Source of the DNA: Modestobacter altitudinis
GTDB lineage: Bacteria > Actinomycetota > Actinomycetes > Mycobacteriales > Geodermatophilaceae
Direction: 5' to 3'
Assembly: GCF_005930475.1 (NCBI RefSeq)
Contig: NZ_SJEW01000030.1
Location: forward strand, 1 to 54,116
Length of the DNA stretch: 54,116 bases
Shown: in pieces, positions 1 to 54,116 of the stretch
How the letters are laid out: each line of letters opens with the position of its first letter
How positions within the stretch are numbered: position 1 is the stretch's first letter
Translations under genes and position numbers: made by a program
The notes under the pieces: model-generated
Databases searched by the model: none
What the model saw: the letters and a program-made list of their open reading frames with translations, nothing else
Told to the model about the DNA's origin: nothing

Positions 1-109
1 CCTCGGCACCTGGTCACCCGGGGACGGTCATCGCGCTGTGCCCCGAGGAGGAAACACCGGCCGGGGTCGCGGTGTTCACCCCTCGTGCTGAACACAGAAG
101 GAGGCACAC

Positions 110-625
110 GTGACCACTGAGACCGCGATCCTCGCCGGCGGCTGCTTCTGGGGCGCCCAGGAGCTGTTGCGCAAGCGCCCGGGGGTGCTCTCCACCCGCG
201 TCGGCTACTCCGGGGGCGACACCCCGGATGCCACGTACCGGGACCACGGGGACCACGCCGAGGCGGTCGAGATCGTCTTCGACCCCGAGGTGATCTCGTT
301 CCGGGAGGTGCTGGAGTTCTTCTTCCAGATCCACGACCCGTCGACGAAGGACCGGCAGGGCAACGACGTGGGCCGGGCCTACCGCTCGGCGATCTTCTAC
401 ACGAGCGAGGAGCAGCAGCGCGTCGCGCTCGACACCATCGCCGACGTCGACGCCTCAGGCCTGTGGCCCGGCCCGGTCGTCACCGAGGTCGCGCCGGCCG
501 GCTCGTTCTGGGAGGCCGAGCCGGAGCACCAGGACTACCTGCAGAAGATCCCCTTCGGCTACACCTGCCACTACGTGCGGCCCGACTGGGTGCTCCCGCG
601 TCGCGAGGCGCAGACCAGCCGATGA
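110..625 (+). CDS. msrA: Peptide-methionine (S)-S-oxide reductase MsrA
   Basis: Reduces the S-epimer of methionine sulfoxide in proteins and free methionine, a cytoplasmic repair function. The 171-residue product has the family signature GGCFWG at residues 10-15, with catalytic Cys12, followed by the GYSGG and EVIFDP-like (here [11 protein letters not shown]) segments of MsrA. A second Cys at residue 153 (GYTCHYVRP) may act as the resolving thiol or be structural. The GTG start is set by AAGGAGG at 98-104, five bases upstream. Length matches the short MsrA class. No msrB lies beside it, and it appears monocistronic. Family assignment is secure. Confidence 0.96.
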
Positions 626-819
626 CCTGAGGCCTCGACCGGCGCGTCCCGGACGGACCAGCTGGGGCGCGCATCGAGGCCATCGGGGTGACGGCGTCGA
701 GGGGGACGTCCCTGCGCAGGGGCGTCCTCCTCGCCGGACCGGACGTGACCGGTGGGACAGCTGGGAGCAGTGGGGCGCGGCGCCGCCACCGGCGCTCATG
801 CCGTGCGCAGGATGGGGGC

Positions 820-1737
820 ATGCCCGCCCGACCGCACGCCGTCGCCGCGCTGCCGGCCGCTCCGGGCGTGTACCGCTTCCTCGACGACAGCGGCCGCGTG
901 CTGTACGTCGGGCGCGCTGGAGAGCTGCGCCGCCGGGTCAGCTCCTACTGGGGCGATCTGCGGGACCGCCGCCACCTGCGGCGGATGATGCCCCGGGTCG
1001 CCCGGATCGAGGCGCTGGTCTGCGACTCCGCGCACGAGGCGGCCTGGGCCGAACGCAACCTGCTCGAGCGGTCGCTGCCCCCGTGGAACCGGATCGTCGG
1101 CGGCCTGGAGCTGCCCGTCAGCATCGGCCTGGACGCCTCGCCGCAGGCGCCACGCCTCGGGCTCGCCTCAGCGCACCGGCCGGCACCGGGTGTCCGCCGC
1201 TTCGGCCCCTACCTCGGGGCCGGCAAGGTGCGACTGGCCGTGTCCGGACTCGAACGGCTGTACCCGCTCGGCCACGCCGGCCCGACCCGCACCGCCGGCG
1301 AGCGAGAGCTGGCGCGGCTGCGCGGTGGGCAGGACACCCCCGTCGCGCAGCTGGCGAGCGCCGTGGCGTCGGTGTTGGACCGCGAGCCGACGGCGGTCGC
1401 CGCCGCGCTGGCGGGGCTGACCGCCCGGCGCGACGCCGCGGCCGGGGCGCAGGCCTACGAGGCCGCCGCCCGGCTCCAGCAGGAGATCGAGGCGGTCGAG
1501 TGGGTGGTCGCGCCGCAGCGGGTCACCGCGCACGGCGAGGGAGGGCATGAGGACGTCACCGCGTGGGGAGACGACGTCCTCGTCAGGCTGCGGATCCGGG
1601 ACGGCCGCCTGCGTGTCTGGGAGCAGGAGACCTGCACCCGGTCGGTGCCCGGCACCGAAGCGCCCGACGGATGGGTGCCCTTCCTGCGGCGCAACGCAGA
1701 GCTCGCCGCCCGGCTGGCAGCGTTGCCGGTCAGCTGA
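820..1737 (+). CDS. UvrC-like GIY-YIG nuclease-domain protein
   Basis: A 305-residue protein related to the N-terminal half of excinuclease UvrC. GVYRF at residues 16-20 and LYVGRA about 12 residues later form the GIY-YIG nuclease core that makes the 3' incision in nucleotide excision repair. A charged helical stretch near residues 195-230 (ARRDAAAGAQAYEAAARLQQ) resembles the UVR motif that contacts UvrB. The C-terminal RNase H-like nuclease and HhH repeats of a 600-residue UvrC are absent, so this is a Cho-like or accessory paralogue, not uvrC. ATG 820 was chosen because similarity starts there; the open frame extends back to 688. It may act as an auxiliary repair endonuclease. Confidence 0.8.
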   Translation: MPARPHAVAALPAAPGVYRFLDDSGRVLYVGRAGELRRRVSSYWGDLRDRRHLRRMMPRVARIEALVCDSAHEAAWAERNLLERSLPPWNRIVGGLELPVSIGLDASPQAPRLGLASAHRPAPGVRRFGPYLGAGKVRLAVSGLERLYPLGHAGPTRTAGERELARLRGGQDTPVAQLASAVASVLDREPTAVAAALAGLTARRDAAAGAQAYEAAARLQQEIEAVEWVVAPQRVTAHGEGGHEDVTAWGDDVLVRLRIRDGRLRVWEQETCTRSVPGTEAPDGWVPFLRRNAELAARLAALPVS

Positions 1738-2010
1738 GCTGGCCCACGGCCAGGTCGTGCCGGACGAGGGGGGTCCCGGGCATCGTCCGCCGTCCGCCGT
1801 CCGCCGTGCGTCGGTCAGCGAGGTCGCCCAGTCCCTTTGCCGAGGACGGGAGCATCAGCCACCCGCGGTCTCATCACCGTGCAGGACCGCGTGCGGCTGC
1901 AGAGCAGTGCCTGTTCCTGCTACGAGGTCATCCGGCGGGCCACCAGCGACGCGTTCGGGGCCCGCTGACGTGCATTCAGCTCCCCCGCCCGAGACATCGG
2001 CGGCGTGGGG
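1738..2010. other. Convergent intergenic region with a short tandem repeat
   Basis: Separates the UvrC-like gene from the convergent phosphatase gene. It holds three adjacent copies of CCGCCGT near 1790-1811. No gene or clear hairpin terminator was recognised. Confidence 0.4.
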
Positions 2011-4416
2011 TCAGGTCGGCTTGACGAGGGAGGCCCAGACGAGCTTCCGGTCGGGCTCGTAGTGCACACCGTGCTCGGCAGTGAGGTCGGCGATCACGTA
2101 CAGGCCGTAGCCGCCCTGCCCGGCGGGGCGTTCCCTGGCCGGCGTGGGCACCTGCCCGGGGGCGGCGTCGGTGACGATGACGATCCACCGTCCGTCGTCG
2201 TCACCGATGTGCAGACTGGCCGGCGCCGATCCGTGGCGCAGCGCGTTGGAGGTGAGCTCGTCGATCACCAGGACCGCCCGCTCGACGGCGTCCTCGACGG
2301 CCGGCGGCACGTCCTGGTCCCGCGTCGCGCCCAGCGAGGACAGCAGGAAGTGCTGCACCCGCCGGCGCACGAGGCTCAGGCCGCGCAGCGACTCCAGCTG
2401 CAGCGACAGCGGGATCTCGGCCGCGGCGGGGACCGGGCTGTCGCCGCGCCAGGAGGCGTGGGCCTCGGCGTACTCCGCCGGCGTCAGGCGGGATCCGCGC
2501 ACGGTCGCGTCGGCTGCTGACGGGCGGTCATGGTCGTCCGCGGGTGGGTGCTCCCGTCCGGAGCCGGCGACGTCCCCGGGGAGGGGGCCGGCCTCGGCGG
2601 GCCGTGGGGGGTGCAGCCGCACGGCGACGAGCGCGACGTCGTCGGTGGGGTGTGCGTCGACCAGCCGTTCCAGGACCTGGTCGCAGAGCTCCTCGAGCGG
2701 CAGGTGCGCCAGTTCGGTGGCCAGCCGGCGCAACCTTCCCACGCCGGCGTCCAGGTCGCTGCCGGACCTCTCGACCAGCCCGTCGGTGTAGAGCAGCACC
2801 GTCGCGCCGGGAGGCAACTCCATGGCGATCTGCCCACGGGTGCTGGCGGCGTCCACGCCCAGCATCAGCCGGCCCGAGACCTCGGGGACGCCGACGAGCC
2901 CGCCGTCCGCGTCGAGGACCACCGGCGGCAGGTGCCCGGCACTGGCCCAGCACAGCCGGGCGACACCCCGGCTCGCTTCCTCGGCCGTCTGCTCCAGAAG
3001 ACCCATGCCGACGGTGGCGTAGGTGTCCAGGCCGAGCTGGACGATCGCCCTGTCGAGGGTGTCGAGCACCTGCGCCGGGCTCGGTCCGCCGGCCACGGCT
3101 ATGCCGCGCAGCAGGCTGCGCAGCTGCCCCATGGTCGCTGCGGCACCGGTGTCGTGGCCGACGACGTCGCCGATGACCAGGTTCACGGCCCCATCGACGT
3201 GCAGGAACGCGTCGTACCAGTCTCCGCCGACCTGGGCGGTGCCCGTGGCCGGCAGGTACCGGACGGCGATCTGGCAGGTGTCGGGCTGGAAGGGCTCGGT
3301 CAGCATGCTCCGCTGCAGTTCTTCCGCCAGCTGCCGGCTGCGCGCAGCGGAACGGCGCTCCTGTGTCAGGGTCTGCAACCGGTCCAGAGCCTGCGCGGAC
3401 TGGGCGGCGAAGGCCTGCACCAGGTCGACCTCGTCGGAGGTGAAGGAACGCTCCGCCGTCCAGCCGGCCAGCAACGACCCCAGCAGTCGGCCCCTCGCGG
3501 ACAGCGGGACGGCGATCCAGGACCGTTGCCCGGACTGCTCGAACGCCTCCCGCATCTCCGGCGACCAGGCCTCGGCCTCGGCCTGGCTCTCGTAGACCAG
3601 GAGCTCCCCCGTGCGTGCCGTCCACGCGGCGGGCAGCCGGCTGTCCAGGTCGATCATGCCGAACCGCCGTTGCGCCCCTGACCCCAGGGACGGGGTCATG
3701 GTCACGTGGACGACGCCGTGGTCGTCGTCGCGAAGTGCGATGGCGCCGCCGTCCGCGCCGATCGCCGCCAGACCGGCGCCGGTGAGGATGCTGGTGACGT
3801 CCGCGACGGTGTCGGCCTCGGTCAGCTGGAGCACCACCTGCGCCATGGCCGCCAGCCGGCTGGTCGCCGCCTCCCGGGACGCGAGCACCGCCTGCAGCTC
3901 CTGAGTGCGGGCGAACAGGTCGGCTTCGAGCCCGTCGAGGCGGGCCCAGCTGCCCGCCGCACTGCTCTCGGCGAGCCGTTCCCGCTCGGCCAGGTACTCC
4001 GACACGTCCTCCACCCGTTGCAGCAACAACCGCACCCGGCCGGTCTCGTCGAGGACGGGCGCGCTGATCAGCGACCAGGCGCGCAGGACCGGGCGGCCCG
4101 TCTCCTGGTCGAGCACCTCGTACCGGAACAGCGGCATGTGGTCCGGCGCCCCGGTGTCGCGGGCCCGCTCGAACGAGGTCTGCAGCGGGTTGGCGCCGCT
4201 GGCGTCCAGCGCCTCGGCGGAGGGCGGAAAGGCGTCGAAGACGTAGCGGCCGATCAGCTCCGCGCGTGTGCGGCCGAGGAGCTGCAGGTACGCCGGGTTC
4301 GCGTCCACGATCGTCAGGTCCGGGGACATCACCAGGTAGGCCGTGGGCAGCGCCCCGAAGACCAGGGCGAGGTCCCCGGCGTCGACGCGGCCGACGTCGC
4401 CCACGTCCACGCCCAC
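2011..4416 (-). CDS. PAS-GAF-SpoIIE (PP2C) phosphatase with C-terminal HATPase domain
   Basis: A 801-residue multidomain signalling protein. In order: a PAS domain (about residues 15-125, with VDANPAYLQLLGRT), a linker helix, a GAF domain (about 190-345), a SpoIIE/PP2C phosphatase domain starting near VGGDWYDAF with the metal-binding aspartates GD and DG, and a C-terminal HATPase_c domain of the RsbW type (ELTSNALRHG, GQGGYGLYVI). Such proteins both dephosphorylate anti-anti-sigma factors and phosphorylate them or bind sigma factors, and so adjust the general stress response. The GTG at 4416 is preferred because GGGGGAG lies just upstream; GTG 4434 is also possible. The cognate STAS partner is not in the window. 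Confidence 0.88.
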   Translation of the reverse strand: MGVDVGDVGRVDAGDLALVFGALPTAYLVMSPDLTIVDANPAYLQLLGRTRAELIGRYVFDAFPPSAEALDASGANPLQTSFERARDTGAPDHMPLFRYEVLDQETGRPVLRAWSLISAPVLDETGRVRLLLQRVEDVSEYLAERERLAESSAAGSWARLDGLEADLFARTQELQAVLASREAATSRLAAMAQVVLQLTEADTVADVTSILTGAGLAAIGADGGAIALRDDDHGVVHVTMTPSLGSGAQRRFGMIDLDSRLPAAWTARTGELLVYESQAEAEAWSPEMREAFEQSGQRSWIAVPLSARGRLLGSLLAGWTAERSFTSDEVDLVQAFAAQSAQALDRLQTLTQERRSAARSRQLAEELQRSMLTEPFQPDTCQIAVRYLPATGTAQVGGDWYDAFLHVDGAVNLVIGDVVGHDTGAAATMGQLRSLLRGIAVAGGPSPAQVLDTLDRAIVQLGLDTYATVGMGLLEQTAEEASRGVARLCWASAGHLPPVVLDADGGLVGVPEVSGRLMLGVDAASTRGQIAMELPPGATVLLYTDGLVERSGSDLDAGVGRLRRLATELAHLPLEELCDQVLERLVDAHPTDDVALVAVRLHPPRPAEAGPLPGDVAGSGREHPPADDHDRPSAADATVRGSRLTPAEYAEAHASWRGDSPVPAAAEIPLSLQLESLRGLSLVRRRVQHFLLSSLGATRDQDVPPAVEDAVERAVLVIDELTSNALRHGSAPASLHIGDDDGRWIVIVTDAAPGQVPTPARERPAGQGGYGLYVIADLTAEHGVHYEPDRKLVWASLVKPT

Positions 4417-4554
4417 CTGATCTCCCCCGAGCACTGCGTCTGGCGTGCGCGCGACATGTCGCCCGCGATCTGGACGATGCCATCATGCGTCATCCACCGG
4501 TCGGCCGAGCACCAGCCCCGCCAGGGGGCGGCCCGCCCCGCGGGGAACGCAGCC

Positions 4555-4670
4555 GCGACGTCGTCGACCTGCCCGACCCGGTCCCAGCCACGGCGAGCAG
4601 CTGTTCCACATCTCCGCCAGCGGCGTGAGCCCGGCGGATGCTCACCACCGGGAATCGGCCAACTGGCGTC
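4555..4670 (+). repeat. Quinone oxidoreductase 5' element, copy 1 (decayed)
   Basis: Matches codons 16-52 of the element: GACGTCGTCGACCTGCCCGA, then GCGAGCAGCTGTTCCACATC, then a tail ending CGGCCAACTG. The first 15 codons and the promoter are gone, and a base is lost after GTCCC, so no frame remains. It is the leftmost and most degraded of the larger copies. Confidence 0.8.
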
Positions 4671-4844
4671 ATGGCGCGAAAGGCGGCAGAGAGCGAGGTT
4701 CCCGGAGCAGCGGGCAGGAGGCGCCGGCTGACCTGCCGAGCGTCAGTGTGCAGGTGAACCGGTCCTCGGTGTGGGCTGACCGATGACTTCTCCGTGCCGT
4801 GCCGGTCTGTACGGCGAGCACCGACTCACCGGAGGCTGACACCG

Positions 4845-5408
4845 TTGCGAAGACTGACCTACGGCATGAACCTGAGCCTGGACGGCTACATCGCCGCGCC
4901 CGGCGACGACCTCGGCTGGAGCAGGCCGAACGACGAGCTGTTCCAGTGGTGGTCCGACCGGGTGGGGGCGACCGGCCTGGCGCTGTACGGGCGCAGACTG
5001 TGGGAGGGGATGAGCTCCCACTGGCCGGCCGCCGACCGGGAGCCCGGCGCCACCCCGGCGCAGATCGAGTACGCCCGCCGCTGGCGGGACATGCCGAAGG
5101 TGGTGTTCTCCTCCACGCCGAGCGCGGTCGAGTGGAACACCCGCCTGGTCACCGGCGACGCGGTTCCCGAGATCACCCGGCTCAAGGCCGAGGACGGCGG
5201 CCCCATGGACATCGCCGGGGCCACCCTCGCCGCGGCGGCGATGCGGGCCGGGCTGATCGACGAGTACGCGATCGTCACCCACCCGGTCCTGGTGGGCGGC
5301 GGCACGCCGTTCTTCACGGCCCTGGACAACTGGGTGGACCTGACCCTGGTGGAGACCCGGACGTTTCCCGACGGCGTGCTCCTGACCAGGTACGAGACCA
5401 GGCGCTGA
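4845..5408 (+). CDS. RibD C-terminal/dihydrofolate reductase-fold family protein
   Basis: A 187-residue cytoplasmic protein of the RibD_C (DHFR-like) family, close to the YyaP/YwjB group. The N-terminus RLTYGMNLSLDGYIA is the usual first strand and loop of the fold. GRRLWEGM and the C-terminal VLVGGGTPFF (the nucleotide-binding G-rich turn) are the family landmarks. Members are presumed NADPH-dependent reductases of unknown substrate. TTG 4845 is chosen because GGAGG at 4831-4835 lies nine bases upstream and the family N-terminus begins right after it. It sits between repeat copies 1 and 2 as single-gene cargo. Confidence 0.87.
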   Translation: MRRLTYGMNLSLDGYIAAPGDDLGWSRPNDELFQWWSDRVGATGLALYGRRLWEGMSSHWPAADREPGATPAQIEYARRWRDMPKVVFSSTPSAVEWNTRLVTGDAVPEITRLKAEDGGPMDIAGATLAAAAMRAGLIDEYAIVTHPVLVGGGTPFFTALDNWVDLTLVETRTFPDGVLLTRYETRR

Positions 5409-5653
5409 GTCCCCCGACGGACGGCTGGACCGGGTGGCTACCGGGCCGACCTGCACGGGCTGACCCCGCAGTGACCGGAAGTGTGGGGGTCCTCGTCGAG
5501 CGGGAGGGCCCGTACGTCTCAGCCCGGAGCCGACAGCTGGTCACCGTCCCCACTCCCCGCACCTCGGCGCGAGCCCTCCGCGGGGTCGGCCAGGACGATG
5601 CCCGACGGCCGCCGGTGCCCGTCACGGGATGGCGCCCCGGGGCCCGCTGTCCC

Positions 5654-5741
5654 TGGGCTGCCCGGCATGCGTGCTGTGCAGATCACCCGTTTCGCGGCCC
5701 CGAGGTCATCGACGTCGTCGACCTGCCCGACCCCGTCCCTG
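5654..5741 (+). repeat. Quinone oxidoreductase 5' element, copy 2 (frameshifted, truncated)
   Basis: ATG at 5667 followed by the conserved 5' core. One G is missing in the TTCGGCGG stretch (now TTCGCGG), which breaks the frame at codon 10. Similarity stops near 5741, after the GGTGACGG segment. The former -10 box reads TGGGCT. Confidence 0.85.
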
Positions 5742-5815
5742 GTGACGGCCGGCCGGCGGGCTGGCCGGATGCAGGTGGAGGGCCGGCGGCGGGTGTTGCA
5801 GCCGGCCTGAGCGGG

Positions 5816-6070
5816 CTACCGGATCAGTTGGACACGAACGGGGAGATCGAGGGATGCCCAGGCACGATCGGCGGTGAGCACCTCGGCCGGACTGCTGCGC
5901 AGTGCGCGAGCCAAGCAACACCGATCCCCCACGGACAGCGCTCGGCCTCCTTCGATCGCGCGACGGGGACCACAGGATCTCCCGGCGCCGCATTCGTGGA
6001 GCAGCTCTGTGCGCCTCCAGCATGACGATGCTCGAGTTCCACGCCCACACGGGCCCGCACCCCCGATGGC
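5816..6070 (-). pseudogene. VapC-like PIN-domain toxin relic
   Basis: The last 43 codons read in one frame as [16 protein letters not shown]..., then [21 protein letters not shown] and a stop at 5816. This is the classical C-terminal end of VapC PIN ribonucleases, with the LSVGDR and LTADRAW motifs carrying acidic active-site residues. Upstream on the same strand, an EILW segment typical of the preceding helix lies in a different frame, and no intact N-terminus with the first catalytic Asp is found. The toxin is therefore frameshifted and truncated. No antitoxin of the usual AbrB or RHH type is visible. It lies just after repeat copy 2. Confidence 0.6.
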
Positions 6071-6163
6071 ATCCCGGTCGAGCTCCCACCCGGCAGTGAG
6101 CAGGGCGACCGCAGGTGGATCGACTTGCTGGTCGACGAGGTGCTCGACCCCGCGCTGGAGTCG

Positions 6164-6547
6164 CTACTCCGCCGAGTCGGCGCTCACCCGGTCGGGATCG
6201 ATGCCCCGCTCGCGGAGGAGCGCGGACACCCGCTGGCGGGTGACGCCGTACAGCGCCGCGATCTTGTTGATGCTCACGTTCTCCGCAGACAGCGCAGCAG
6301 CCTGCTCGCGGCGCCATTGACTTCCCACGGTGGACAGCGAGGCCATCGCGCTGCTCATCTGCTCGACGATCAGCGGACGGTCCTCAGACGAGACGATGTC
6401 GTACCAGTCCCGCCCCTCGGCGCGCTGCTCGCACAGGGTGCGTGCGCGTTCGCGAGCCAGCGTGAGCTCGTCCACCACACTGCCGAGCGCCTCGATCAGC
6501 AGTGTGAGGGCGGCGTCTGCCCCGCCCTCCAGCGGTTCCGGCTGCAC
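6164..6547 (-). CDS. Small helix-turn-helix DNA-binding protein
   Basis: A 127-residue protein with an N-terminal helical region (LLIEALGSVVDELTLARERAR) and a C-terminal helix-turn-helix, INKIAALYGVTRQRVSALLRE (about residues 93-113). The recognition helix VTRQRVSALL resembles resolvase/sigma-type HTH modules. The family is not one I can name. The GTG start has CGGAGGG five bases upstream. A perfect 16-bp palindrome lies 66 bases upstream of the start and is a likely autoregulatory site. It is divergent from the RsbW-like kinase gene. Confidence 0.72.
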   Translation of the reverse strand: MQPEPLEGGADAALTLLIEALGSVVDELTLARERARTLCEQRAEGRDWYDIVSSEDRPLIVEQMSSAMASLSTVGSQWRREQAAALSAENVSINKIAALYGVTRQRVSALLRERGIDPDRVSADSAE

Positions 6548-6612
6548 GTGACCCTCCGCTCTGCGACCGCCTCAGCGGCAGCGTCCGCACCAGACTACGC
6601 CAGTCGTCACAG

Positions 6613-6628
6613 CCGTTGCATGCAACGG
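6613..6628. promoter_or_regulatory. Perfect 16-bp palindrome, probable operator
   Basis: CCGTTGCATGCAACGG reads identically on both strands. It lies between the divergent HTH gene (start 6547) and kinase gene (start 6743). A second perfect palindrome, GTGTGCGCACAC, follows at 6649-6660. Binding by the neighbouring HTH protein is inferred from position. Confidence 0.6.
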
Positions 6629-6742
6629 GGGTTGCGCAGCGTGATCGGGTGTGCGCACACTGGTGCCGAACCGTGTTGCCCCCCACCGGATCGTGTGTCG
6701 GGGACATCCTCTTGAGCCGTCCCGGCCGGAACGAGGCCCCGC

Positions 6743-7132
6743 ATGTCCACCCTGACCGCGACCGCGGACCTGAGACCAACGGCGCGAAGTGTCGTGTCCG
6801 CCCGGCGCATGGTCGGTGAGCTCCTCACCGCCTGGGTCTCGCCCCACGACCGGCAGGACGTCGAGCTGCTGGTCACCGAGCTCGTGGCCAACGTGGTCGA
6901 CCACGCGGGTGCCGAGTCGGTGCTCACCTTGGAGGTCAGCCTGTCCGAGACCTGGCTGCGCATCTCCGTCACCGACGGCTCAGCGATCCGGCCCGTCGTC
7001 CAGGAACTCGATCACACGGCCCCCCGTGGCCGCGGCATGCAGATCGTCGAGGCCATAGCTGACCGCTGGGGAGCAGAGGACCACCACGGCGGCAAGCGCG
7101 TCTGGCTCGAGCTGCACGCGCCACACATCTGA
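6743..7132 (+). CDS. RsbW-like ATP-binding anti-sigma/serine kinase
   Basis: A 129-residue single-domain HATPase_c protein. The N-box ELVANVVDHAG (about residues 46-56), the TDGSAIRP segment and the GRGMQIVEAIADRWG G-box place it with the small RsbW-type kinases of actinobacteria, which bind sigma factors or phosphorylate STAS anti-anti-sigma proteins. It may act in the same partner-switching network as the large PP2C phosphatase at 2011-4416, but no STAS or sigma gene is adjacent. ATG 6743 follows a weak GAGG. Confidence 0.85.
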   Translation: MSTLTATADLRPTARSVVSARRMVGELLTAWVSPHDRQDVELLVTELVANVVDHAGAESVLTLEVSLSETWLRISVTDGSAIRPVVQELDHTAPRGRGMQIVEAIADRWGAEDHHGGKRVWLELHAPHI

Positions 7133-7411
7133 CGTGGGTCCCGCCACGCCCGACCCGGAGCCAGCGGTGCTCCCCGACGCAGTGGCGACCCGGCTGGGCC
7201 TGGTCGTGCCGTGGTAGGCGGCTCGGTGTTCGTGATCTCGCTCGGTGCTGACGAGCAGCCATGGCGAACACCTCGCAGCGCACAGCGCGCTCTGCCTGCA
7301 AGGCCTGACGACTTCCGGGACATGACGGCCCACGAACGAGTCGACGAACTTCGCAACGCCCGCCCACCGGAGTGACCACCGGGTAGGAACCACCCGCCGA
7401 GTCCTCCCACC

Positions 7412-7590
7412 TGGCCCCACCCTCACGCGTGCTGTGCAGATCACCCGCCTGGCCGGCCCCGAGGTCATGGACGTCGTCGACCTGCCCGACACGGTCCCCG
7501 GGGACGGCGAGCAGCTCTTCTACATCTCATCCAGCGGCGTGAACTCCGCCGACACTCACCATCAGGTGTCGCGCGACTGACCTGACCCGG
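7412..7590 (+). repeat. Quinone oxidoreductase 5' element, copy 3 (start codon lost)
   Basis: Full-length copy aligned from 7425 to the TGA at 7578-7580, exactly 52 codons, but the ATG has become ACG. Scattered changes (FGG to LAG, F41 to S) show decay. The former -10 is TGGCCC. The tail after the stop (CCTGACC) matches the tail-A subfamily. Confidence 0.9.
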
Positions 7591-7761
7591 CGGCACGGGG
7601 GTCGCCCGAGCCCGCACCCGCGTGTGACGCTCGCCCACCACGTGGTCCATTGCTCGCCGACCGCCACACCACGCTCCACGGCCGGCATCGACTCGGGCGG
7701 CCCACCTCGGTGACGTCCCGCCGGGTGGTGTCAGTCCGGCATCCCCCCACCCAGCGGGACG

Positions 7762-8004
7762 TCAGCCGCCGGCACGCCCCTCAGTCGGTCGGACGGGGGT
7801 CCATTGGAAGACGTCTCCCAGGTCCTCCCCGAAGACATGTGCGATGCGGAACGCCGCTTCGAGGGAGGGGGAGTACCTGCCGGACTCGATTGCGGCGATC
7901 GTCTGCCGGGTGACGCCGATGCGCTGGCCCAGCTCGGTCTGCGACATCTCGCCGTGGAGGAACCGCAACGTGCGTATCCGGTTGGCCAGCGACCCCTCGA
8001 TCAC
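7762..8004 (-). CDS. XRE-family transcriptional regulator
   Basis: An 80-residue single-domain Cro/CI-type repressor: SLANRIRTLRFLHGEMSQTELGQRIGVTRQTIAAIESGRYSPSL... has the five-helix HTH_3 pattern, with the recognition helix in VTRQTIAAIE. The GTG start overlaps the TGA of the upstream membrane protein gene (GTGA), so the two are translationally coupled. This small XRE plus membrane-protein pairing is widespread in bacteria and archaea. The regulator probably controls its own operon through the AT-rich inverted repeat at 8468-8483. Confidence 0.88.
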   Translation of the reverse strand: MIEGSLANRIRTLRFLHGEMSQTELGQRIGVTRQTIAAIESGRYSPSLEAAFRIAHVFGEDLGDVFQWTPVRPTEGRAGG

Positions 8005-8423
8005 GACTGCCGGCGGTAGCTCGTCACCACGCACGCGTAGTGGACCACCTCTGCGAGGGTCACGGCGAACAGAGCCGCATTGATGATGTCCCAACCACTG
8101 TTGTTGAACGGCATCACGACACCGACCAAGATCACGCCGACGACCAGGACGTAGTACGCCGCGGCGACCGAGTGGCGGTCGATCGCACGATCACGTTCGT
8201 CGGGTGGCGTGCGCGCATCCAAGGGTGACCGGTGCCGCAGGTACCACCGCCCCGACCCGATCAGCAGCGCTTGGGCGAGGGCCGCGATTGCGAACAGGAC
8301 CAAGTAGTCCAGGCCCGGTAGGTCGCTGCTCGGTGGGGACACGGCGGCGCGGACGAAGTAGGGACCGAGGGTGAGGGCAATGGCGATCAGCGAGAGCCAG
8401 GCGATCTTCTCCCGATAGGGCAT
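8001..8423 (-). CDS. Integral membrane protein paired with XRE regulator (DUF2178-like)
   Basis: A 140-residue protein with four predicted transmembrane segments: IAWLSLIAIALTLGPYFV, YLVLFAIAALAQALLIG, SVAAAYYVLVVGVILVGVV and IINAALFAVTLAEVVHY. A charged loop containing RTPPDERDRAIDRHS, typical of DUF2178-like proteins, sits between segments 2 and 3. ATG 8423 is preferred because GGAGG lies five bases upstream. It is the first gene of a two-gene operon with the XRE regulator. Function is unknown; family membership is inferred from topology, the DERD loop and the partner gene. Confidence 0.75.
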   Translation of the reverse strand: MPYREKIAWLSLIAIALTLGPYFVRAAVSPPSSDLPGLDYLVLFAIAALAQALLIGSGRWYLRHRSPLDARTPPDERDRAIDRHSVAAAYYVLVVGVILVGVVMPFNNSGWDIINAALFAVTLAEVVHYACVVTSYRRQS

Positions 8424-8467
8424 CACAACCTCCAGCGTGTCGGGACGTCAGCCAAACCGTACATGAT

Positions 8468-8483
8468 GTTAAGTCTACTTAAC
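8468..8483. promoter_or_regulatory. AT-rich inverted repeat upstream of membrane protein/XRE operon
   Basis: GTTAAGT-CT-ACTTAAC, seven-base perfect arms with a two-base spacer, 45 bases upstream of the ATG at 8423. It stands out in this very GC-rich sequence and is well placed to be the XRE operator. Confidence 0.6.
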
Positions 8484-9004
8484 AGTCATTTCGCGAGGGT
8501 CCTGGCCGTCACATGCGGGAGGATGCCGATCCCGGTGTCCTGAGACGCATGTCAGCTGGTCGACGCGCCCGGGATCCGGGGCCCGGTGATGAACGGCGAC
8601 GAACGCCGGCCCAGCGCGCGCGACGATGACCGCCCTCCTCGGCTCGCAGCCGGTCGGGGTGGGGCCATGCGCGTGCGCGATCGGCTGCAGGAACTCGGCC
8701 CGACGCTGCCCCAGGCGCCGGCGATCCCGGTCACCACGACCGCATGGTGTCGATGGCACCCCCCGGTGGCCCCTTCGGAAGGGTGCAGGACTGCGTGTCA
8801 CCGGGGGGCACCACAGTCCGCGCGGCTGGCCGCCCTCGCTGTCTTCGCCAGCCGGGGGACCTGACCAGGACCTGGGCTCGGGGCAGTTCCTGGACTTCGA
8901 CCGCGTGAGCCAGGCGGCGGCGATCGCGACTCCGACGATGGTCGTGCACCCGCTCGCGGGCATGAACATCCTGCCGGACCTCGACGCCGCCCTGGAACTC
9001 CCTC
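8484..9004. other. Gene-poor region
   Basis: No open frame here shows a recognisable protein pattern, and no RNA gene, hairpin or repeat was seen. Confidence 0.4.
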
Positions 9005-9139
9005 CAGCCCCAGCCCGGGCCTCGCCGAACGCGAGATCTCCCAGGCGGTGCTGTTCCTGGCCTCCGACGGGGCGCGGTGCATCACCGGCGTCACCCTGCC
9101 GGTCGACGCAGGCAACACCAACACGCCCGGACGGCACAG
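9005..9139 (+). pseudogene. C-terminal relic of a short-chain dehydrogenase (SDR)
   Basis: Reads EREISQAVLFLASDGARCITGVTLPVDAGNTN, the standard last strand and helix of SDR enzymes (AVLFLASD..ITGxxxxVDAG). No Rossmann glycine motif or YxxxK catalytic motif lies upstream, so only the last 40 or so codons survive. Confidence 0.7.
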
Positions 9140-9371
9140 CTGCAGTCCCCTGCAGCGCTCGTCGCAGGAGGTCGCGGCGCCACGCAGAGTCAGCTCTTCG
9201 CTGACGTGCATCACCGCTGTCGGCCAACGGACACACCTCGCCGTCCCGCCTCCGAGCTCGCCACCGCCACGTGGCGGAAGACGCCCGCCACCTGGCGCTG
9301 GGTCTCCGCCGGGGGGCGAAGAGACGATGGTGACGGCGGTCACGATCGGCCGTCTCGCCCCAGGAGGATCC

Positions 9372-10376
9372 TTGACACTGACGTCACCTTCGGCAGCCAA
9401 CGGCGCGGACGCGCCCCAGCCGCCCTTCGACCCCCATGTCGCGGCGGCACTCGATGCGCTGGCCGGGCTCATCCCATCCGCCCTCACCGCCGACATGATC
9501 CCGCTGCTGCGCCAGCCCAACCCTGCGATGCCACCGGCCACCGACCAGGAGCTCAACCGGGATGGTGCCTTCACCGTCACCACCCGGTCGGTCCCCGGCC
9601 CGGAAGGCGCGCCGGACGTCGAGGTCATCGTCTGCCTCCCGACGGGCGCGGCCGCACCGACCGCAGCCGTCCTGCACACCCACGGCGGCGGCATGATCAT
9701 CGGCGACGCCCGCACCGGCCTGCTCGAGGTCATGGACTGGGCCGCCGAGCTGCAACTCGCCGTGGTGTCGGTGGAGTACCGGCTGGCCCCGGAGACGCCT
9801 CATCCCGGTCCGGTCGAGGACTGCTACGCCGCGCTCCTGTGGACCACCCGCAACGCCGCCGACCTGGGCATCGACCCCGATCGCATCGTGGTGGCCGGGG
9901 CCAGCGCCGGTGGCGGGCTGGCGGCGGCCCTGGCGCTGATGGCCCGCGACCGCGGGGACGTCGCCCTGGCCGGGCAGCTCCTGATCTACCCGATGCTCGA
10001 CGACCGCAACGACACCTTCTCCGCGCACCAGATGCGCGGTGTCGGCGTATGGGACCAGGTCTCCAACGACACCGGCTGGACGGCGCTGCTCGGGGACGAC
10101 CGCGGCGGCCCCCACGTCTCGCCCTACGCCGCCCCGGCCCGGGCCACCGACCTGTCGGGCCTGCCGCCGGCCTTCATCGACGTGGCGTCGACGGAGACCT
10201 TCCGGGACGAGGACGTCGCCTACGCCACCCGCATCTGGCAGGCCGGCGGCGTCGCCGAGCTGCACGTGTGGCCCGGCGGCTGCCACGGGTTCGACCAGTT
10301 CGTGCCGGATGCCCGGATCTCCCGCGAGGCCCGGGCCGCTCGGCTGCGGTGGCTGCGCCAGCTGCTCGCGCCGTGA
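9372..10376 (+). CDS. Alpha/beta hydrolase, hormone-sensitive-lipase type esterase
   Basis: A 334-residue carboxylesterase of the HSL (family IV) group. It has the oxyanion-hole motif HTHGGGMIIG, the nucleophile elbow GASAGG, and near the C-terminus the acid and histidine (DVASTETFRDED, GGCHGFDQF). It probably hydrolyses short-chain esters in the cytoplasm. The TTG start at 9372 follows AGGAGG (9362-9367) by four bases; an in-frame ATG at 9327 is the alternative. The PucR-type regulator gene follows 40 bases downstream on the same strand, so the two are likely co-transcribed. Confidence 0.88.
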   Translation: MTLTSPSAANGADAPQPPFDPHVAAALDALAGLIPSALTADMIPLLRQPNPAMPPATDQELNRDGAFTVTTRSVPGPEGAPDVEVIVCLPTGAAAPTAAVLHTHGGGMIIGDARTGLLEVMDWAAELQLAVVSVEYRLAPETPHPGPVEDCYAALLWTTRNAADLGIDPDRIVVAGASAGGGLAAALALMARDRGDVALAGQLLIYPMLDDRNDTFSAHQMRGVGVWDQVSNDTGWTALLGDDRGGPHVSPYAAPARATDLSGLPPAFIDVASTETFRDEDVAYATRIWQAGGVAELHVWPGGCHGFDQFVPDARISREARAARLRWLRQLLAP

Positions 10377-10416
10377 CGCCCTGGTCACCAGACGTTCGGA
10401 GGTCCACAGTGGGCCG

Positions 10417-11394
10417 GTGAACGACCTCGCGCTCCGCCTCGCGGCCCTGGACCCCGAGGCGGGCGCGGCGGTCCGGGTGATCGGGCACTTCGACGCGCTG
10501 ACCGAGGCGCGGGCGGACCTGCAGTCCATCGTCCGCAGCGCAGCCGAGCTGGCCGACTGCCCCATGCTGCTGGTCGACCGGCCCCGCGGTCTGGTCGTGC
10601 GCGTCCAGGCCGACGGCACGGTCAGCACCGCAGCGGACCCGGTCGTCGACCCGGGGTGGCCGTCGACCCAGGTGGCCGGCACCGACGCCGTGCTCTGGCT
10701 CGAGGGGACCAACCCGCCAGGGACCGTGCAGGCCGTCGTCCTGGAGCGGGCGGCGGCCGCCATCCGGACCGTGCTCCAACGGACCCGGTCACGTCGGGTG
10801 GTCGACGACCCGGCCTCGGTGGAGCTCGTGCTCGACGCTGCGGCCCCCGAGGCCGACCGGCTGGCCGCCGCCCGTCGGCTCGGGGTGACGACCACGGCAC
10901 GGGCGGTCGCCCTCGCCGGCGGCCGCTCCCTCGTGCTGGGTCTGGACGGCGTCCTTCCCGAGGGCGTGCGGCTAGGGGTCGGACCGGCCGCCGCGGTGGT
11001 CGACCTGCCGGCCTCGGGCGAGCAGGCCCGGCTGGCGCTCCGGCTCACCGCCGAGGGCACCGAGGATGATCCGGGCCCGCGGGTGGTGCACGCCGACGGA
11101 CTGGGCGCGCTGCCGCTGCTCGTGCGGGCCGCCGACGGCTCGGACGTGCCCGACGTCCGGGCGCTCGAGCACGCCGCAACCGTCGGGCCGTGGGCGCTGG
11201 CCACGCTGGACGCCGTCGCCACCGCGACGAGCCTGCGCGACGCCGCCCGGGCGCTGCACGTCCACCACTCCACGCTCCAGGACCGGCTGCTGCACGCCGA
11301 GACCGCGCTCGGCTGGGGTGTCCGTGAACCAGCCGGTCGACTGCGCCTGCAACTGGCCCTGGTGCTACGGCGGGCAGCCCACCATCGGCGCTGA
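10417..11394 (+). CDS. PucR/CdaR-type helix-turn-helix regulator
   Basis: A 325-residue regulator. The C-terminal 60 residues, SLRDAARALHVHHSTLQDRLLHAETALG, form the PucR HTH_30 domain (sLreaAraLhvHpnTLryRL). The N-terminal 200 residues look like a degenerate GAF/CdaR-like sensory region rich in Ala and Leu. GTG 10417 is the in-frame start closest to GGAGG (10398-10402), although the gap is long. It may control the upstream esterase. Its last 80 codons and downstream flank recur as a relic at 39155-39394. Confidence 0.8.
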   Translation: MNDLALRLAALDPEAGAAVRVIGHFDALTEARADLQSIVRSAAELADCPMLLVDRPRGLVVRVQADGTVSTAADPVVDPGWPSTQVAGTDAVLWLEGTNPPGTVQAVVLERAAAAIRTVLQRTRSRRVVDDPASVELVLDAAAPEADRLAAARRLGVTTTARAVALAGGRSLVLGLDGVLPEGVRLGVGPAAAVVDLPASGEQARLALRLTAEGTEDDPGPRVVHADGLGALPLLVRAADGSDVPDVRALEHAATVGPWALATLDAVATATSLRDAARALHVHHSTLQDRLLHAETALGWGVREPAGRLRLQLALVLRRAAHHRR

Positions 11395-11464
11395 GTTCTG
11401 CATGGGCCTCCGACCGATCCACGCGACCGTCCTGGCCGGCACTGATGCCGGGCTCGCCACGCCC

Positions 11465-11645
11465 CAGCCTGCTGCACATGCGTGCTGTGCAGATCACCCG
11501 CTTCGGCGGCCCCGAGGTCATGGACGTCGTCGACCTGCCCGACCCCACCCCCGGGGAGGGCGAGACGTTGTTCGAGGTCTCCTCGTCCGGCGTCGACTTC
11601 GCCGACACCCACCACCGGCTGTCGGCCGACTGACATGAGCCGAGG
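11465..11645 (+). repeat. Quinone oxidoreductase 5' element, copy 4 (51-codon ORF intact)
   Basis: ATG 11478 to TGA 11631-11633 encodes a complete 51-residue peptide ending ADTHHRLSAD. The -10 position reads CAGCCT, which has lost the T of TANNNT. The 5' flank (CAGCCTGCTGCAC) matches copy 11, because the pair belongs to a larger duplication that includes the PucR gene end. Tail-A subfamily. Confidence 0.92.
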
Positions 11646-11772
11646 CCGGGCTCCCGCCGCGTACGGGAGGCCGCACCGATCACCCCTGCTCACGGTCAGC
11701 GGCGGCGATGAGACCCAGATGCGCAGGAGAGACAGCCACCGGCACCGGCGTCGCCGGGCGAGCGCGCTCCCG

Positions 11773-12813
11773 TCAGACGGCGGTCAGGGACAGCCAGGTG
11801 GCGAGCATCATGCTCCCGATCGCCAGGCCGGGGAGGAGCACCAGGGAGCGATGGTCGACGAGCACCGCCACGAACTCCCGGAGGTAGGCGCTGGGCCAGT
11901 AGTACCGAGCAGTCGGAGCACCGATCGCCTGGGCGTCGATGCCGAGCACGCGCGCGAGCATGGCCGCCCGAGGAGCGTGGTAGTCGTTCGTGACCACCAG
12001 GTAGGGCGCGGGCACGCCATGCTGCTCCAGCAGGTGCGCGCTGTAGAGGAGGTTCTCCCGCGTGGTGCGTGACCGGTCTTCGACCAGGATGCCGTCGGCG
12101 GCCACCCCGTGCTGGCGGAGCCACTCCCCCATGACCCGGCCTTCGGGGTAGGGCTCATCCGGGCCTTGCCCGCCACTGACGACTATCGGGATCGGCTCGG
12201 CCCGCTCCTCGACGGCGGTGACGGCCCGGCGCAGTCGCGCGGCGAGCAACGGCGGCACCTGACCTCTGACCAGGCCGGCTCCGAGCACGATCACTGCCGA
12301 GCCCGACGCGCGCCGGGCCGTCCAGGAGTACAGCGCGGTGTGCACTGCGAACACCAGGAACAGCAGGCCTGCGCAGGCCTGGGCAGCGAGGAGGCCCACG
12401 GCCAGCGTGCCGGTCACCGGGTTCTCGTGGCGGAGCAACAGGACGAGGATGACGGGCAGGCCCAGCAGCGACAGCCCTGCCAGCAGTGACAGCGCGTTGC
12501 CCAGCGACCGGCTCTCCCGTCGGAGCATGAGGACGCCGTCCACGACGAGCAGCAACGGCAGGAGCAGGAGACCGAGAGCGACCACTCCTCCGACCACGAG
12601 GGTGACGGCGTCCGTCAGGCCCTCCAGGAGGGGAGACCGCGAGGCAACCAACACGACGAGCCCCAGCAGGTAGTGCACGGCGAGGACCGCGAGGACGCCG
12701 TTGCGTAGCGAGCGTGGATCCCGCCTCAGCGACCACACCAGCGCTCCGGTCACGGCGAGAGCACCGATGAGGGGGCTGAGGACGTGCACCGGGAAGTCGG
12801 TCGCGGGGCCCAT
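11773..12813 (-). CDS. YdcF/SanA-like (DUF218) membrane protein
   Basis: A 346-residue protein with about five N-terminal transmembrane helices (residues 8-165) followed by a DUF218 domain. That domain shows SAVIVLGAGL at its first strand, VVSGGQGPDEPYPEG, the ILVEDRSRTTREN motif and VVTNDYHAPRAAMLAR. A last hydrophobic segment (LVLLPGLAIGSMMLATWL) lies at the C-terminus. The family (SanA, ElyC, YdcF) is linked to cell-envelope integrity and vancomycin tolerance in other bacteria; its enzymatic role is not settled. Start ATG 12813 has no clear Shine-Dalgarno site. It is divergent from the lipase fusion gene. Confidence 0.88.
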   Translation of the reverse strand: MGPATDFPVHVLSPLIGALAVTGALVWSLRRDPRSLRNGVLAVLAVHYLLGLVVLVASRSPLLEGLTDAVTLVVGGVVALGLLLLPLLLVVDGVLMLRRESRSLGNALSLLAGLSLLGLPVILVLLLRHENPVTGTLAVGLLAAQACAGLLFLVFAVHTALYSWTARRASGSAVIVLGAGLVRGQVPPLLAARLRRAVTAVEERAEPIPIVVSGGQGPDEPYPEGRVMGEWLRQHGVAADGILVEDRSRTTRENLLYSAHLLEQHGVPAPYLVVTNDYHAPRAAMLARVLGIDAQAIGAPTARYYWPSAYLREFVAVLVDHRSLVLLPGLAIGSMMLATWLSLTAV

Positions 12814-12911
12814 CTGCAGAACCCAATCACCTGGGACCGGCGTTCCCGAGGTCGGCGGGCGACGGCTGATCGGCCGGTGGGGACGGATGACGGTGTCGCT
12901 ACCTTCCCGTC

Positions 12912-14711
12912 GTGCAGTCCGAGACGCCGTACCGCCGCGTGAGTCGGCGGGTCCGCGCGCTGCCCTGCCTGCTGGCCCGAGCGCCGGAGTGGGTGCTGGT
13001 GGTCATCGGCGCGGCGACCACGGCGCTGGGCCTCCTGCTCGCCCTGCGACCGCTCAGCTCGCTCACGGCCCTGGGCATCTACACCGGCGCCAGCTGCGTG
13101 GTCTCCGGCGTGGGTGACCTGGTCACGCGTCGCGACCAGGCCGGGAGACTGTCGCTGGCCATCGGGATCGGCTGGGTGCTCGCGGGATCGGCCGTGCTGG
13201 CCTGGCTCGGCCGGAGCCTGCAGTTGCTCGGGCCGTTCGTGGCAGGCCTCCTGTTCGTCACCGGGGTCGTCAAGCTGCTCGACCTGCGTCGCGGCCTGAC
13301 CACCGACCGACTGCTCACCGGCGCCTTCGGCCTGTCGGAGGTCGCCTTCGGCCTCGTCGCATGGGCGTGGCCGGACGCCACCCTGCTGATCGTCGCCCTC
13401 CTCTTCGGGGTGCGCACCGCCGGCTTCGGTCTGACCCTCCTCGGGAGGGCGATCGCGGTGAGGCGAGCATCGTCGGCCACCGCAGGCGCGGCGCCCCGGC
13501 GCACGCGTCCCCCTGCCCTGCGCTGGACGGCCGCTGTCGTCCTGCTGATGGCGGGCGCGACGCTGGTGGTCAGCGGACAGTTCCGCGGCGGCATCCCGGT
13601 GCTCGACGACTTCTACGACGCGCCGGACGTCGTCCCCGACGAGCCCGGCCAGCTGCTGCGCGCCGAGCCCTACGACGGGGACCTGCCGCAGGGCCTGACG
13701 GCCTACCGCATCCTCTACACGACGACCGCGGACGAGGGCGTCCCCGGCCTGGCGAGCGGGGTGGTCGCGGTGCCCACCGAGCCCGCCGGCCGGCCGACAC
13801 CGCTGATCGCGTGGGCTCACGGCACGGTCGGGGTCGCGCGGGCCTGCGCCCCCAGCCTGGGGCGGAACGCCATCTCCACCGAGGGCATGCCGTCGATGGA
13901 CGCCCTGGCCCGCAACGGCTGGGGCATGGTCGCGACCGACTACATCGGTCAGGGCACCGAGGGCGCCTTCCCCTATCTGATCGGGCAGGGCGAGGGACGC
14001 TCGGTCCTGGACGCCGTCCGGGCCGCGCACCAGGTCGACGGCCTCGACCTGGCGCCCGAGACGGTCATCTGGGGACACTCCCAGGGCGGGCACGCCGCGC
14101 TGTGGGCCGGGCAGCTGGCGCCGACGTACGCGCCGGACGTCGACGTCGTCGGGACCGCCGCCCTGTCGGCGGCGAGCGACCCGCTGGGCATGGCCGAACT
14201 CGTCACCTCCCACCCCGGCGCCCTCGGGGCCAGCCTGGGGATCTCGTTCGTGCTGGCCGCCTACAGCCGGACCTATCCCGACATCTCCCTCGCCGACGTC
14301 ACCCCGGCGGCGCGGACGCTGGTGGAGGAGGCGGCCGCCCGGTGCACCAGCGAACCGGGGACCCTCGTCACCGTCCTCACCGGCGTCGCCGTCTCCCGGG
14401 ACACCCCCATGCTCGTGCACGACCCGGCGGCCGGTGCCGTGGGTCGGCGGCTGCGGCAGAACGTGCCGCTGGGGCCGTGGGCCGCCCCGTTGTTCCTCGC
14501 CCAGGGCATGGCGGACGAGGTCATCAGCCCGCGCCTGCAGGACGACTACGCGGCACGACTCTGCGCCGCCGGGCGCCCGCTGTCCTACGAGCGGTACGAG
14601 GGAAAGACGCACATGGGCGTCCTCGAGCCCGACTCGGCACTGAACGCCGACCTCGAGCAGTGGACACAGGACCGGCTCGCGGGACTCCCGCAGCAGACCA
14701 CCTGTCCCTGA
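12912..14711 (+). CDS. HdeD-like membrane domain fused to a secretory-lipase-type hydrolase
   Basis: A 599-residue fusion. Residues 20-180 hold six hydrophobic helices in the DUF308/HdeD pattern (VLVVIGAATTALGLLLALRP, GIYTGASCVVSGVGDL). One more transmembrane segment follows near residue 210, and then a lipase domain of the LIP (PF03583) type with LIAWAHGT, the nucleophile elbow GHSQGG, the acid in GMADEVISP and the histidine in KTHMG. The hydrolase domain would be membrane-anchored, probably facing outward, and hydrolyses acyl esters. It is separated by 42 bases from the PAP2 phosphatase gene, suggesting a lipid-handling operon. Confidence 0.87.
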   Translation: MQSETPYRRVSRRVRALPCLLARAPEWVLVVIGAATTALGLLLALRPLSSLTALGIYTGASCVVSGVGDLVTRRDQAGRLSLAIGIGWVLAGSAVLAWLGRSLQLLGPFVAGLLFVTGVVKLLDLRRGLTTDRLLTGAFGLSEVAFGLVAWAWPDATLLIVALLFGVRTAGFGLTLLGRAIAVRRASSATAGAAPRRTRPPALRWTAAVVLLMAGATLVVSGQFRGGIPVLDDFYDAPDVVPDEPGQLLRAEPYDGDLPQGLTAYRILYTTTADEGVPGLASGVVAVPTEPAGRPTPLIAWAHGTVGVARACAPSLGRNAISTEGMPSMDALARNGWGMVATDYIGQGTEGAFPYLIGQGEGRSVLDAVRAAHQVDGLDLAPETVIWGHSQGGHAALWAGQLAPTYAPDVDVVGTAALSAASDPLGMAELVTSHPGALGASLGISFVLAAYSRTYPDISLADVTPAARTLVEEAAARCTSEPGTLVTVLTGVAVSRDTPMLVHDPAAGAVGRRLRQNVPLGPWAAPLFLAQGMADEVISPRLQDDYAARLCAAGRPLSYERYEGKTHMGVLEPDSALNADLEQWTQDRLAGLPQQTTCP

Positions 14712-14753
14712 TCCCGGTTCGGGCAGGCCGACGACGACCGACGAGAGGGTCGC

Positions 14754-15623
14754 ATGGACTCCGAGCGCACGACCCCCCACCCGCGCCGCTGGCTGCTGGT
14801 CGCCGCCGTCGCCGCCGTCCTCGTCGCGGTCACCTACTGGGCCGCCGTGCGGACCGTCACCGGCCAGCGCATCGAGAACGCCGCACTGCGCGGCGCCGAC
14901 CAGGCCACCGGAGCGGCGCGCCTCGCTGCCTCGGACCAGCTGTCCTGGATCACGCTGTCCTCGTTCGCACTGGTCTCCGTCGTCGTGGTGCTGGCCGCCT
15001 GGTGGCGGGGTGGGCTCCGCCTGGCCGTCGGCGCGGGGACCGTCCTGGCCGGGTCGACGGTGATCACCGAGACGCTCAAGCGGGTCCTCCCCCGGCCGCA
15101 GCTCATCCCGGTGACCGGGGACTACACGCACAACAGCTTCCCGAGCGGGCACACCACGATCGCGATGTCCGCGCTCTTCGCGGTGCTCATCGTGCTGCCC
15201 CACCGCTGGCGAGGCGTCGGCGTGGCCGTCGGGGCGGCCTACGCGGTGGCGATCGGTGCCCAGACGGTCACCGCGAAGTGGCACCGGCTCAGCGACACCG
15301 TCGGCGCCGACCTCGTCGCGCTGGCCGCCGCCTGTCTCGTCCTGGCCTGCCTGGCGCGCAGCGGCCAGCTGCGGCCGGTGTCCGAGCGCCGGCCGCTCCG
15401 GGTGTGGACGGTCGGTGTGGCACTGGCCCTCGTGAGCGGGCTGGCCCTGGTCGTGGGGGGCATCGTCCTGGTGCTGGGCGAGGTCCCGGCGACTCCCGAC
15501 CCGGTGCTGGACTACAACCCCTACCTCGCCGCACACAGCCTCGCGCTCGGTTGTTCCGGCCTGGCCACCCTGGTGCTGTGGCCCACCCTGCGCCAGGTGG
15601 AGGTCGGATCGCGGCGTCGGTGA
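14754..15623 (+). CDS. PAP2-family membrane phosphatase
   Basis: A 289-residue integral membrane phosphatase. The three PAP2 signature blocks are present: KRVLPRPQ (KxxxxxxRP), PSGHTT and KWHRLSDTVGA (SRxxxxxHxxxD with variation), giving the catalytic histidines. Six hydrophobic helices surround them. Family members dephosphorylate phosphatidic acid, undecaprenyl diphosphate or similar lipids at the outer membrane face. GAGAGG precedes ATG 14754 by five bases. It is likely co-transcribed with the lipase fusion gene upstream. Confidence 0.92.
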   Translation: MDSERTTPHPRRWLLVAAVAAVLVAVTYWAAVRTVTGQRIENAALRGADQATGAARLAASDQLSWITLSSFALVSVVVVLAAWWRGGLRLAVGAGTVLAGSTVITETLKRVLPRPQLIPVTGDYTHNSFPSGHTTIAMSALFAVLIVLPHRWRGVGVAVGAAYAVAIGAQTVTAKWHRLSDTVGADLVALAAACLVLACLARSGQLRPVSERRPLRVWTVGVALALVSGLALVVGGIVLVLGEVPATPDPVLDYNPYLAAHSLALGCSGLATLVLWPTLRQVEVGSRRR

Positions 15624-15649
15624 GCCCTCCGGGAGCGGGAGGCCCGACC

Positions 15650-16711
15650 TCAGCCGGGCAGCTCGACCGGGCGGAGGGTGAGGTCCTGACGCTCGGCTCC
15701 GCGGCGGATCGTGACCGTGACGGGTTCGCCGACCGGCAGGGTGGCCAGCACGTCCCCGAACTCCCCGGTCGTCAGCGTCCCCGTGCCGTCCACCGAGACG
15801 ACGATGTCCCCAGGGCGGAGCCCCGACTGATCGGCCGGCCCGCCGGGGTCGACGGCGACGACGCCCAGTCCACGAGGGCGTCCCGTGGTCGGGTCGAGCA
15901 CCGTCGTCACCTCTGCACCGATGCTGGCCCGCCCGGGCCGGGTGACGGTGCCGGTCTCGATGATCTGGTCGGCCAGGGCCAGGACGTCGTCCGCCGGGAT
16001 GGCGAACCCAGTCACCCCGGCGGCAGGGCCGCCCTCCGTGGCGACCGTGGCGGTGGGGACGCCGACGACGCTCCCGTCGAGCGCGACGAGGGCCCCGCCA
16101 CTGTTGCCCGGGGAGACGGCCGCCGAGGTCTGGATCATGTCGGGCAAGGTCAGCTCCGGGGAGGTGCCGTTCGCCGGGACGGTGACGGTGCGGCCGGTCG
16201 CACTGACGATGCCGTCGGTGACCGTGCCGCTGACGCCCAGCGGGTTGCCCATCGCCAGCACCGGGGTGCCGACGGCGAGCTCAGCGGAGTTGGCCCAGCT
16301 GGCCGGGCGCAGGCCGCGAGGCGGGTCGATCTTGACCACCGCGAGGTCGTTCGGTGTGAAGGTGCCGACGACCGTGCCGGTGAGCGGGCCGACCGTCTGG
16401 GCGGCGAGCACCTGCACCGAGCGGTCCGGGCCGACCACGTGCGCGTTGGTGACGATGTGCCCGGCCCGGTCGTACACCACCCCAGAGCCGGTCGCGGTGC
16501 TCGACCTGATCTCGACCACGCTCGGCATCGTGTCGCTGACCGTCTGCTCGGTTGACCCGACGCCCGCTGCCGCGGCGCCGGTCGAGGTCGTCGGCGCACC
16601 ATCGGTGTCAGTGCAGCCGCTCAGTGCGACGGCGGCAACCACCAGCGCGCACGCCACCGGCAGCCAGCGCGACCGACCGCTGCCACGTGCCCCGGCATGT
16701 CTGCCGCTCAC
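15650..16711 (-). CDS. HtrA-like trypsin-type serine protease with PDZ domain, lipoprotein
   Basis: A 353-residue exported protease. The N-terminus has a basic stretch, a hydrophobic core (LPVACALVVAAVALSGC) and an LSGC lipobox, so it is probably a lipoprotein on the outer face of the membrane. The protease domain shows all three catalytic elements: H in NAHVV, D in NDLAVVKID and S in GNSGG. A C-terminal PDZ domain follows (GLGVVAVDPGGPADQSGLRPGD). Such DegP/HtrA proteins remove damaged exported proteins. GTG 16711 is chosen because it gives a normal signal peptide; the frame stays open to 16999. Confidence 0.88.
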   Translation of the reverse strand: MSGRHAGARGSGRSRWLPVACALVVAAVALSGCTDTDGAPTTSTGAAAAGVGSTEQTVSDTMPSVVEIRSSTATGSGVVYDRAGHIVTNAHVVGPDRSVQVLAAQTVGPLTGTVVGTFTPNDLAVVKIDPPRGLRPASWANSAELAVGTPVLAMGNPLGVSGTVTDGIVSATGRTVTVPANGTSPELTLPDMIQTSAAVSPGNSGGALVALDGSVVGVPTATVATEGGPAAGVTGFAIPADDVLALADQIIETGTVTRPGRASIGAEVTTVLDPTTGRPRGLGVVAVDPGGPADQSGLRPGDIVVSVDGTGTLTTGEFGDVLATLPVGEPVTVTIRRGAERQDLTLRPVELPG

Positions 16712-17024
16712 CCGCGAACCCGCCCGGGTGCCTGCGACCGCACAGCAGGACGAGCCACGTCCACCGTGCTGACTGCTCCGCGGCCAGCATCCCCCACGCC
16801 GGCGTCCCGCTCGAACCGCCGCCCGGTCGAGGTCGACATGCTCCTCCTCAGGGGTGTGCGCTGCCCGGTCGTCGACGGTCACCAGGACCGTACCCACCCG
16901 TCCGGCCAGGTGCCTCTCGTGGCGCAGCTCCCGGGACACCCGTCCCGGCGCGCTGACCGTCCGCGACCACCGCCTGCTGTGCGCGGTGTGGCCGGGCACG
17001 GCGGTCGGTGCTAGAACGAGCGTG

Positions 17025-18176
17025 ATGACCGGGCGAGTCGAGGATCAACCGCCCGACCGCCCGGGCGGCGAGGGCCAACCAGGACACTCGGACCGGTCTT
17101 CGTGGCCGCGCGGGGTGACCGTCCTGCTGGGCGGAGCCGCGGCTGTCGCCGTCGTCGCCGGGCTGCGGGAGCTGGCTTGGCTGGTCGGACCGGCCTTCGT
17201 CGCGGCGGTCATCGTGATCACAGTGCTGCCGGTGCAGCGCTGGCTGCGCGCACGGGGCGTGCCGTCCTGGGTTGCGACTGCCGCGCTCGTCGTCGTGGTC
17301 TACGGAGCCCTGCTCGCGCTGGCAGCCGTCCTCGTCGTGTCCCTCGCGCAGCTGGCGGCCACGCTGCCCCGGTACCAGGACGAGGCGACGGCGCTGGCCG
17401 ACTCGGCGTCCCGGGTGCTCTCGAGCCTGGGTGTCGACGCCGATCAGCTCCGGGAGATGGCCGCGGACGCTGACTACGGCCAGGCGGTGACCTGGGCTGG
17501 GGACCTGCTGCGCAGCGTGACCGGGGTGCTGAGCAGCCTGGCCCTGCTGCTGACCCTGCTCTTCTTCCTGGCCATGGAGGCCTCCGGCGCGGGTCGGCGA
17601 CTTGCCCTGGTCGCCGAGGACCGGCCCGAACTGGTCGTCGCTCTCCGGGGCTTCGCCCACTCGACCCGGCGCTATGTGGCGGTCAGCACCGCCTTCGGCC
17701 TGCTCACCGGGGTGGTCGATGCGATCGCGCTGGCCCTGCTCGGGGTGCCGCTCGCGCTGCTGTGGGGCCTCCTCGTCTTCATCACCAACTACCTGCCCTA
17801 CGTGGGCTTCTGGATCGGTCTCCTGCCGCCGACGGTGCTGGCGCTCCTCGATGGCGGCTGGGGGCTCGCGCTGGTGGTCGCGCTGCTCTACACGGTGGTC
17901 AACTTCGTGTTGACCCTGCTGATCGAACCCAAGTACATAGGCGACGTGGTCAACCTGTCGGTGACGGTCACGCTGGTGACCCTCGTGTTCTGGGCCTGGG
18001 TGCTCGGCTCGCTCGGTGCAGTGCTGGCCGTGCCACTCACCCTGCTGGTGAAGGCGCTGCTGGTCGATGCCGATCCGCGCGCCCGATGGGTCGATGCGCT
18101 GCTCCGGTCGGACCGGGGCATCCGGGCATGGCCGGCCCGGCCAGCCGCGGACGACGGCGATCGTCCTGGCCGGTGA
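17025..18176 (+). CDS. AI-2E family (PerM-like) transporter
   Basis: A 383-residue membrane protein with about eight transmembrane helices. The family landmarks are the two N-terminal helices (VTVLLGGAAAVAVVAGL, AFVAAVIVITVLPVQRWL), the extracytoplasmic LPRYQDEATAL region, LLWGLLVFITNYLPYVG and the C-terminal LIEPKYIG motif. Members include TqsA and sodium/proton antiporters, so the substrate cannot be given. Either ATG 17025 or GTG 17022 could start the protein. Confidence 0.9.
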   Translation: MTGRVEDQPPDRPGGEGQPGHSDRSSWPRGVTVLLGGAAAVAVVAGLRELAWLVGPAFVAAVIVITVLPVQRWLRARGVPSWVATAALVVVVYGALLALAAVLVVSLAQLAATLPRYQDEATALADSASRVLSSLGVDADQLREMAADADYGQAVTWAGDLLRSVTGVLSSLALLLTLLFFLAMEASGAGRRLALVAEDRPELVVALRGFAHSTRRYVAVSTAFGLLTGVVDAIALALLGVPLALLWGLLVFITNYLPYVGFWIGLLPPTVLALLDGGWGLALVVALLYTVVNFVLTLLIEPKYIGDVVNLSVTVTLVTLVFWAWVLGSLGAVLAVPLTLLVKALLVDADPRARWVDALLRSDRGIRAWPARPAADDGDRPGR

Positions 18177-18278
18177 CCTGCGAGCGCGTGGTCGCGCCAC
18201 GAGGAGGGACACCACGATCCGGGCACGACCGCGAAGAACCGGCGCGCCACCTGGCAGGACAGAGCTCATCGCTTCGAT

Positions 18279-18315
18279 GTGAACGTCGCCGACACCCACC
18301 ACCAGGTGTCGTGCA
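18279..18315 (+). repeat. Quinone oxidoreductase 5' element, copy 5 (3' end only)
   Basis: GTGAACGTCGCCGACACCCA and the following CCACCAGGTGTCG match codons 39-49 of the element and are closest to copy 3. The rest of the element is absent. Confidence 0.65.
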
Positions 18316-18420
18316 TCCGACGCTCCCCCACGGGGCCGGCGTCTCGCGTGATCTACGGCGACGACTGCCCGTCGGCCTCGCCGAGAGGGCGAGCGACCGG
18401 CGGCCATGGAGTCGCAGGAG

Positions 18421-19590
18421 TCAGACTTGGGTTCGGAGCGGGCCGAAGAAGGCGCGAAGATCGGAGATCAGGAGTTCGGGCGTCTCCATGGCCGGGAAGT
18501 GGCCTCCGCGGTCGAACTCCGACCAGTGCGAGATGCGGTCCGTGGGGTCGAAGATGCGACGCACCGTCGTGTCGGCGGCGAAGACGGCGACTCCGGCGGG
18601 CGACTGCCGGACAGGGTTGGTTGCCGGGGACGGGGCGGACGCCATCGCCCGGTATGCCTGCATGCCCTCGTAGGTCGCATGAGCCGACGCCGCAGCCGCG
18701 CGTGTGAACCAGGAGAGCGAGACGTTGGTCAGGAGCTGATCGAGGTCGACCGCCGCGCCGGGCTCGGCGGCCGCTGGGTCGGTCCACTCATGGAACTTCT
18801 CCACGATCCAGGCGAGGTGGCCGACAGGGGAGTCGGTCAGTGCGTACGCCAGCGTCTGCGGGCGGGTCGTCTGCATGTGCAGGTAGCCCAGACCCGACTC
18901 CTGCCACTCGTTGAACCGGATGGCCCGGGCCTGATCGGGCACCGACAACTCGGCGGTGTCCAGTCGCGGGCCGAACGGCATGGCGGCCACGGTGCCGGTC
19001 GCATGGGTGCCGATGACGTGGTCGCGCGCTACGGCGGCGATGACCTCCGCGACGCCGGCACCGACGTCGGTCCCGTGAACGCCGTACCGGTCGTAGCCGA
19101 GGGCGGTCATCAACGCCGCCAGCGCCTGGGCGACGAGGAACAGGTTGCCCCAGCCGGGCTCGAGGGGGGTCGACGCCCCATAGCCGGGCAGCGAGGGGAC
19201 GACCACGTCGAACGCTGCGCCGTCTGGACCAGCCGTCAGCGCCGTGAGGACACGGGTGAACTCCACCGGAGAGCTGGGCCAGCCGTGGACCATGAGCAGC
19301 GGCAGCGCCCCGGGGCGTCCGCTGCGGAGGTGCAGGAAGTGCAGCGGCTGCCCGTCGAGGTTCGTGCGGAACTGCGCGAAGCGGTTCAGCGCCGCCTCCT
19401 GCGCGCGCCAGTCGAAGCCGTCAGCCCAGTAGGTGGCCATCTCCTGGAGGGAGCTCAGCGGCACGCCGCGCTCCCATCCGTCCGGTGACGGCTCGGGCCA
19501 ACGGGCCGCCCGTAGACGACGCCGGAGGTCGAGCAGCTCGGCCTCGTGGACCTCGATCACGTAGGGGTCGATGGTGTGGATGGTGAACAT
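18421..19590 (-). CDS. Epoxide hydrolase (EHN-domain alpha/beta hydrolase)
   Basis: A 389-residue microsomal-type epoxide hydrolase. The N-terminal EHN domain (residues 5-110) includes LRAARWP and SLQEMATYWADGFDWRAQEAALN. The hydrolase domain carries the HGWPSS oxyanion motif, nucleophile Asp in HGTDVGAG, and the final His in GGHFPAMETP. It adds water to epoxides to give vicinal diols in the cytoplasm. ATG 19590 is the start where EHN similarity begins; the frame extends to 19803 without support. It is divergent from a WYL regulator 61 bases away, which probably controls it. Confidence 0.93.
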   Translation of the reverse strand: MFTIHTIDPYVIEVHEAELLDLRRRLRAARWPEPSPDGWERGVPLSSLQEMATYWADGFDWRAQEAALNRFAQFRTNLDGQPLHFLHLRSGRPGALPLLMVHGWPSSPVEFTRVLTALTAGPDGAAFDVVVPSLPGYGASTPLEPGWGNLFLVAQALAALMTALGYDRYGVHGTDVGAGVAEVIAAVARDHVIGTHATGTVAAMPFGPRLDTAELSVPDQARAIRFNEWQESGLGYLHMQTTRPQTLAYALTDSPVGHLAWIVEKFHEWTDPAAAEPGAAVDLDQLLTNVSLSWFTRAAAASAHATYEGMQAYRAMASAPSPATNPVRQSPAGVAVFAADTTVRRIFDPTDRISHWSEFDRGGHFPAMETPELLISDLRAFFGPLRTQV

Positions 19591-19651
19591 GACCGAAACG
19601 TAGGAGGCATTGCGGAAGGGATCGCTCCTCAATTCGGCATGATGTTCGCCC

Positions 19652-20620
19652 ATGTCGACGTCCGCGCGCCTGCTCCGGATGCTGGCGTTGCTGCAGGCTC
19701 GTCGTGACTGGACCGGTGCGGACCTCGCCGAGCGGCTGGAGGTGACTCCCCGGACCGTGCGGCAGGACATCAGTCGGTTGCGAGAACTGGGGTATCCGGT
19801 CACCAGCCGCCCCGGTGTCGCCGGTGGCTACCGCGTGGCTCCCGGATCTGTGGTCCCCCCTCTCCTGCTCGACGACGACGAGGCCGTAGCGGTTGCCCTG
19901 GGACTACGGCTGGCGGCAGGAGACGGCAACGGGCCCATCGCTGAATCCGCGCTCGCCGCGCTGGTCAAGCTGGAGCGGTTGCTGCCCTCCCGACTTCGGC
20001 CCAGCGTGCGCGCCGTGGGCACGGCCGTGGTCTCCGGAACGAGCAGCTCCCCCGTGGCAGTCGATCACCTGCTGATCCTGGCCGACGCCGTGAACGACCA
20101 ACGACAGCTCCACGTGGACTACACCTCCCACGACGGGAACCGGGCTGAGCGGACGGTGGAACCGCAGCGACTCGTCCACTGGGGGTCCCGCTGGTACCTG
20201 CTCGCCTGGGACGTCGACCGCAGCGACTGGCGAACGCTCAGGGTCGACCGGGTCGTGCCTCGCCTACCGCTCGGTCGGCGATTCACAGCGCGGGAGGATC
20301 CGGCGGGCGGCGCCGCGGCTCACGTCCGACGCGGCGTCGCCGTCGCGCCCTGGCGGGTTCGGGCGACAGTGCGCGTGGCGGCGTCCGCGGAGCACGTCCG
20401 TCGACGAGTCCCCACCGTCGTGACGGTGGAGCCGCTACCACAAGGGTGCTTGGCGCACGTCGGCTCGGACTCGCCTGCCGAGCTGGCCTGGTGGCTCGGC
20501 GCCCTGGACGCGGACTTCGAGATCGTGGACGCCCCAGAGGTGGCGCAGGCATGCGACCGGCTGGCCTCCCGTTACCGGAAGGGCGCCGGCACTGCCCCGC
20601 CCGGCAACGACGCGGGATGA
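19652..20620 (+). CDS. HTH-WYL transcriptional regulator
   Basis: A 322-residue regulator. The N-terminal DeoR-like winged helix (residues 5-60: TGADLAERLEVTPRTVRQDISRLRELGYPV) is followed by a WYL domain (residues 140-220, HVDYTSHDGNRAERTVEPQRLVHWGSRWYLLAWD) and a WCX-type C-terminal segment. WYL domains bind ligands such as nucleotides or signalling molecules. The 61-base divergent spacing from the epoxide hydrolase gene makes that gene the likely target. A small linker ending PGNDAG closes the protein. Confidence 0.92.
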   Translation: MSTSARLLRMLALLQARRDWTGADLAERLEVTPRTVRQDISRLRELGYPVTSRPGVAGGYRVAPGSVVPPLLLDDDEAVAVALGLRLAAGDGNGPIAESALAALVKLERLLPSRLRPSVRAVGTAVVSGTSSSPVAVDHLLILADAVNDQRQLHVDYTSHDGNRAERTVEPQRLVHWGSRWYLLAWDVDRSDWRTLRVDRVVPRLPLGRRFTAREDPAGGAAAHVRRGVAVAPWRVRATVRVAASAEHVRRRVPTVVTVEPLPQGCLAHVGSDSPAELAWWLGALDADFEIVDAPEVAQACDRLASRYRKGAGTAPPGNDAG

Positions 20621-20731
20621 GGGGACTGCCGCTGGTCCGACGAGTGCCCGTCCGTCTCCAGCGGCGAAGGGCTGGCGCGGACCCCACTCACGTTGCGCGA
20701 GGTTCGAGGCCGGCGCTGCCCGGCCCCACCC

Positions 20732-20780
20732 CTGCGCGCTGTGCAGATCACCCGCTCCGGCGGGCCCGTGGCCTCGACGT
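20732..20780 (+). repeat. Quinone oxidoreductase 5' element, copy 6 (5' end only)
   Basis: Starts CTGCGCGCTGTGCAGATCAC in place of ATGCGTGCTG... and fades after GGCGGGCCCGTGG, covering about 16 codons. It is only 290 bases from copy 7, the shortest interval in the array. Confidence 0.7.
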
Positions 20781-21008
20781 GGGACAGGAACAGGCGGCGC
20801 CACAGCAGCTCAGCGATCGAGCGACTGGGTGCCGAGGACGCACAGGAGGCCAGCGCCTCGGCCGACCGGTGCCTGGAGCGACGCGAGCCCGGCCAGCCCG
20901 GCTGGCCACCGGTGTCGCGTCGCGAGCACGCTTGCCGGCGGCCCCGCTCGGGACATGGAGCGGGAGCTCGCGTCGTCAGGCCGGGTAGGAGGTCCCGGGC
21001 CGCGGGCT

Positions 21009-21178
21009 CAGCCTCACCGGCATGCGCGCTGTGCAGATCAGCCGCTTCGGCGGCCCCGAGGTCACGGACGTCGTCGACCTGGCCGACCCCGTCCCCGGGG
21101 AGGGTGAGCAGCTGTTCGACATCTCCTCCAGCGGCGTCAACTTCGCCGACACCCACCACTTCCTGTTCCGAGAGGTAC
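21009..21178 (+). repeat. Quinone oxidoreductase 5' element, copy 7 (open, read-through)
   Basis: ATG 21022 opens a frame that follows the family through ADTHH and then runs on to 21261 because the usual stop is missing (tail-B subfamily: CCGAGAGGTACATCGAC). The -10 position reads CAGCCT. Changes M15T and P21A are present. Confidence 0.9.
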
Positions 21179-21354
21179 ATCGACCAGGCAGTTGGCCACG
21201 CACCCGGCGTCGGCGAACCTGGATGGGGGATCTCCTCGTGAGACGTGCCGGACATCGCTGAGGCGCCGCGCGGTCGATGCTGCCCAGGTGCGTGACGACG
21301 CAGTGCGGCCCGCACCCACGGGGGTGCAGGCCGCACAGATCGACCCCGTCCCGC

Positions 21355-23028
21355 CTATGCCGCAGGCGTCCTCGCGAACCGCACCCGGTCGGTGAACTCG
21401 ATCTCTGCCACGGAACCCTGGGCGCCGGTGGCGACGCCGATGACCCCGGTGGACCCGTCCGGGGCGAGCCGCGGGACGTCGCCGGTCATGAGGCTGATCC
21501 GAACTCGGTGCCCCTCGGCGAAGCGCCAGTGCGCCGGCTGGGTCTCGATGACGAACGTCGTCTCCTCGCCCGGGGCCACCGGGACGCTCTGCTCGTGCCC
21601 GAACCGATGACTGGCGCGGAGCCAGCCGGCGGCGACCTCGGTGACCTGGCCGTCCGGGCCCACGTCCATCACCTTGGCGACCAGGTTGCCGTCGCTGTTG
21701 GGCAACGTCGCCTTCAGGGTGACCTCGGCCTGGCCTGCCAGCACGGCGTCGTGCAGCAACGGGCCGGACGTGAACGTCAGCCGGCCCTCGTCCGCCGCGG
21801 CGTTGTCGGCCGACGGGTCCGTCGGCCGCGGGCAACCGACCAGGCAGGTGGTGGCCGGACCGTCGTCCGGGTCGATCCTGAGGTCCAGGGTGCCCGGCTT
21901 GCCGGGCCGCCGGTCCAGCTCCCGATCGGTTTCGAGAGCCAGCATCGTGCCCTCCCCGTCCGCCGGCCAGTCGTCCAGTTCGACCCAGCGGCCCCCGGCG
22001 CCCTCGACCTCGTAACTGGTCACGGCCGCAGACGGCAAAGGTGCATCGGGGTCTCCGCCCAGCCAGTGGTCGAACCAGGCGAGAGTGGCGCCGATGGGCA
22101 TGGGCTCGGTCACCTGCTCCCAAGGGTCCGCGTGGGTCCAGGGCCCCATGACCAGGCGGACGTCGTCGTTCCCGGCATCACGCAGGCCCTCGTAGTTCCC
22201 GATGGCGCCGGCGCGGAAGACGTCGGACCACCCGCCGGTGAGCAGGACCGGCACCTCGATGTCTCCGTGCTTGTTGGCTACGTTCTGGACGTCCCAGTAC
22301 TCGTCGTAGGTCGGGTGAGCCGCGAAGGCGTCGAGTTGCCGCTGGTCGAAGGTCGGGTCCGCCACCGCGGGGCTGCCCACCCAGAGCCAGTCCGCGTCGG
22401 CACGCGCTCCGCCCGGGTAGAAGATCTCGGCGTAGTTCTCCATGGGCGAGACGTTGGGCGCGATCGCCGCCAGGTGCGGCGGTTGTTCTGCCGCGATCTC
22501 GAGAGTCGTCTGCCCGCCGTAACTCGTGCCGGACGCGCCCACCTTCTCCGTGGAGTACGGCTGGTCGGCCAGCCACTCCACCGCATCGTGGCCGTCCCTC
22601 CCCTGGATCGGCCACCGGGCCTCGAAGCCCGGCGCCGGAGAGATTCCGGTGCCGCGGACGTCACAGGACATCACGTTGTAGCCACGCTGACTGAAGTACG
22701 TGGCGAACGCACCCTCCGCCTCCTCCACGGCCATGCCGTACGGCGTGTAGCTCCGGAAGATCCCGGGGAACTCACCGGCGGCCGGCTCGCCGTCCACCGC
22801 GGGGCGGGCGATGGTGCACCCGAGTTCGAAACCGTCGCGCATGGGCACGTGGAGCCGTTCCACGTACGTGCCGTAGGCGGCCGACCGGTCGTAGTCGAAC
22901 CAGTCGGGCTGGCCCGCCAGCGGTGGGTGCGCGGGGTGGGCGGCTGCTGGTGGAGCCAGCACCCCCACCGCGACCGCGCCGGTGATGGTGCCGATCACGC
23001 CGAGACGGCGGATCTGTCTGCCGAGCAC
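21355..23028 (-). CDS. Secreted CocE/NonD-family (X-Pro dipeptidyl-peptidase-like) hydrolase
   Basis: A 557-residue exported hydrolase with an N-terminal signal peptide ending near PPAAAHP. The S15/CocE catalytic domain has RDGFELGCTIARP, SCDVRGTGIS, the nucleophile elbow GTSYGG, an acid in TGGWSDVF and the histidine in GPWTHADP. A C-terminal jelly-roll domain (PDD-type, from about residue 330) follows. The family cleaves Xaa-Pro peptides or acyl esters such as cocaine. The GTG start has GGAGG four bases upstream. It is preceded by another secreted hydrolase on the same strand and separated from it by a strong hairpin. Confidence 0.92.
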   Translation of the reverse strand: MLGRQIRRLGVIGTITGAVAVGVLAPPAAAHPAHPPLAGQPDWFDYDRSAAYGTYVERLHVPMRDGFELGCTIARPAVDGEPAAGEFPGIFRSYTPYGMAVEEAEGAFATYFSQRGYNVMSCDVRGTGISPAPGFEARWPIQGRDGHDAVEWLADQPYSTEKVGASGTSYGGQTTLEIAAEQPPHLAAIAPNVSPMENYAEIFYPGGARADADWLWVGSPAVADPTFDQRQLDAFAAHPTYDEYWDVQNVANKHGDIEVPVLLTGGWSDVFRAGAIGNYEGLRDAGNDDVRLVMGPWTHADPWEQVTEPMPIGATLAWFDHWLGGDPDAPLPSAAVTSYEVEGAGGRWVELDDWPADGEGTMLALETDRELDRRPGKPGTLDLRIDPDDGPATTCLVGCPRPTDPSADNAAADEGRLTFTSGPLLHDAVLAGQAEVTLKATLPNSDGNLVAKVMDVGPDGQVTEVAAGWLRASHRFGHEQSVPVAPGEETTFVIETQPAHWRFAEGHRVRISLMTGDVPRLAPDGSTGVIGVATGAQGSVAEIEFTDRVRFARTPAA

Positions 23029-23086
23029 GCTTCCTCCACGGGGAACGGGACGGGAAATGGGACGACGTCGAGCGACGCCGGCTGAG

Positions 23087-23127
23087 CCGGCCCGGGCCGG
23101 GCACGGCTGGTGCCCGGCCCGGGCCGG
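23087..23127 (-). terminator. Strong hairpin between two secreted-hydrolase genes
   Basis: CCGGCCCGGGCCGGGCAC, a five-base loop, then its perfect complement: an 18-bp uninterrupted stem. It lies 14 bases past the stop of the gene at 23141-24538. There is no U-run, as is usual in very GC-rich actinobacteria. It could also attenuate read-through into the downstream gene. Confidence 0.8.
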
Positions 23128-23140
23128 ACTGCGGTCGAGA

Positions 23141-24538
23141 TCAGAAGCGCGGTCCGCCGAGCAGGCCGCCGCGGTCGCCGAGCCACTCGGCCGGTCGGTA
23201 GTCCGGCAGGATCTCCGACTCGCCCAGGCCGAGTTCCTCGGCTGCGGCGTCCAGCTCTCGGGGGTTGGCCACGGATGCCCAGTGACCGGTGGCGACCCGC
23301 TCGTCGAGGGCCTCGACGGAGGCGACCAGCTCCGCTGCGGTGAACCGGCAGTGGCCCAGCCGGTTCACGAAGGCCTGGCGCAGCAGCCTCTTCGCGCCCG
23401 CCTGCCGCACGGTCTCCGCGTACTCCTCCTCGACCTGCACCGGCGCCAGGACATCGTGCGTGGTGTGCAGGCTGAGGACCGGCACCTGCAGGTCGCCGGT
23501 GAGCTCGGACGTGGCGTAGGCGGTCTGCAGCGCGGCCTCGTCGGCGGTCACCGACGCGGTCCCGGTGAGGCGGTCGAGATCGGCGTCGAGGTCGAGCCCG
23601 GCTGCGCGGTACAGCGCCTCGACCTGCGCGCGCTCGTCGGCGTGCCGCAGCAGCGCCCGGTAGTCGACGCCGGCGTTCCAGGAAGGATTGCCACCGACCG
23701 TGTTCTCGATGTCGACCCGGGCCGGGTAGGTGAAGCCGAGCCCGACGGTGAACTGGGCGACCTGTGCATCGACCTGAGCCTGGTAGTCCTCCGGATCCGG
23801 TTGGGCCTGACCCTCGGCCCAGCGGGGCAGGTGGTACAGCGCGGCGGCGAGCGCGATCCGTGCCCGGCCCTCGGGATCGTCCTGCGCGGCCACGACGGCG
23901 TCGGTGAGCGTGCTCGCCGTGGCGTTGACGGCGGCGAAGTCACCCCCGTAGTCGGCCAGCCGGACGTCCGTGCCCTCGGGCACGAGCAGCTGGGCGATCG
24001 CGTGGGCACCGTCGAGCTGGTAGTTGAGCAGGTCGACGCCGCCGTGCATCAGCCCACAGGTGGGCAGCGCCCCGTCGATCGGCGCGCCCGGGAGCTCGGC
24101 CAGCTGCCCGGTCACCAAGCCACCCATGGAGGTCCCGACGGCGAGCACCCGAGACGGCTGTCCGACTTCCGCGCCGAACGCGTCCAAGGTCTGCAGCTGG
24201 TCCTCAGCGGCGGTGTCCAGCGTCCAGCCGCTGCGCTCGAAGGAGGAGCCGACCAGGGCGTACCCACGGTCCAGCAAGGCCTGTCGGGTCTCGTCGTCCG
24301 GAGCGTTCGCGGCGCTGTGCGGGATGGGGAGGAAGCTCGGCCGGTAGCCGTGGCTGTACAGGAGCACGGTGCCGTCCCAGTCGGCGGGGACATCGGCAAC
24401 CCACGCGGTGGCCCCCTCGTCGACCGTTCCCTCGACGTGCCGCGGGCCCGAGGGCCCTTCGGCGGCGGCGGGTGAGGCGGCGACGATCGAGAAGGCCAGG
24501 GCGCACGCCAGGCCGGAAGCGAGGGATCGGGGGGACAT
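23141..24538 (-). CDS. Secreted alpha/beta hydrolase
   Basis: A 465-residue exported protein with signal peptide SLASGLACALAFSIVAASPAAAEGP. The hydrolase fold is indicated by TVLLYSHGYRP (oxyanion region), the nucleophile elbow GTSMGG near residue 145, an acid after VLSLHTTHD and a late histidine in RLGHCRF. The family is an uncharacterised secreted esterase/peptidase-like group of actinobacteria, and I cannot name a substrate. ATG 24538 is preferred because GAGG lies six bases upstream; ATG 24544 and GTG 24550 are possible. A clear promoter lies at 24574-24602. Confidence 0.82.
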   Translation of the reverse strand: MSPRSLASGLACALAFSIVAASPAAAEGPSGPRHVEGTVDEGATAWVADVPADWDGTVLLYSHGYRPSFLPIPHSAANAPDDETRQALLDRGYALVGSSFERSGWTLDTAAEDQLQTLDAFGAEVGQPSRVLAVGTSMGGLVTGQLAELPGAPIDGALPTCGLMHGGVDLLNYQLDGAHAIAQLLVPEGTDVRLADYGGDFAAVNATASTLTDAVVAAQDDPEGRARIALAAALYHLPRWAEGQAQPDPEDYQAQVDAQVAQFTVGLGFTYPARVDIENTVGGNPSWNAGVDYRALLRHADERAQVEALYRAAGLDLDADLDRLTGTASVTADEAALQTAYATSELTGDLQVPVLSLHTTHDVLAPVQVEEEYAETVRQAGAKRLLRQAFVNRLGHCRFTAAELVASVEALDERVATGHWASVANPRELDAAAEELGLGESEILPDYRPAEWLGDRGGLLGGPRF

Positions 24539-24573
24539 CAGCATCCTCACGGACGGGACTCGGGACGTCGGTG

Positions 24574-24602
24574 ACGCTAGGCCGATGCCAGACGAGCGTC
24601 AA
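24574..24602 (-). promoter_or_regulatory. Sigma-70-type promoter of the secreted hydrolase gene
   Basis: On the minus strand, TTGACG (24597-24602), a 17-base spacer and TAGCGT (24574-24579), followed by the gene start about 30 bases downstream. Confidence 0.6.
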
Positions 24603-24645
24603 CGAAATGCCGAGCGTTTTTGTGAGCCACGACACTGACGTCATG

Positions 24646-25473
24646 TCAACGCTTGGCTCGTGCGTCCCTCACCAAGTCCGCGAAGGCGTCCAGCGCCGGC
24701 GCTTCCAGGGCCGCGAAGGCAGTGCGGTAGACGACCGCCGACCGGCGGCCGGGCCAGTCCTCACCCAGGTGACGCTCCGGTAGCACCGGGTCGAGTCGGA
24801 GCAGGCGGATCCAGTGGGCACCGAGGAGGGTGAACAGGGCCAGCGGGTCCCTGTCCCGGGGAAGGGACCGCTCCCAGCGGCGGAGGAACTCCTCGTGTTC
24901 CCAGCGCAGGGCGTCCAGATCCCAGGCCCGCCGGACGAACCGGGCGACGTCCGTGCCCGGTGCAGGAGAGGCGACGAAACCGTCGATCTGCAGGCCCTCG
25001 ACCTCGGCGCCCACGCTGATGATCGAGTCGAGATCGACGCGGCCCGGCGCAACCCACAACCCGTCGCGCAGGCAGCCGAAGCGGGCCCAGGTCAGCCGGG
25101 ACCGCAGCCGGTTCCGGATGTCCCGCCGCGTCTCCGGCAGGGAGAAGCTCAGCAGCGTCCAGTCATCACTCAGCTGGTGGAACGGTTCCGGCGCCCGTAC
25201 CCGCTCCCGCCCCTCCTGCAAGAGCCTCCGCGACCGCTGGGTCAGGCCGTAGCTGGCTACTCTCCCGCCCTGGTGGCGGGTCAGCAGACCGCGCTCAGTC
25301 AGCCGGGTCAACACCGACCTGGTGGCGTCGTCGCTGACTCCGAGAGACCTGAGCACGTCGAGGAAGACCCTCGTGGGGAGGGGATCCTCGTACCTGTCGA
25401 GGATGAGTGCGCCTCCCAGCGCCAACAGGAATTCCTGCGGCTTGAAGCCCACCGCGGCGGCGCGGTCTGTCAT
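24646..25473 (-). CDS. PaaX-family transcriptional regulator
   Basis: A 275-residue regulator of the PaaX (phenylacetic acid repressor) family. The N-terminal winged helix (LPTRVFLDVLRSLGVSDDATRSVLTRLTERGLL) is followed by the PaaX central and C-terminal domains, with the family segments WTLLSFSLPETRRDIRNRLRSRLTWARFGCLRDGLWVAP and ALFTLLGAHWIRLLRLDPVLPERHLGEDWPG. In other bacteria PaaX binds phenylacetyl-CoA. No paa genes are here, so the target may be the adjacent secreted hydrolase. AGGAGG lies five bases before ATG 25473. Confidence 0.9.
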   Translation of the reverse strand: MTDRAAAVGFKPQEFLLALGGALILDRYEDPLPTRVFLDVLRSLGVSDDATRSVLTRLTERGLLTRHQGGRVASYGLTQRSRRLLQEGRERVRAPEPFHQLSDDWTLLSFSLPETRRDIRNRLRSRLTWARFGCLRDGLWVAPGRVDLDSIISVGAEVEGLQIDGFVASPAPGTDVARFVRRAWDLDALRWEHEEFLRRWERSLPRDRDPLALFTLLGAHWIRLLRLDPVLPERHLGEDWPGRRSAVVYRTAFAALEAPALDAFADLVRDARAKR

Positions 25474-25891
25474 CTGCCCTCCTGAGCCGGCCCGGCGCAC
25501 CCATGCCGCCAGCCGCCGGGACTGTCCTCTCCGGTGGAGGTCTACGCCGGCACCCACCACCTCGATCACCTCACCGGCGCCACCGCGCGTCTGCTCGGTC
25601 GCTCAGCGCCGCTGGCACCAGCCAGCGGCTGGTGGGGCCCTCACACTGCCAGGTCCGTCGAGCAACCCCTACGGCAGTCCGACCCTGTCCGTTCATGGGG
25701 CCCTGGACCGTCGAGCGCAGCGGCAGGTCGTCCGAGTCCCGCCCCAGGCCCAGGCCGCCCGCCCGGGAGCCCGATGCCGTGGGGACGTCGCATCGCTCAG
25801 TCGGACCGGGCCTGTGAGCTCGTCAGCACGTGAGCGACATCGAGGAGAAGCGAGCCTGACCCAGCTCCAGATGCCCGTTTGGTGAAGCTCC
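25474..25891. other. Gene-poor region before repeat copy 8
   Basis: Open frames here have no recognisable protein pattern, and no RNA, palindrome or hairpin was noticed. Confidence 0.4.
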
Positions 25892-26072
25892 TGGCCTGAT
25901 CTTCATGCGTGCAGTGCAGATCACCCGCTTCGGCGGCCCCGAGGTCATGGACGTCGTCGACCTGTCCGATCCCACCCCCGGGGACGGCGAGCAGCTGTTC
26001 GACGTCTCCTCGTCCGGCGTCGACTTCGCGGACACCCACCAGCGGCTGTCGGCCAACTGACCTCAGCGGGTG
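25892..26072 (+). repeat. Quinone oxidoreductase 5' element, copy 8 (51-codon ORF intact)
   Basis: ATG 25905 to TGA 26058-26060, 51 residues ending ADTHQRLSAN. It shares with the intact gene a Gln codon (CAG) at residue 46. The -10 position reads TGGCCT. Tail-A subfamily, with CCTCAG after the stop. Confidence 0.92.
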
Positions 26073-26098
26073 GCTGCCGAGCGGCCCGGCCAGATCGG

Positions 26099-26928
26099 TC
26101 AGATCGCCCACACCAGGCGGAGCACTGCGTCGGAGACGACGTCGGGTCGATCGGCGGGGACGAAGTGGCTCGCGCCGTCCACCAGGGTCACCCGCCTGGG
26201 ATGTCCTCGGCCAGTCGCTGCCCGTATGCCGGCTTCATCTGGTGGTCCAGACGCCCCCACACCACCTCGGCCGGAACGTCGAGCCGCGACAGGAACGGTG
26301 CGACGGTCTGGGTGTAGACGGAGTCCAGCGAGCGCAGGTGCGCGGCCAGCTGCCGGGGTGCTCCGGGTCGCGTCCACGGGTACACGAAGTGGTCGATGAA
26401 CGCGCCGGCCCGCTCGTGGTGCGCGAAGAGCGTGCGCAGCGCCGGCCGCAGAGCGGCCCCCAGCGCGGACGGTGGCAGCCGGTCGACCAGCGGCCACACC
26501 GCCTTCATCGTCCGAACGAGGGGCACCGGCCACCCGTCGTAGCAGACGCCGTCCACGACCCCCAGGCCCGCGACCCGTGCGCTGGAGGTCGTGGCGATGA
26601 GCTGGGCCACTCCTCCACCGAGGTCATGACCCACGACGATCGCCCGCTCCAGTCCGAGCACGTCCAGCAGGTCGACCAGCAGGGCCGCCTGGGCAGCGAG
26701 GTCGACGCGATGGCCGTGCGCGTCCATCGAGTCCCCGTAGCCGAGCATGTCCACCGCGATCACCCGCGCGTGGGCCCAGAGCCTGGGGACCACGTCCGCC
26801 CAGAGCCGGTGGTTGGTGGGGATCCCGTGCACCAGGAGCACCGGCGGACCGCTGTCACCCGCCGACCAGACGTTGAGCCGGCGGCCACCGACGTCCACCA
26901 GCTGGGCACTTCCGACGGGCAGCTCCAT
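26099..26928 (-). pseudogene. Alpha/beta hydrolase, frameshifted near its C-terminus
   Basis: Reading from ATG 26928, the first 246 residues form an alpha/beta hydrolase: LLVHGIPTNHRLW, VDMLGYGDS, nucleophile elbow in VVGHDLGGG (Asp at the nucleophile place, as in haloalkane dehalogenases and epoxide hydrolases) and VVWGRLDHQ. The frame then hits a stop at 26188. A different frame continues exactly where needed with RRVTLVDGASHFVPADRPDVV, including the catalytic His, and ends at 26099. One base is missing around 26200. This is either a recent inactivation or a sequencing error; I favour a pseudogene given the other relics nearby. Confidence 0.82.
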
Positions 26929-27089
26929 GCCCGTGGTCCGTGCCCTGTTCGGAACTGGCGAAGCACGCCCCACGCGCCCGGGCCCAGGTTGATCGTCTGC
27001 GAGCCCCGATCGCCGCACCGTGGCCGATGTGTGGTCCGTCGATGAGGTCGAGACGTCCACCCCGGCCGGGCGCAGGCAGTGCCACAGGG

Positions 27090-27881
27090 TCAACGCAGCC
27101 AGTCCACGGCTTCCCGGGCGATGTCGGGCGGCACGGCGTGTGGCCCGGCGAACTCGCGGTACGTCACGTCATACCCGTCGTCGCGCAGTTCGGGCACGAT
27201 CGCCCTGCTGGTCCGGTCGATCGGCAGGACGTCGTCGGCGTCACCGTGGGAGACGAACACCGGCGGACTTCCCCGGCGCGGCGTTCCCGGCGGCACGAAA
27301 CCCGGGGAGAACGCGACGATCCTCCGGAACAGGTCGCCATTGGCCAGGCCCAGGCCGAGCGCGTACGAGGCACCGTCGGAGAACCCGGCGATCACCACCC
27401 GACCCGCATCCACCGCCAAACCGGAGAACACCTGCCTCAGCGCGCGGTCGATCACTGCGGCATCAGCCCCGTAGGCACCGAGGATGGCGTCCCACGTCGT
27501 CTCCCGAGACGCCGGCGCCAGCAGAAGCAGGCCGCGTTCATCCGCCAGAGGCTGCAGCAACGCCAGTCCGGCGGCTGCGTCGCCCCCCGCCCCGTGCAGG
27601 GTCAGGACGAGCGGCGCCGCCGTATCAGGGACGACTGTCGGCGGGACGTACAGGAGCGGATCCCGGTCGGCCTGCAGACCCAGCGGATGCGTGCCGGAGG
27701 TGCGCGGTGGTGCCTCCGAGGACTTGGTCGGCGCTGCTCCCGGACGCGCAGTCAGGAGTGCACCAGCTGAATGCCCTCGCCCGCCGGGGACTCCGTCCGG
27801 AAGCCGGAGACCGCACGCGGCCAGCAGGCCGACGCCCGCCATCTGTCCAGCCGCCACCAGGAACCGTCGGCGCGTGTGCAC
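27090..27881 (-). CDS. Tat-exported lipoprotein esterase, PHB-depolymerase/LpqC-like (copy A)
   Basis: A 263-residue alpha/beta hydrolase. The N-terminus has a twin-arginine motif (TRRRFLV), a hydrophobic core and the lipobox LLAAC with Cys23, suggesting Tat export and lipid anchoring. The catalytic part shows VLTLHGAGGDA, the nucleophile elbow GFSDGASYALG, the acid in VSHGDADDVLP and the histidine in AGPHAVPPDI. The family degrades polyesters or feruloyl/acetyl esters. It is closely similar along its whole length to the gene at 50697-51488, and both lie divergent from a quinone oxidoreductase 5' end. Confidence 0.88.
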   Translation of the reverse strand: MHTRRRFLVAAGQMAGVGLLAACGLRLPDGVPGGRGHSAGALLTARPGAAPTKSSEAPPRTSGTHPLGLQADRDPLLYVPPTVVPDTAAPLVLTLHGAGGDAAAGLALLQPLADERGLLLLAPASRETTWDAILGAYGADAAVIDRALRQVFSGLAVDAGRVVIAGFSDGASYALGLGLANGDLFRRIVAFSPGFVPPGTPRRGSPPVFVSHGDADDVLPIDRTSRAIVPELRDDGYDVTYREFAGPHAVPPDIAREAVDWLR

Positions 27882-28151
27882 GGCGTCCTGTTACCCGGGC
27901 CGACCCGACGGACTCCCGTTGCCGACGCGCTCATCCGTGCATCGAGCGACCCCGACACTCAAGAGCGCGGTGGAGCAACGGGTACGGGGGACCGTTCCCC
28001 GGCACGTGCGATGGGACGCCGAAGTCGAGAACTCCGAAGGGCGGTGATCAGCCAGGCCTGCGAGTGACAGTGGCCGCTGATCGGTCGCCAGCCCCGGAAC
28101 GACGACCGAGGACGGTGACCGTTCCGGCGTTCCCTCTCCAGGACCGCGCCC

Positions 28152-28330
28152 TGACCTGACCCGCATGCGTGCTGTGCAGATCACCCGCTTCGGCGGCCCC
28201 GAGGTCATGGACGTCGTCGACCTGCCCGACCCCACCCCGGGGGACGGCGAGCAGTTGTTCCACATCAGCTCGTCCGGCGTCGATCCTGCTGACACCCACC
28301 ACCGGCTGTCGTCAGAGCTACCTGAACTCT
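28152..28330 (+). repeat. Quinone oxidoreductase 5' element, copy 9 (read-through)
   Basis: ATG 28165. It follows the family to ADTHHRLS; the stop is lost and the frame runs to 28389. The -10 position reads TGACCT. The upstream flank (GGACCGCGCCCTGACCTGAC) matches that of the intact gene (GGCCGCGCCCTAGCCTGAC), so this copy and the esterase beside it form a segmental duplicate of 50697-51750. Confidence 0.92.
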
Positions 28331-28712
28331 CGAGCTGGCGCACCCGGCACGCACACTCGGCGACACGGCAGGACCCGGGGGGCTCCTGATCGAGCGGCAA
28401 CCCCAGGACTCCTGGCCGCGCGGCAAGGAGCGAGGTGCAGATCCGCCGAGCGCCATCATCGGTCATCCAGCCGGGGTGGCGGCTGATCGCCGTGCTGGCG
28501 AGGTGTCCGGCCAAAGGGCGAAGGTAGTGGCAGCCACGGCGGTGGACAGACCAGTGCCGAGGACCATCTTCGTGCCGAAGTAGATGAGGCAGGACTCGAC
28601 GGCCACCACGTGGCGTTCGCGAACAGCCAGCACTGACTGTCCCTCGAACGACACGAGCCCGGCCGGCTGACGTCCCGGCAAGCACGCCGGCAACACTCCC
28701 GTTCCGCCGCTC
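28331..28712. other. Intergenic region, possible short relic on the minus strand
   Basis: The minus strand is open over 28463-28660 with a hydrophobic stretch (MVLGTGLSTAVAATTFAL) that could be the end of a decayed membrane protein. I cannot assign it to a family. No RNA gene was seen. Confidence 0.25.
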
Positions 28713-28787
28713 AGAGGAGGACCCCGTGATCTCGGCAGGCAACACCCTCGTGCACGTCGGCCAGTTCGTCGCCAGCCCCCTGCACAC

Positions 28788-29795
28788 GTGGTGACCGCCG
28801 ACGCCGTCCAGGTGTTCGGCGTGACCCTCGTCGGGGTCAGCACCACCACCGGCGTCAAGCTGCTGTTCAGCCTGACCCTGATCGCGCTCGTCCTGGCCGT
28901 CCGGGCGCTGGTGCTCCGACTCGCCCGCCGCAGCCTGGGCGGCGGCGTCGGCGACCCGCGCCGGTTCTGGGTCCGTCAAGGCATCCAGGTCATCGTCGCC
29001 GTCATCCTCGTCCTGGGCCTGATCTCCATCTGGGTCACCCCCGACACCGACATCACCACCGGCGTCGGCCTGATCTCCGCGGGTCTGGCCTTCGCCCTGC
29101 AGCAGGTGATCCTGTCCCTGGCCGCCTACTTCGTCATCCTCCGCGGGGACACCTTCGGCGTCGGGGACCGCATCACCCTGGGCGGGGTCCGCGGCGACGT
29201 CGTCCGCCTGGGCTTCCTCAAGACCACGATCATGGAGATGGGCCAGCCCCCGTCGGTGGCGTCCACCGACCCTGCGGTGTGGGTGCACTCCCGCCAGTAC
29301 ACCGGCCGACTCGTCACCGTCACCAACGGCGCGATCTTCACCGAGCCGGTCTACAACTACACCCGCGACTTCCCCTATCTGTGGGAGGAGATCGCGCTCC
29401 CGATCAGCTACGACGCCGACCGGACCACCGCCGAGACCATCCTGCTCACCGCCGCCAGGACTCACGCCGTCACCGACGACGCCGCCGCCCGGGACGCGCT
29501 GGCGCACATGCAGTCCCGCTATGCCATGGCCGACGCCTCCCTGGACCCGGCCGTCTACTGGCGGATCACCGGCAACTGGCTCGAGCTGACGTTGCGCTTC
29601 CTCGTCCCCCACCGCGGGGTCCGCGAGATCAAGGACGCCATCAGCCGCGACCTCCTCACCGCCCTGGACGCCGCCGGCATCGGCATCGCCTCCGCCACCT
29701 ACGAGATCATCGGCGCAGCGGTCGTCCACCTCGACACCGGGGAGACGGCCGACGCCGATCACGACGGCGGCGGGGCCGACCGGAGCGGGTCGTGA
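28788..29795 (+). CDS. MscS-family mechanosensitive channel
   Basis: A 335-residue small-conductance mechanosensitive channel. Three hydrophobic helices (residues 18-110) end in the pore helix GVGLISAGLAFALQQVILSLAAYFVILRGDTFGVGD, followed by the MscS beta domain (DRITLGGVRGDVVRLGF, TVTNGAIF) and the cytoplasmic alpha/beta domain. The start is uncertain. A strong AGAGGAGG at 28713-28720 drives GTG 28726, but that frame stops at TGA 28792-28794 after 22 codons, overlapping GTG 28788/28791. Either the short frame is a leader peptide coupled to the channel, or a one-base frameshift has split the gene. Confidence 0.87.
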   Translation: MVTADAVQVFGVTLVGVSTTTGVKLLFSLTLIALVLAVRALVLRLARRSLGGGVGDPRRFWVRQGIQVIVAVILVLGLISIWVTPDTDITTGVGLISAGLAFALQQVILSLAAYFVILRGDTFGVGDRITLGGVRGDVVRLGFLKTTIMEMGQPPSVASTDPAVWVHSRQYTGRLVTVTNGAIFTEPVYNYTRDFPYLWEEIALPISYDADRTTAETILLTAARTHAVTDDAAARDALAHMQSRYAMADASLDPAVYWRITGNWLELTLRFLVPHRGVREIKDAISRDLLTALDAAGIGIASATYEIIGAAVVHLDTGETADADHDGGGADRSGS

Positions 29796-29859
29796 CCCGA
29801 CGGGGCAGCCGCACGACCAGGTGCTCGTCCCGGGACGGTGGCCGCTGCCCCGGGAGCCG

Positions 29860-31359
29860 TCAGCTCGGGGGGTCCTGCACCGCCACGGCCCGGTAGAGCT
29901 GGTCGTACTGCTCGGCCCGGCCCCGGTAGTGGTCCCGGTGGCCGGGCACCGGGTGCAGCGTCGGCGCGGTCTCGACCGGCGCCCGCGCGGTGTCCGGCGC
30001 CAGCACCTCCAGCGCGTGCAGGGCGGTGCCGTGCAGGGTCGCCCGCTTGATCGTGACCGGTTCCACCGGGGCTCCCAGCGCGTCGGCCAGCATCTGCAAC
30101 CAGCCGGGCAAGTCCTGCGTGACCCGGCCGCTGGCCACGATCCGCTCCGGATCGCCGACGACCGTCCGCAGTTGGTCGGCGATGCGCGCATAGGACAGGG
30201 CGACGCCCTCCATCGCTCCTCGCAGGAGCGCAGGGCCGTCGGTGGCGGTGGACACGCCGGAGATCACCGCCCGGGCGGACGCCGCCCATCCCGTGGAGCG
30301 CTCACCGGACAGGTAGGGCAGGACGAGCGGGGTCCCCGATCCGGGAGCCGCACCCAGCAGCCGGTCGGGGTCCGCCCCGTCCAGCTGCACCGTGTTCTCC
30401 AGCCAGCTGACGACCCGGCCGACGTCGTTGAGCGCACCGCCGAGCAGGGAGCGGTGGGAGTCGACGCGGTAACACCACAGGCCCGGCGGGATGCGCTCGG
30501 GGATGTCGTGCACCAGCACCCGGATGGCCCCGCTGGTGGCCGCGGACAGCGCGGCTGTCCTCCCGTCGTCGGCACCTGCGCCCAGGTTGCTCGCGAAGCC
30601 GTCGGCGATCGGTGCGAACCAGCGGGCGCCGGCGAGCTCCGGCCAGCGCGTTCCGACCTGCGGATCGACATCGGACAGCGGGTGGTCCGGGTCGCGCACC
30701 TCCGACAACTGGTGGGCACCGACTCCAGCGGCGTGGAGCAGCTCGGGGTCCCAGCGCCCGGTCCGCCGGTCGAGGAGGCCGGTCCACGCGGCGGTGGACG
30801 TGCCCGCTGCCGTCGTCCCCAGCAGCCGGAGGTGGACGTACTCCCCCAGGGACATCCACCGCTCCGCCGCGGCGAACCGGTCCTGGTCGGTCTCGCGCAG
30901 CCACCGCAGCCGGGCCGGGAGGTAGCTGCTGTGCAGGCGGCAGCCGGTGCGCTGCTGCACCTGGGCCTCGTCGAGCTCGCTCCGCAGGGCCGTGACCTGC
31001 CGGCCGCACCGGGAGTCAGCGTAGGTGTAGCAGGGGCTGACGGCCCGGCCGTCGGCGCCGACCCCCACCAGGGAGGACGCGAACGTGTCCATCGCCACGC
31101 CGGCCACCCGACCACCCAACGGCCGATCGACGAGGTCCGTGAGGAGCGTCCCGATCTCGTCGGCCACCTGGTCCGGGTCGATCTCGCTGGTGCCGTCAGC
31201 ACCGGACCGGAACTGGTGGGCGACCTTCCGGCGACCTCCCTCCACCGGCCGGCCAGCGGCGTCGTACACGTCACCCCGGCTCGCGGTCGAGCCGACGTCG
31301 AGCGCTACGACGAGGGGTTCCAGCGCATCCTCCAGCGCGACGCGGCCCTTCCCGGTCAT
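29860..31359 (-). CDS. FGGY-family carbohydrate kinase (gluconokinase-like)
   Basis: A 499-residue sugar kinase. The N-terminal domain begins VVALDVGSTASRGDVYD (phosphate-1 motif) and contains VAGVAMDTFASSLVGV with the catalytic Asp. The C-terminal domain has ATSGAIRVL (phosphate 2), LPYLSGERSTGW (FGGY signature region) and IVASGRVTQDLPGWLQMLADALG (adenosine motif). It most resembles gluconate/xylulose kinases; no transport or dehydrogenase gene is adjacent to confirm the sugar. The mannitol dehydrogenase at the far right of the window is a possible pathway companion. Confidence 0.87.
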   Translation of the reverse strand: MTGKGRVALEDALEPLVVALDVGSTASRGDVYDAAGRPVEGGRRKVAHQFRSGADGTSEIDPDQVADEIGTLLTDLVDRPLGGRVAGVAMDTFASSLVGVGADGRAVSPCYTYADSRCGRQVTALRSELDEAQVQQRTGCRLHSSYLPARLRWLRETDQDRFAAAERWMSLGEYVHLRLLGTTAAGTSTAAWTGLLDRRTGRWDPELLHAAGVGAHQLSEVRDPDHPLSDVDPQVGTRWPELAGARWFAPIADGFASNLGAGADDGRTAALSAATSGAIRVLVHDIPERIPPGLWCYRVDSHRSLLGGALNDVGRVVSWLENTVQLDGADPDRLLGAAPGSGTPLVLPYLSGERSTGWAASARAVISGVSTATDGPALLRGAMEGVALSYARIADQLRTVVGDPERIVASGRVTQDLPGWLQMLADALGAPVEPVTIKRATLHGTALHALEVLAPDTARAPVETAPTLHPVPGHRDHYRGRAEQYDQLYRAVAVQDPPS

Positions 31360-32035
31360 CCGCTCCCCGCTCCGCCGAGCCTGCCAGGAGAGCCGACGCT
31401 ACCGCGCACCGGGCGTCGCGAGAGGTACGTCGGCCGCATGGGGCCGATGCGCACGCCCGCGATGGGCGTGGCGACGACCTCACGACCCTGGTGACACGCC
31501 ACCGACCTCCCTCGTGCGCTCCCCCGACGCGCACGCAGGTGCACCACCGCGCGGGTGCAGGGGGGCGGGCACTGCTCGGCGACCTCGGCAGAGGTGGCGG
31601 AGCTGTAGCGATCGTCGATCGTGGCGTCGAGCCTCCGTCGTGGCTGGACAGTCCGTCGGGCGCGTTCGCGCCGCGCGGCCCGACCAGTTCGGCGGTGGAA
31701 GACCCGATGCTCAGACCTGCTGCACGGCAGCGACGGCGTCGGCGGATCGAGCGCGCATGGTCGCCCACCGTCCAGCACGCCGTCCGGCCGGCAGATCGAG
31801 GTCGACTGCTGGAGCACCGCCGGCGCGGCGAGCGTGCTGTTCTCGCCCTACCGGTCGACGAGGTCGGCACGCAGGCAGGCGCGGCCTGCACGATCCGCAC
31901 CCGCTGCGAGAGCACCGCCCAGCCAGCGACCTCGTGGGGCGAGTTGGAACCGCACGGACGGGGATTCGCTGCTGAACCGCCGATGGCACCTCGGGCTCGG
32001 GCTCACCTCCCTTCGCCGCGTGCCGGACGACGCCC
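31360..32035. other. Gene-poor region before repeat copy 10
   Basis: About 680 bases with several open frames on both strands, none with a recognisable protein pattern. No hairpin, RNA gene or operator was identified. Confidence 0.4.
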
Positions 32036-32216
32036 TGGCGTCCGGGGCATGCGTGCTGTGCAGATCACCCGCTTTGGCGGCCCCGAGGTCATGGACGTCG
32101 TCGACCTGCCCGACCCGGTCCCCGGCGACGGCGAGCAGCTCTTCGACGTCTCCTCCTCCGGCGTCAACTTCGCCGACACCCACCACTGGCTGTCGTCCCA
32201 CTGACCTGAGCCGGCC
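32036..32216 (+). repeat. Quinone oxidoreductase 5' element, copy 10 (51-codon ORF intact)
   Basis: ATG 32049 to TGA 32202-32204; 51 residues ending ADTHHWLSSH. The -10 position reads TGGCGT. Its first 46 codons are among the closest to the intact gene (DVSSSGVNFADTH). After the stop, CCTGAGCCGGCCGG gives the longest version of tail A. Confidence 0.93.
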
Positions 32217-32416
32217 GGACCAGCCGCTCGCACACGCGGCCCGGCGGCGCTCTGTCCTGCGCCGTCCCGTCAGGACGGGCGGCGCCGAGCATCGCCCCAC
32301 ATCGCTCCTCCTCGGATCGTCCGCCGCTCCCCGAGTGGTGCACGCATGCGGCGCCCGGTCCGTCGCCACATCCGCGTCGGGTCGGGAAGACGCGGGACCG
32401 CTGACTCCGTGCAAGG

Positions 32417-34657
32417 GTGCTGATCGTGGCGTCGTCCGACTCTCACCGGTGGACGATCCGGACGCTGTACCAGCCGATCGTCGACCTCCGGGACGGCACG
32501 CTCGTCGCCGTGGAGGCGCTGTCGCGGGGGGAGCCGGGGCCACGGGAGTCGGCGCAGTCGCTCTTCGCCTCCGCCCGGGCGACCGGGGCGCTGGTCGAGC
32601 TCGACGAGGCGTGCCTGCGCGCCGCGCTGGTGGGCGCCGGGGAGAGCACGGGGGCCGTCACCCTCTTCGTCAACATGGAAGCGGTCACGGTGTCCGCTCT
32701 CGACCGGCAGCGACTGGCGGAGTTGGCGGATCTGGCCGCCGAGCACGTGCGTGTTGTCGTCGAGGTCACCGAACGCGACCTCCTGGACAGAGCTGCCGAG
32801 CTCGTCCGCGGCGTCCATGCCCTGCGGGACCTGGGGTGGAGCGTGGCCCTGGACGATGCCGGCGCCGAACCCAAGGGCCTGGCGCTCATGCCGTTCCTCC
32901 GGCCTGACGTCATCAAACTCGCCCTCGCCCTGGTCAGTGGGCACACGACCCTGCAGACCGCCGCGGTGGTCAACGCCGTGCGCGCCGAGGCCGAGCGCTC
33001 CGGCGCGATCCTCCTGGCCGAGGGCATCGAGAGCGAGGCGCATCTGGAACGCGCACTGGCGATGGGCGCCCGACTGGGTCAGGGCTGGATGTTCGGTCGG
33101 CCCGGCCCACTGGCGACTGCCGGCCTGTCCGCCCTGCCGGTCCGACCGCCCTCACCTGCCCGTGGTGACCATCCCGGCACGGGCCCCCGTACGCCGTACG
33201 ACCTCCTCACCGCCTCCACGCCCGCACAACGTGCCACTGTGCCGCTGGTCGCATCGATGACCAGGCAACTGGAGCGGCAGGCGCTGCTGCTCGACGACCA
33301 GACGGTGGTCCTGGCGAACTTCCAGAACGCGGAGGCGATGACCCCGGCGACCCGCCGACGGTACGAGTCACTGGCCAGCCTGTCCGCATTGACCGCCGTC
33401 ACCGGGGCCGGCATGCCCGACGAGCCCGCCCCCGGCGTGCACGGCACGGCCCTCGACTCCGACGACCCCCTCACCGAGCAGTGGGTGGCCACAGTGGTCG
33501 GCCCGCACTTCGCCGCCGCGCTGGTCGCACGTGACGCGGCGGCGGGGGACGGCGACGCCCTCGGCCGGCCACTCGGTCCAGGAACCCGTCCCGAGCGCCG
33601 GCTGGACTACGTCCTGACCTACGACCGGCAACGCGTCCTCGACGTCGCGGGAATGCTCCTGGAGAAGGTGCGCGCGATGCCCCGGGCTGTTCCTCGACCG
33701 TCGCCCGCCGCGAGCAGCGTGCCGACCCATCGCGCCGAGGCGGTCCCCCAGGACGTCCTCCCGGACCTCCTGCTGCGGGCCATCGCGACGGCCAGCAACG
33801 GCATCGTCATCGCGGACGCCTCGCTGCCCGGCCTCCCACTGGTCTACGTCAACACGGCGTTCCTGCGTTTGACTGGGTACTCCGCCGACGAGGTGCTCGG
33901 CCGCAACTGCCGCTTCCTGCAGGGCTCGGGCACCGACCCGACGCAGGTGCAGCCCATCAGCCGCCGGCTCCTCGCCGGGCGTGACGTCCACACCGTCCTG
34001 CTCAACTACCGGCGCGACGGGTCGGCCTTCTGGAACGAGGTGCACATAAGCCCGGTCACCGACGCCGGCGGGAACATCACGCACTACATCGGCAACCAGC
34101 TCGACGTCACGAGCCGCGTGGAACGCGAGCAGAGGACGACCTACCTGGCTCATCACGACGAGCTCACCGCGCTCCCGAACCGGGCGCACATCCTCGACCA
34201 TCTCCGGCTGGAGCTGCGACGCGCGCGCAGGAGCGGCGGGAGCGTGGCGGTCCTCATGCTGGACCTGGACGAGTTCAAGGGGATCAACGACCGGTTCGGC
34301 CATGCTGCCGGCGACCGAGCCCTGAGCTGGGCTGCCCACCGCCTGCGTTCGGCGGTCCGCGCTGGTGACCTGCTCGGACGTCTCGGCGGGGACGAGTTCC
34401 TCCTGGTGCTCGCCGGACTCCCGCCGACGGGAGGATCGCCGGACGACCCGGGACGGGGGACGTCGGTCGACGACACACTCCGCCGGGTGCAGGAGCATCT
34501 GCACGCTGCCCTCGACGGCCCCCTCGCTCTCGCCGACACCACCGTCCGTCTCAGCGCGAGTTCCGGAGCCGCCTTGTTCCCCCGCGACGCCGCCGACGTC
34601 GCCGAGTTGATCGCACACGCCGACGCCGCCATGTATCGCCACAAGACCGGCGGCTGA
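32417..34657 (+). CDS. EAL-DICT-LOV-GGDEF cyclic-di-GMP signalling photoreceptor
   Basis: A 746-residue protein with both c-di-GMP enzyme domains. The N-terminal EAL phosphodiesterase domain (residues 12-235) keeps EALSR (33-37), FVNMEA, VEVTERD, LDDAG, VIKLAL, AEGIESE and the late Gln. A DICT sensory domain (about 255-425) follows. A PAS domain of the LOV class has GRNCRFLQG with flavin-adduct Cys498. The C-terminal GGDEF diguanylate cyclase domain has an intact GGDEF at 657-661 and DLDEFKGINDRFGH. Blue light is therefore expected to tune c-di-GMP synthesis or breakdown. EAL at the N-terminus is an uncommon order. GTG 32417 or GTG 32426 starts it. Confidence 0.9.
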   Translation: MLIVASSDSHRWTIRTLYQPIVDLRDGTLVAVEALSRGEPGPRESAQSLFASARATGALVELDEACLRAALVGAGESTGAVTLFVNMEAVTVSALDRQRLAELADLAAEHVRVVVEVTERDLLDRAAELVRGVHALRDLGWSVALDDAGAEPKGLALMPFLRPDVIKLALALVSGHTTLQTAAVVNAVRAEAERSGAILLAEGIESEAHLERALAMGARLGQGWMFGRPGPLATAGLSALPVRPPSPARGDHPGTGPRTPYDLLTASTPAQRATVPLVASMTRQLERQALLLDDQTVVLANFQNAEAMTPATRRRYESLASLSALTAVTGAGMPDEPAPGVHGTALDSDDPLTEQWVATVVGPHFAAALVARDAAAGDGDALGRPLGPGTRPERRLDYVLTYDRQRVLDVAGMLLEKVRAMPRAVPRPSPAASSVPTHRAEAVPQDVLPDLLLRAIATASNGIVIADASLPGLPLVYVNTAFLRLTGYSADEVLGRNCRFLQGSGTDPTQVQPISRRLLAGRDVHTVLLNYRRDGSAFWNEVHISPVTDAGGNITHYIGNQLDVTSRVEREQRTTYLAHHDELTALPNRAHILDHLRLELRRARRSGGSVAVLMLDLDEFKGINDRFGHAAGDRALSWAAHRLRSAVRAGDLLGRLGGDEFLLVLAGLPPTGGSPDDPGRGTSVDDTLRRVQEHLHAALDGPLALADTTVRLSASSGAALFPRDAADVAELIAHADAAMYRHKTGG

Positions 34658-34740
34658 GCACCACACTGCGTCGGCTGCAAGGCGCCGCCCCGGTCGACCG
34701 CATGGACATGCGCGGAGACACCTGTCCGCATCGTCGACGG

Positions 34741-35196
34741 TGGGGGCAGGACCTGATCCCGGGATTGACCAGCGGGTTGATCGAGGTGGGCAGCCCGGGG
34801 GCGGGCTCGATCCTGCCGCAGCCGTTCGTGCGAGCGGATGGTTTCGCGGGACGCCTCGACGACCTGACCGGCGGTGTCGTCCGGGCCATCGCCGTCGAAC
34901 CGCTGACCCCTGGTGACCGAGCGCTGCTCCTCGATGCGTTGGCACCCCTCGGTGGGGTGCTGGTGGTGATCGGTGGTCCTGCCGGGCCGGAAGGAGGCGC
35001 CGTGGACGCGGTCGAGGACGAGGGCGTGCTGAGCTCGTGGTTGCGGGCGACGGGACAGCGCATCGTCGTCGCCCGGCCGGACCACTACGTCTACGGAACC
35101 GCTTCGTCGGCTGCTTATGCGGCGGAGCTCCTCGCCGGACTGCGGAACCGGCTGGCCGGTCGGGCTGGACGTCCGGCGCACGCGCATGGGGCGTGA
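34741..35196 (+). pseudogene. C-terminal relic of a FAD-dependent aromatic monooxygenase
   Basis: Encodes the terminal thioredoxin-like domain of MhpA/PheA-type hydroxylases: LIPGLTSGLIEVGSPGAG, the ILPQPFVR and LDDLTGG segments and the diagnostic VARPDHYVYGTA near the end. The FAD-binding GxGxxG and GD motifs that should precede it are absent, so about the last 150 codons remain. The frame may be expressed from ATG 34702. Its TGA overlaps the start of the MFS gene, suggesting a former hydroxylase-efflux operon. Confidence 0.7.
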
Positions 35197-36418
35197 CCGC
35201 GGCGCCACGGGACACGCGGTCACTGCTCGACCTGAACGGCAGACCGGCCTGGTCGCCCTGCTGGGCTTCCTGTCAGCCTTCGGGCCGCTGTCGATGGACC
35301 TCTACCTACCGGCACTGCCCCGGATACAGACCGGACTGGCCACTGGTCAGTCGCCCGTCCAGCTGACCCTGTCGGCGGTCGCGCTGGGTCTCGCGGTCGG
35401 GCAGCTGATCGCCGGCCCGCTGTCGGACCGGTTCGGCCGTCGTGGGCCGTTGCTGGTCGGCATCGGCACCTGGGCGCTGGCCTCCCTGCTGTGTGCCCTC
35501 TCCCCCACCATCTGGACGCTGATCGCCATCCGGCTGGTGCAGGGCATGGGTGGATCGGCGGGCATCGTGCTCGCCAGGGCCATCGTCCGCGACCGCACCG
35601 GAGGCATGGAGGCGGCCCGCGTCTTCGCGGTGCTCGCCTCGATCCTCGGTGGGGCACCTGTCCTGGCGCCTGTCATCGGCGGGCAGTTGCTGCGGGTGAC
35701 GGACTGGCGGGGACTGTTCGTCTTCCTGGCCGGCACCGGGCTGGTCCTGCTGCTCGTCACCTACCGGACGCTTCCGGAGACGCTGCCCCCCGAGCGCCGG
35801 GTCACCGGCGGGTTGCGGACGACCCTGGTCAACGGCCGGACGCTGATCCGCCGACGCGCGTTCGTCGCCGCCGTGCTGGCTCAGGCCTGCGGCTACGGGG
35901 CCCTGTTCACCTACATCTCCGGATCGCCGTTCGCGCTGCAGACCGGGTACGGGCTGTCGGCCCAGCAGTTCAGTCTGCTCTTCGCCGTCAACGGGGCCGG
36001 GATGGTGGTGGCCGCCCAGGCGTCCCGCCTCCTGGTGCAGCGGGCCGGCCCTCGTCGGTTGCTGCTCGCCGGTCTGACGCTGCAGGTGGTGGCCGGCGCG
36101 TCGCTGCTCGCCGCCGCGGTGACCGGCGCAGGTGTCGCCGTCGTGCTGACCGCTCTCTTCGTGCTCGTGTCGGCCAACGGACTGGTCCTGCCCAACGCGA
36201 CAGCGCTGGCCATGGCCGACTCCGACCGGATGGCCGGCAGCGCCGCCGCCCTGCTCGGGGTCACCCAGTTCACCGTGGCCGGCATCGGTGCCCCGCTCAT
36301 CGGTCTGGGCACCGCCGGCACACTGCTGCCGGTGGCGGTGGTCGTGTCCGCCTTCGCTGCCCTCGGCACCGCCGCCGCAGCTGCCGCACCTGCAGGGCGG
36401 TCGCCCGCTTCGGCGTGA
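35186..36418 (+). CDS. Bcr/CflA-family MFS drug efflux transporter
   Basis: A 410-residue, 12-helix major facilitator. SAFGPLSMDLYLPALPRI in the first helix with its conserved Asp, GPLSDRFGRRGPLL (motif A) and the RLVQGMGGSAGIVLARAIVRD segment (motif B/C region) are typical of Bcr/CflA multidrug pumps, which export chloramphenicol, bicyclomycin and similar compounds with proton antiport. ATG 35186 overlaps the end of the monooxygenase relic (ATG inside GCATGGGGCGTGA), so translation was coupled to it. Confidence 0.92.
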   Translation: MGRDRGATGHAVTARPERQTGLVALLGFLSAFGPLSMDLYLPALPRIQTGLATGQSPVQLTLSAVALGLAVGQLIAGPLSDRFGRRGPLLVGIGTWALASLLCALSPTIWTLIAIRLVQGMGGSAGIVLARAIVRDRTGGMEAARVFAVLASILGGAPVLAPVIGGQLLRVTDWRGLFVFLAGTGLVLLLVTYRTLPETLPPERRVTGGLRTTLVNGRTLIRRRAFVAAVLAQACGYGALFTYISGSPFALQTGYGLSAQQFSLLFAVNGAGMVVAAQASRLLVQRAGPRRLLLAGLTLQVVAGASLLAAAVTGAGVAVVLTALFVLVSANGLVLPNATALAMADSDRMAGSAAALLGVTQFTVAGIGAPLIGLGTAGTLLPVAVVVSAFAALGTAAAAAAPAGRSPASA

Positions 36419-36711
36419 GGTCGCGTCCCGTCGGTGGAGCAGGTCACCGGACTCACCTGCTCCGAGGAGACGGACGCCTCGCCGGCACGAGAGCTCGCGA
36501 CGTCACCAGGGCGTGCGCTGGTCCCGAGTGACGAGCTGCAGGCTGCGGTCCCCGCCCCGGACCGTCCACCGCGGCAGAGCGGTATCCGGCGCACCGCCCC
36601 CGAGCCCACGGTCATACAGGTCCTGGGCAGTTGGGGTCGATCCGGGTTTGGACACTGCCGATGTCATCGGACAGTGGTCTGCGCAGGAGGCCAGCATCCG
36701 GAGAGGCAGAC

Positions 36712-38349
36712 ATGGACACCGCGGTCGCTGAGAACGCCCTCGAGTCGGGCAACCGCTCACTCACCACCATCGCCGGTCGGCTGGGACTGCGGGGCCGCCT
36801 GGTGGCCGCCGTCCTGCTCGTGGCCCTCACGACCCTGGCCGTCGGCGCAGTCGGCATCTCGCGGATGGCGAGCATCAGGGAAGAGGCCCAGCGGGTGTAC
36901 GCCGAGGGCGAGGTCCCGGTGGACGGGCTGCGCGGCGTCGAGTCCCTGTGGTGGCAGTTCAACACCTGGCAGGCCCGGCAGCAGCTCACCACCCTCCCCC
37001 CGGAGACGATCGCCATGGCGGCGCAGGCCACTGCCGCGCTGGTCCCGCAGTTCAACGACCAACTGGCCGCGGTGAGCACCATGCCCCTGTCGCCGGATGC
37101 CCGAGCGGCGTACGAGCAGATCGTCGCCGCGTCCAGCGACTACCTGACGCAGCTGCAGCAGCTGCAGCGGGCGCAGCAGACCGGCGACCTGGCCGCGGCA
37201 GGTACCTCGGTCAAGCAGCTCGACGCGGATCAGGCCACCATGGACGAGGCTCTGGCAGCGGGTGTGGAGGCGGCCCGACAGTCGGCCGAGCAGGCAGCGG
37301 CCCGGGCGGAGAGCGCCTACACCTCGGCCCGCACGATCACCATCGCGATCATCGTGGTCGGCCTGGCGATCTCCGTCGTCCTGGCGATGCTGATCGTCCG
37401 GTCGATCATGCGGCCGGTTCAGCGGATCCGCGACGTGCTCGACCAGGTCGCCGGCGGTGACCTCAGCGTGCGGGCCGGCGAGACCGGCGGCGCGGAGCTG
37501 GGCGAGGTCGCGCACTCCCTGGACTCCACCCTGGATTCGCTCAGTGCCGTGCTGCGGTTGGTCGGCGACTCAGCCGGCCGGCTCGCCGGTGCCTCACAGG
37601 CTCTGAACGCCGGGGCCGCAACGATGGCCGCCAGCGCGCGCACCGCCGCCGGCCAGGCCGACGTCGTCGTCGCCTCCGCCAGCGACGTCGCCTCCAGCGT
37701 GGACACCGTCGCCACCGGCTCCCAGCAGATGGAGGCCGCGATCCGGGAGATCTCGCAGAACGCCAGCGACGCCTCCCGGGTGGCCGGGCAGGCCGTCAAC
37801 GTCGCGGAGAACACGACCCGCACCGTCGGCAAGCTCGGTGACTCCTCGCAGGAGATCGCCACCGTCGTGAAGCTGATCAACGGCATCGCCGAGCAGACGA
37901 ACCTGCTGGCGCTCAACGCCACGATCGAGGCGGCGCGCGCCGGGGAGGCCGGCAAGGGCTTCGCCGTCGTCGCCAGCGAGGTGAAGGAGCTGGCCCAGGA
38001 GACGGCGCGGGCGACCGAGGACATCTCCCGGCGGGTCGAGGCGATCCAGGCCGACACCGCCGGTGCGGTCGAGGCGATCGGTGAGATCAGCACCGTGATC
38101 GGTCAGATCAACGACTACCAGGCGACCATCGCCGCGGCCGTGGAGGAGCAGACCGCCACGACCAACGAGATGAACCGCAACGTCGCCGAGGCCGCGGGCA
38201 GCTCGCGCAGCATCGCCACCGCGATCTCCGGCCTGGCCGCGGGCACGCAGCAGACGAACGAGGGCGTCGCCGAGGCACAGCGCTCGGCGGCCGAGCTGGC
38301 CCGGATGAGCGACGAGCTCCAGGCCGCCGTCCGGCAGTTCATCGTCTGA
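36712..38349 (+). CDS. Methyl-accepting chemotaxis protein
   Basis: A 545-residue transmembrane chemoreceptor. One helix near residues 28-50, a four-helix-bundle sensing domain (55-200, with Gln-rich LQQLQRAQQ), a second helix (205-226), a HAMP domain ([25 protein letters not shown]) and the cytoplasmic signalling domain follow in order. The hairpin tip [20 protein letters not shown] and flanking [13 protein letters not shown] are intact. It relays ligand binding to CheA/CheW, none of which are encoded here. ATG 36712 has GAGAGG upstream; ATG 36661 is in frame but gives an unusual N-terminus. The presence of an MCP suggests a motile life stage. Confidence 0.95.
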
Positions 38350-38992
38350 GGCGGGCGCCGTCCTCGCCCATGTCAGCGGCAGGGGCAACCCGTTGCAGGC
38401 GGTCTCCGTCTCGCACCTGGAAGCGGAGCATCGCGACCGGTCCGGACTGCGCGACCCCGACCGGGTCCAGATCCGTCCTTCCCAGGCCGGAGGTCGAGAA
38501 CCGCACCCCATCGCCCATCAGCACAGGTGGTACGTAGACCGCCGGAGTGACGGCGCAACTTCGTCAGCGCACCCTGGACGGCGGGCTGCGTCACTCCCGG
38601 GCGTACCGCCGCGCGCGGCCCGCCCGCGCCCGCTCGGCAGCGCATCAAGCGCTGACCAGAAGGCCGGGTCCGGATTCACGAGGTCGTCATGGCCCACGCG
38701 CTGTACTTGTGAACTCGACCAGAACACGGCGAATGGGTGGAGCTCCGCCCACAGGACGAGTACGGCCCGCTCGACCTGAACCGTCGATCTCGACTCTTGT
38801 CACGCGCGCGATCCCTCCGATGGAGGTGAAGGCCCACCCTTCATGATCCTGGTCGCAGCCAGGTTGAACTGGGCATCGTTCTGCTCACATCGCAGGCCCG
38901 CACCAAGCTGGGCGGACCGTCTGCGCTGCTCTGGACCCAGCGGTCGGTCGTTCTCCGACCGAGCTCCCGGCGCCCCGTCCCCCGCTGGCAGA
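38350..38992. other. Gene-poor region with possible unidentified relics
   Basis: No intact gene. The minus strand at 38393-38524 and the plus strand at 38680-38780 (EHGEWVELRPQDEYGPLDLNR) look like short pieces of coding sequence, but I cannot assign either to a family. Confidence 0.3.
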
Positions 38993-39130
38993 TCAGGACG
39001 TGACGAGCCGAGCGCTGGTGTCCCAGAGCTCGGTCGCCCGCGCTGTGTCGTGGGCCAGGTCGTTCGTCTTCGCGATCTTCTTCTCGTAGTACTCACCCGA
39101 CGTCCAGGTGGTGCCGGGGGGCCCTCGGCG
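38993..39130 (-). pseudogene. C-terminal relic of a short-chain dehydrogenase
   Basis: Reads GPPGTTWTSGEYYEKKIAKTN, then AHDTARATELWDTSARLV and a stop at 38993. The SGEYYE..K....P/D-A....A..LW..S pattern is the usual end of retinol-dehydrogenase-like SDR proteins. Nothing upstream continues it; instead the sequence switches directly to the PucR relic on the opposite strand. Confidence 0.65.
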
Positions 39131-39154
39131 AGCCAGGTCAGTGCCCGGCCTCCC

Positions 39155-39394
39155 TTGTCCGCGCTCGAACATGCCGCGACCAACGGGCCGTGGGCCCTGG
39201 CCACGCTGGACGCCATCGCCACCGCGACGAGCCTGCGCGACGCCGCCCGAGCGCTGCACGTCCACCACTCCACCCTCCAGGACCGGCTGCTGCACGCCGA
39301 GACCGCGCTGGGCTGCGGTGTCCGTGACCCAGCCGGTCGACTGCGCCTGCAACTGGCCCTGGTGCCGCGGCGTGCAGCCCACCCTCAGCGCTGA
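39155..39394 (+). pseudogene. C-terminal relic of a PucR-type regulator (duplicate of 11161-11394)
   Basis: Carries the last 80 codons of the regulator at 10417-11394, including the complete HTH (SLRDAARALHVHHSTLQDRLL), with only a few changes, and the same downstream flank leading into a quinone oxidoreductase element. No start or N-terminal domain is present. Confidence 0.9.
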
Positions 39395-39451
39395 GTTCCA
39401 AGGGCCTCCGACTGACCCGCTCGACCGTCCCAGCCGGCACGGATGCCTCGC

Positions 39452-39632
39452 TAGCCTGCTGCACATGCGTGCTGTGCAGATCACCCGCTTCGGCGGCCCC
39501 GAGGTCATGGACGTCGTCGACCTGCCCGACCCGGTCCCCGGCGACGGTGAAGTGCTCTACGAGGTCAGCTCCTCAGGAGTCAACTTCGCCGACACCCACC
39601 ACGTCCCGTCGTCCAACTGAGGTGACGGGTTC
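39452..39632 (+). repeat. Quinone oxidoreductase 5' element, copy 11 (51-codon ORF and -10 box intact)
   Basis: TAGCCT at 39452-39457, seven bases, ATG 39465, then TGA at 39618-39620; 51 residues ending ADTHHVPSSN. Codons 28-38 differ from most copies by several synonymous or conservative changes (EVLYEVSSSG), including TCC/AGC serine switches. This copy could be transcribed and translated as a leaderless message. Confidence 0.92.
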
Positions 39633-39855
39633 GGACCCTGCTTGACAGTCCCCCGAACACGGAGCCACGGCTCGTCCTGGAGTCGAGCATCGTCCACCCG
39701 TCTCGTGCGGGCGCCGAGCGGCGGTCGTGCCGCGGTGACGAGCGATCAGGCAAACCCGCCGACGCCCAGGGAGACGACAGCTCCCCACAACTCCTTCCGG
39801 TCGGACGTGGCAGCCGGGTCCGGCGCCGTCGTACTCGTGTCCGATCCGGGTCTGG

Positions 39856-41199
39856 TCACTGCTCGGCGCCGGCGATGCGTGGGTCGAGTCCGTACTGGCG
39901 CGGGACGCCGAGGTTCTCGCGCAGGGTCGTGCCCGGGTATTCGGTGGGGTAGATGCCGCGTGCCTGCAGGATCGGCACGACCTCGTCGACGAACGCGTCG
40001 ATGCCGTCCTCGTAGATGTCCGGCGTCACCCAGAAGCCGTCGGCGGCTCCCGCCTCGAACCACTCCTGCAGGTGGTCGGCGTGGAGCTCCCCCGGGCCCA
40101 CGACCGTGGGGTGGAAGTCGATCACGCCGTGGGCGAGGATGTCGCGGGGTGACCATCCTTCGCGGGCCACCGCGAGCGCGATCGACGAGCGCGGGTCCCG
40201 TGGTGAGGCATGCGCGGAGGCCAGTTGCTCGGGCGTGAGAGGTTCGTCGAACCGATCCGGGTGGATCTGGATCCCCAGCATCGCGCCGAGGGCGGGCAGC
40301 CGGGCCTCGATGACCTCGCCCGCGTACCGCAGGCGACGGTCGAGGCCCTCGCGCACGGTCGGTGCGACGGTGGTCATGATCCCGGGGATGTACTTGACCT
40401 CGTCGGGGTCGCGGCCGGCCTCACGTGCCGCGTCGCGCACCAGTTCGCGCTGGGCGCGTGCCTCCTCGATGGTCCACACCTCGGCGATGAAGCCGCTGGC
40501 GTAGCGGCCCGCGATCGACAGCAGGTGCGGGCTGGGGCCGCCGGAGGTGAAGACTACGGGCTGGCCCTGCTCCGACGGGGGGATCGCCAGGGGGCCGCGC
40601 GAGGCGACGTACTGGCCCTGCAGGTTGACCGGCTGCAGCTTCGACGGGTCGATGAAGCGGTCCGCCGCCTGGTCCTTGACCCACGCGTCCTCCTGCCAGC
40701 TGCCCCAGAGCGCCTGGACGATCTGGATCGCCTCGTGCGCGCGCTGGTACCGCTCCTCGCGAGCAGCAACCGGCCGTCCGTAGTTGGCGGCGACGGCGGG
40801 GGCGCTCGTCGTGACGGCGTTCCAGCCCGCCCGGCCGTGGCTCAGGACGTCGAGGGCCTTGAACTGGCGCGCCGTGTTGAACGGCTCCTGGAAGGTCGTC
40901 GAACCGGTCGCGACGAAGCCGATGTTCGTCGTCTCGCGGGCGACGGCGGCCAGCTGGATCAGCGGGTCCATGAGGTTGCTGATCGTCGAGTGCTCGACGT
41001 CCCCGCGCACCGCGGGGAAGTCGGGGGTGAAGAGGAAGGTGAACTTGCCGCGCTCGGCCGCCCTGGCATGACGCACCGTGGCGTCGACGTCGGCATAGGT
41101 CCCGGGGTCCACGTGCGGGGCACGCCAGGCACCGTGCAGGCCACCGTATCCGTCGATCATCCCCATCCCGAGGACGAGCTTCTCGTCCCTCGTGGTCAC
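39856..41199 (-). CDS. LLM-class flavin-dependent monooxygenase (NtaA/SnaA/DszA type)
   Basis: A 447-residue luciferase-like monooxygenase that uses FMNH2 supplied by a separate reductase. Family landmarks: HGAWRAPHVDPGTYADVDATVRHARAAERGKF near the N-terminus, FVATGSTTFQEPFNTARQFKALDVLSHGRAGWNAVTT in the barrel core and SPRDILAHG near the end. Related enzymes open nitrilotriacetate, EDTA or organosulfur compounds. The GTG start overlaps the stop of the upstream MFS gene (GTGA), so the two are coupled. Export or uptake by the MFS, oxidation here and control by TetR make a small catabolic module. The flavin reductase is not in the window. Confidence 0.93.
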   Translation of the reverse strand: MTTRDEKLVLGMGMIDGYGGLHGAWRAPHVDPGTYADVDATVRHARAAERGKFTFLFTPDFPAVRGDVEHSTISNLMDPLIQLAAVARETTNIGFVATGSTTFQEPFNTARQFKALDVLSHGRAGWNAVTTSAPAVAANYGRPVAAREERYQRAHEAIQIVQALWGSWQEDAWVKDQAADRFIDPSKLQPVNLQGQYVASRGPLAIPPSEQGQPVVFTSGGPSPHLLSIAGRYASGFIAEVWTIEEARAQRELVRDAAREAGRDPDEVKYIPGIMTTVAPTVREGLDRRLRYAGEVIEARLPALGAMLGIQIHPDRFDEPLTPEQLASAHASPRDPRSSIALAVAREGWSPRDILAHGVIDFHPTVVGPGELHADHLQEWFEAGAADGFWVTPDIYEDGIDAFVDEVVPILQARGIYPTEYPGTTLRENLGVPRQYGLDPRIAGAEQ

Positions 41200-42764
41200 G
41201 GGGCCACCTTCGCCGCGACCGCTCCGTCGGTGGCGGCCGCGTCGGCCACCGTCTCGACGGTGACCGGCGCGACCGCGACCGGCGCGTCGACGACCGCCCC
41301 GCCGTCGGCCGGACTCGCGGTCCGACCGACGAAGAGGACGCCCACCAGGACGACCAGGCCGATGACGAAGGCGGTCAGGAAGGCGGCGTGCGCGGCGGAC
41401 GTGGCCTGGTCGGTGGTGAGCACGCCGGCGTCCCGGGCGCCGGAACCGATGGTGTACGCGGAGATGAACACCGCACCGAAGGCGGCACCGGCCAGCTGCT
41501 GGACGGTGGCGAACGCCGCGGAGCCGTGCGGGAAGAGGTCGGCCCGCAGGCCGCCCATCGCAGCCGTCGTCAGCGGCGCCCACATCGTGGCCATCGCGCT
41601 GGTGAACACCACCCAGGCGATGAGCAGCGACACGACGCTCGTGCTCTCGTCGACCCGGCTGAGGAACCACAGGACGGCCAGCCAGACGAGGGAGGCCGGG
41701 ATCACCAGCGGGCGCGGTCCGACGCGGTCGTACACCCGGCCGCTGAGCGTCGCCATGATCGAGATCGCCGCGCCGCCCGGGATCAGGAAGAGACCGAGCT
41801 GGAGGGTGCTCAGGCCGGTGACGAGGGTCAGCACCAGCGGGACCACGACCAGCAGGCCGATGCCGTTGCCGGCGACGAAGACCATCACCAGGATCGGCAG
41901 GGCGTAGCCCCGCCGGGCGAAGATCCGCATGTCCAGGAACGCGCTGCCGCGACGCTGCAGCGGGATCTGCCGGAGGACGAAGGCCACCAGGCCGACCAGG
42001 CCCACTGCGATCGGCAGGTACGGCGAGATCGGGGCGTGCCCGGAGGACGCCTCGCCGGGCAGGGAGAGCCCGTAGACCAGGCCGCCGAACCCGACCGCGG
42101 ACAGCAGCAGCGACGCCAGGTCCAGGGTCACCGGCTCCGGGGTGGTGACGTTGCGCAGCTTCCACGCCCCCAGCGCCAGGGCGACGAGGGCGATCGGCAG
42201 CATCAGGATGAACAGCCAGCGCCAGCTCAGTGCCGACAGCACGAGACCGGACAACGCCGGGCCGAGAGCCGGCGCCACGGACGGGACGGCCGTCGTGATC
42301 GCCATCATCTGGCCGCGGCGACCGGCCGGGACCAGGCGCATCGTCGTGGTCATCAGCAGGGGCAGGAAGACGGCGGTTCCGGATGCCTGGACGACCCGGC
42401 CGGCCACCAGGACGCCGAACGTCGGCGCGATCGCCGCGAGCGTCGTCCCGACGATGAACAGCGACAGCGCGACCAGGAAGATCGTCCGCAGGTGGAAGCG
42501 CCGCATCACGAAGCTGCTGGCCGGGATCAGCACGGCCATGGTCAGCAGGAAGCCGGTCGTGACCCACTGCCCGGTGCTCGGGCTGACCCCGAAGTCCGCG
42601 ATCAGCGTGGGCAGGGCGACGCCCAGCAGCATCTCGTTGAGGAAGACGATGAAGGTGGAGATGATCAGAACGCCGATGACCAGGGCGACGCCCGGAGGGA
42701 GCCGGTCTCCGGAGTGGGTCGCCGGTGCCGGAGCTGCGGCGTCGGACGCCGATGTGGCGGTCAT
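41196..42764 (-). CDS. DHA2-family MFS transporter
   Basis: A 522-residue transporter with 14 predicted helices. The first helix ends ALPTLIADFGVSPSTGQWVTTGFLL, typical of the DHA2 (EmrB/QacA) group; motif C in VPSVAPALGPALSGLVL marks an antiporter. ATG 42764 gives the usual short cytoplasmic N-terminus; the frame is open to 42968. It leads an operon with the luciferase-like monooxygenase and is preceded by a promoter with two TetR-type operators, leaving a 5' UTR of about 200 bases. It probably exports the monooxygenase substrate or product. Confidence 0.92.
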   Translation of the reverse strand: MTATSASDAAAPAPATHSGDRLPPGVALVIGVLIISTFIVFLNEMLLGVALPTLIADFGVSPSTGQWVTTGFLLTMAVLIPASSFVMRRFHLRTIFLVALSLFIVGTTLAAIAPTFGVLVAGRVVQASGTAVFLPLLMTTTMRLVPAGRRGQMMAITTAVPSVAPALGPALSGLVLSALSWRWLFILMLPIALVALALGAWKLRNVTTPEPVTLDLASLLLSAVGFGGLVYGLSLPGEASSGHAPISPYLPIAVGLVGLVAFVLRQIPLQRRGSAFLDMRIFARRGYALPILVMVFVAGNGIGLLVVVPLVLTLVTGLSTLQLGLFLIPGGAAISIMATLSGRVYDRVGPRPLVIPASLVWLAVLWFLSRVDESTSVVSLLIAWVVFTSAMATMWAPLTTAAMGGLRADLFPHGSAAFATVQQLAGAAFGAVFISAYTIGSGARDAGVLTTDQATSAAHAAFLTAFVIGLVVLVGVLFVGRTASPADGGAVVDAPVAVAPVTVETVADAAATDGAVAAKVAP

Positions 42765-42945
42765 GTGCGTGCTCGCTGTCTCGTGAGGTCTGGAGAAGTC
42801 AGTCGGTGCGACGTGCGCGACTCGTCGGCGCACGGGAGACAGGTCCGAACCGGACGGGTCGGCACCGGGCATGCGCGATCCCCCGACCGACGGTGGCCGG
42901 TGGCGATGCGGCAGGAGCACTCGGTGTCTCGATGACCGGTCCGGA

Positions 42946-43002
42946 ACGGAGGCAGTCTCCGTTTGCAACTCGAAGATACGGAGACTGTCTCCGGCTTGTC
43001 AA
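42946..43002 (-). promoter_or_regulatory. Promoter with two TetR-type operators, MFS-monooxygenase operon
   Basis: On the minus strand, TTGACA (42997-43002), an 18-base spacer and TATCTT (42973-42978). The spacer is filled by the perfect palindrome CGGAGAC-T-GTCTCCG (42979-42993). A second, related site, ACGGAG-GCAGT-CTCCGT (42946-42962), sits at or just past the start of transcription. The centres are 32 bases apart, about three helical turns. Occupancy by the TetR protein at 43161-43775 would block the promoter. Confidence 0.78.
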
Positions 43003-43160
43003 CGAGGGTCCGACCGACGTGACGGAGGAGACGAGGACGTCCCCAAGCGGCTCACGGACAGCGCTGCTCCGCCGCTGGGTGCGGAGCCTCGGCGGGGCGG
43101 CCGCGGACCTGCGCTACGCGGCTACGGTCCCGCTGCCACCGAGCGCTCGCGGGCGTCAGA

Positions 43161-43775
43161 TCACGACTGCGGCGAGGACTCCCAGGCTGGGGAGGGGGTC
43201 TGCCATCCCTCTCGCACGATGGCGCGCAGGGCGTCCCCCGACCGTTCGTCGGCCAGCAGCGCACCGCTCACCCACGCCGTCGCCAGAACCGTGAGGACGA
43301 GGTCCCGGTCGCGCACCCACGGGCGGGCGCTCCCGGCGGCCTGCGCCGCCCTGAGGAACTGCCCGGTCGCCTCGACCAGCAACTCGCACGTCATGGCCAG
43401 CGGCGAGGTGGTGTCGCTCAGGGCCTCCCGGAGAGGGCCGGGCAGGCCGTCGAAGACGGTCACGTAGTCGCCCAACGCGGTCAACCACAGTTCCAGGGCT
43501 GCGAGGGGGTCGCCGTGCTCGGCCTCGATCTCGGACCGACGGGCGTCCAACCCCTCCCACCGCGCCTTGATGAGCGCCGCGAGGAGGGACTCCCGGGTGG
43601 GGAAGTGCCGGTAGAGCGTGCCCGGTCCGAGACCGGCCCGCTTGGCGATGTCCTGCATGGGTCCGCTCACACCGTGCTCGGCGAAGAAGTCCTCCGCGAC
43701 CTCGAGGATGTGCAGCCGGTTGCGCTCCGCGTCAGAACGCGACTTCCGCGTGCTCGGGTCCGCCTGGACCACCAT
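43161..43775 (-). CDS. TetR/AcrR-family transcriptional repressor
   Basis: A 204-residue regulator. The N-terminal HTH is complete: RLHILEVAEDFFAEHGVSGPMQDIAKRAGLGPGTLYRHFPTRESLL (residues 20-65). The C-terminal ligand domain is helical, with DGLPGPLREALSDTTSPLA and WVRDRDLVLTVLATAWVSGALL. AGGAGG lies five bases before ATG 43775. It is transcribed in the same direction as the MFS-monooxygenase operon and almost certainly binds the paired palindromes at 42946-42993. The inducer is probably the substrate of that operon. Confidence 0.93.
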   Translation of the reverse strand: MVVQADPSTRKSRSDAERNRLHILEVAEDFFAEHGVSGPMQDIAKRAGLGPGTLYRHFPTRESLLAALIKARWEGLDARRSEIEAEHGDPLAALELWLTALGDYVTVFDGLPGPLREALSDTTSPLAMTCELLVEATGQFLRAAQAAGSARPWVRDRDLVLTVLATAWVSGALLADERSGDALRAIVREGWQTPSPAWESSPQS

Positions 43776-43992
43776 CCGACCTCCTCGACGTCAGAACCGG
43801 AGGATACGTCCACGTCTCTGGAGGACGGCGGACGCTGCGTCCGACTCGGGCAGGGACGCCACTCGACTCCCCGAGAGGTCCTCCGCTGGAGGACAGGCCG
43901 ATGACCCAGCGGAGGGGCTCACCCGACGTATGGGCAGTCCCGTTCGATGGGTGCCGGTTGTCTCGACGCCAGTTGCGCCGCGGTGGCGGCGA

Positions 43993-44766
43993 TCAGTCCG
44001 GCGGGCGGACCGTCAGCTGCAGGGTCTGCGGTGCAACCGGGGCGCAGCACCCACTGGTGCATCCGTAGCCGCACCGAGGTCCGCGTCCGTCGGCGTCGCT
44101 GCCGGCAGGAGAGTGCCCACCGGGGCTGGCCGGCGCGCAACACCCCTCGCCCCGCCAGGCCTGCACACCCTCGCGGACGGCGACGACCGCGATGACCAGG
44201 CCGGCGACCGGATCGGCCCAGCTCCAGCCCAGAGTCGCGTTCAGCAGCAGACCGACCAGGAGGACCGCCGACAGACAGGTGCACAGCAGCGTCTGCGTGG
44301 AGTCGGCCACGACCGCGTTCGACCCGAGCGCCCGACCCGTGCGCCGCTGCGCCCAGGAGAGAAGTGGCATCACCACCAACGACGCGACCGCCAACCCGAT
44401 CCCGACCGGCGAGCTGTCCGGATCGCCCTGGGAGAACAGGGCACGCGCGGACTCAACACCCACGTAGGCAGCTAAGGCGAAGAAGGACAAGGCCATGAGA
44501 CGCAGCGCCTGCTGCTCGCGGGACTCCGGCAGCCGGTGCCGAAACTGCCACAGGACGATCAGACCGCTGGACACCTCGACGACGGAGTCCAACCCGAAGC
44601 CCACGAGGGCGACCGAGCCGGCGGCCACCCCTGCGGCGACGGCGACGACCGCCTCGACGACGTTGTAGGTGACGCTCGCGCCGGCGAGCAACTGCGCGCG
44701 GCGGCCGAGCCGGGCGCGGTCCGCCGTGCTGAGCTCCGGGGCGGCGTGCGCGTGCGTGCGGCTCAC
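43993..44766 (-). CDS. CDF-like cation transporter with Cys-rich tail
   Basis: A 257-residue membrane protein of the cation-diffusion-facilitator superfamily. Six helices are visible, with GFGLDSVVEVSSGLIVLWQF (metal-site Asp in helix 2) and NAVVADSTQTLLCTCLSAVLLVGLLLN plus SWADPVAGLVIAVVAV (helix 5-6 metal site) as the CDF landmarks. The cytoplasmic domain is replaced by a Cys/His-rich tail (GEGCCAP, GPRCGYGCTSGCCAP) likely to bind soft metals. The GTG start overlaps the stop of the metal sensor gene. It probably exports cadmium, lead or zinc. Confidence 0.87.
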   Translation of the reverse strand: MSRTHAHAAPELSTADRARLGRRAQLLAGASVTYNVVEAVVAVAAGVAAGSVALVGFGLDSVVEVSSGLIVLWQFRHRLPESREQQALRLMALSFFALAAYVGVESARALFSQGDPDSSPVGIGLAVASLVVMPLLSWAQRRTGRALGSNAVVADSTQTLLCTCLSAVLLVGLLLNATLGWSWADPVAGLVIAVVAVREGVQAWRGEGCCAPASPGGHSPAGSDADGRGPRCGYGCTSGCCAPVAPQTLQLTVRPPD

Positions 44767-45146
44767 CAGTTGGCCGCCTCGCCGTAGGTGGCGCACGCCG
44801 CGACCGCATCGCCGGTGACGGCCAGCAGCCGCTCGGCCGCGCCCAGGACCTCGAGCAGCTCCGGTGCGGTGGTCAACGACCACAGCGACGACCGGCCCTG
44901 CGGTCGCGAGGTCGCCAGGCCGCAGTCCCGCAGGCACGCCAGGTGAGCCGACACGGTCGACTGGGCCAGACCGAGGTGGACCGTCAGGTCCACCACGCGG
45001 TGCTCACCGCCGACCGCCAGGTGGTGCACGATCGCCAGCCTGCTCGGGTCGCCGAGGCTGCGGAACAGGCAGGCCGTCGCAGACGAGGCGCGGACCTCCC
45101 CGACCGGCGGCTTCGGGAGTGCGGCGACGAGCGATGGCGGAATCAT
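44763..45146 (-). CDS. ArsR/SmtB-family metal sensor, CmtR-like
   Basis: A 127-residue winged-helix repressor. The recognition region AQSTVSAHLACLRDCGLATS has the CLRDC pair that in mycobacterial CmtR (Cys57 and Cys61) binds Cd(II)/Pb(II), and a third Cys near the C-terminus (AACATYG) sits where CmtR has Cys102. All three metal ligands are thus in place. ATG 45146 overlaps an inverted repeat that may be its operator. It forms a two-gene operon with the CDF-like transporter (GTGA overlap), giving metal-induced export. CmtR homology is by motif; metal choice is inferred. Confidence 0.9.
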   Translation of the reverse strand: MIPPSLVAALPKPPVGEVRASSATACLFRSLGDPSRLAIVHHLAVGGEHRVVDLTVHLGLAQSTVSAHLACLRDCGLATSRPQGRSSLWSLTTAPELLEVLGAAERLLAVTGDAVAACATYGEAANW

Positions 45147-45163
45147 CGTCACCCGTCGATGAT
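45142..45163. promoter_or_regulatory. Inverted repeat at the CmtR-like gene start
   Basis: ATCATCG, eight bases, CGATGAT. The arms are perfect and the left one covers the start codon. The placement suits an ArsR-family operator that blocks its own operon. Confidence 0.5.
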
Positions 45164-45328
45164 AGCGGTGACGGCCAGCACTGGTGTCGACGTCCCGTAC
45201 GCCTTCGACGTCCTTCACGACCATCGCCGCTTGGCGCTCGCCAGCTGCTCCGGCCCCTCCGAGAGGCCGTAGACCGTGAGTGGTGACGGGCTCGTCAGGG
45301 TGGGACCACTCACGTCCGCAGCAAGTCA

Positions 45329-45500
45329 TAGCCTCACGCCCATGCGTGCTGTCCAGATCACCGAGTTCGGCGGCCCCGAGGTCATGGACGTCGTCGACCT
45401 GCCCGACCCGGTCCCCGGGGACGGCGAGCAGCTGTTCGACATCTCCTCCTCCGGCGTCAACTTCGCCGACACCCACCACCGGGAGTCGTGAGAGGTAGAT
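45329..45500 (+). repeat. Quinone oxidoreductase 5' element, copy 12 (49-codon ORF and -10 box intact)
   Basis: TAGCCT at 45329-45334, seven bases, ATG 45342, TGA at 45489-45491; 49 residues ending ADTHHRES. R8 is E. Tail-B subfamily (GTCGTGAGAGGTAGATC). Its upstream flank (CGCAGCAAGTCATAGCCTCA) matches that of copy 13. Confidence 0.92.
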
Positions 45501-45586
45501 CAGCGTCCGGCCAGCGGGCTGTGTTCGGCAGCCTCGCGGTCATCCGTTGGTCGGAGGCGGCTTGGGGAGCGACCTCGGTCAGCCGC

Positions 45587-46906
45587 TCAGAAGGAGTCGA
45601 GCTGAGTGTCCAGGTCCGGGTATCGAGTGACCGACGGGCTGTCGATCACGGCACCTCGAGCGACGACCATCCGCGGGTTCACGAAGGCACGGAACCCGTC
45701 GAGTGGGTTGCCGTCGAGCAGGACCAGGTCAGCGGCCTTACCGGGCTCGATCGATCCAGTGACATCGTCGAGGCCGAGGATCCTTGCATTCGTTTGAGTC
45801 GCGGAGTTCAGCGCCTGGGCCGCGGTGAGGCCACCGTAACGGACGAGGACGTCCATCTCGCGCCATGCGTCGTAGTGCGTGACGTAGGTCAGCGCCGAAT
45901 CCGTTCCCATGCCGATCGCAATCCCGTTCTCACGGGCGGCATGGATGCCTTGCACCATCTCGTCGAGGACCATGGTCGCGTTGGCCCTGACGATGTCACT
46001 GGCACCCGTGATCTCCTGGGCGAACTCCACCAGCGGAAGACACACCAGCAACGTCGGGACGAGCGCCGAAGAGCCGTTGAGCGACCGCGGGTTGTCGAGG
46101 AAGAGATCGATGATCTCCGACGTCATCCGCGCACCGTGCTCGATCGTGTCGACCCCGGCGCGGAGGGCCGCGTAGATGCCGTCCGCGCTCTGTGCGTGCG
46201 CGGCGACGCGGATGCCGGCGTTGTGAGCCTCTTCGCAGATCGCCGTCATCTCCTCCTGGGTCATCTCCGGCCGCCCGGCGTAACCGACCGCGCGCGCGTC
46301 CGTGACGCCCGCGGTGGCAGAGATCTTGATCGCCTTGACACCACGTTGGACGTTCCTGCGGGTGTTGCGGCGCGCGTCCCACGGTGAATCGCTGGTGAGA
46401 GCGATCTGAGGTGCTCCATGTCCTCCGGTGATCGCGAGCAGCGGCCCAGAGGCCAGCACGCGCGGCCCGAGGTAGTCACCCCGATCGATCTCGCCCGCAA
46501 CGTGGACAACCTCATAGCCGGTGTCGCCAACCGTGCGGATTGTCGTCACTCCCGAGTGCAACTGGATCAGGGCATTGGTCTTTGCGCGCCTCTTGAACAG
46601 ACGCCGCCCGATCGGGCTGCGGCCCAGCTTCGTGACGAGCGCCGCCGTGGACTCCTTGACGAGGAACGGCGGAAGCGGCAAGCCGTTGGAGAACAAGTGG
46701 GCGTGGGCGTTGATCAAGCCGGGCACGAGGTGGTGCCCGGGCATGTCCATGAGCCGGTACCCGGGTGGGGCGGGCGTGTCCGCAGTCGGCCCGACTCGCT
46801 CGATCGCGCCGCTTGCTCCTACGACGACGCTCTGAGCAGCCAAGACGGTCCCGTCGGCGTCGCCGGTGACTATGGAGACGTCGGCCAAGGCGAACGGTTC
46901 CGGCAC
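45587..46906 (-). CDS. Metal-dependent amidohydrolase family protein
   Basis: A 439-residue amidohydrolase with the TIM-barrel metal site: HLVPGLINAHAHLF (HxH on strand 1), GVKAIKISATAG (bridging Lys), IRVAAHAQS and VDTIEHGAR (two further His) and GTDSALTYV (catalytic Asp). Flanking beta-sandwich pieces come from both ends (SIEPGKAADLVLLDGNP). It belongs to the imidazolonepropionase/prolidase-like group, whose members hydrolyse Xaa-Pro dipeptides, N-acyl compounds or xenobiotics such as ochratoxin; the substrate is not evident. The GTG start has AGGAG eight bases upstream. It may act with the FAD monooxygenase upstream. Confidence 0.9.
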   Translation of the reverse strand: MPEPFALADVSIVTGDADGTVLAAQSVVVGASGAIERVGPTADTPAPPGYRLMDMPGHHLVPGLINAHAHLFSNGLPLPPFLVKESTAALVTKLGRSPIGRRLFKRRAKTNALIQLHSGVTTIRTVGDTGYEVVHVAGEIDRGDYLGPRVLASGPLLAITGGHGAPQIALTSDSPWDARRNTRRNVQRGVKAIKISATAGVTDARAVGYAGRPEMTQEEMTAICEEAHNAGIRVAAHAQSADGIYAALRAGVDTIEHGARMTSEIIDLFLDNPRSLNGSSALVPTLLVCLPLVEFAQEITGASDIVRANATMVLDEMVQGIHAARENGIAIGMGTDSALTYVTHYDAWREMDVLVRYGGLTAAQALNSATQTNARILGLDDVTGSIEPGKAADLVLLDGNPLDGFRAFVNPRMVVARGAVIDSPSVTRYPDLDTQLDSF

Positions 46907-47119
46907 GGGAGAACTCCTCGCCGTCGGAGGTTGCGCGGGACGCTACCGGAGGGACTGGAGCTGCCGGAAGGACCATCCGGCTCCTGCCAGAGCGTCGACG
47001 GTGGGAGCACCCCGCCCCTGAGCCTCGTCCAGAGACCTGGAAGAGGCAGAGCCGCGCCGGGCGTCGGTCCTCGGCGGGCCATCCGGATCCTCGGCGGGTC
47101 CGTACGCAGCCGCGGACAC

Positions 47120-48358
47120 CTACGGAACCAGACGTCCCGAGCTCGGCCGGTCAGTGTCCGGACCCCGAGCGGGCGCGGTCCAGCGCAGCACGGCCGCACC
47201 CGCAGCCACGGCCGGACCCGCCGGGATCGCCCTGATCGCCGCGTTTCGCAGGACCTGTGGCAGGCCTCCCGGGACGTGCGCGCCGAACCGAGCCGTCAGG
47301 AGCGAGCGGCGGGCGATCTGCCGGCACCGCGGACGTCGGGCGCTGTCGAACGCGGCCAGCGCGTCAGGCAGCGGCATCCCGGCGTCGACCGGCTGCGCGA
47401 TCAGTCGCCCCACACACACGCCGTCCTCGAGCGAGGTGTTGGCGCCCTGCCCCATCGTGGGCAGCATGGCGTGGGCTGCGTCGCCGATGAGGACGGTGCG
47501 GCCGCACACGAAGGTCGGGAGTCCGCCAGGAAGGTGGTGGACGTCGTGCCGGAGGAGCTTCGTGGCACTGGTCGCGGCCACCGTCGCGCTGACCTCCGGC
47601 GCCCAGCCGGCGAACTGCTCGGTCGCCGCGGCGAGCTCGTCTGCGAAGGCCTGCCCGGCGGGATGGCGGAAGTAGCCGTACCAGTACACCTGGCTGTCGC
47701 TGATCCGCACGGCGCCGAACTCCGCAGACGGCCCCCACCAGACGGCGAAGCCCGCAGAGGTGATGCGGTCGTCGTCCACCACCGCCCGCCAGCTCGTCCA
47801 CCCGCTGTACTGCAGGGCCACACCCGCTCGTGGGAAGAGCAACCCGCGCGCGGTGCTGCGGGCACCGTCGGCTGCCACCAGGAGGTCCGAGGTCCGGGTG
47901 TGCAGTCCTGCGCCGTCCGACCAGGTGACGGAGGCCGGCATCCCCGACGGGACGCCCGCCTGCACGTCGATCACGCGTGCGCCGGTGAGCAGGTCACACT
48001 CGCCGGCGGCGGCCAGGAGCACCGCGTGCAGCCGCTGCCGGTGAACGCCGCACACGCGGTTCACCGCAGCCGCCCCGTCCGTTCCCACCGGCGGGATCCG
48101 GAGCAGCCAGCGGCCCCGCCGGTCCCGGGTGCCAGCCGCGAACGTCTCGTACCCGGCTGACCGGACGTGTGCGGCGACCCCGAGAGCGTCCAGCGCCGCC
48201 ATCCCGTTGCCGGTGATCGCCAGGCCTGCGCCGACCTCCCCGAACTCAGCCGCGCGCTCCAGCACGAGGACCCGCCAACCGGCCTGGGCCAGTGAGCTGG
48301 CTGCGGACAGCCCCGCCAGGCCACCACCGACGATGGTCGCGGTGCGCCGTTCGCTCAT
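47120..48358 (-). CDS. FAD-dependent monooxygenase, salicylate-hydroxylase-like
   Basis: A 412-residue group A flavoprotein monooxygenase. GGGLAGLSAASSLAQAGWRVLVLERA (residues 11-36) is the FAD Rossmann motif, DLLVAADGARSTAR carries the DG fingerprint and VLIGDAAHAMLPTMGQGANTSLEDG the GD motif that binds FAD ribose. It hydroxylates an aromatic or similar ring using NAD(P)H and oxygen; the substrate is unknown. GGAGAGG is five bases before ATG 48358. It is upstream of the amidohydrolase on the same strand, with about 210 bases between. Confidence 0.92.
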   Translation of the reverse strand: MSERRTATIVGGGLAGLSAASSLAQAGWRVLVLERAAEFGEVGAGLAITGNGMAALDALGVAAHVRSAGYETFAAGTRDRRGRWLLRIPPVGTDGAAAVNRVCGVHRQRLHAVLLAAAGECDLLTGARVIDVQAGVPSGMPASVTWSDGAGLHTRTSDLLVAADGARSTARGLLFPRAGVALQYSGWTSWRAVVDDDRITSAGFAVWWGPSAEFGAVRISDSQVYWYGYFRHPAGQAFADELAAATEQFAGWAPEVSATVAATSATKLLRHDVHHLPGGLPTFVCGRTVLIGDAAHAMLPTMGQGANTSLEDGVCVGRLIAQPVDAGMPLPDALAAFDSARRPRCRQIARRSLLTARFGAHVPGGLPQVLRNAAIRAIPAGPAVAAGAAVLRWTAPARGPDTDRPSSGRLVP

Positions 48359-48431
48359 CGCTGCCTCTCCCGACCAGTCGTCGTCGGCGACCCGGGACCG
48401 CCACCGTGCGCTGCCCTGTCGCAGCAGGTCA

Positions 48432-48603
48432 TGGCCTCACCAGCATGCGTGCTGTGCAGATCACCCGCTTCGGCGGCCCCGAGGTTATGGACGTCGTCGA
48501 CCTGCCCGACCCTGTCCCCGGGGACGGCGAGCAGCTCTTCGACATCAGCTCCAGCGGCGTCGACTTCGCTGACACCCACCACCTCCTGTCGTGAGAGGCA
48601 GGT
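48432..48603 (+). repeat. Quinone oxidoreductase 5' element, copy 13 (49-codon ORF intact)
   Basis: ATG 48445 to TGA 48592-48594; 49 residues ending ADTHHLLS. The -10 position reads TGGCCT. Tail-B subfamily, ending CGTGAGAGGCAGGTC. Codons 34-42 use AGC serines and GTT/CCT variants not seen in the intact gene. Confidence 0.93.
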
Positions 48604-48640
48604 CCACGCCCCACCGGCAGAGGGACGACCGCCGCGGGAC

Positions 48641-49783
48641 TCACCGGGGCCCGATGGTGAGCCTGGGTCTGTCACTTCGCCCCGCCGCGACGACCGCGTG
48701 CAGGGACTCCAGCGGGATACGGGCGGCCTCCGCCAAGGCGCTGAGTCGGGTCCCGCTCTGCTCCAGGAGTTCGGCAGCGGCCCCCAGGACGCTGGGGCTC
48801 TCCGGTGGTCCGAGCGGTCCCGGTTCGGGGTGCCCCCACGTCTTGAGTTGCCGGTTGGCGCGGCGATAAGACAGATCCGGCAGACGCCCGAGCTCGTGCG
48901 CCCGGTAGACCAGCGCCTTCAAACTGACACCCCAGTGGCGCTTCAGGGCATGGAACGTCTCCCAGTCCACACGCGTCGGCAGACAGTCCTCGATCTCGGC
49001 CTGCGGCATGAGGAACTCGGCGGCGAACGACATGGCCTGGGACTCGACGACCGTGGACCCGGCCTCACTTCCTCCGTGCATCAGCAGGTGCCCGAGTTCA
49101 TGAGCGGCGTCGAAGCGGCTGCGCGCCTTGTCGTCCTTGAGCGGGGACATGAGCACGAGAGGGCGGCCTGACGCCGTCTCGGAAGCGGAGAAGGCGTCGA
49201 CCCGAGGATCGAAGCCCTCGGCCGGCAGTCGGACGACGAGCACGCCGTGGGCTTCCAGCAGGCGGACCACGTGCGGAACGGGTCCGGTGCCGACCGACAG
49301 CTCCCGCCTCGCTCTGCGCGCGGCATCGGCGATCTCCGCTCCGGACGGCTGCGGAGGCAGGCCGATCGGCCGGAGACGCATCGGAGGCAGGTCGACGTAC
49401 CGCTCGACCAGATCCAGCACCGCCAGCGCCAGTTCCCCGAAGGCAAGGGCTTGCTCGCGCCGTCTGGCCGGGGTGCTCCGGAGGGAACGGAAGTGCGCGG
49501 TCGAGGGAGGCACCTCGGGGATGTCGAGGCCGCGGGAGAAGAACTCCTCCGGCATACCGAGCGTGAGGCCGAGACGGGTGAGCACCGTCGTGGTCGGGCG
49601 GGCCGCTCCGCGCTCGAACTGGGTCACCGCGGCCGGGGTGACCTCGATGCGCCGAGCCAGCTCCGCCCGCGTCATGCAGGCCAGGCGACGGCCGACCGCC
49701 AGGCGGCGGCCGTCGAAATCCGCCACGGACCCCGAACTGCGGCGCCGCCGCGCGGCGGCGACCCGCGGAGGTTGCTCGGTCAT
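48641..49783 (-). CDS. XRE HTH plus ImmA/IrrE-type metallopeptidase
   Basis: A 380-residue two-domain protein. Residues 24-85 form an XRE HTH (LAVGRRLACMTRAELARRIEVTPAAVTQFERGAARPTTTVL). The second domain is an ImmA/IrrE (COG2856) zinc peptidase with FDAAHELGHLLMHG (HExxH) and a downstream Glu in ESQAMSFAAEFLMP. Such proteins cleave repressors in phage and conjugative elements, and also act as antitoxins in TA pairs. Its ATG overlaps the stop of the upstream gene (ATGA), so the two are a coupled pair. The arrangement resembles the RosmerTA defence toxin-antitoxin design; identity with it is not proven. Confidence 0.9.
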   Translation of the reverse strand: MTEQPPRVAAARRRRSSGSVADFDGRRLAVGRRLACMTRAELARRIEVTPAAVTQFERGAARPTTTVLTRLGLTLGMPEEFFSRGLDIPEVPPSTAHFRSLRSTPARRREQALAFGELALAVLDLVERYVDLPPMRLRPIGLPPQPSGAEIADAARRARRELSVGTGPVPHVVRLLEAHGVLVVRLPAEGFDPRVDAFSASETASGRPLVLMSPLKDDKARSRFDAAHELGHLLMHGGSEAGSTVVESQAMSFAAEFLMPQAEIEDCLPTRVDWETFHALKRHWGVSLKALVYRAHELGRLPDLSYRRANRQLKTWGHPEPGPLGPPESPSVLGAAAELLEQSGTRLSALAEAARIPLESLHAVVAAGRSDRPRLTIGPR

Positions 49784-50514
49784 CGCGTGGCCTGCTCCGG
49801 CCTCCGCTTCAAGGACACGGGTGCCTCGGGGACGTCGCGCTCGGAGAACGCCGACGCCGCCGGGCCCCGTGGGACGTCGTCCGTCGTGGCCTCGGCGGCG
49901 GCGGTCATGTCATCGCGCCACAGCGGGGTGACGGCGAGCCATCGTGGTGGGCCCAGGTGCGGCAGGCCCAGCCAGCCCGCGGTGAGTCCCGTGGTGTCCC
50001 CGGCCCAGACGAAGAACACGTCCCGCCACACAGGGCACCGCCCCGACCAGGGGATGTCGAAGTCGAACGCCAGTTGCCCCTCCATCGGCGGGGGCGGGAG
50101 CACGCCGTCGCCAGCGTTCCGGGCGGCGGCGTGACGCGTGGTGCTGGTGTCCCAGACGAAGCGGGCCCACTCCGGTTCGCGGAGCCGCAGGCCCGGGGCC
50201 TTGATCACATGCACCGCCAGGTCATCGACGTGGATCAGCAGCGAACCGTGCGGCACGGTCAGGCGTACGCCTCGCGCCCGCCACGGGGCCCGAGGCGAGC
50301 GGTAGTCGGCCAACATGCGCTCGCGCAGGTTCTCCCACGCCAGACCTGCGACCCCCCGTGGCGTGTCGAACAGGTGGGACGGCTCGTAGCGCTCGGCGTT
50401 GGGCCGCCACATCATCCGCGTCGCCTGGCGCAGCCACGCCAGGACTTCGCGTTCTTCCAGGGCCTGCTTGCACTCGTGCAGAGCTGCCAGCGCGGTCACG
50501 TCCCAATCGGGCAC
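49780..50514 (-). CDS. Uncharacterised protein paired with XRE-ImmA/IrrE gene (candidate toxin)
   Basis: A 244-residue soluble protein of no family that I recognise. Visible traits: a helical N-terminus (VTALAALHECKQALEEREVLAWLRQATRMM), a central beta-rich part (GSLLIHVDDLAVHVIKAPG) and a stretch rich in Trp (WARFVWDTST, WSGRCPVWRDVFFVWAGD). No signal peptide or membrane helix. The GTG start has a TAATCT -10 box six bases upstream and is probably leaderless. Being first in a two-gene operon with an XRE-peptidase regulator suggests that it is the effector or toxin. Confidence 0.7.
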   Translation of the reverse strand: MPDWDVTALAALHECKQALEEREVLAWLRQATRMMWRPNAERYEPSHLFDTPRGVAGLAWENLRERMLADYRSPRAPWRARGVRLTVPHGSLLIHVDDLAVHVIKAPGLRLREPEWARFVWDTSTTRHAAARNAGDGVLPPPPMEGQLAFDFDIPWSGRCPVWRDVFFVWAGDTTGLTAGWLGLPHLGPPRWLAVTPLWRDDMTAAAEATTDDVPRGPAASAFSERDVPEAPVSLKRRPEQATR

Positions 50515-50520
50515 GATGAA

Positions 50521-50543
50521 AGATTAAGCAGAATCCGCGGAAT
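50521..50543 (-). promoter_or_regulatory. Leaderless promoter and near-palindromic operator of the XRE-ImmA pair
   Basis: On the minus strand, TAATCT (50521-50526) stands six bases before GTG 50514. AATCCGCGGAAT (50532-50543) is palindromic except for one base pair and lies between the -10 and -35 positions, where the XRE protein could repress. Confidence 0.5.
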
Positions 50544-50696
50544 GCGGTAGAGATGAGCAGCCGCGAGCGCGCATTCGGGTCGCAGAATCGACCGGTAGCG
50601 GCTATGGCGCGCGAGGTACATCGGAGGTCCGACTCAGCACGTCAAAGCGGTGCCCTGTCAGCCCACGGACCGCCGGAGATCACGGGCCTGCCAGAG

Positions 50697-51488
50697 TCAA
50701 CGCAGCCAGTCCGCGGCTTCGCGGGCGATGTCAGGCGGCACGGTGTGCGGCCCGGAGAACTCGCGGTACGTCACGTCGTACCCGTCGTCGCGCAGTCCGG
50801 GCACGATCCTCCTGCTGGTCCGGTCGATCGGCAGGACTTCGTCGGCGTCGCCGTGGGAGACGAACACCAGCGGGGTGCCCTGGCGCTCCGCCCCCGGCGG
50901 CACGAAGCCCGGGGAGAACGCGACGATTCTCCGGAACAGGTCGCCGTTGGCCATGCCCAGGCCGAGTGCGTAGGAGGCACCGTCGGAGAACCCGGCCACC
51001 GCCACTCGACCCGCATCGACCGCGAACCCGGAGAACACCCGCGTCAGCGCCCGGTCGATGACTGCGGCGTCCCGCCCGTAGGCACCGCGGATGGCGTCCC
51101 ACGTCGTCTCGCGGGACGCCGGCGCCAGCAGCAGCAGGCCACGTTCATCCGCCAGAGGCTGCAGCAGGGCCAGTCCGGCGGCTGCGTCGCCCCCCGCTCC
51201 GTGCAGGGTCAGGACGAGCGGCGCCGCCGTATCCGGAGCGACGGTCGGCGGGACGTACAAGAGCGGGTCCCGGTCGGCCTCGAGACCCAGCGGATGGGTG
51301 CCCGGAGTGCTCGGTGGACCATCCGAGGACCCGGTCGGCGCTGCTCCCGGGCGCGCCGTCAGAATTGCGCCATCTGCCTGCCCGGCCCCACCACGGAGTC
51401 CGTCCGACAGCCGGATGCCGCAAGCAGCGAGCAGGCCGGCGCCCGCGATCTCGCCAGTCACCAAGAGGAACTGTCGGCGCGTCAGCAC
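50697..51488 (-). CDS. Tat-exported lipoprotein esterase, PHB-depolymerase/LpqC-like (copy B)
   Basis: A 263-residue paralogue of the gene at 27090-27881, the same length and nearly identical through the catalytic region. It has TRRQFLL as the twin-arginine stretch, the lipobox LLAAC (Cys23), VLTLHGAGGDA, the nucleophile elbow GFSDGASYALG, VSHGDADEVLP and SGPHTVPPD. It is divergent from the intact quinone oxidoreductase, with 124 bases between. The N-terminal third differs more than the rest. The GTG start follows AGGAGAGG closely. Substrate unknown; a polyester or acyl-ester is expected from the family. Confidence 0.9.
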   Translation of the reverse strand: MLTRRQFLLVTGEIAGAGLLAACGIRLSDGLRGGAGQADGAILTARPGAAPTGSSDGPPSTPGTHPLGLEADRDPLLYVPPTVAPDTAAPLVLTLHGAGGDAAAGLALLQPLADERGLLLLAPASRETTWDAIRGAYGRDAAVIDRALTRVFSGFAVDAGRVAVAGFSDGASYALGLGMANGDLFRRIVAFSPGFVPPGAERQGTPLVFVSHGDADEVLPIDRTSRRIVPGLRDDGYDVTYREFSGPHTVPPDIAREAADWLR

Positions 51489-51599
51489 AAGCCTCTCCTA
51501 CCCCGACCTGACGAAGTCCTTCTGCGAATGCCCTCGAAGGTTCGTCGAGGGACCGCGACGGTGTCCGCCTCCCGCGTCCGGCTCTCAAGGGCCGCGCCC

Positions 51600-51605
51600 T
51601 AGCCT
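51600..51605 (+). promoter_or_regulatory. Leaderless -10 box of the intact quinone oxidoreductase gene
   Basis: TAGCCT followed by seven bases and the ATG at 51613, the spacing expected for a transcript that begins at the start codon. The same box and spacing occur in copies 11 and 12, and altered forms occur in most other copies. Confidence 0.65.
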
Positions 51606-51612
51606 GACGGGC

Positions 51613-52584
51613 ATGCGAGCTGTGCAGATCACCCGCTTCGGCGGCCCCGAGGTCATGGACGTCGTCGACCTGCCCGACCCGGTCCCCGCGGACGGCGAGC
51701 AGCTGTTCGACGTCTCCTCCTCCGGCGTCAACTTCGCCGACACCCACCAGACCGAGGACAGCTACCTCGCCCCGCAGCAGCTCCCGCTGATCCCGGGCGC
51801 GGAGTTCGTCGGCACACCTAGCGGGGGCGGCCCGCGGGTGGTCGGGCTGCTCGCCGGTGGCGGCTACGCGCAGCAGGTGGCCACGAACCCGCGGCTGACC
51901 TGGCCGGTGCCCGACGCGGTCACCGACGAGCAGGCGCTCGCCGTCGTCCTGCAGGGCGCCACCGCCTGGCACCTGCTGCGCACCTCCGCCCACCTGGCCG
52001 AGGGCGAGTCCGTGGTGGTCATCGCCGGCGCAGGCGGGGTCGGCTCGCTCGCCGTCCAGCTCGCCAAGCGCTGGGGCGCCGGCCGGGTCATCGCGACCGC
52101 CTCCAGCCCCGAGAAGCGCGAGCTCGCCGAGTCCCTGGGCGCCGACGCCACCGTCGACCCCGCCCTCGCCGACGACGACCCGAAGACGTTCACCGCCGCC
52201 CTGCGCGAGGCCAACGGCGGCAAGCGGGTCGACGTCGTCCTGGAGATGACCGGCGGGCACGTGCTCGACGGGTCGCTGTCCGCGCTGGCGCCCTTCGGCC
52301 GGCTCGTCGCCTACGGCATGGCCGGTCGCGAGGCCCCGCGGCCGGTCAACGTCCCCTCGCTGATGGGCACCAGCCGCGCCGTCATCGGGTTCTGGCTGGC
52401 GCACTGCTTCAGCCGCCCGGAGATGCTCGACCAGGCGATGGGTGAGTTGCTGCCGCTGGTCGCCGACGGCGCCCTGCAGCCGGTGTCCGGTGGCCGCTAC
52501 CCGCTGACCGCCGTCCGCGAGGCGCACCAGGACCTCCGCGCCCGCCGCACCAGCGGCAAGCTCACCCTGGACCCCACTCGCTGA
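51613..52584 (+). CDS. NADPH:quinone oxidoreductase, zinc-type MDR family (intact parent of the repeats)
   Basis: A 323-residue medium-chain dehydrogenase/reductase of the quinone oxidoreductase type. The N-terminal GroES-like domain starts MRAVQITRFGGPEVMDVV and runs through GVNFADTHQ (the QOR signature) and PLIPGAEFVG. The Rossmann domain has VVIAGAGGVGSLAVQLAK (about residues 136-153). No structural or catalytic zinc cysteines are present, as usual for QORs. It reduces quinones with NADPH. It is the only full-length member in the window. The first 46 codons match the 13 elements, and the -10 box TAGCCT suggests leaderless expression. It is convergent with the mannitol dehydrogenase gene. 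Confidence 0.95.
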   Translation: MRAVQITRFGGPEVMDVVDLPDPVPADGEQLFDVSSSGVNFADTHQTEDSYLAPQQLPLIPGAEFVGTPSGGGPRVVGLLAGGGYAQQVATNPRLTWPVPDAVTDEQALAVVLQGATAWHLLRTSAHLAEGESVVVIAGAGGVGSLAVQLAKRWGAGRVIATASSPEKRELAESLGADATVDPALADDDPKTFTAALREANGGKRVDVVLEMTGGHVLDGSLSALAPFGRLVAYGMAGREAPRPVNVPSLMGTSRAVIGFWLAHCFSRPEMLDQAMGELLPLVADGALQPVSGGRYPLTAVREAHQDLRARRTSGKLTLDPTR

Positions 52585-52600
52585 CCCCGCCGGCCGGCGG

Positions 52601-54079
52601 TCACCGGCCGAGGAGGTGGGCCACCGCTCCGCGGGCGCCGAGCCGACGGAGCAGTTCCGCCGCCTCCACGTAGGACGCGCGGAAGCGCTCGTCGGCTGCC
52701 AGGTCGCCGAACACCTCGCTCGCGTCCAGGATCGCCGACACGTCCTCGGGCCGGTCGAGCAGCGGGGTGAGCCGGTCCAGGCGGGCGTCCACCACGGCGA
52801 TGGGCTCGCCGTCCTCGTCGACCCCGGTCGCGTACCGCGCCCAGGCCGCCACGGCGAGCACCGCGAGGTCGAACGGGCCGCCGTCCCGGAGCTGGTCACG
52901 GACGACCGGCAGCACGAACGTCGCGATCCGCTCGGACCCCTGGGCGCAGTTGCGGGCCAGCGTGTCGCTCACCGCCGGGTTGGCGAAGCGCTCGAGCAGC
53001 GTGCGCCGGTACGCGTCCAGGTCGGTGTCCGGCACCGGCGGGAGCGTGGGCGTGGCCTCGTCGCGCATGTAGCGCTCGACCAGCTCGATGAACAGCGGGT
53101 CGGCCATCACCTCGTCCACCCGCCGGTGGCCGGCCAGGTACCCGAGGTAGGACATCACCTGGTGGCTGGCGTTGAGCAGCCTCAGTTTCATCAGCTCGTA
53201 CGGCCGCACGTCGGCGACGAGCTGGACCCCCACCTCCTCCAGCGGCGGCCGGCCGTTGCAGAACGAGTCCTCGAGCACCCACTGCAGGTACGGCTCCGCC
53301 ACCACCGGCCACCGGTCGACGATGCCGGTCCCGGCGGTCAGCTGGGCCCGGTCGTCGTCCGTCGTGGCCGGGGTGATCCGGTCGACCATCGAGTTGGGGA
53401 AGGCGACGTGCTCGGCGACCCAGTCGCCCAGGTCGTCACCGGTGTGCTCGTCCTGGAGGCGGGCGAAGGCCACCAGTGTCTGCCGCGCCAGGTGGCCGTT
53501 GCCCTCGACGTTGTCGCAGGAGACCACCGTGAACGGGGGTGTGCCGGCGGCGCGGCGGCGGCGCAGCGCGGCGGTGAGCAGCCCGAACGCGGTGCCCACC
53601 TCCGGGGAGTCCAGGTCGGCGCGCAGCGCGTCGTCCAGCTCGAAGCGGCCGGTGCCCTTGTCGGTGCTGTACCCGCCCTCGGTGATGGTCAGGGTGACGA
53701 TGCGCGTCGTCGGCGCGGCCATGGTCGCCAGCACCGCCTGCAGGTCGCCGGCCAGGAGCCGGTGCTCCAGCAGCGAGCCGACGACCGACCGCTCCGTCCT
53801 CCCGGTCGGGTGCTTGACGACGAGCGTGTAGAGGCCGTCCTGGGCCCGCAGCGCGTCACTGAGCGCCCGGTCGATCGGCAGCACCCCGACACCGGAGATC
53901 CCCCAGTCGGTGTGCCCGCGGGCGAGCACCCGGTCCAGGTACACGGCCTGGTGGGACCGGTGGAAGCCACCGACGCCGAGGTGCACGACGCCGGTGCGGA
54001 CCGCGCCGCGGTCGTAGGTCGGACGAGGCACCGCCTCGGGCAGGGTCGTCAGGGTCGACTGGCTCAGCGCGATGGTCAC
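52601..54079 (-). CDS. Mannitol 2-dehydrogenase family polyol dehydrogenase
   Basis: A 492-residue long-chain polyol dehydrogenase that interconverts mannitol and fructose, or mannonate/altronate and keto acids, with NAD. The N-terminal Rossmann domain has VVHLGVGGFHRSHQAVYLDRVL. The catalytic domain shows VSCDNVEGNG, FPNSMVDRITP and KLRLLNASHQVMSYLGYLAG, where K, N and H are the conserved active-site residues. GTG 54079 has GGAGG ten bases upstream. It may feed the sugar kinase at 29860-31359, but the two are far apart. Confidence 0.94.
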   Translation of the reverse strand: MTIALSQSTLTTLPEAVPRPTYDRGAVRTGVVHLGVGGFHRSHQAVYLDRVLARGHTDWGISGVGVLPIDRALSDALRAQDGLYTLVVKHPTGRTERSVVGSLLEHRLLAGDLQAVLATMAAPTTRIVTLTITEGGYSTDKGTGRFELDDALRADLDSPEVGTAFGLLTAALRRRRAAGTPPFTVVSCDNVEGNGHLARQTLVAFARLQDEHTGDDLGDWVAEHVAFPNSMVDRITPATTDDDRAQLTAGTGIVDRWPVVAEPYLQWVLEDSFCNGRPPLEEVGVQLVADVRPYELMKLRLLNASHQVMSYLGYLAGHRRVDEVMADPLFIELVERYMRDEATPTLPPVPDTDLDAYRRTLLERFANPAVSDTLARNCAQGSERIATFVLPVVRDQLRDGGPFDLAVLAVAAWARYATGVDEDGEPIAVVDARLDRLTPLLDRPEDVSAILDASEVFGDLAADERFRASYVEAAELLRRLGARGAVAHLLGR

Positions 54080-54116
54080 GACGAGGGTTCCTCCGGTGGG
54101 CGGGGCGGGTGGTGGG

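Follow-up and report, generated by a model that had tools for sequence, protein, structure and literature searches.

The window, which comprises the whole contig NZ_SJEW01000030.1 of Modestobacter altitudinis (54,116 nt of a 5.18-Mb genome), seems to carry an array of mobile gene cassettes whose single insertion point lies within a quinone oxidoreductase gene (qor), with the host Xer recombinases as the likeliest engine, a reading to which a probability of roughly 0.75 can be given. The cassette and gene-rebuilding part of this explanation is very probable, and host XerC/XerD as the engine of insertion is proposed tentatively, at slightly below even odds. The array is tandem accretion and integron-like storage in a new form; the original prediction had posed these as alternatives, the second with a boundary element of about 180 bp, and both are supported as one process, insertion at one point of qor. 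New with respect to that prediction are the placing of the crossover at CCACCA, the spread through the family, the conserved tail with its in-frame stop and the recombinase lead; no description of such an array was found among the open PubMed Central papers listed.

The window holds one intact qor, nine full-length truncated copies and four fragments, all on the + strand, with the intact gene rightmost (Table 1). Thus, the one-directional array of partial 5' copies that had been foreseen is present, and its number of 13 extra copies stands, but only nine of these are full-length and four are decayed. The full copies are 86–94% identical to the intact gene over 138–162 nt (E 1.8e-62 to 2.5e-45, far beyond chance), and the shared stretch runs from about position -17 to nucleotide 137 of qor, the end of CCACCA, including a TANNNT hexamer that starts 13 nt before the ATG. 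Tails absent from the intact gene had also been recognized correctly, but not their counts of seven and three, since by eye six copies have A-like tails, four have B-like ones and one is decayed. The rest of the genome contains no comparable qor copy, only three weak matches (69–85% over 34–133 nt). The right flank of the array (qor-F3-F4-F5 and onward) is kept in relatives. The ADH_N domain of the intact gene product falls slightly under the Pfam cut-off, and an Rfam scan of the window gave no match at gathering scores.

Table 1. Copies of the qor repeat, cassettes and the insertion point in the window; in full truncated copies CCACCA ends at the position given.
Feature	Coordinates	Strand	Remarks
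Decayed copy: 3' part of repeat (4557-4647) + tail	4557..4671	+	
Decayed copy: 5' part alone	5651..5749	+	without insertion point
Truncated copy, tail A	7409..7585	+	insertion point after 7561
Cassette: HTH, weak cytochrome b561-like, alpha/beta hydrolase, PucR-type regulator	7562..11614	+	
Truncated copy, tail A	11461..11638	+	insertion point after 11614
Compound interval: DUF218, lipase, PAP2, trypsin/PDZ, AI-2E transporter, epoxide hydrolase, WYL regulator	11615..21158	+	two decayed repeats within
Decayed fragment: core (18272-18301) then tail	18272..18313	+	
Decayed fragment: 5' part	20732..20776	+	
Truncated copy, tail B	21007..21182	+	insertion point after 21158
Cassette: X-Pro peptidase-like, protein with only weak hydrolase match, PaaX regulator	21159..26041	+	
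Truncated copy, tail A	25888..26065	+	insertion point after 26041
Cassette: two alpha/beta hydrolases	26042..28301	+	
Truncated copy, tail B	28148..28325	+	insertion point after 28301
Cassette: mechanosensitive channel, FGGY kinase	28302..32185	+	
Truncated copy, tail A	32031..32209	+	insertion point after 32185
Cassette: EAL-GGDEF, MFS, chemotaxis receptor, PucR end	32186..39601	+	
Truncated copy, tail A	39450..39625	+	insertion point after 39601
Cassette: luciferase-like monooxygenase, MFS, TetR, cation efflux, ArsR, then promoter + qor 5' end	39602..45478	+	whole, also in G002
Truncated copy, tail B	45324..45502	+	insertion point after 45478
Cassette: amidohydrolase, FAD-binding monooxygenase-like	45479..48581	+	
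Truncated copy, tail B	48427..48605	+	insertion point after 48581
Last cassette: IrrE-like/HTH, unknown protein, esterase-like	48582..51749	+	
Putative promoter + qor codons 1-45, from last cassette	51596..51749	+	-10-like TAGCCT 51600-51605, ATG 51613
Insertion point: 11-mer TTCGCCGACAC (XerC-arm-like) then CCACCA	51733..51749	+	truncated copies diverge past CCACCA
qor, intact quinone oxidoreductase, 323 aa	51613..52584	+	right end of array, presumed insertion target; Pfam ADH_zinc_N, ADH_zinc_N_2

The boundary emerges from 13 pairs of sequences with a common cassette start, chosen on sequence 30 nt or more beyond the insertion point, and 188 control pairs. Mean identity of the 13 pairs exceeds the baseline directly past CCACCA (qor codons 45–46): between -60 and -6 it is 0.60–0.89, versus 0.70–0.87 in the controls, in the hexamer 0.99 versus 0.94, and from +0 on 0.75–0.91 versus 0.28–0.68. 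One of the 13 pairs (G003/G064) has no match in the tail (0.35). Single pairs among the 13 show upstream identities of up to 0.86–0.89. Moreover, one whole cassette (39602..45478) is shared with G002, where tail, cargo and right repeat are 96.7%, 96.4% and 98.7% identical and the next 60 nt 47.1%; in ungapped comparison the left repeat agrees at 115 of 137 positions and the right one at 136 of 137. When the best two candidates were taken from each of 112 family genomes, positions 39640–45300 appeared nearly whole in G002 only, the other matches being parts at 69–89%. Because of this identity step at CCACCA and the whole shared cassette, the unit formed by tail, cargo, promoter and qor codons 1–45 seems to insert at one point, rebuilding qor. 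RecA-type homologous recombination between the repeats, without any site-specific enzyme, would agree with the high identity of the full repeats. It would also agree with the aligned pairs that have a common right cassette end: in five of the seven, similarity fades about 40–70 nt into qor, short of CCACCA, as though parts of the repeat had been exchanged separately from the cassette. Nevertheless, this process is improbable, as its crossovers would be expected anywhere in the repeat, whereas the mean of the 13 pairs lies at the baseline upstream and exceeds it as soon as the point is passed, beginning with the first base, and it leaves the same cut and tail on unrelated cassettes unexplained.

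Other cargo is also shared in part: part of the cassette at 7562 is common to G002 (95.4%) and to G047 (87.7%), which belongs to another genus, parts of the compound interval are common to G001, G047, G022 and G025 at 80–84%, and the first 2 kb or so of the last cassette occur in G002 beside other neighbours (95.9% over 1995 nt). Cassettes recur in this way in other species and genera with different neighbours. A cargo order without precise gain or loss at the repeats, or a repeat scattered in both orientations, had been named as evidence against the cassette and accretion readings; neither was found, the intervals shared with relatives being bounded at the repeat and no such scattering being seen in this genome or in relatives. 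Local duplication of qor followed by decay, with unrelated genes inserted between the copies, could accommodate the four decayed copies out of 13, but it is hardly credible given that the full copies end at the same base with a tail absent from the gene, that intervals are found again in other species with different genes next to them, and that the boundaries of shared cassettes contradict it. An age order along the array, as tandem accretion would suggest, was not seen in the repeat bit scores (rho -0.11, p 0.43, n=50).

The rebuilding of qor by cassette insertion would be reflected in the state of the copies. The TANNNT hexamer starts 12–14 nt before the ATG in all 44 intact genes, versus 54 of 83 truncated copies, and the frame is open in 84 of 106 truncated copies, 71 of which (15 of 123 in the control) have a stop within 30 nt of the insertion point, in-frame stops being located at 19 nt in 37 cases and at 13 nt in 28. 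The pN/pS ratio is 0.47 in truncated and 0.30 in intact copies, and 1.14 and 1.52 out of frame. In the mechanism proposed, a cassette would start with a tail of roughly 24 nt, which in most cases has an in-frame stop, continue with cargo that can lie on either strand, and close with a -10 box and qor codons 1–45 ending in TTCGCCGACAC-CCACCA. The cassette, most likely circular, would recombine with the chromosomal site, presumably at the intact qor gene, so that the resident 5' end would be severed and capped by the stop codon in the tail, while the incoming 5' end, with the hexamer as putative promoter, would be joined to the remainder of qor. The gene would stay intact at the right end because the promoter and 5' end supplied by the cassette join the rest of it, and repeated insertion would give rise to a row of same-direction truncated copies. 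Host XerC/XerD may perform this reaction on a dif-like site, in which the partners would share the XerC half and the centre, but not the XerD half. This gene-rebuilding design explains how a coding gene can be a repeated insertion target without loss.

The same layout was mapped in 47 genomes of seven genera of Geodermatophilaceae. Altogether, 168 copies (123 truncated and 45 intact) lie in 59 stretches of 54 genomes, and the intact gene is the last copy in all 45 stretches having one, 38 of which also have a truncated copy; sequence 3' of the intact gene extends for at least 2 kb in 41 of the 45. No inverted copy was detected within any stretch at E 1e-4, and relaxing the threshold to E 1e-2 brings up two weak inverted matches of 15–17 bits. 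Eight additional loci with an intact gene show the same layout, and in G050 the array and the intact gene are on separate contigs. Truncated copies in 47 of the 54 genomes do not represent a rate, since the sample was mostly chosen for matches, the first 18 genomes being the genus Modestobacter and the other 36 mostly selected for several or strong matches. Genomes were compared at one per species. In a survey of the family that scored up to seven candidates per genome, at least 101 of 112 genomes have a match and at least 60 have two or more, among the matches listed. A few of the survey matches belong to other genes, one example being the 71% match of G005. Order-wide, 14 genomes outside the family (of 397) have at least one match each at E 1e-20 among the best two candidates per genome, which end where the match of the intact gene ends, and an array there could have escaped notice. 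A core-plus-tail pattern, which would miss a diverged tail, returned 13 stretches from a collection of 84,980 species, all in Geodermatophilus, Modestobacter, Blastococcus or Goekera, with family membership checked for Modestobacter and Goekera. In G005, genes F14-F11 adjoin qor at a near-empty site, and in G007, G019, G017 and G001 the array sits between F11/F15 and qor. The layout, the unit common to the arrays, its boundary and the sharing between genera are established by these sequence comparisons.

As in chromosomal integrons (IntI/attI/attC), there is a fixed platform with many same-direction cassettes that are shared between species. However, no IntI was seen among the 40 window proteins and the tyrosine recombinases of G007 and G047 examined, the site is not folded, the intervals have a median length of 3.2 kb (n=109) and often include multiple genes in both orientations, and it is a protein-coding gene, rebuilt upon each insertion, that serves as platform. 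A true integron, with IntI acting on folded attC sites and the integrase since lost, would line up its cassettes in the same direction at a platform at one end, as chromosomal integrons do (PMC8618304), but the multigene cargo on both strands and the lack of a folding signal make it very unlikely: the mean z at 123 truncated sites (-0.22 on the top and -0.46 on the bottom strand) does not fall below that of 44 intact genes (-0.83 and -0.49). Tandem units at one gene whose boundaries each bear a copy of the end of that gene are also known from Dehalococcoides ssrA islands and staphylococcal SCC, where islands without integrase exist. The ssrA islands have a 20-bp repeat of the 3' end of an RNA gene, and 16 of 31 possess an integration module that includes a Ccr-like recombinase (PMC3146451), whereas the qor repeat is 137 bp of the 5' end of a protein gene plus the promoter, and no recombinase was found in the scanned window cargo. 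It is possible, though somewhat less likely than not, that qor arrays are a separate, integron-equivalent class of cassette storage without an integrase of its own, run by XerC/XerD on a dif-like site in a protein-coding gene, with at least seven genera trading cassettes and each insertion bringing a new promoter and qor 5' end. They would then be a standing device for gene storage and exchange in one actinobacterial family, without need of an integrase gene, and integrase-based finders would therefore miss them; the signature to be sought elsewhere is a set of 5' copies of a gene that point the same way and share a tail. Whether housekeeping Xer recombinases can drive an integron-like array thus becomes testable.

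None of the 40 window proteins scanned with Pfam is a recombinase, and the earlier failure to notice an integrase or transposase holds. The same cassettes might be moved in trans by a dedicated integrase residing on another element, such as a phage or a conjugative island, or since lost from many genomes, which is a less than probable but serious alternative: family genomes contain from 1 to 29 tyrosine recombinases, often exceeding the Xer pair, and Dehalococcoides ssrA islands without the integration module were read by their authors as mobilised by neighbours (PMC3146451). Against it, besides the window cargo, G047 has six truncated copies and the intact qor, yet only an XerC-/XerD-like pair among four families searched; the serine, IS110 and Y1 families gave no match there. 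G007 has only the same tyrosine pair, plus a serine recombinase fragment, open over 84 codons and above the Pfam cut-off, and five IS110 matches. The two tyrosine recombinases of each genome have XerD and XerC as best equivalog matches, with three of the four assignments under the NCBI curated cut-off. Among seven genomes scanned, IS110 occurs in four (not in G047) and the Y1 transposase in none. The large serine recombinase family of Ccr type (PF00239) gave no match in array genomes G016, G018, G022 and G047, nor altogether in 39 of 112 genomes, absences that are not airtight because the 112-genome scan overlooked the G007 fragment.

Host XerC/XerD as the engine is suggested by the 11 bases before CCACCA, which resemble the XerC arm of dif: their score has a median rank of 2 of 1924 (rank fraction 0.0010), and the best offset within 40 nt is exactly before CCACCA in 43 of 44 genes. 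Since the 44 genes share ancestry, this match amounts to about one event with p near 0.001, or near 0.01 after ten arm and centre choices, and the score of 8.14, versus 7.70 in synonymous shuffles, is mostly accounted for by the protein sequence with normal codons. The right half of the qor site does not look like an Xer arm (rank fraction 0.38–0.67), and the tail as XerD arm reaches just the 86th percentile of the background with the best of eight spacers. In the elements termed IMEX (CTX, VGJ and TLC phages and the gonococcal island), the XerC half and the centre are shared and the XerD half is divergent (PMC5357621); like the qor-array cargo of the 40 window proteins scanned, they have no recombinase of their own, but they integrate at dif, whereas the qor-array site lies in qor, away from dif. 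The pdif modules of Acinetobacter are also small adaptive gene modules between dif-like sites, thought to be moved by XerC/XerD; they are mostly on plasmids, with pdif sites in both C/D and D/C orientations (PMC6449649), whereas qor-array sites have one orientation per stretch and rebuild a gene. In all 12 genomes searched dif is a separate single site, and by contig coordinates the qor site lies 0.56–0.96 Mb from it in G003, G007 and G022.

The original observation of same-strand partial copies of a quinone oxidoreductase gene (qor) to the left of the intact gene was confirmed, the extra 5' copies comprising nine full-length truncated copies and four fragments, all on the + strand. The repeated part consists of the first 137 nt of qor plus the hexamer preceding the gene. 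The window is one entire contig, its draft genome measures 5.18 Mb, and a search of that whole genome found no comparable copy elsewhere. The cargo between the copies is as diverse as had been described, including hydrolases, regulators, transporters, a chemotaxis receptor, and an EAL-GGDEF protein, among others. In agreement with the first inspection, no recombinase or transposase family match was obtained among the 40 of 52 called ORFs of the window that were scanned (the remainder being mostly short frames within repeats), two of which had no family match at all. A tRNA-Arg predicted by ARAGORN is not recovered with Rfam at gathering scores and, therefore, may be a false call.

Features of the window and of compared genomes (G000, the genome of the window; F, genes; L, fetched stretches)
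Feature	Location	Strand	Details
Intact qor	51613-52584	+	323 aa, near right end of window
PucR-type 3' ends	11161-11398 / 39161-39398		right ends of two cassettes, 93% over 238 nt
Esterase-like genes	27085-27384 / 50692-50991	-	alike at ends of two cassettes, 91% over 300 nt
tRNA-Arg (ccg)	46085-46162		within opposite-strand amidohydrolase gene
F38-F42 cassette			common to G000 and G002, different neighbours
F27-F29 cassette			common to G004 and G020, different neighbours
F55-F59 cassette			common to G016 and G017, different neighbours
F13-F60-F61 cassette			common to G016 and G018, different neighbours
Array apart from qor	G050:C3 5001-65000		no intact qor for ~39.5 kb rightward
Serine recombinase	G050 C3:3774		
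Other tails after CCACCA	L155 (G088:C49) 4880-9187		
Other tails after CCACCA	L159 (G101:C1) 9812-15180		

Single intervals bounded by the repeat appear to move as units, as the same cassettes were found in different species with differing neighbours. In the cassette common to the window and Modestobacter excelsi (G002), the left repeat is only 76.5% identical (MAFFT columns, including the stretch before ATG; 115/137 ungapped), the tail 96.7%, the cargo 96.4%, and the right repeat 98.7% (136/137), and identity falls to 47.1% in the following 60 nt. Tail, cargo, and right repeat are alike and the outsides are not; therefore, the unit is tail, cargo, promoter, and qor codons 1-45. In 13 pairs with a common cassette start and differing upstream sequence, mean identity before CCACCA (codons 45-46) matches that in 188 control pairs drawn from the same genomes and climbs from the first base past it. 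The tail also matches in 12 of them (0.77-1.00), G003/G064 being the exception (0.35), and in some pairs, e.g., G017 with G030 and G047 with G025, the partners belong to different genera. The tail side is sharp, unlike the right end, where similarity in seven aligned pairs with a common right end continues through the hexamer and the ATG, extends to CCACCA in only two (G000/G002 and G067/G069), and fades about 40-70 nt inside qor in the remaining five. In G016/G018, the repeat is 88.2% identical versus 98.5% for the cargo. This early fading counts against the simplest insertion picture; it would result from a variable exchange point, or from intact genes having recombined with each other at a time when the cassette was the newest one.

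Across the family Geodermatophilaceae, matches occur in 101 of 112 genomes and 10 of 12 genera, including, besides M. excelsi and M. caceresii (G001) within the genus, Blastococcus and Geodermatophilus. The 168 mapped copies (123 truncated, 45 intact) lie in 59 stretches of 54 genomes. In all 45 stretches with an intact copy, this copy comes last, and 38 of them contain a full truncated one as well. At E 1e-4, no inverted copy was detected among the mapped stretches, and two weak inverted matches (15-17 bits) appeared at E 1e-2. Seven genera, with 47 genomes in total, have truncated copies; Modestobacter contributes 14 of these genomes, out of its 23. Extra stretches fetched for apparent exceptions gave eight further loci with the intact gene at the end, one of which has no other copy in its stretch. 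In G050, array and intact qor are on separate contigs, the latter near the end of C15, and the serine recombinase on C3 hints at a large later insert. A clear intact qor is absent from the stretch examined in G101. Outside the family, single matches only were found in a limited scoring of candidates. Regarding unoccupied sites, G005 has a near-empty one, with F14-F11 0.4 kb from qor, and the array sits between F11/F15 and qor in G007, G019, G017, and G001. G008 carries intact qor only, and is not a clean empty site because the adjoining gene, F20, resembles that of a window cassette.

Each insertion appears to rebuild qor. A TANNNT hexamer starting 12-14 nt before the ATG, the expected place of the -10 box in a leaderless transcript, is found in 44/44 intact genes and 54/83 truncated copies. 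The frame remains open in 84 of the 106 truncated copies having a 5' end, and stops within 30 nt of the crossover in 71 of these 84, the control 60 nt further on giving 15/123. Moreover, pN/pS is 0.47 in truncated (82 sequences) and 0.30 in intact copies (44), with 1.14 and 1.52, respectively, in the +1 frame. These patterns fit truncated 5' ends that would each once have served a working qor, with constraint relaxed since.

The left side of the insertion point resembles the XerC arm of dif, the chromosomal XerC/XerD site, of which a single, separate one exists in each of 12 genomes searched; by contig coordinates, it lies 0.56-0.96 Mb from the array in G003, G007, and G022. With a matrix of these 12 sites applied to 44 intact qor genes, the 11-mer preceding CCACCA had a median rank of 2 among 1924 positions, fell in the top 1% in 44/44, and was exactly the best offset within 40 nt either side in 43. 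Candidate centres at the crossover are CCACCA (6 bp) and CCACCACC (8 bp), and two of ten arm/centre choices stood out, one combining the XerC arm with the 6-bp centre (rank fraction 0.0010), the other the XerD arm with the 8-bp centre (0.0016). For the right half of the site in qor, no such resemblance to Xer arms is seen (0.38 and 0.67). The tail in truncated copies, among eight spacers, scores best as a XerD arm with the 8-bp centre; this score reaches the 86th percentile of background. Synonymous shuffling of qor gave an arm score of 7.70 versus 8.14 observed, showing that the XerC-arm match is mostly set by the protein sequence. Rare AT-ending codons just before the crossover in a minority of 45 intact genes (AAT 7/45, TTT in 7 of 34 Phe codons, ACT or ACA 7/45; usage across genes in the stretches fetched from the genus, 2.4%, 0.9%, and 2.9%, respectively) hint at a possible role at the DNA level. 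Synonymous haplotypes before the insertion point are either GC-rich (AACTTCGCCGACACC) or AT-richer (AATTTTGCGGATACA), and both are mixed inside single arrays, e.g., G019 and G021. Since a review (PMC5357621) describes elements that agree with dif in the XerC half and the centre and depart from it in the XerD half, as well as the 8-bp centre of cer, a dif-like site in qor would have precedents.

The number of tyrosine recombinase matches in a genome ranges from 1 to 29. The array genomes G007 and G047 have two each, with XerD and XerC as best equivalog matches, three of the four assignments being somewhat under the NCBI cut-off. In G047, the searches for serine recombinases, IS110, and Y1 gave no match. 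G007 has five IS110 matches and a serine recombinase piece (84-codon open frame, 48 bits) over the cut-off in one search, and because that piece went unlisted in the wider serine-recombinase search, the absences there are not airtight. On these sequence comparisons, host Xer recombination would be the favoured engine, with a probability of about 45%, and a visiting or lost integrase moving the cassettes is a possible, less probable explanation. A Ccr-type system is disfavoured by those array genomes in which no serine recombinase was matched. The array works like tandem islands at ssrA and like an integron, but the integron-defining tests made here showed neither IntI nor a folded site. It shares with Xer-dependent elements the lack of a recombinase of its own and, unlike them, is not located at dif. 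It is filed as tandem, site-specific cassette accretion, in a new variant.

The PucR-type 3' ends in the window belong to one whole gene and one remnant, and the same end is present in G002 and G047; new cassettes may be born by fusing fresh cargo onto such a pre-existing right-end module. The L155 and L159 tails, carrying GCGTAAGCC, CGCCTGAGC, or CGCCTAAGC shortly past CCACCA, are possibly a third tail class.
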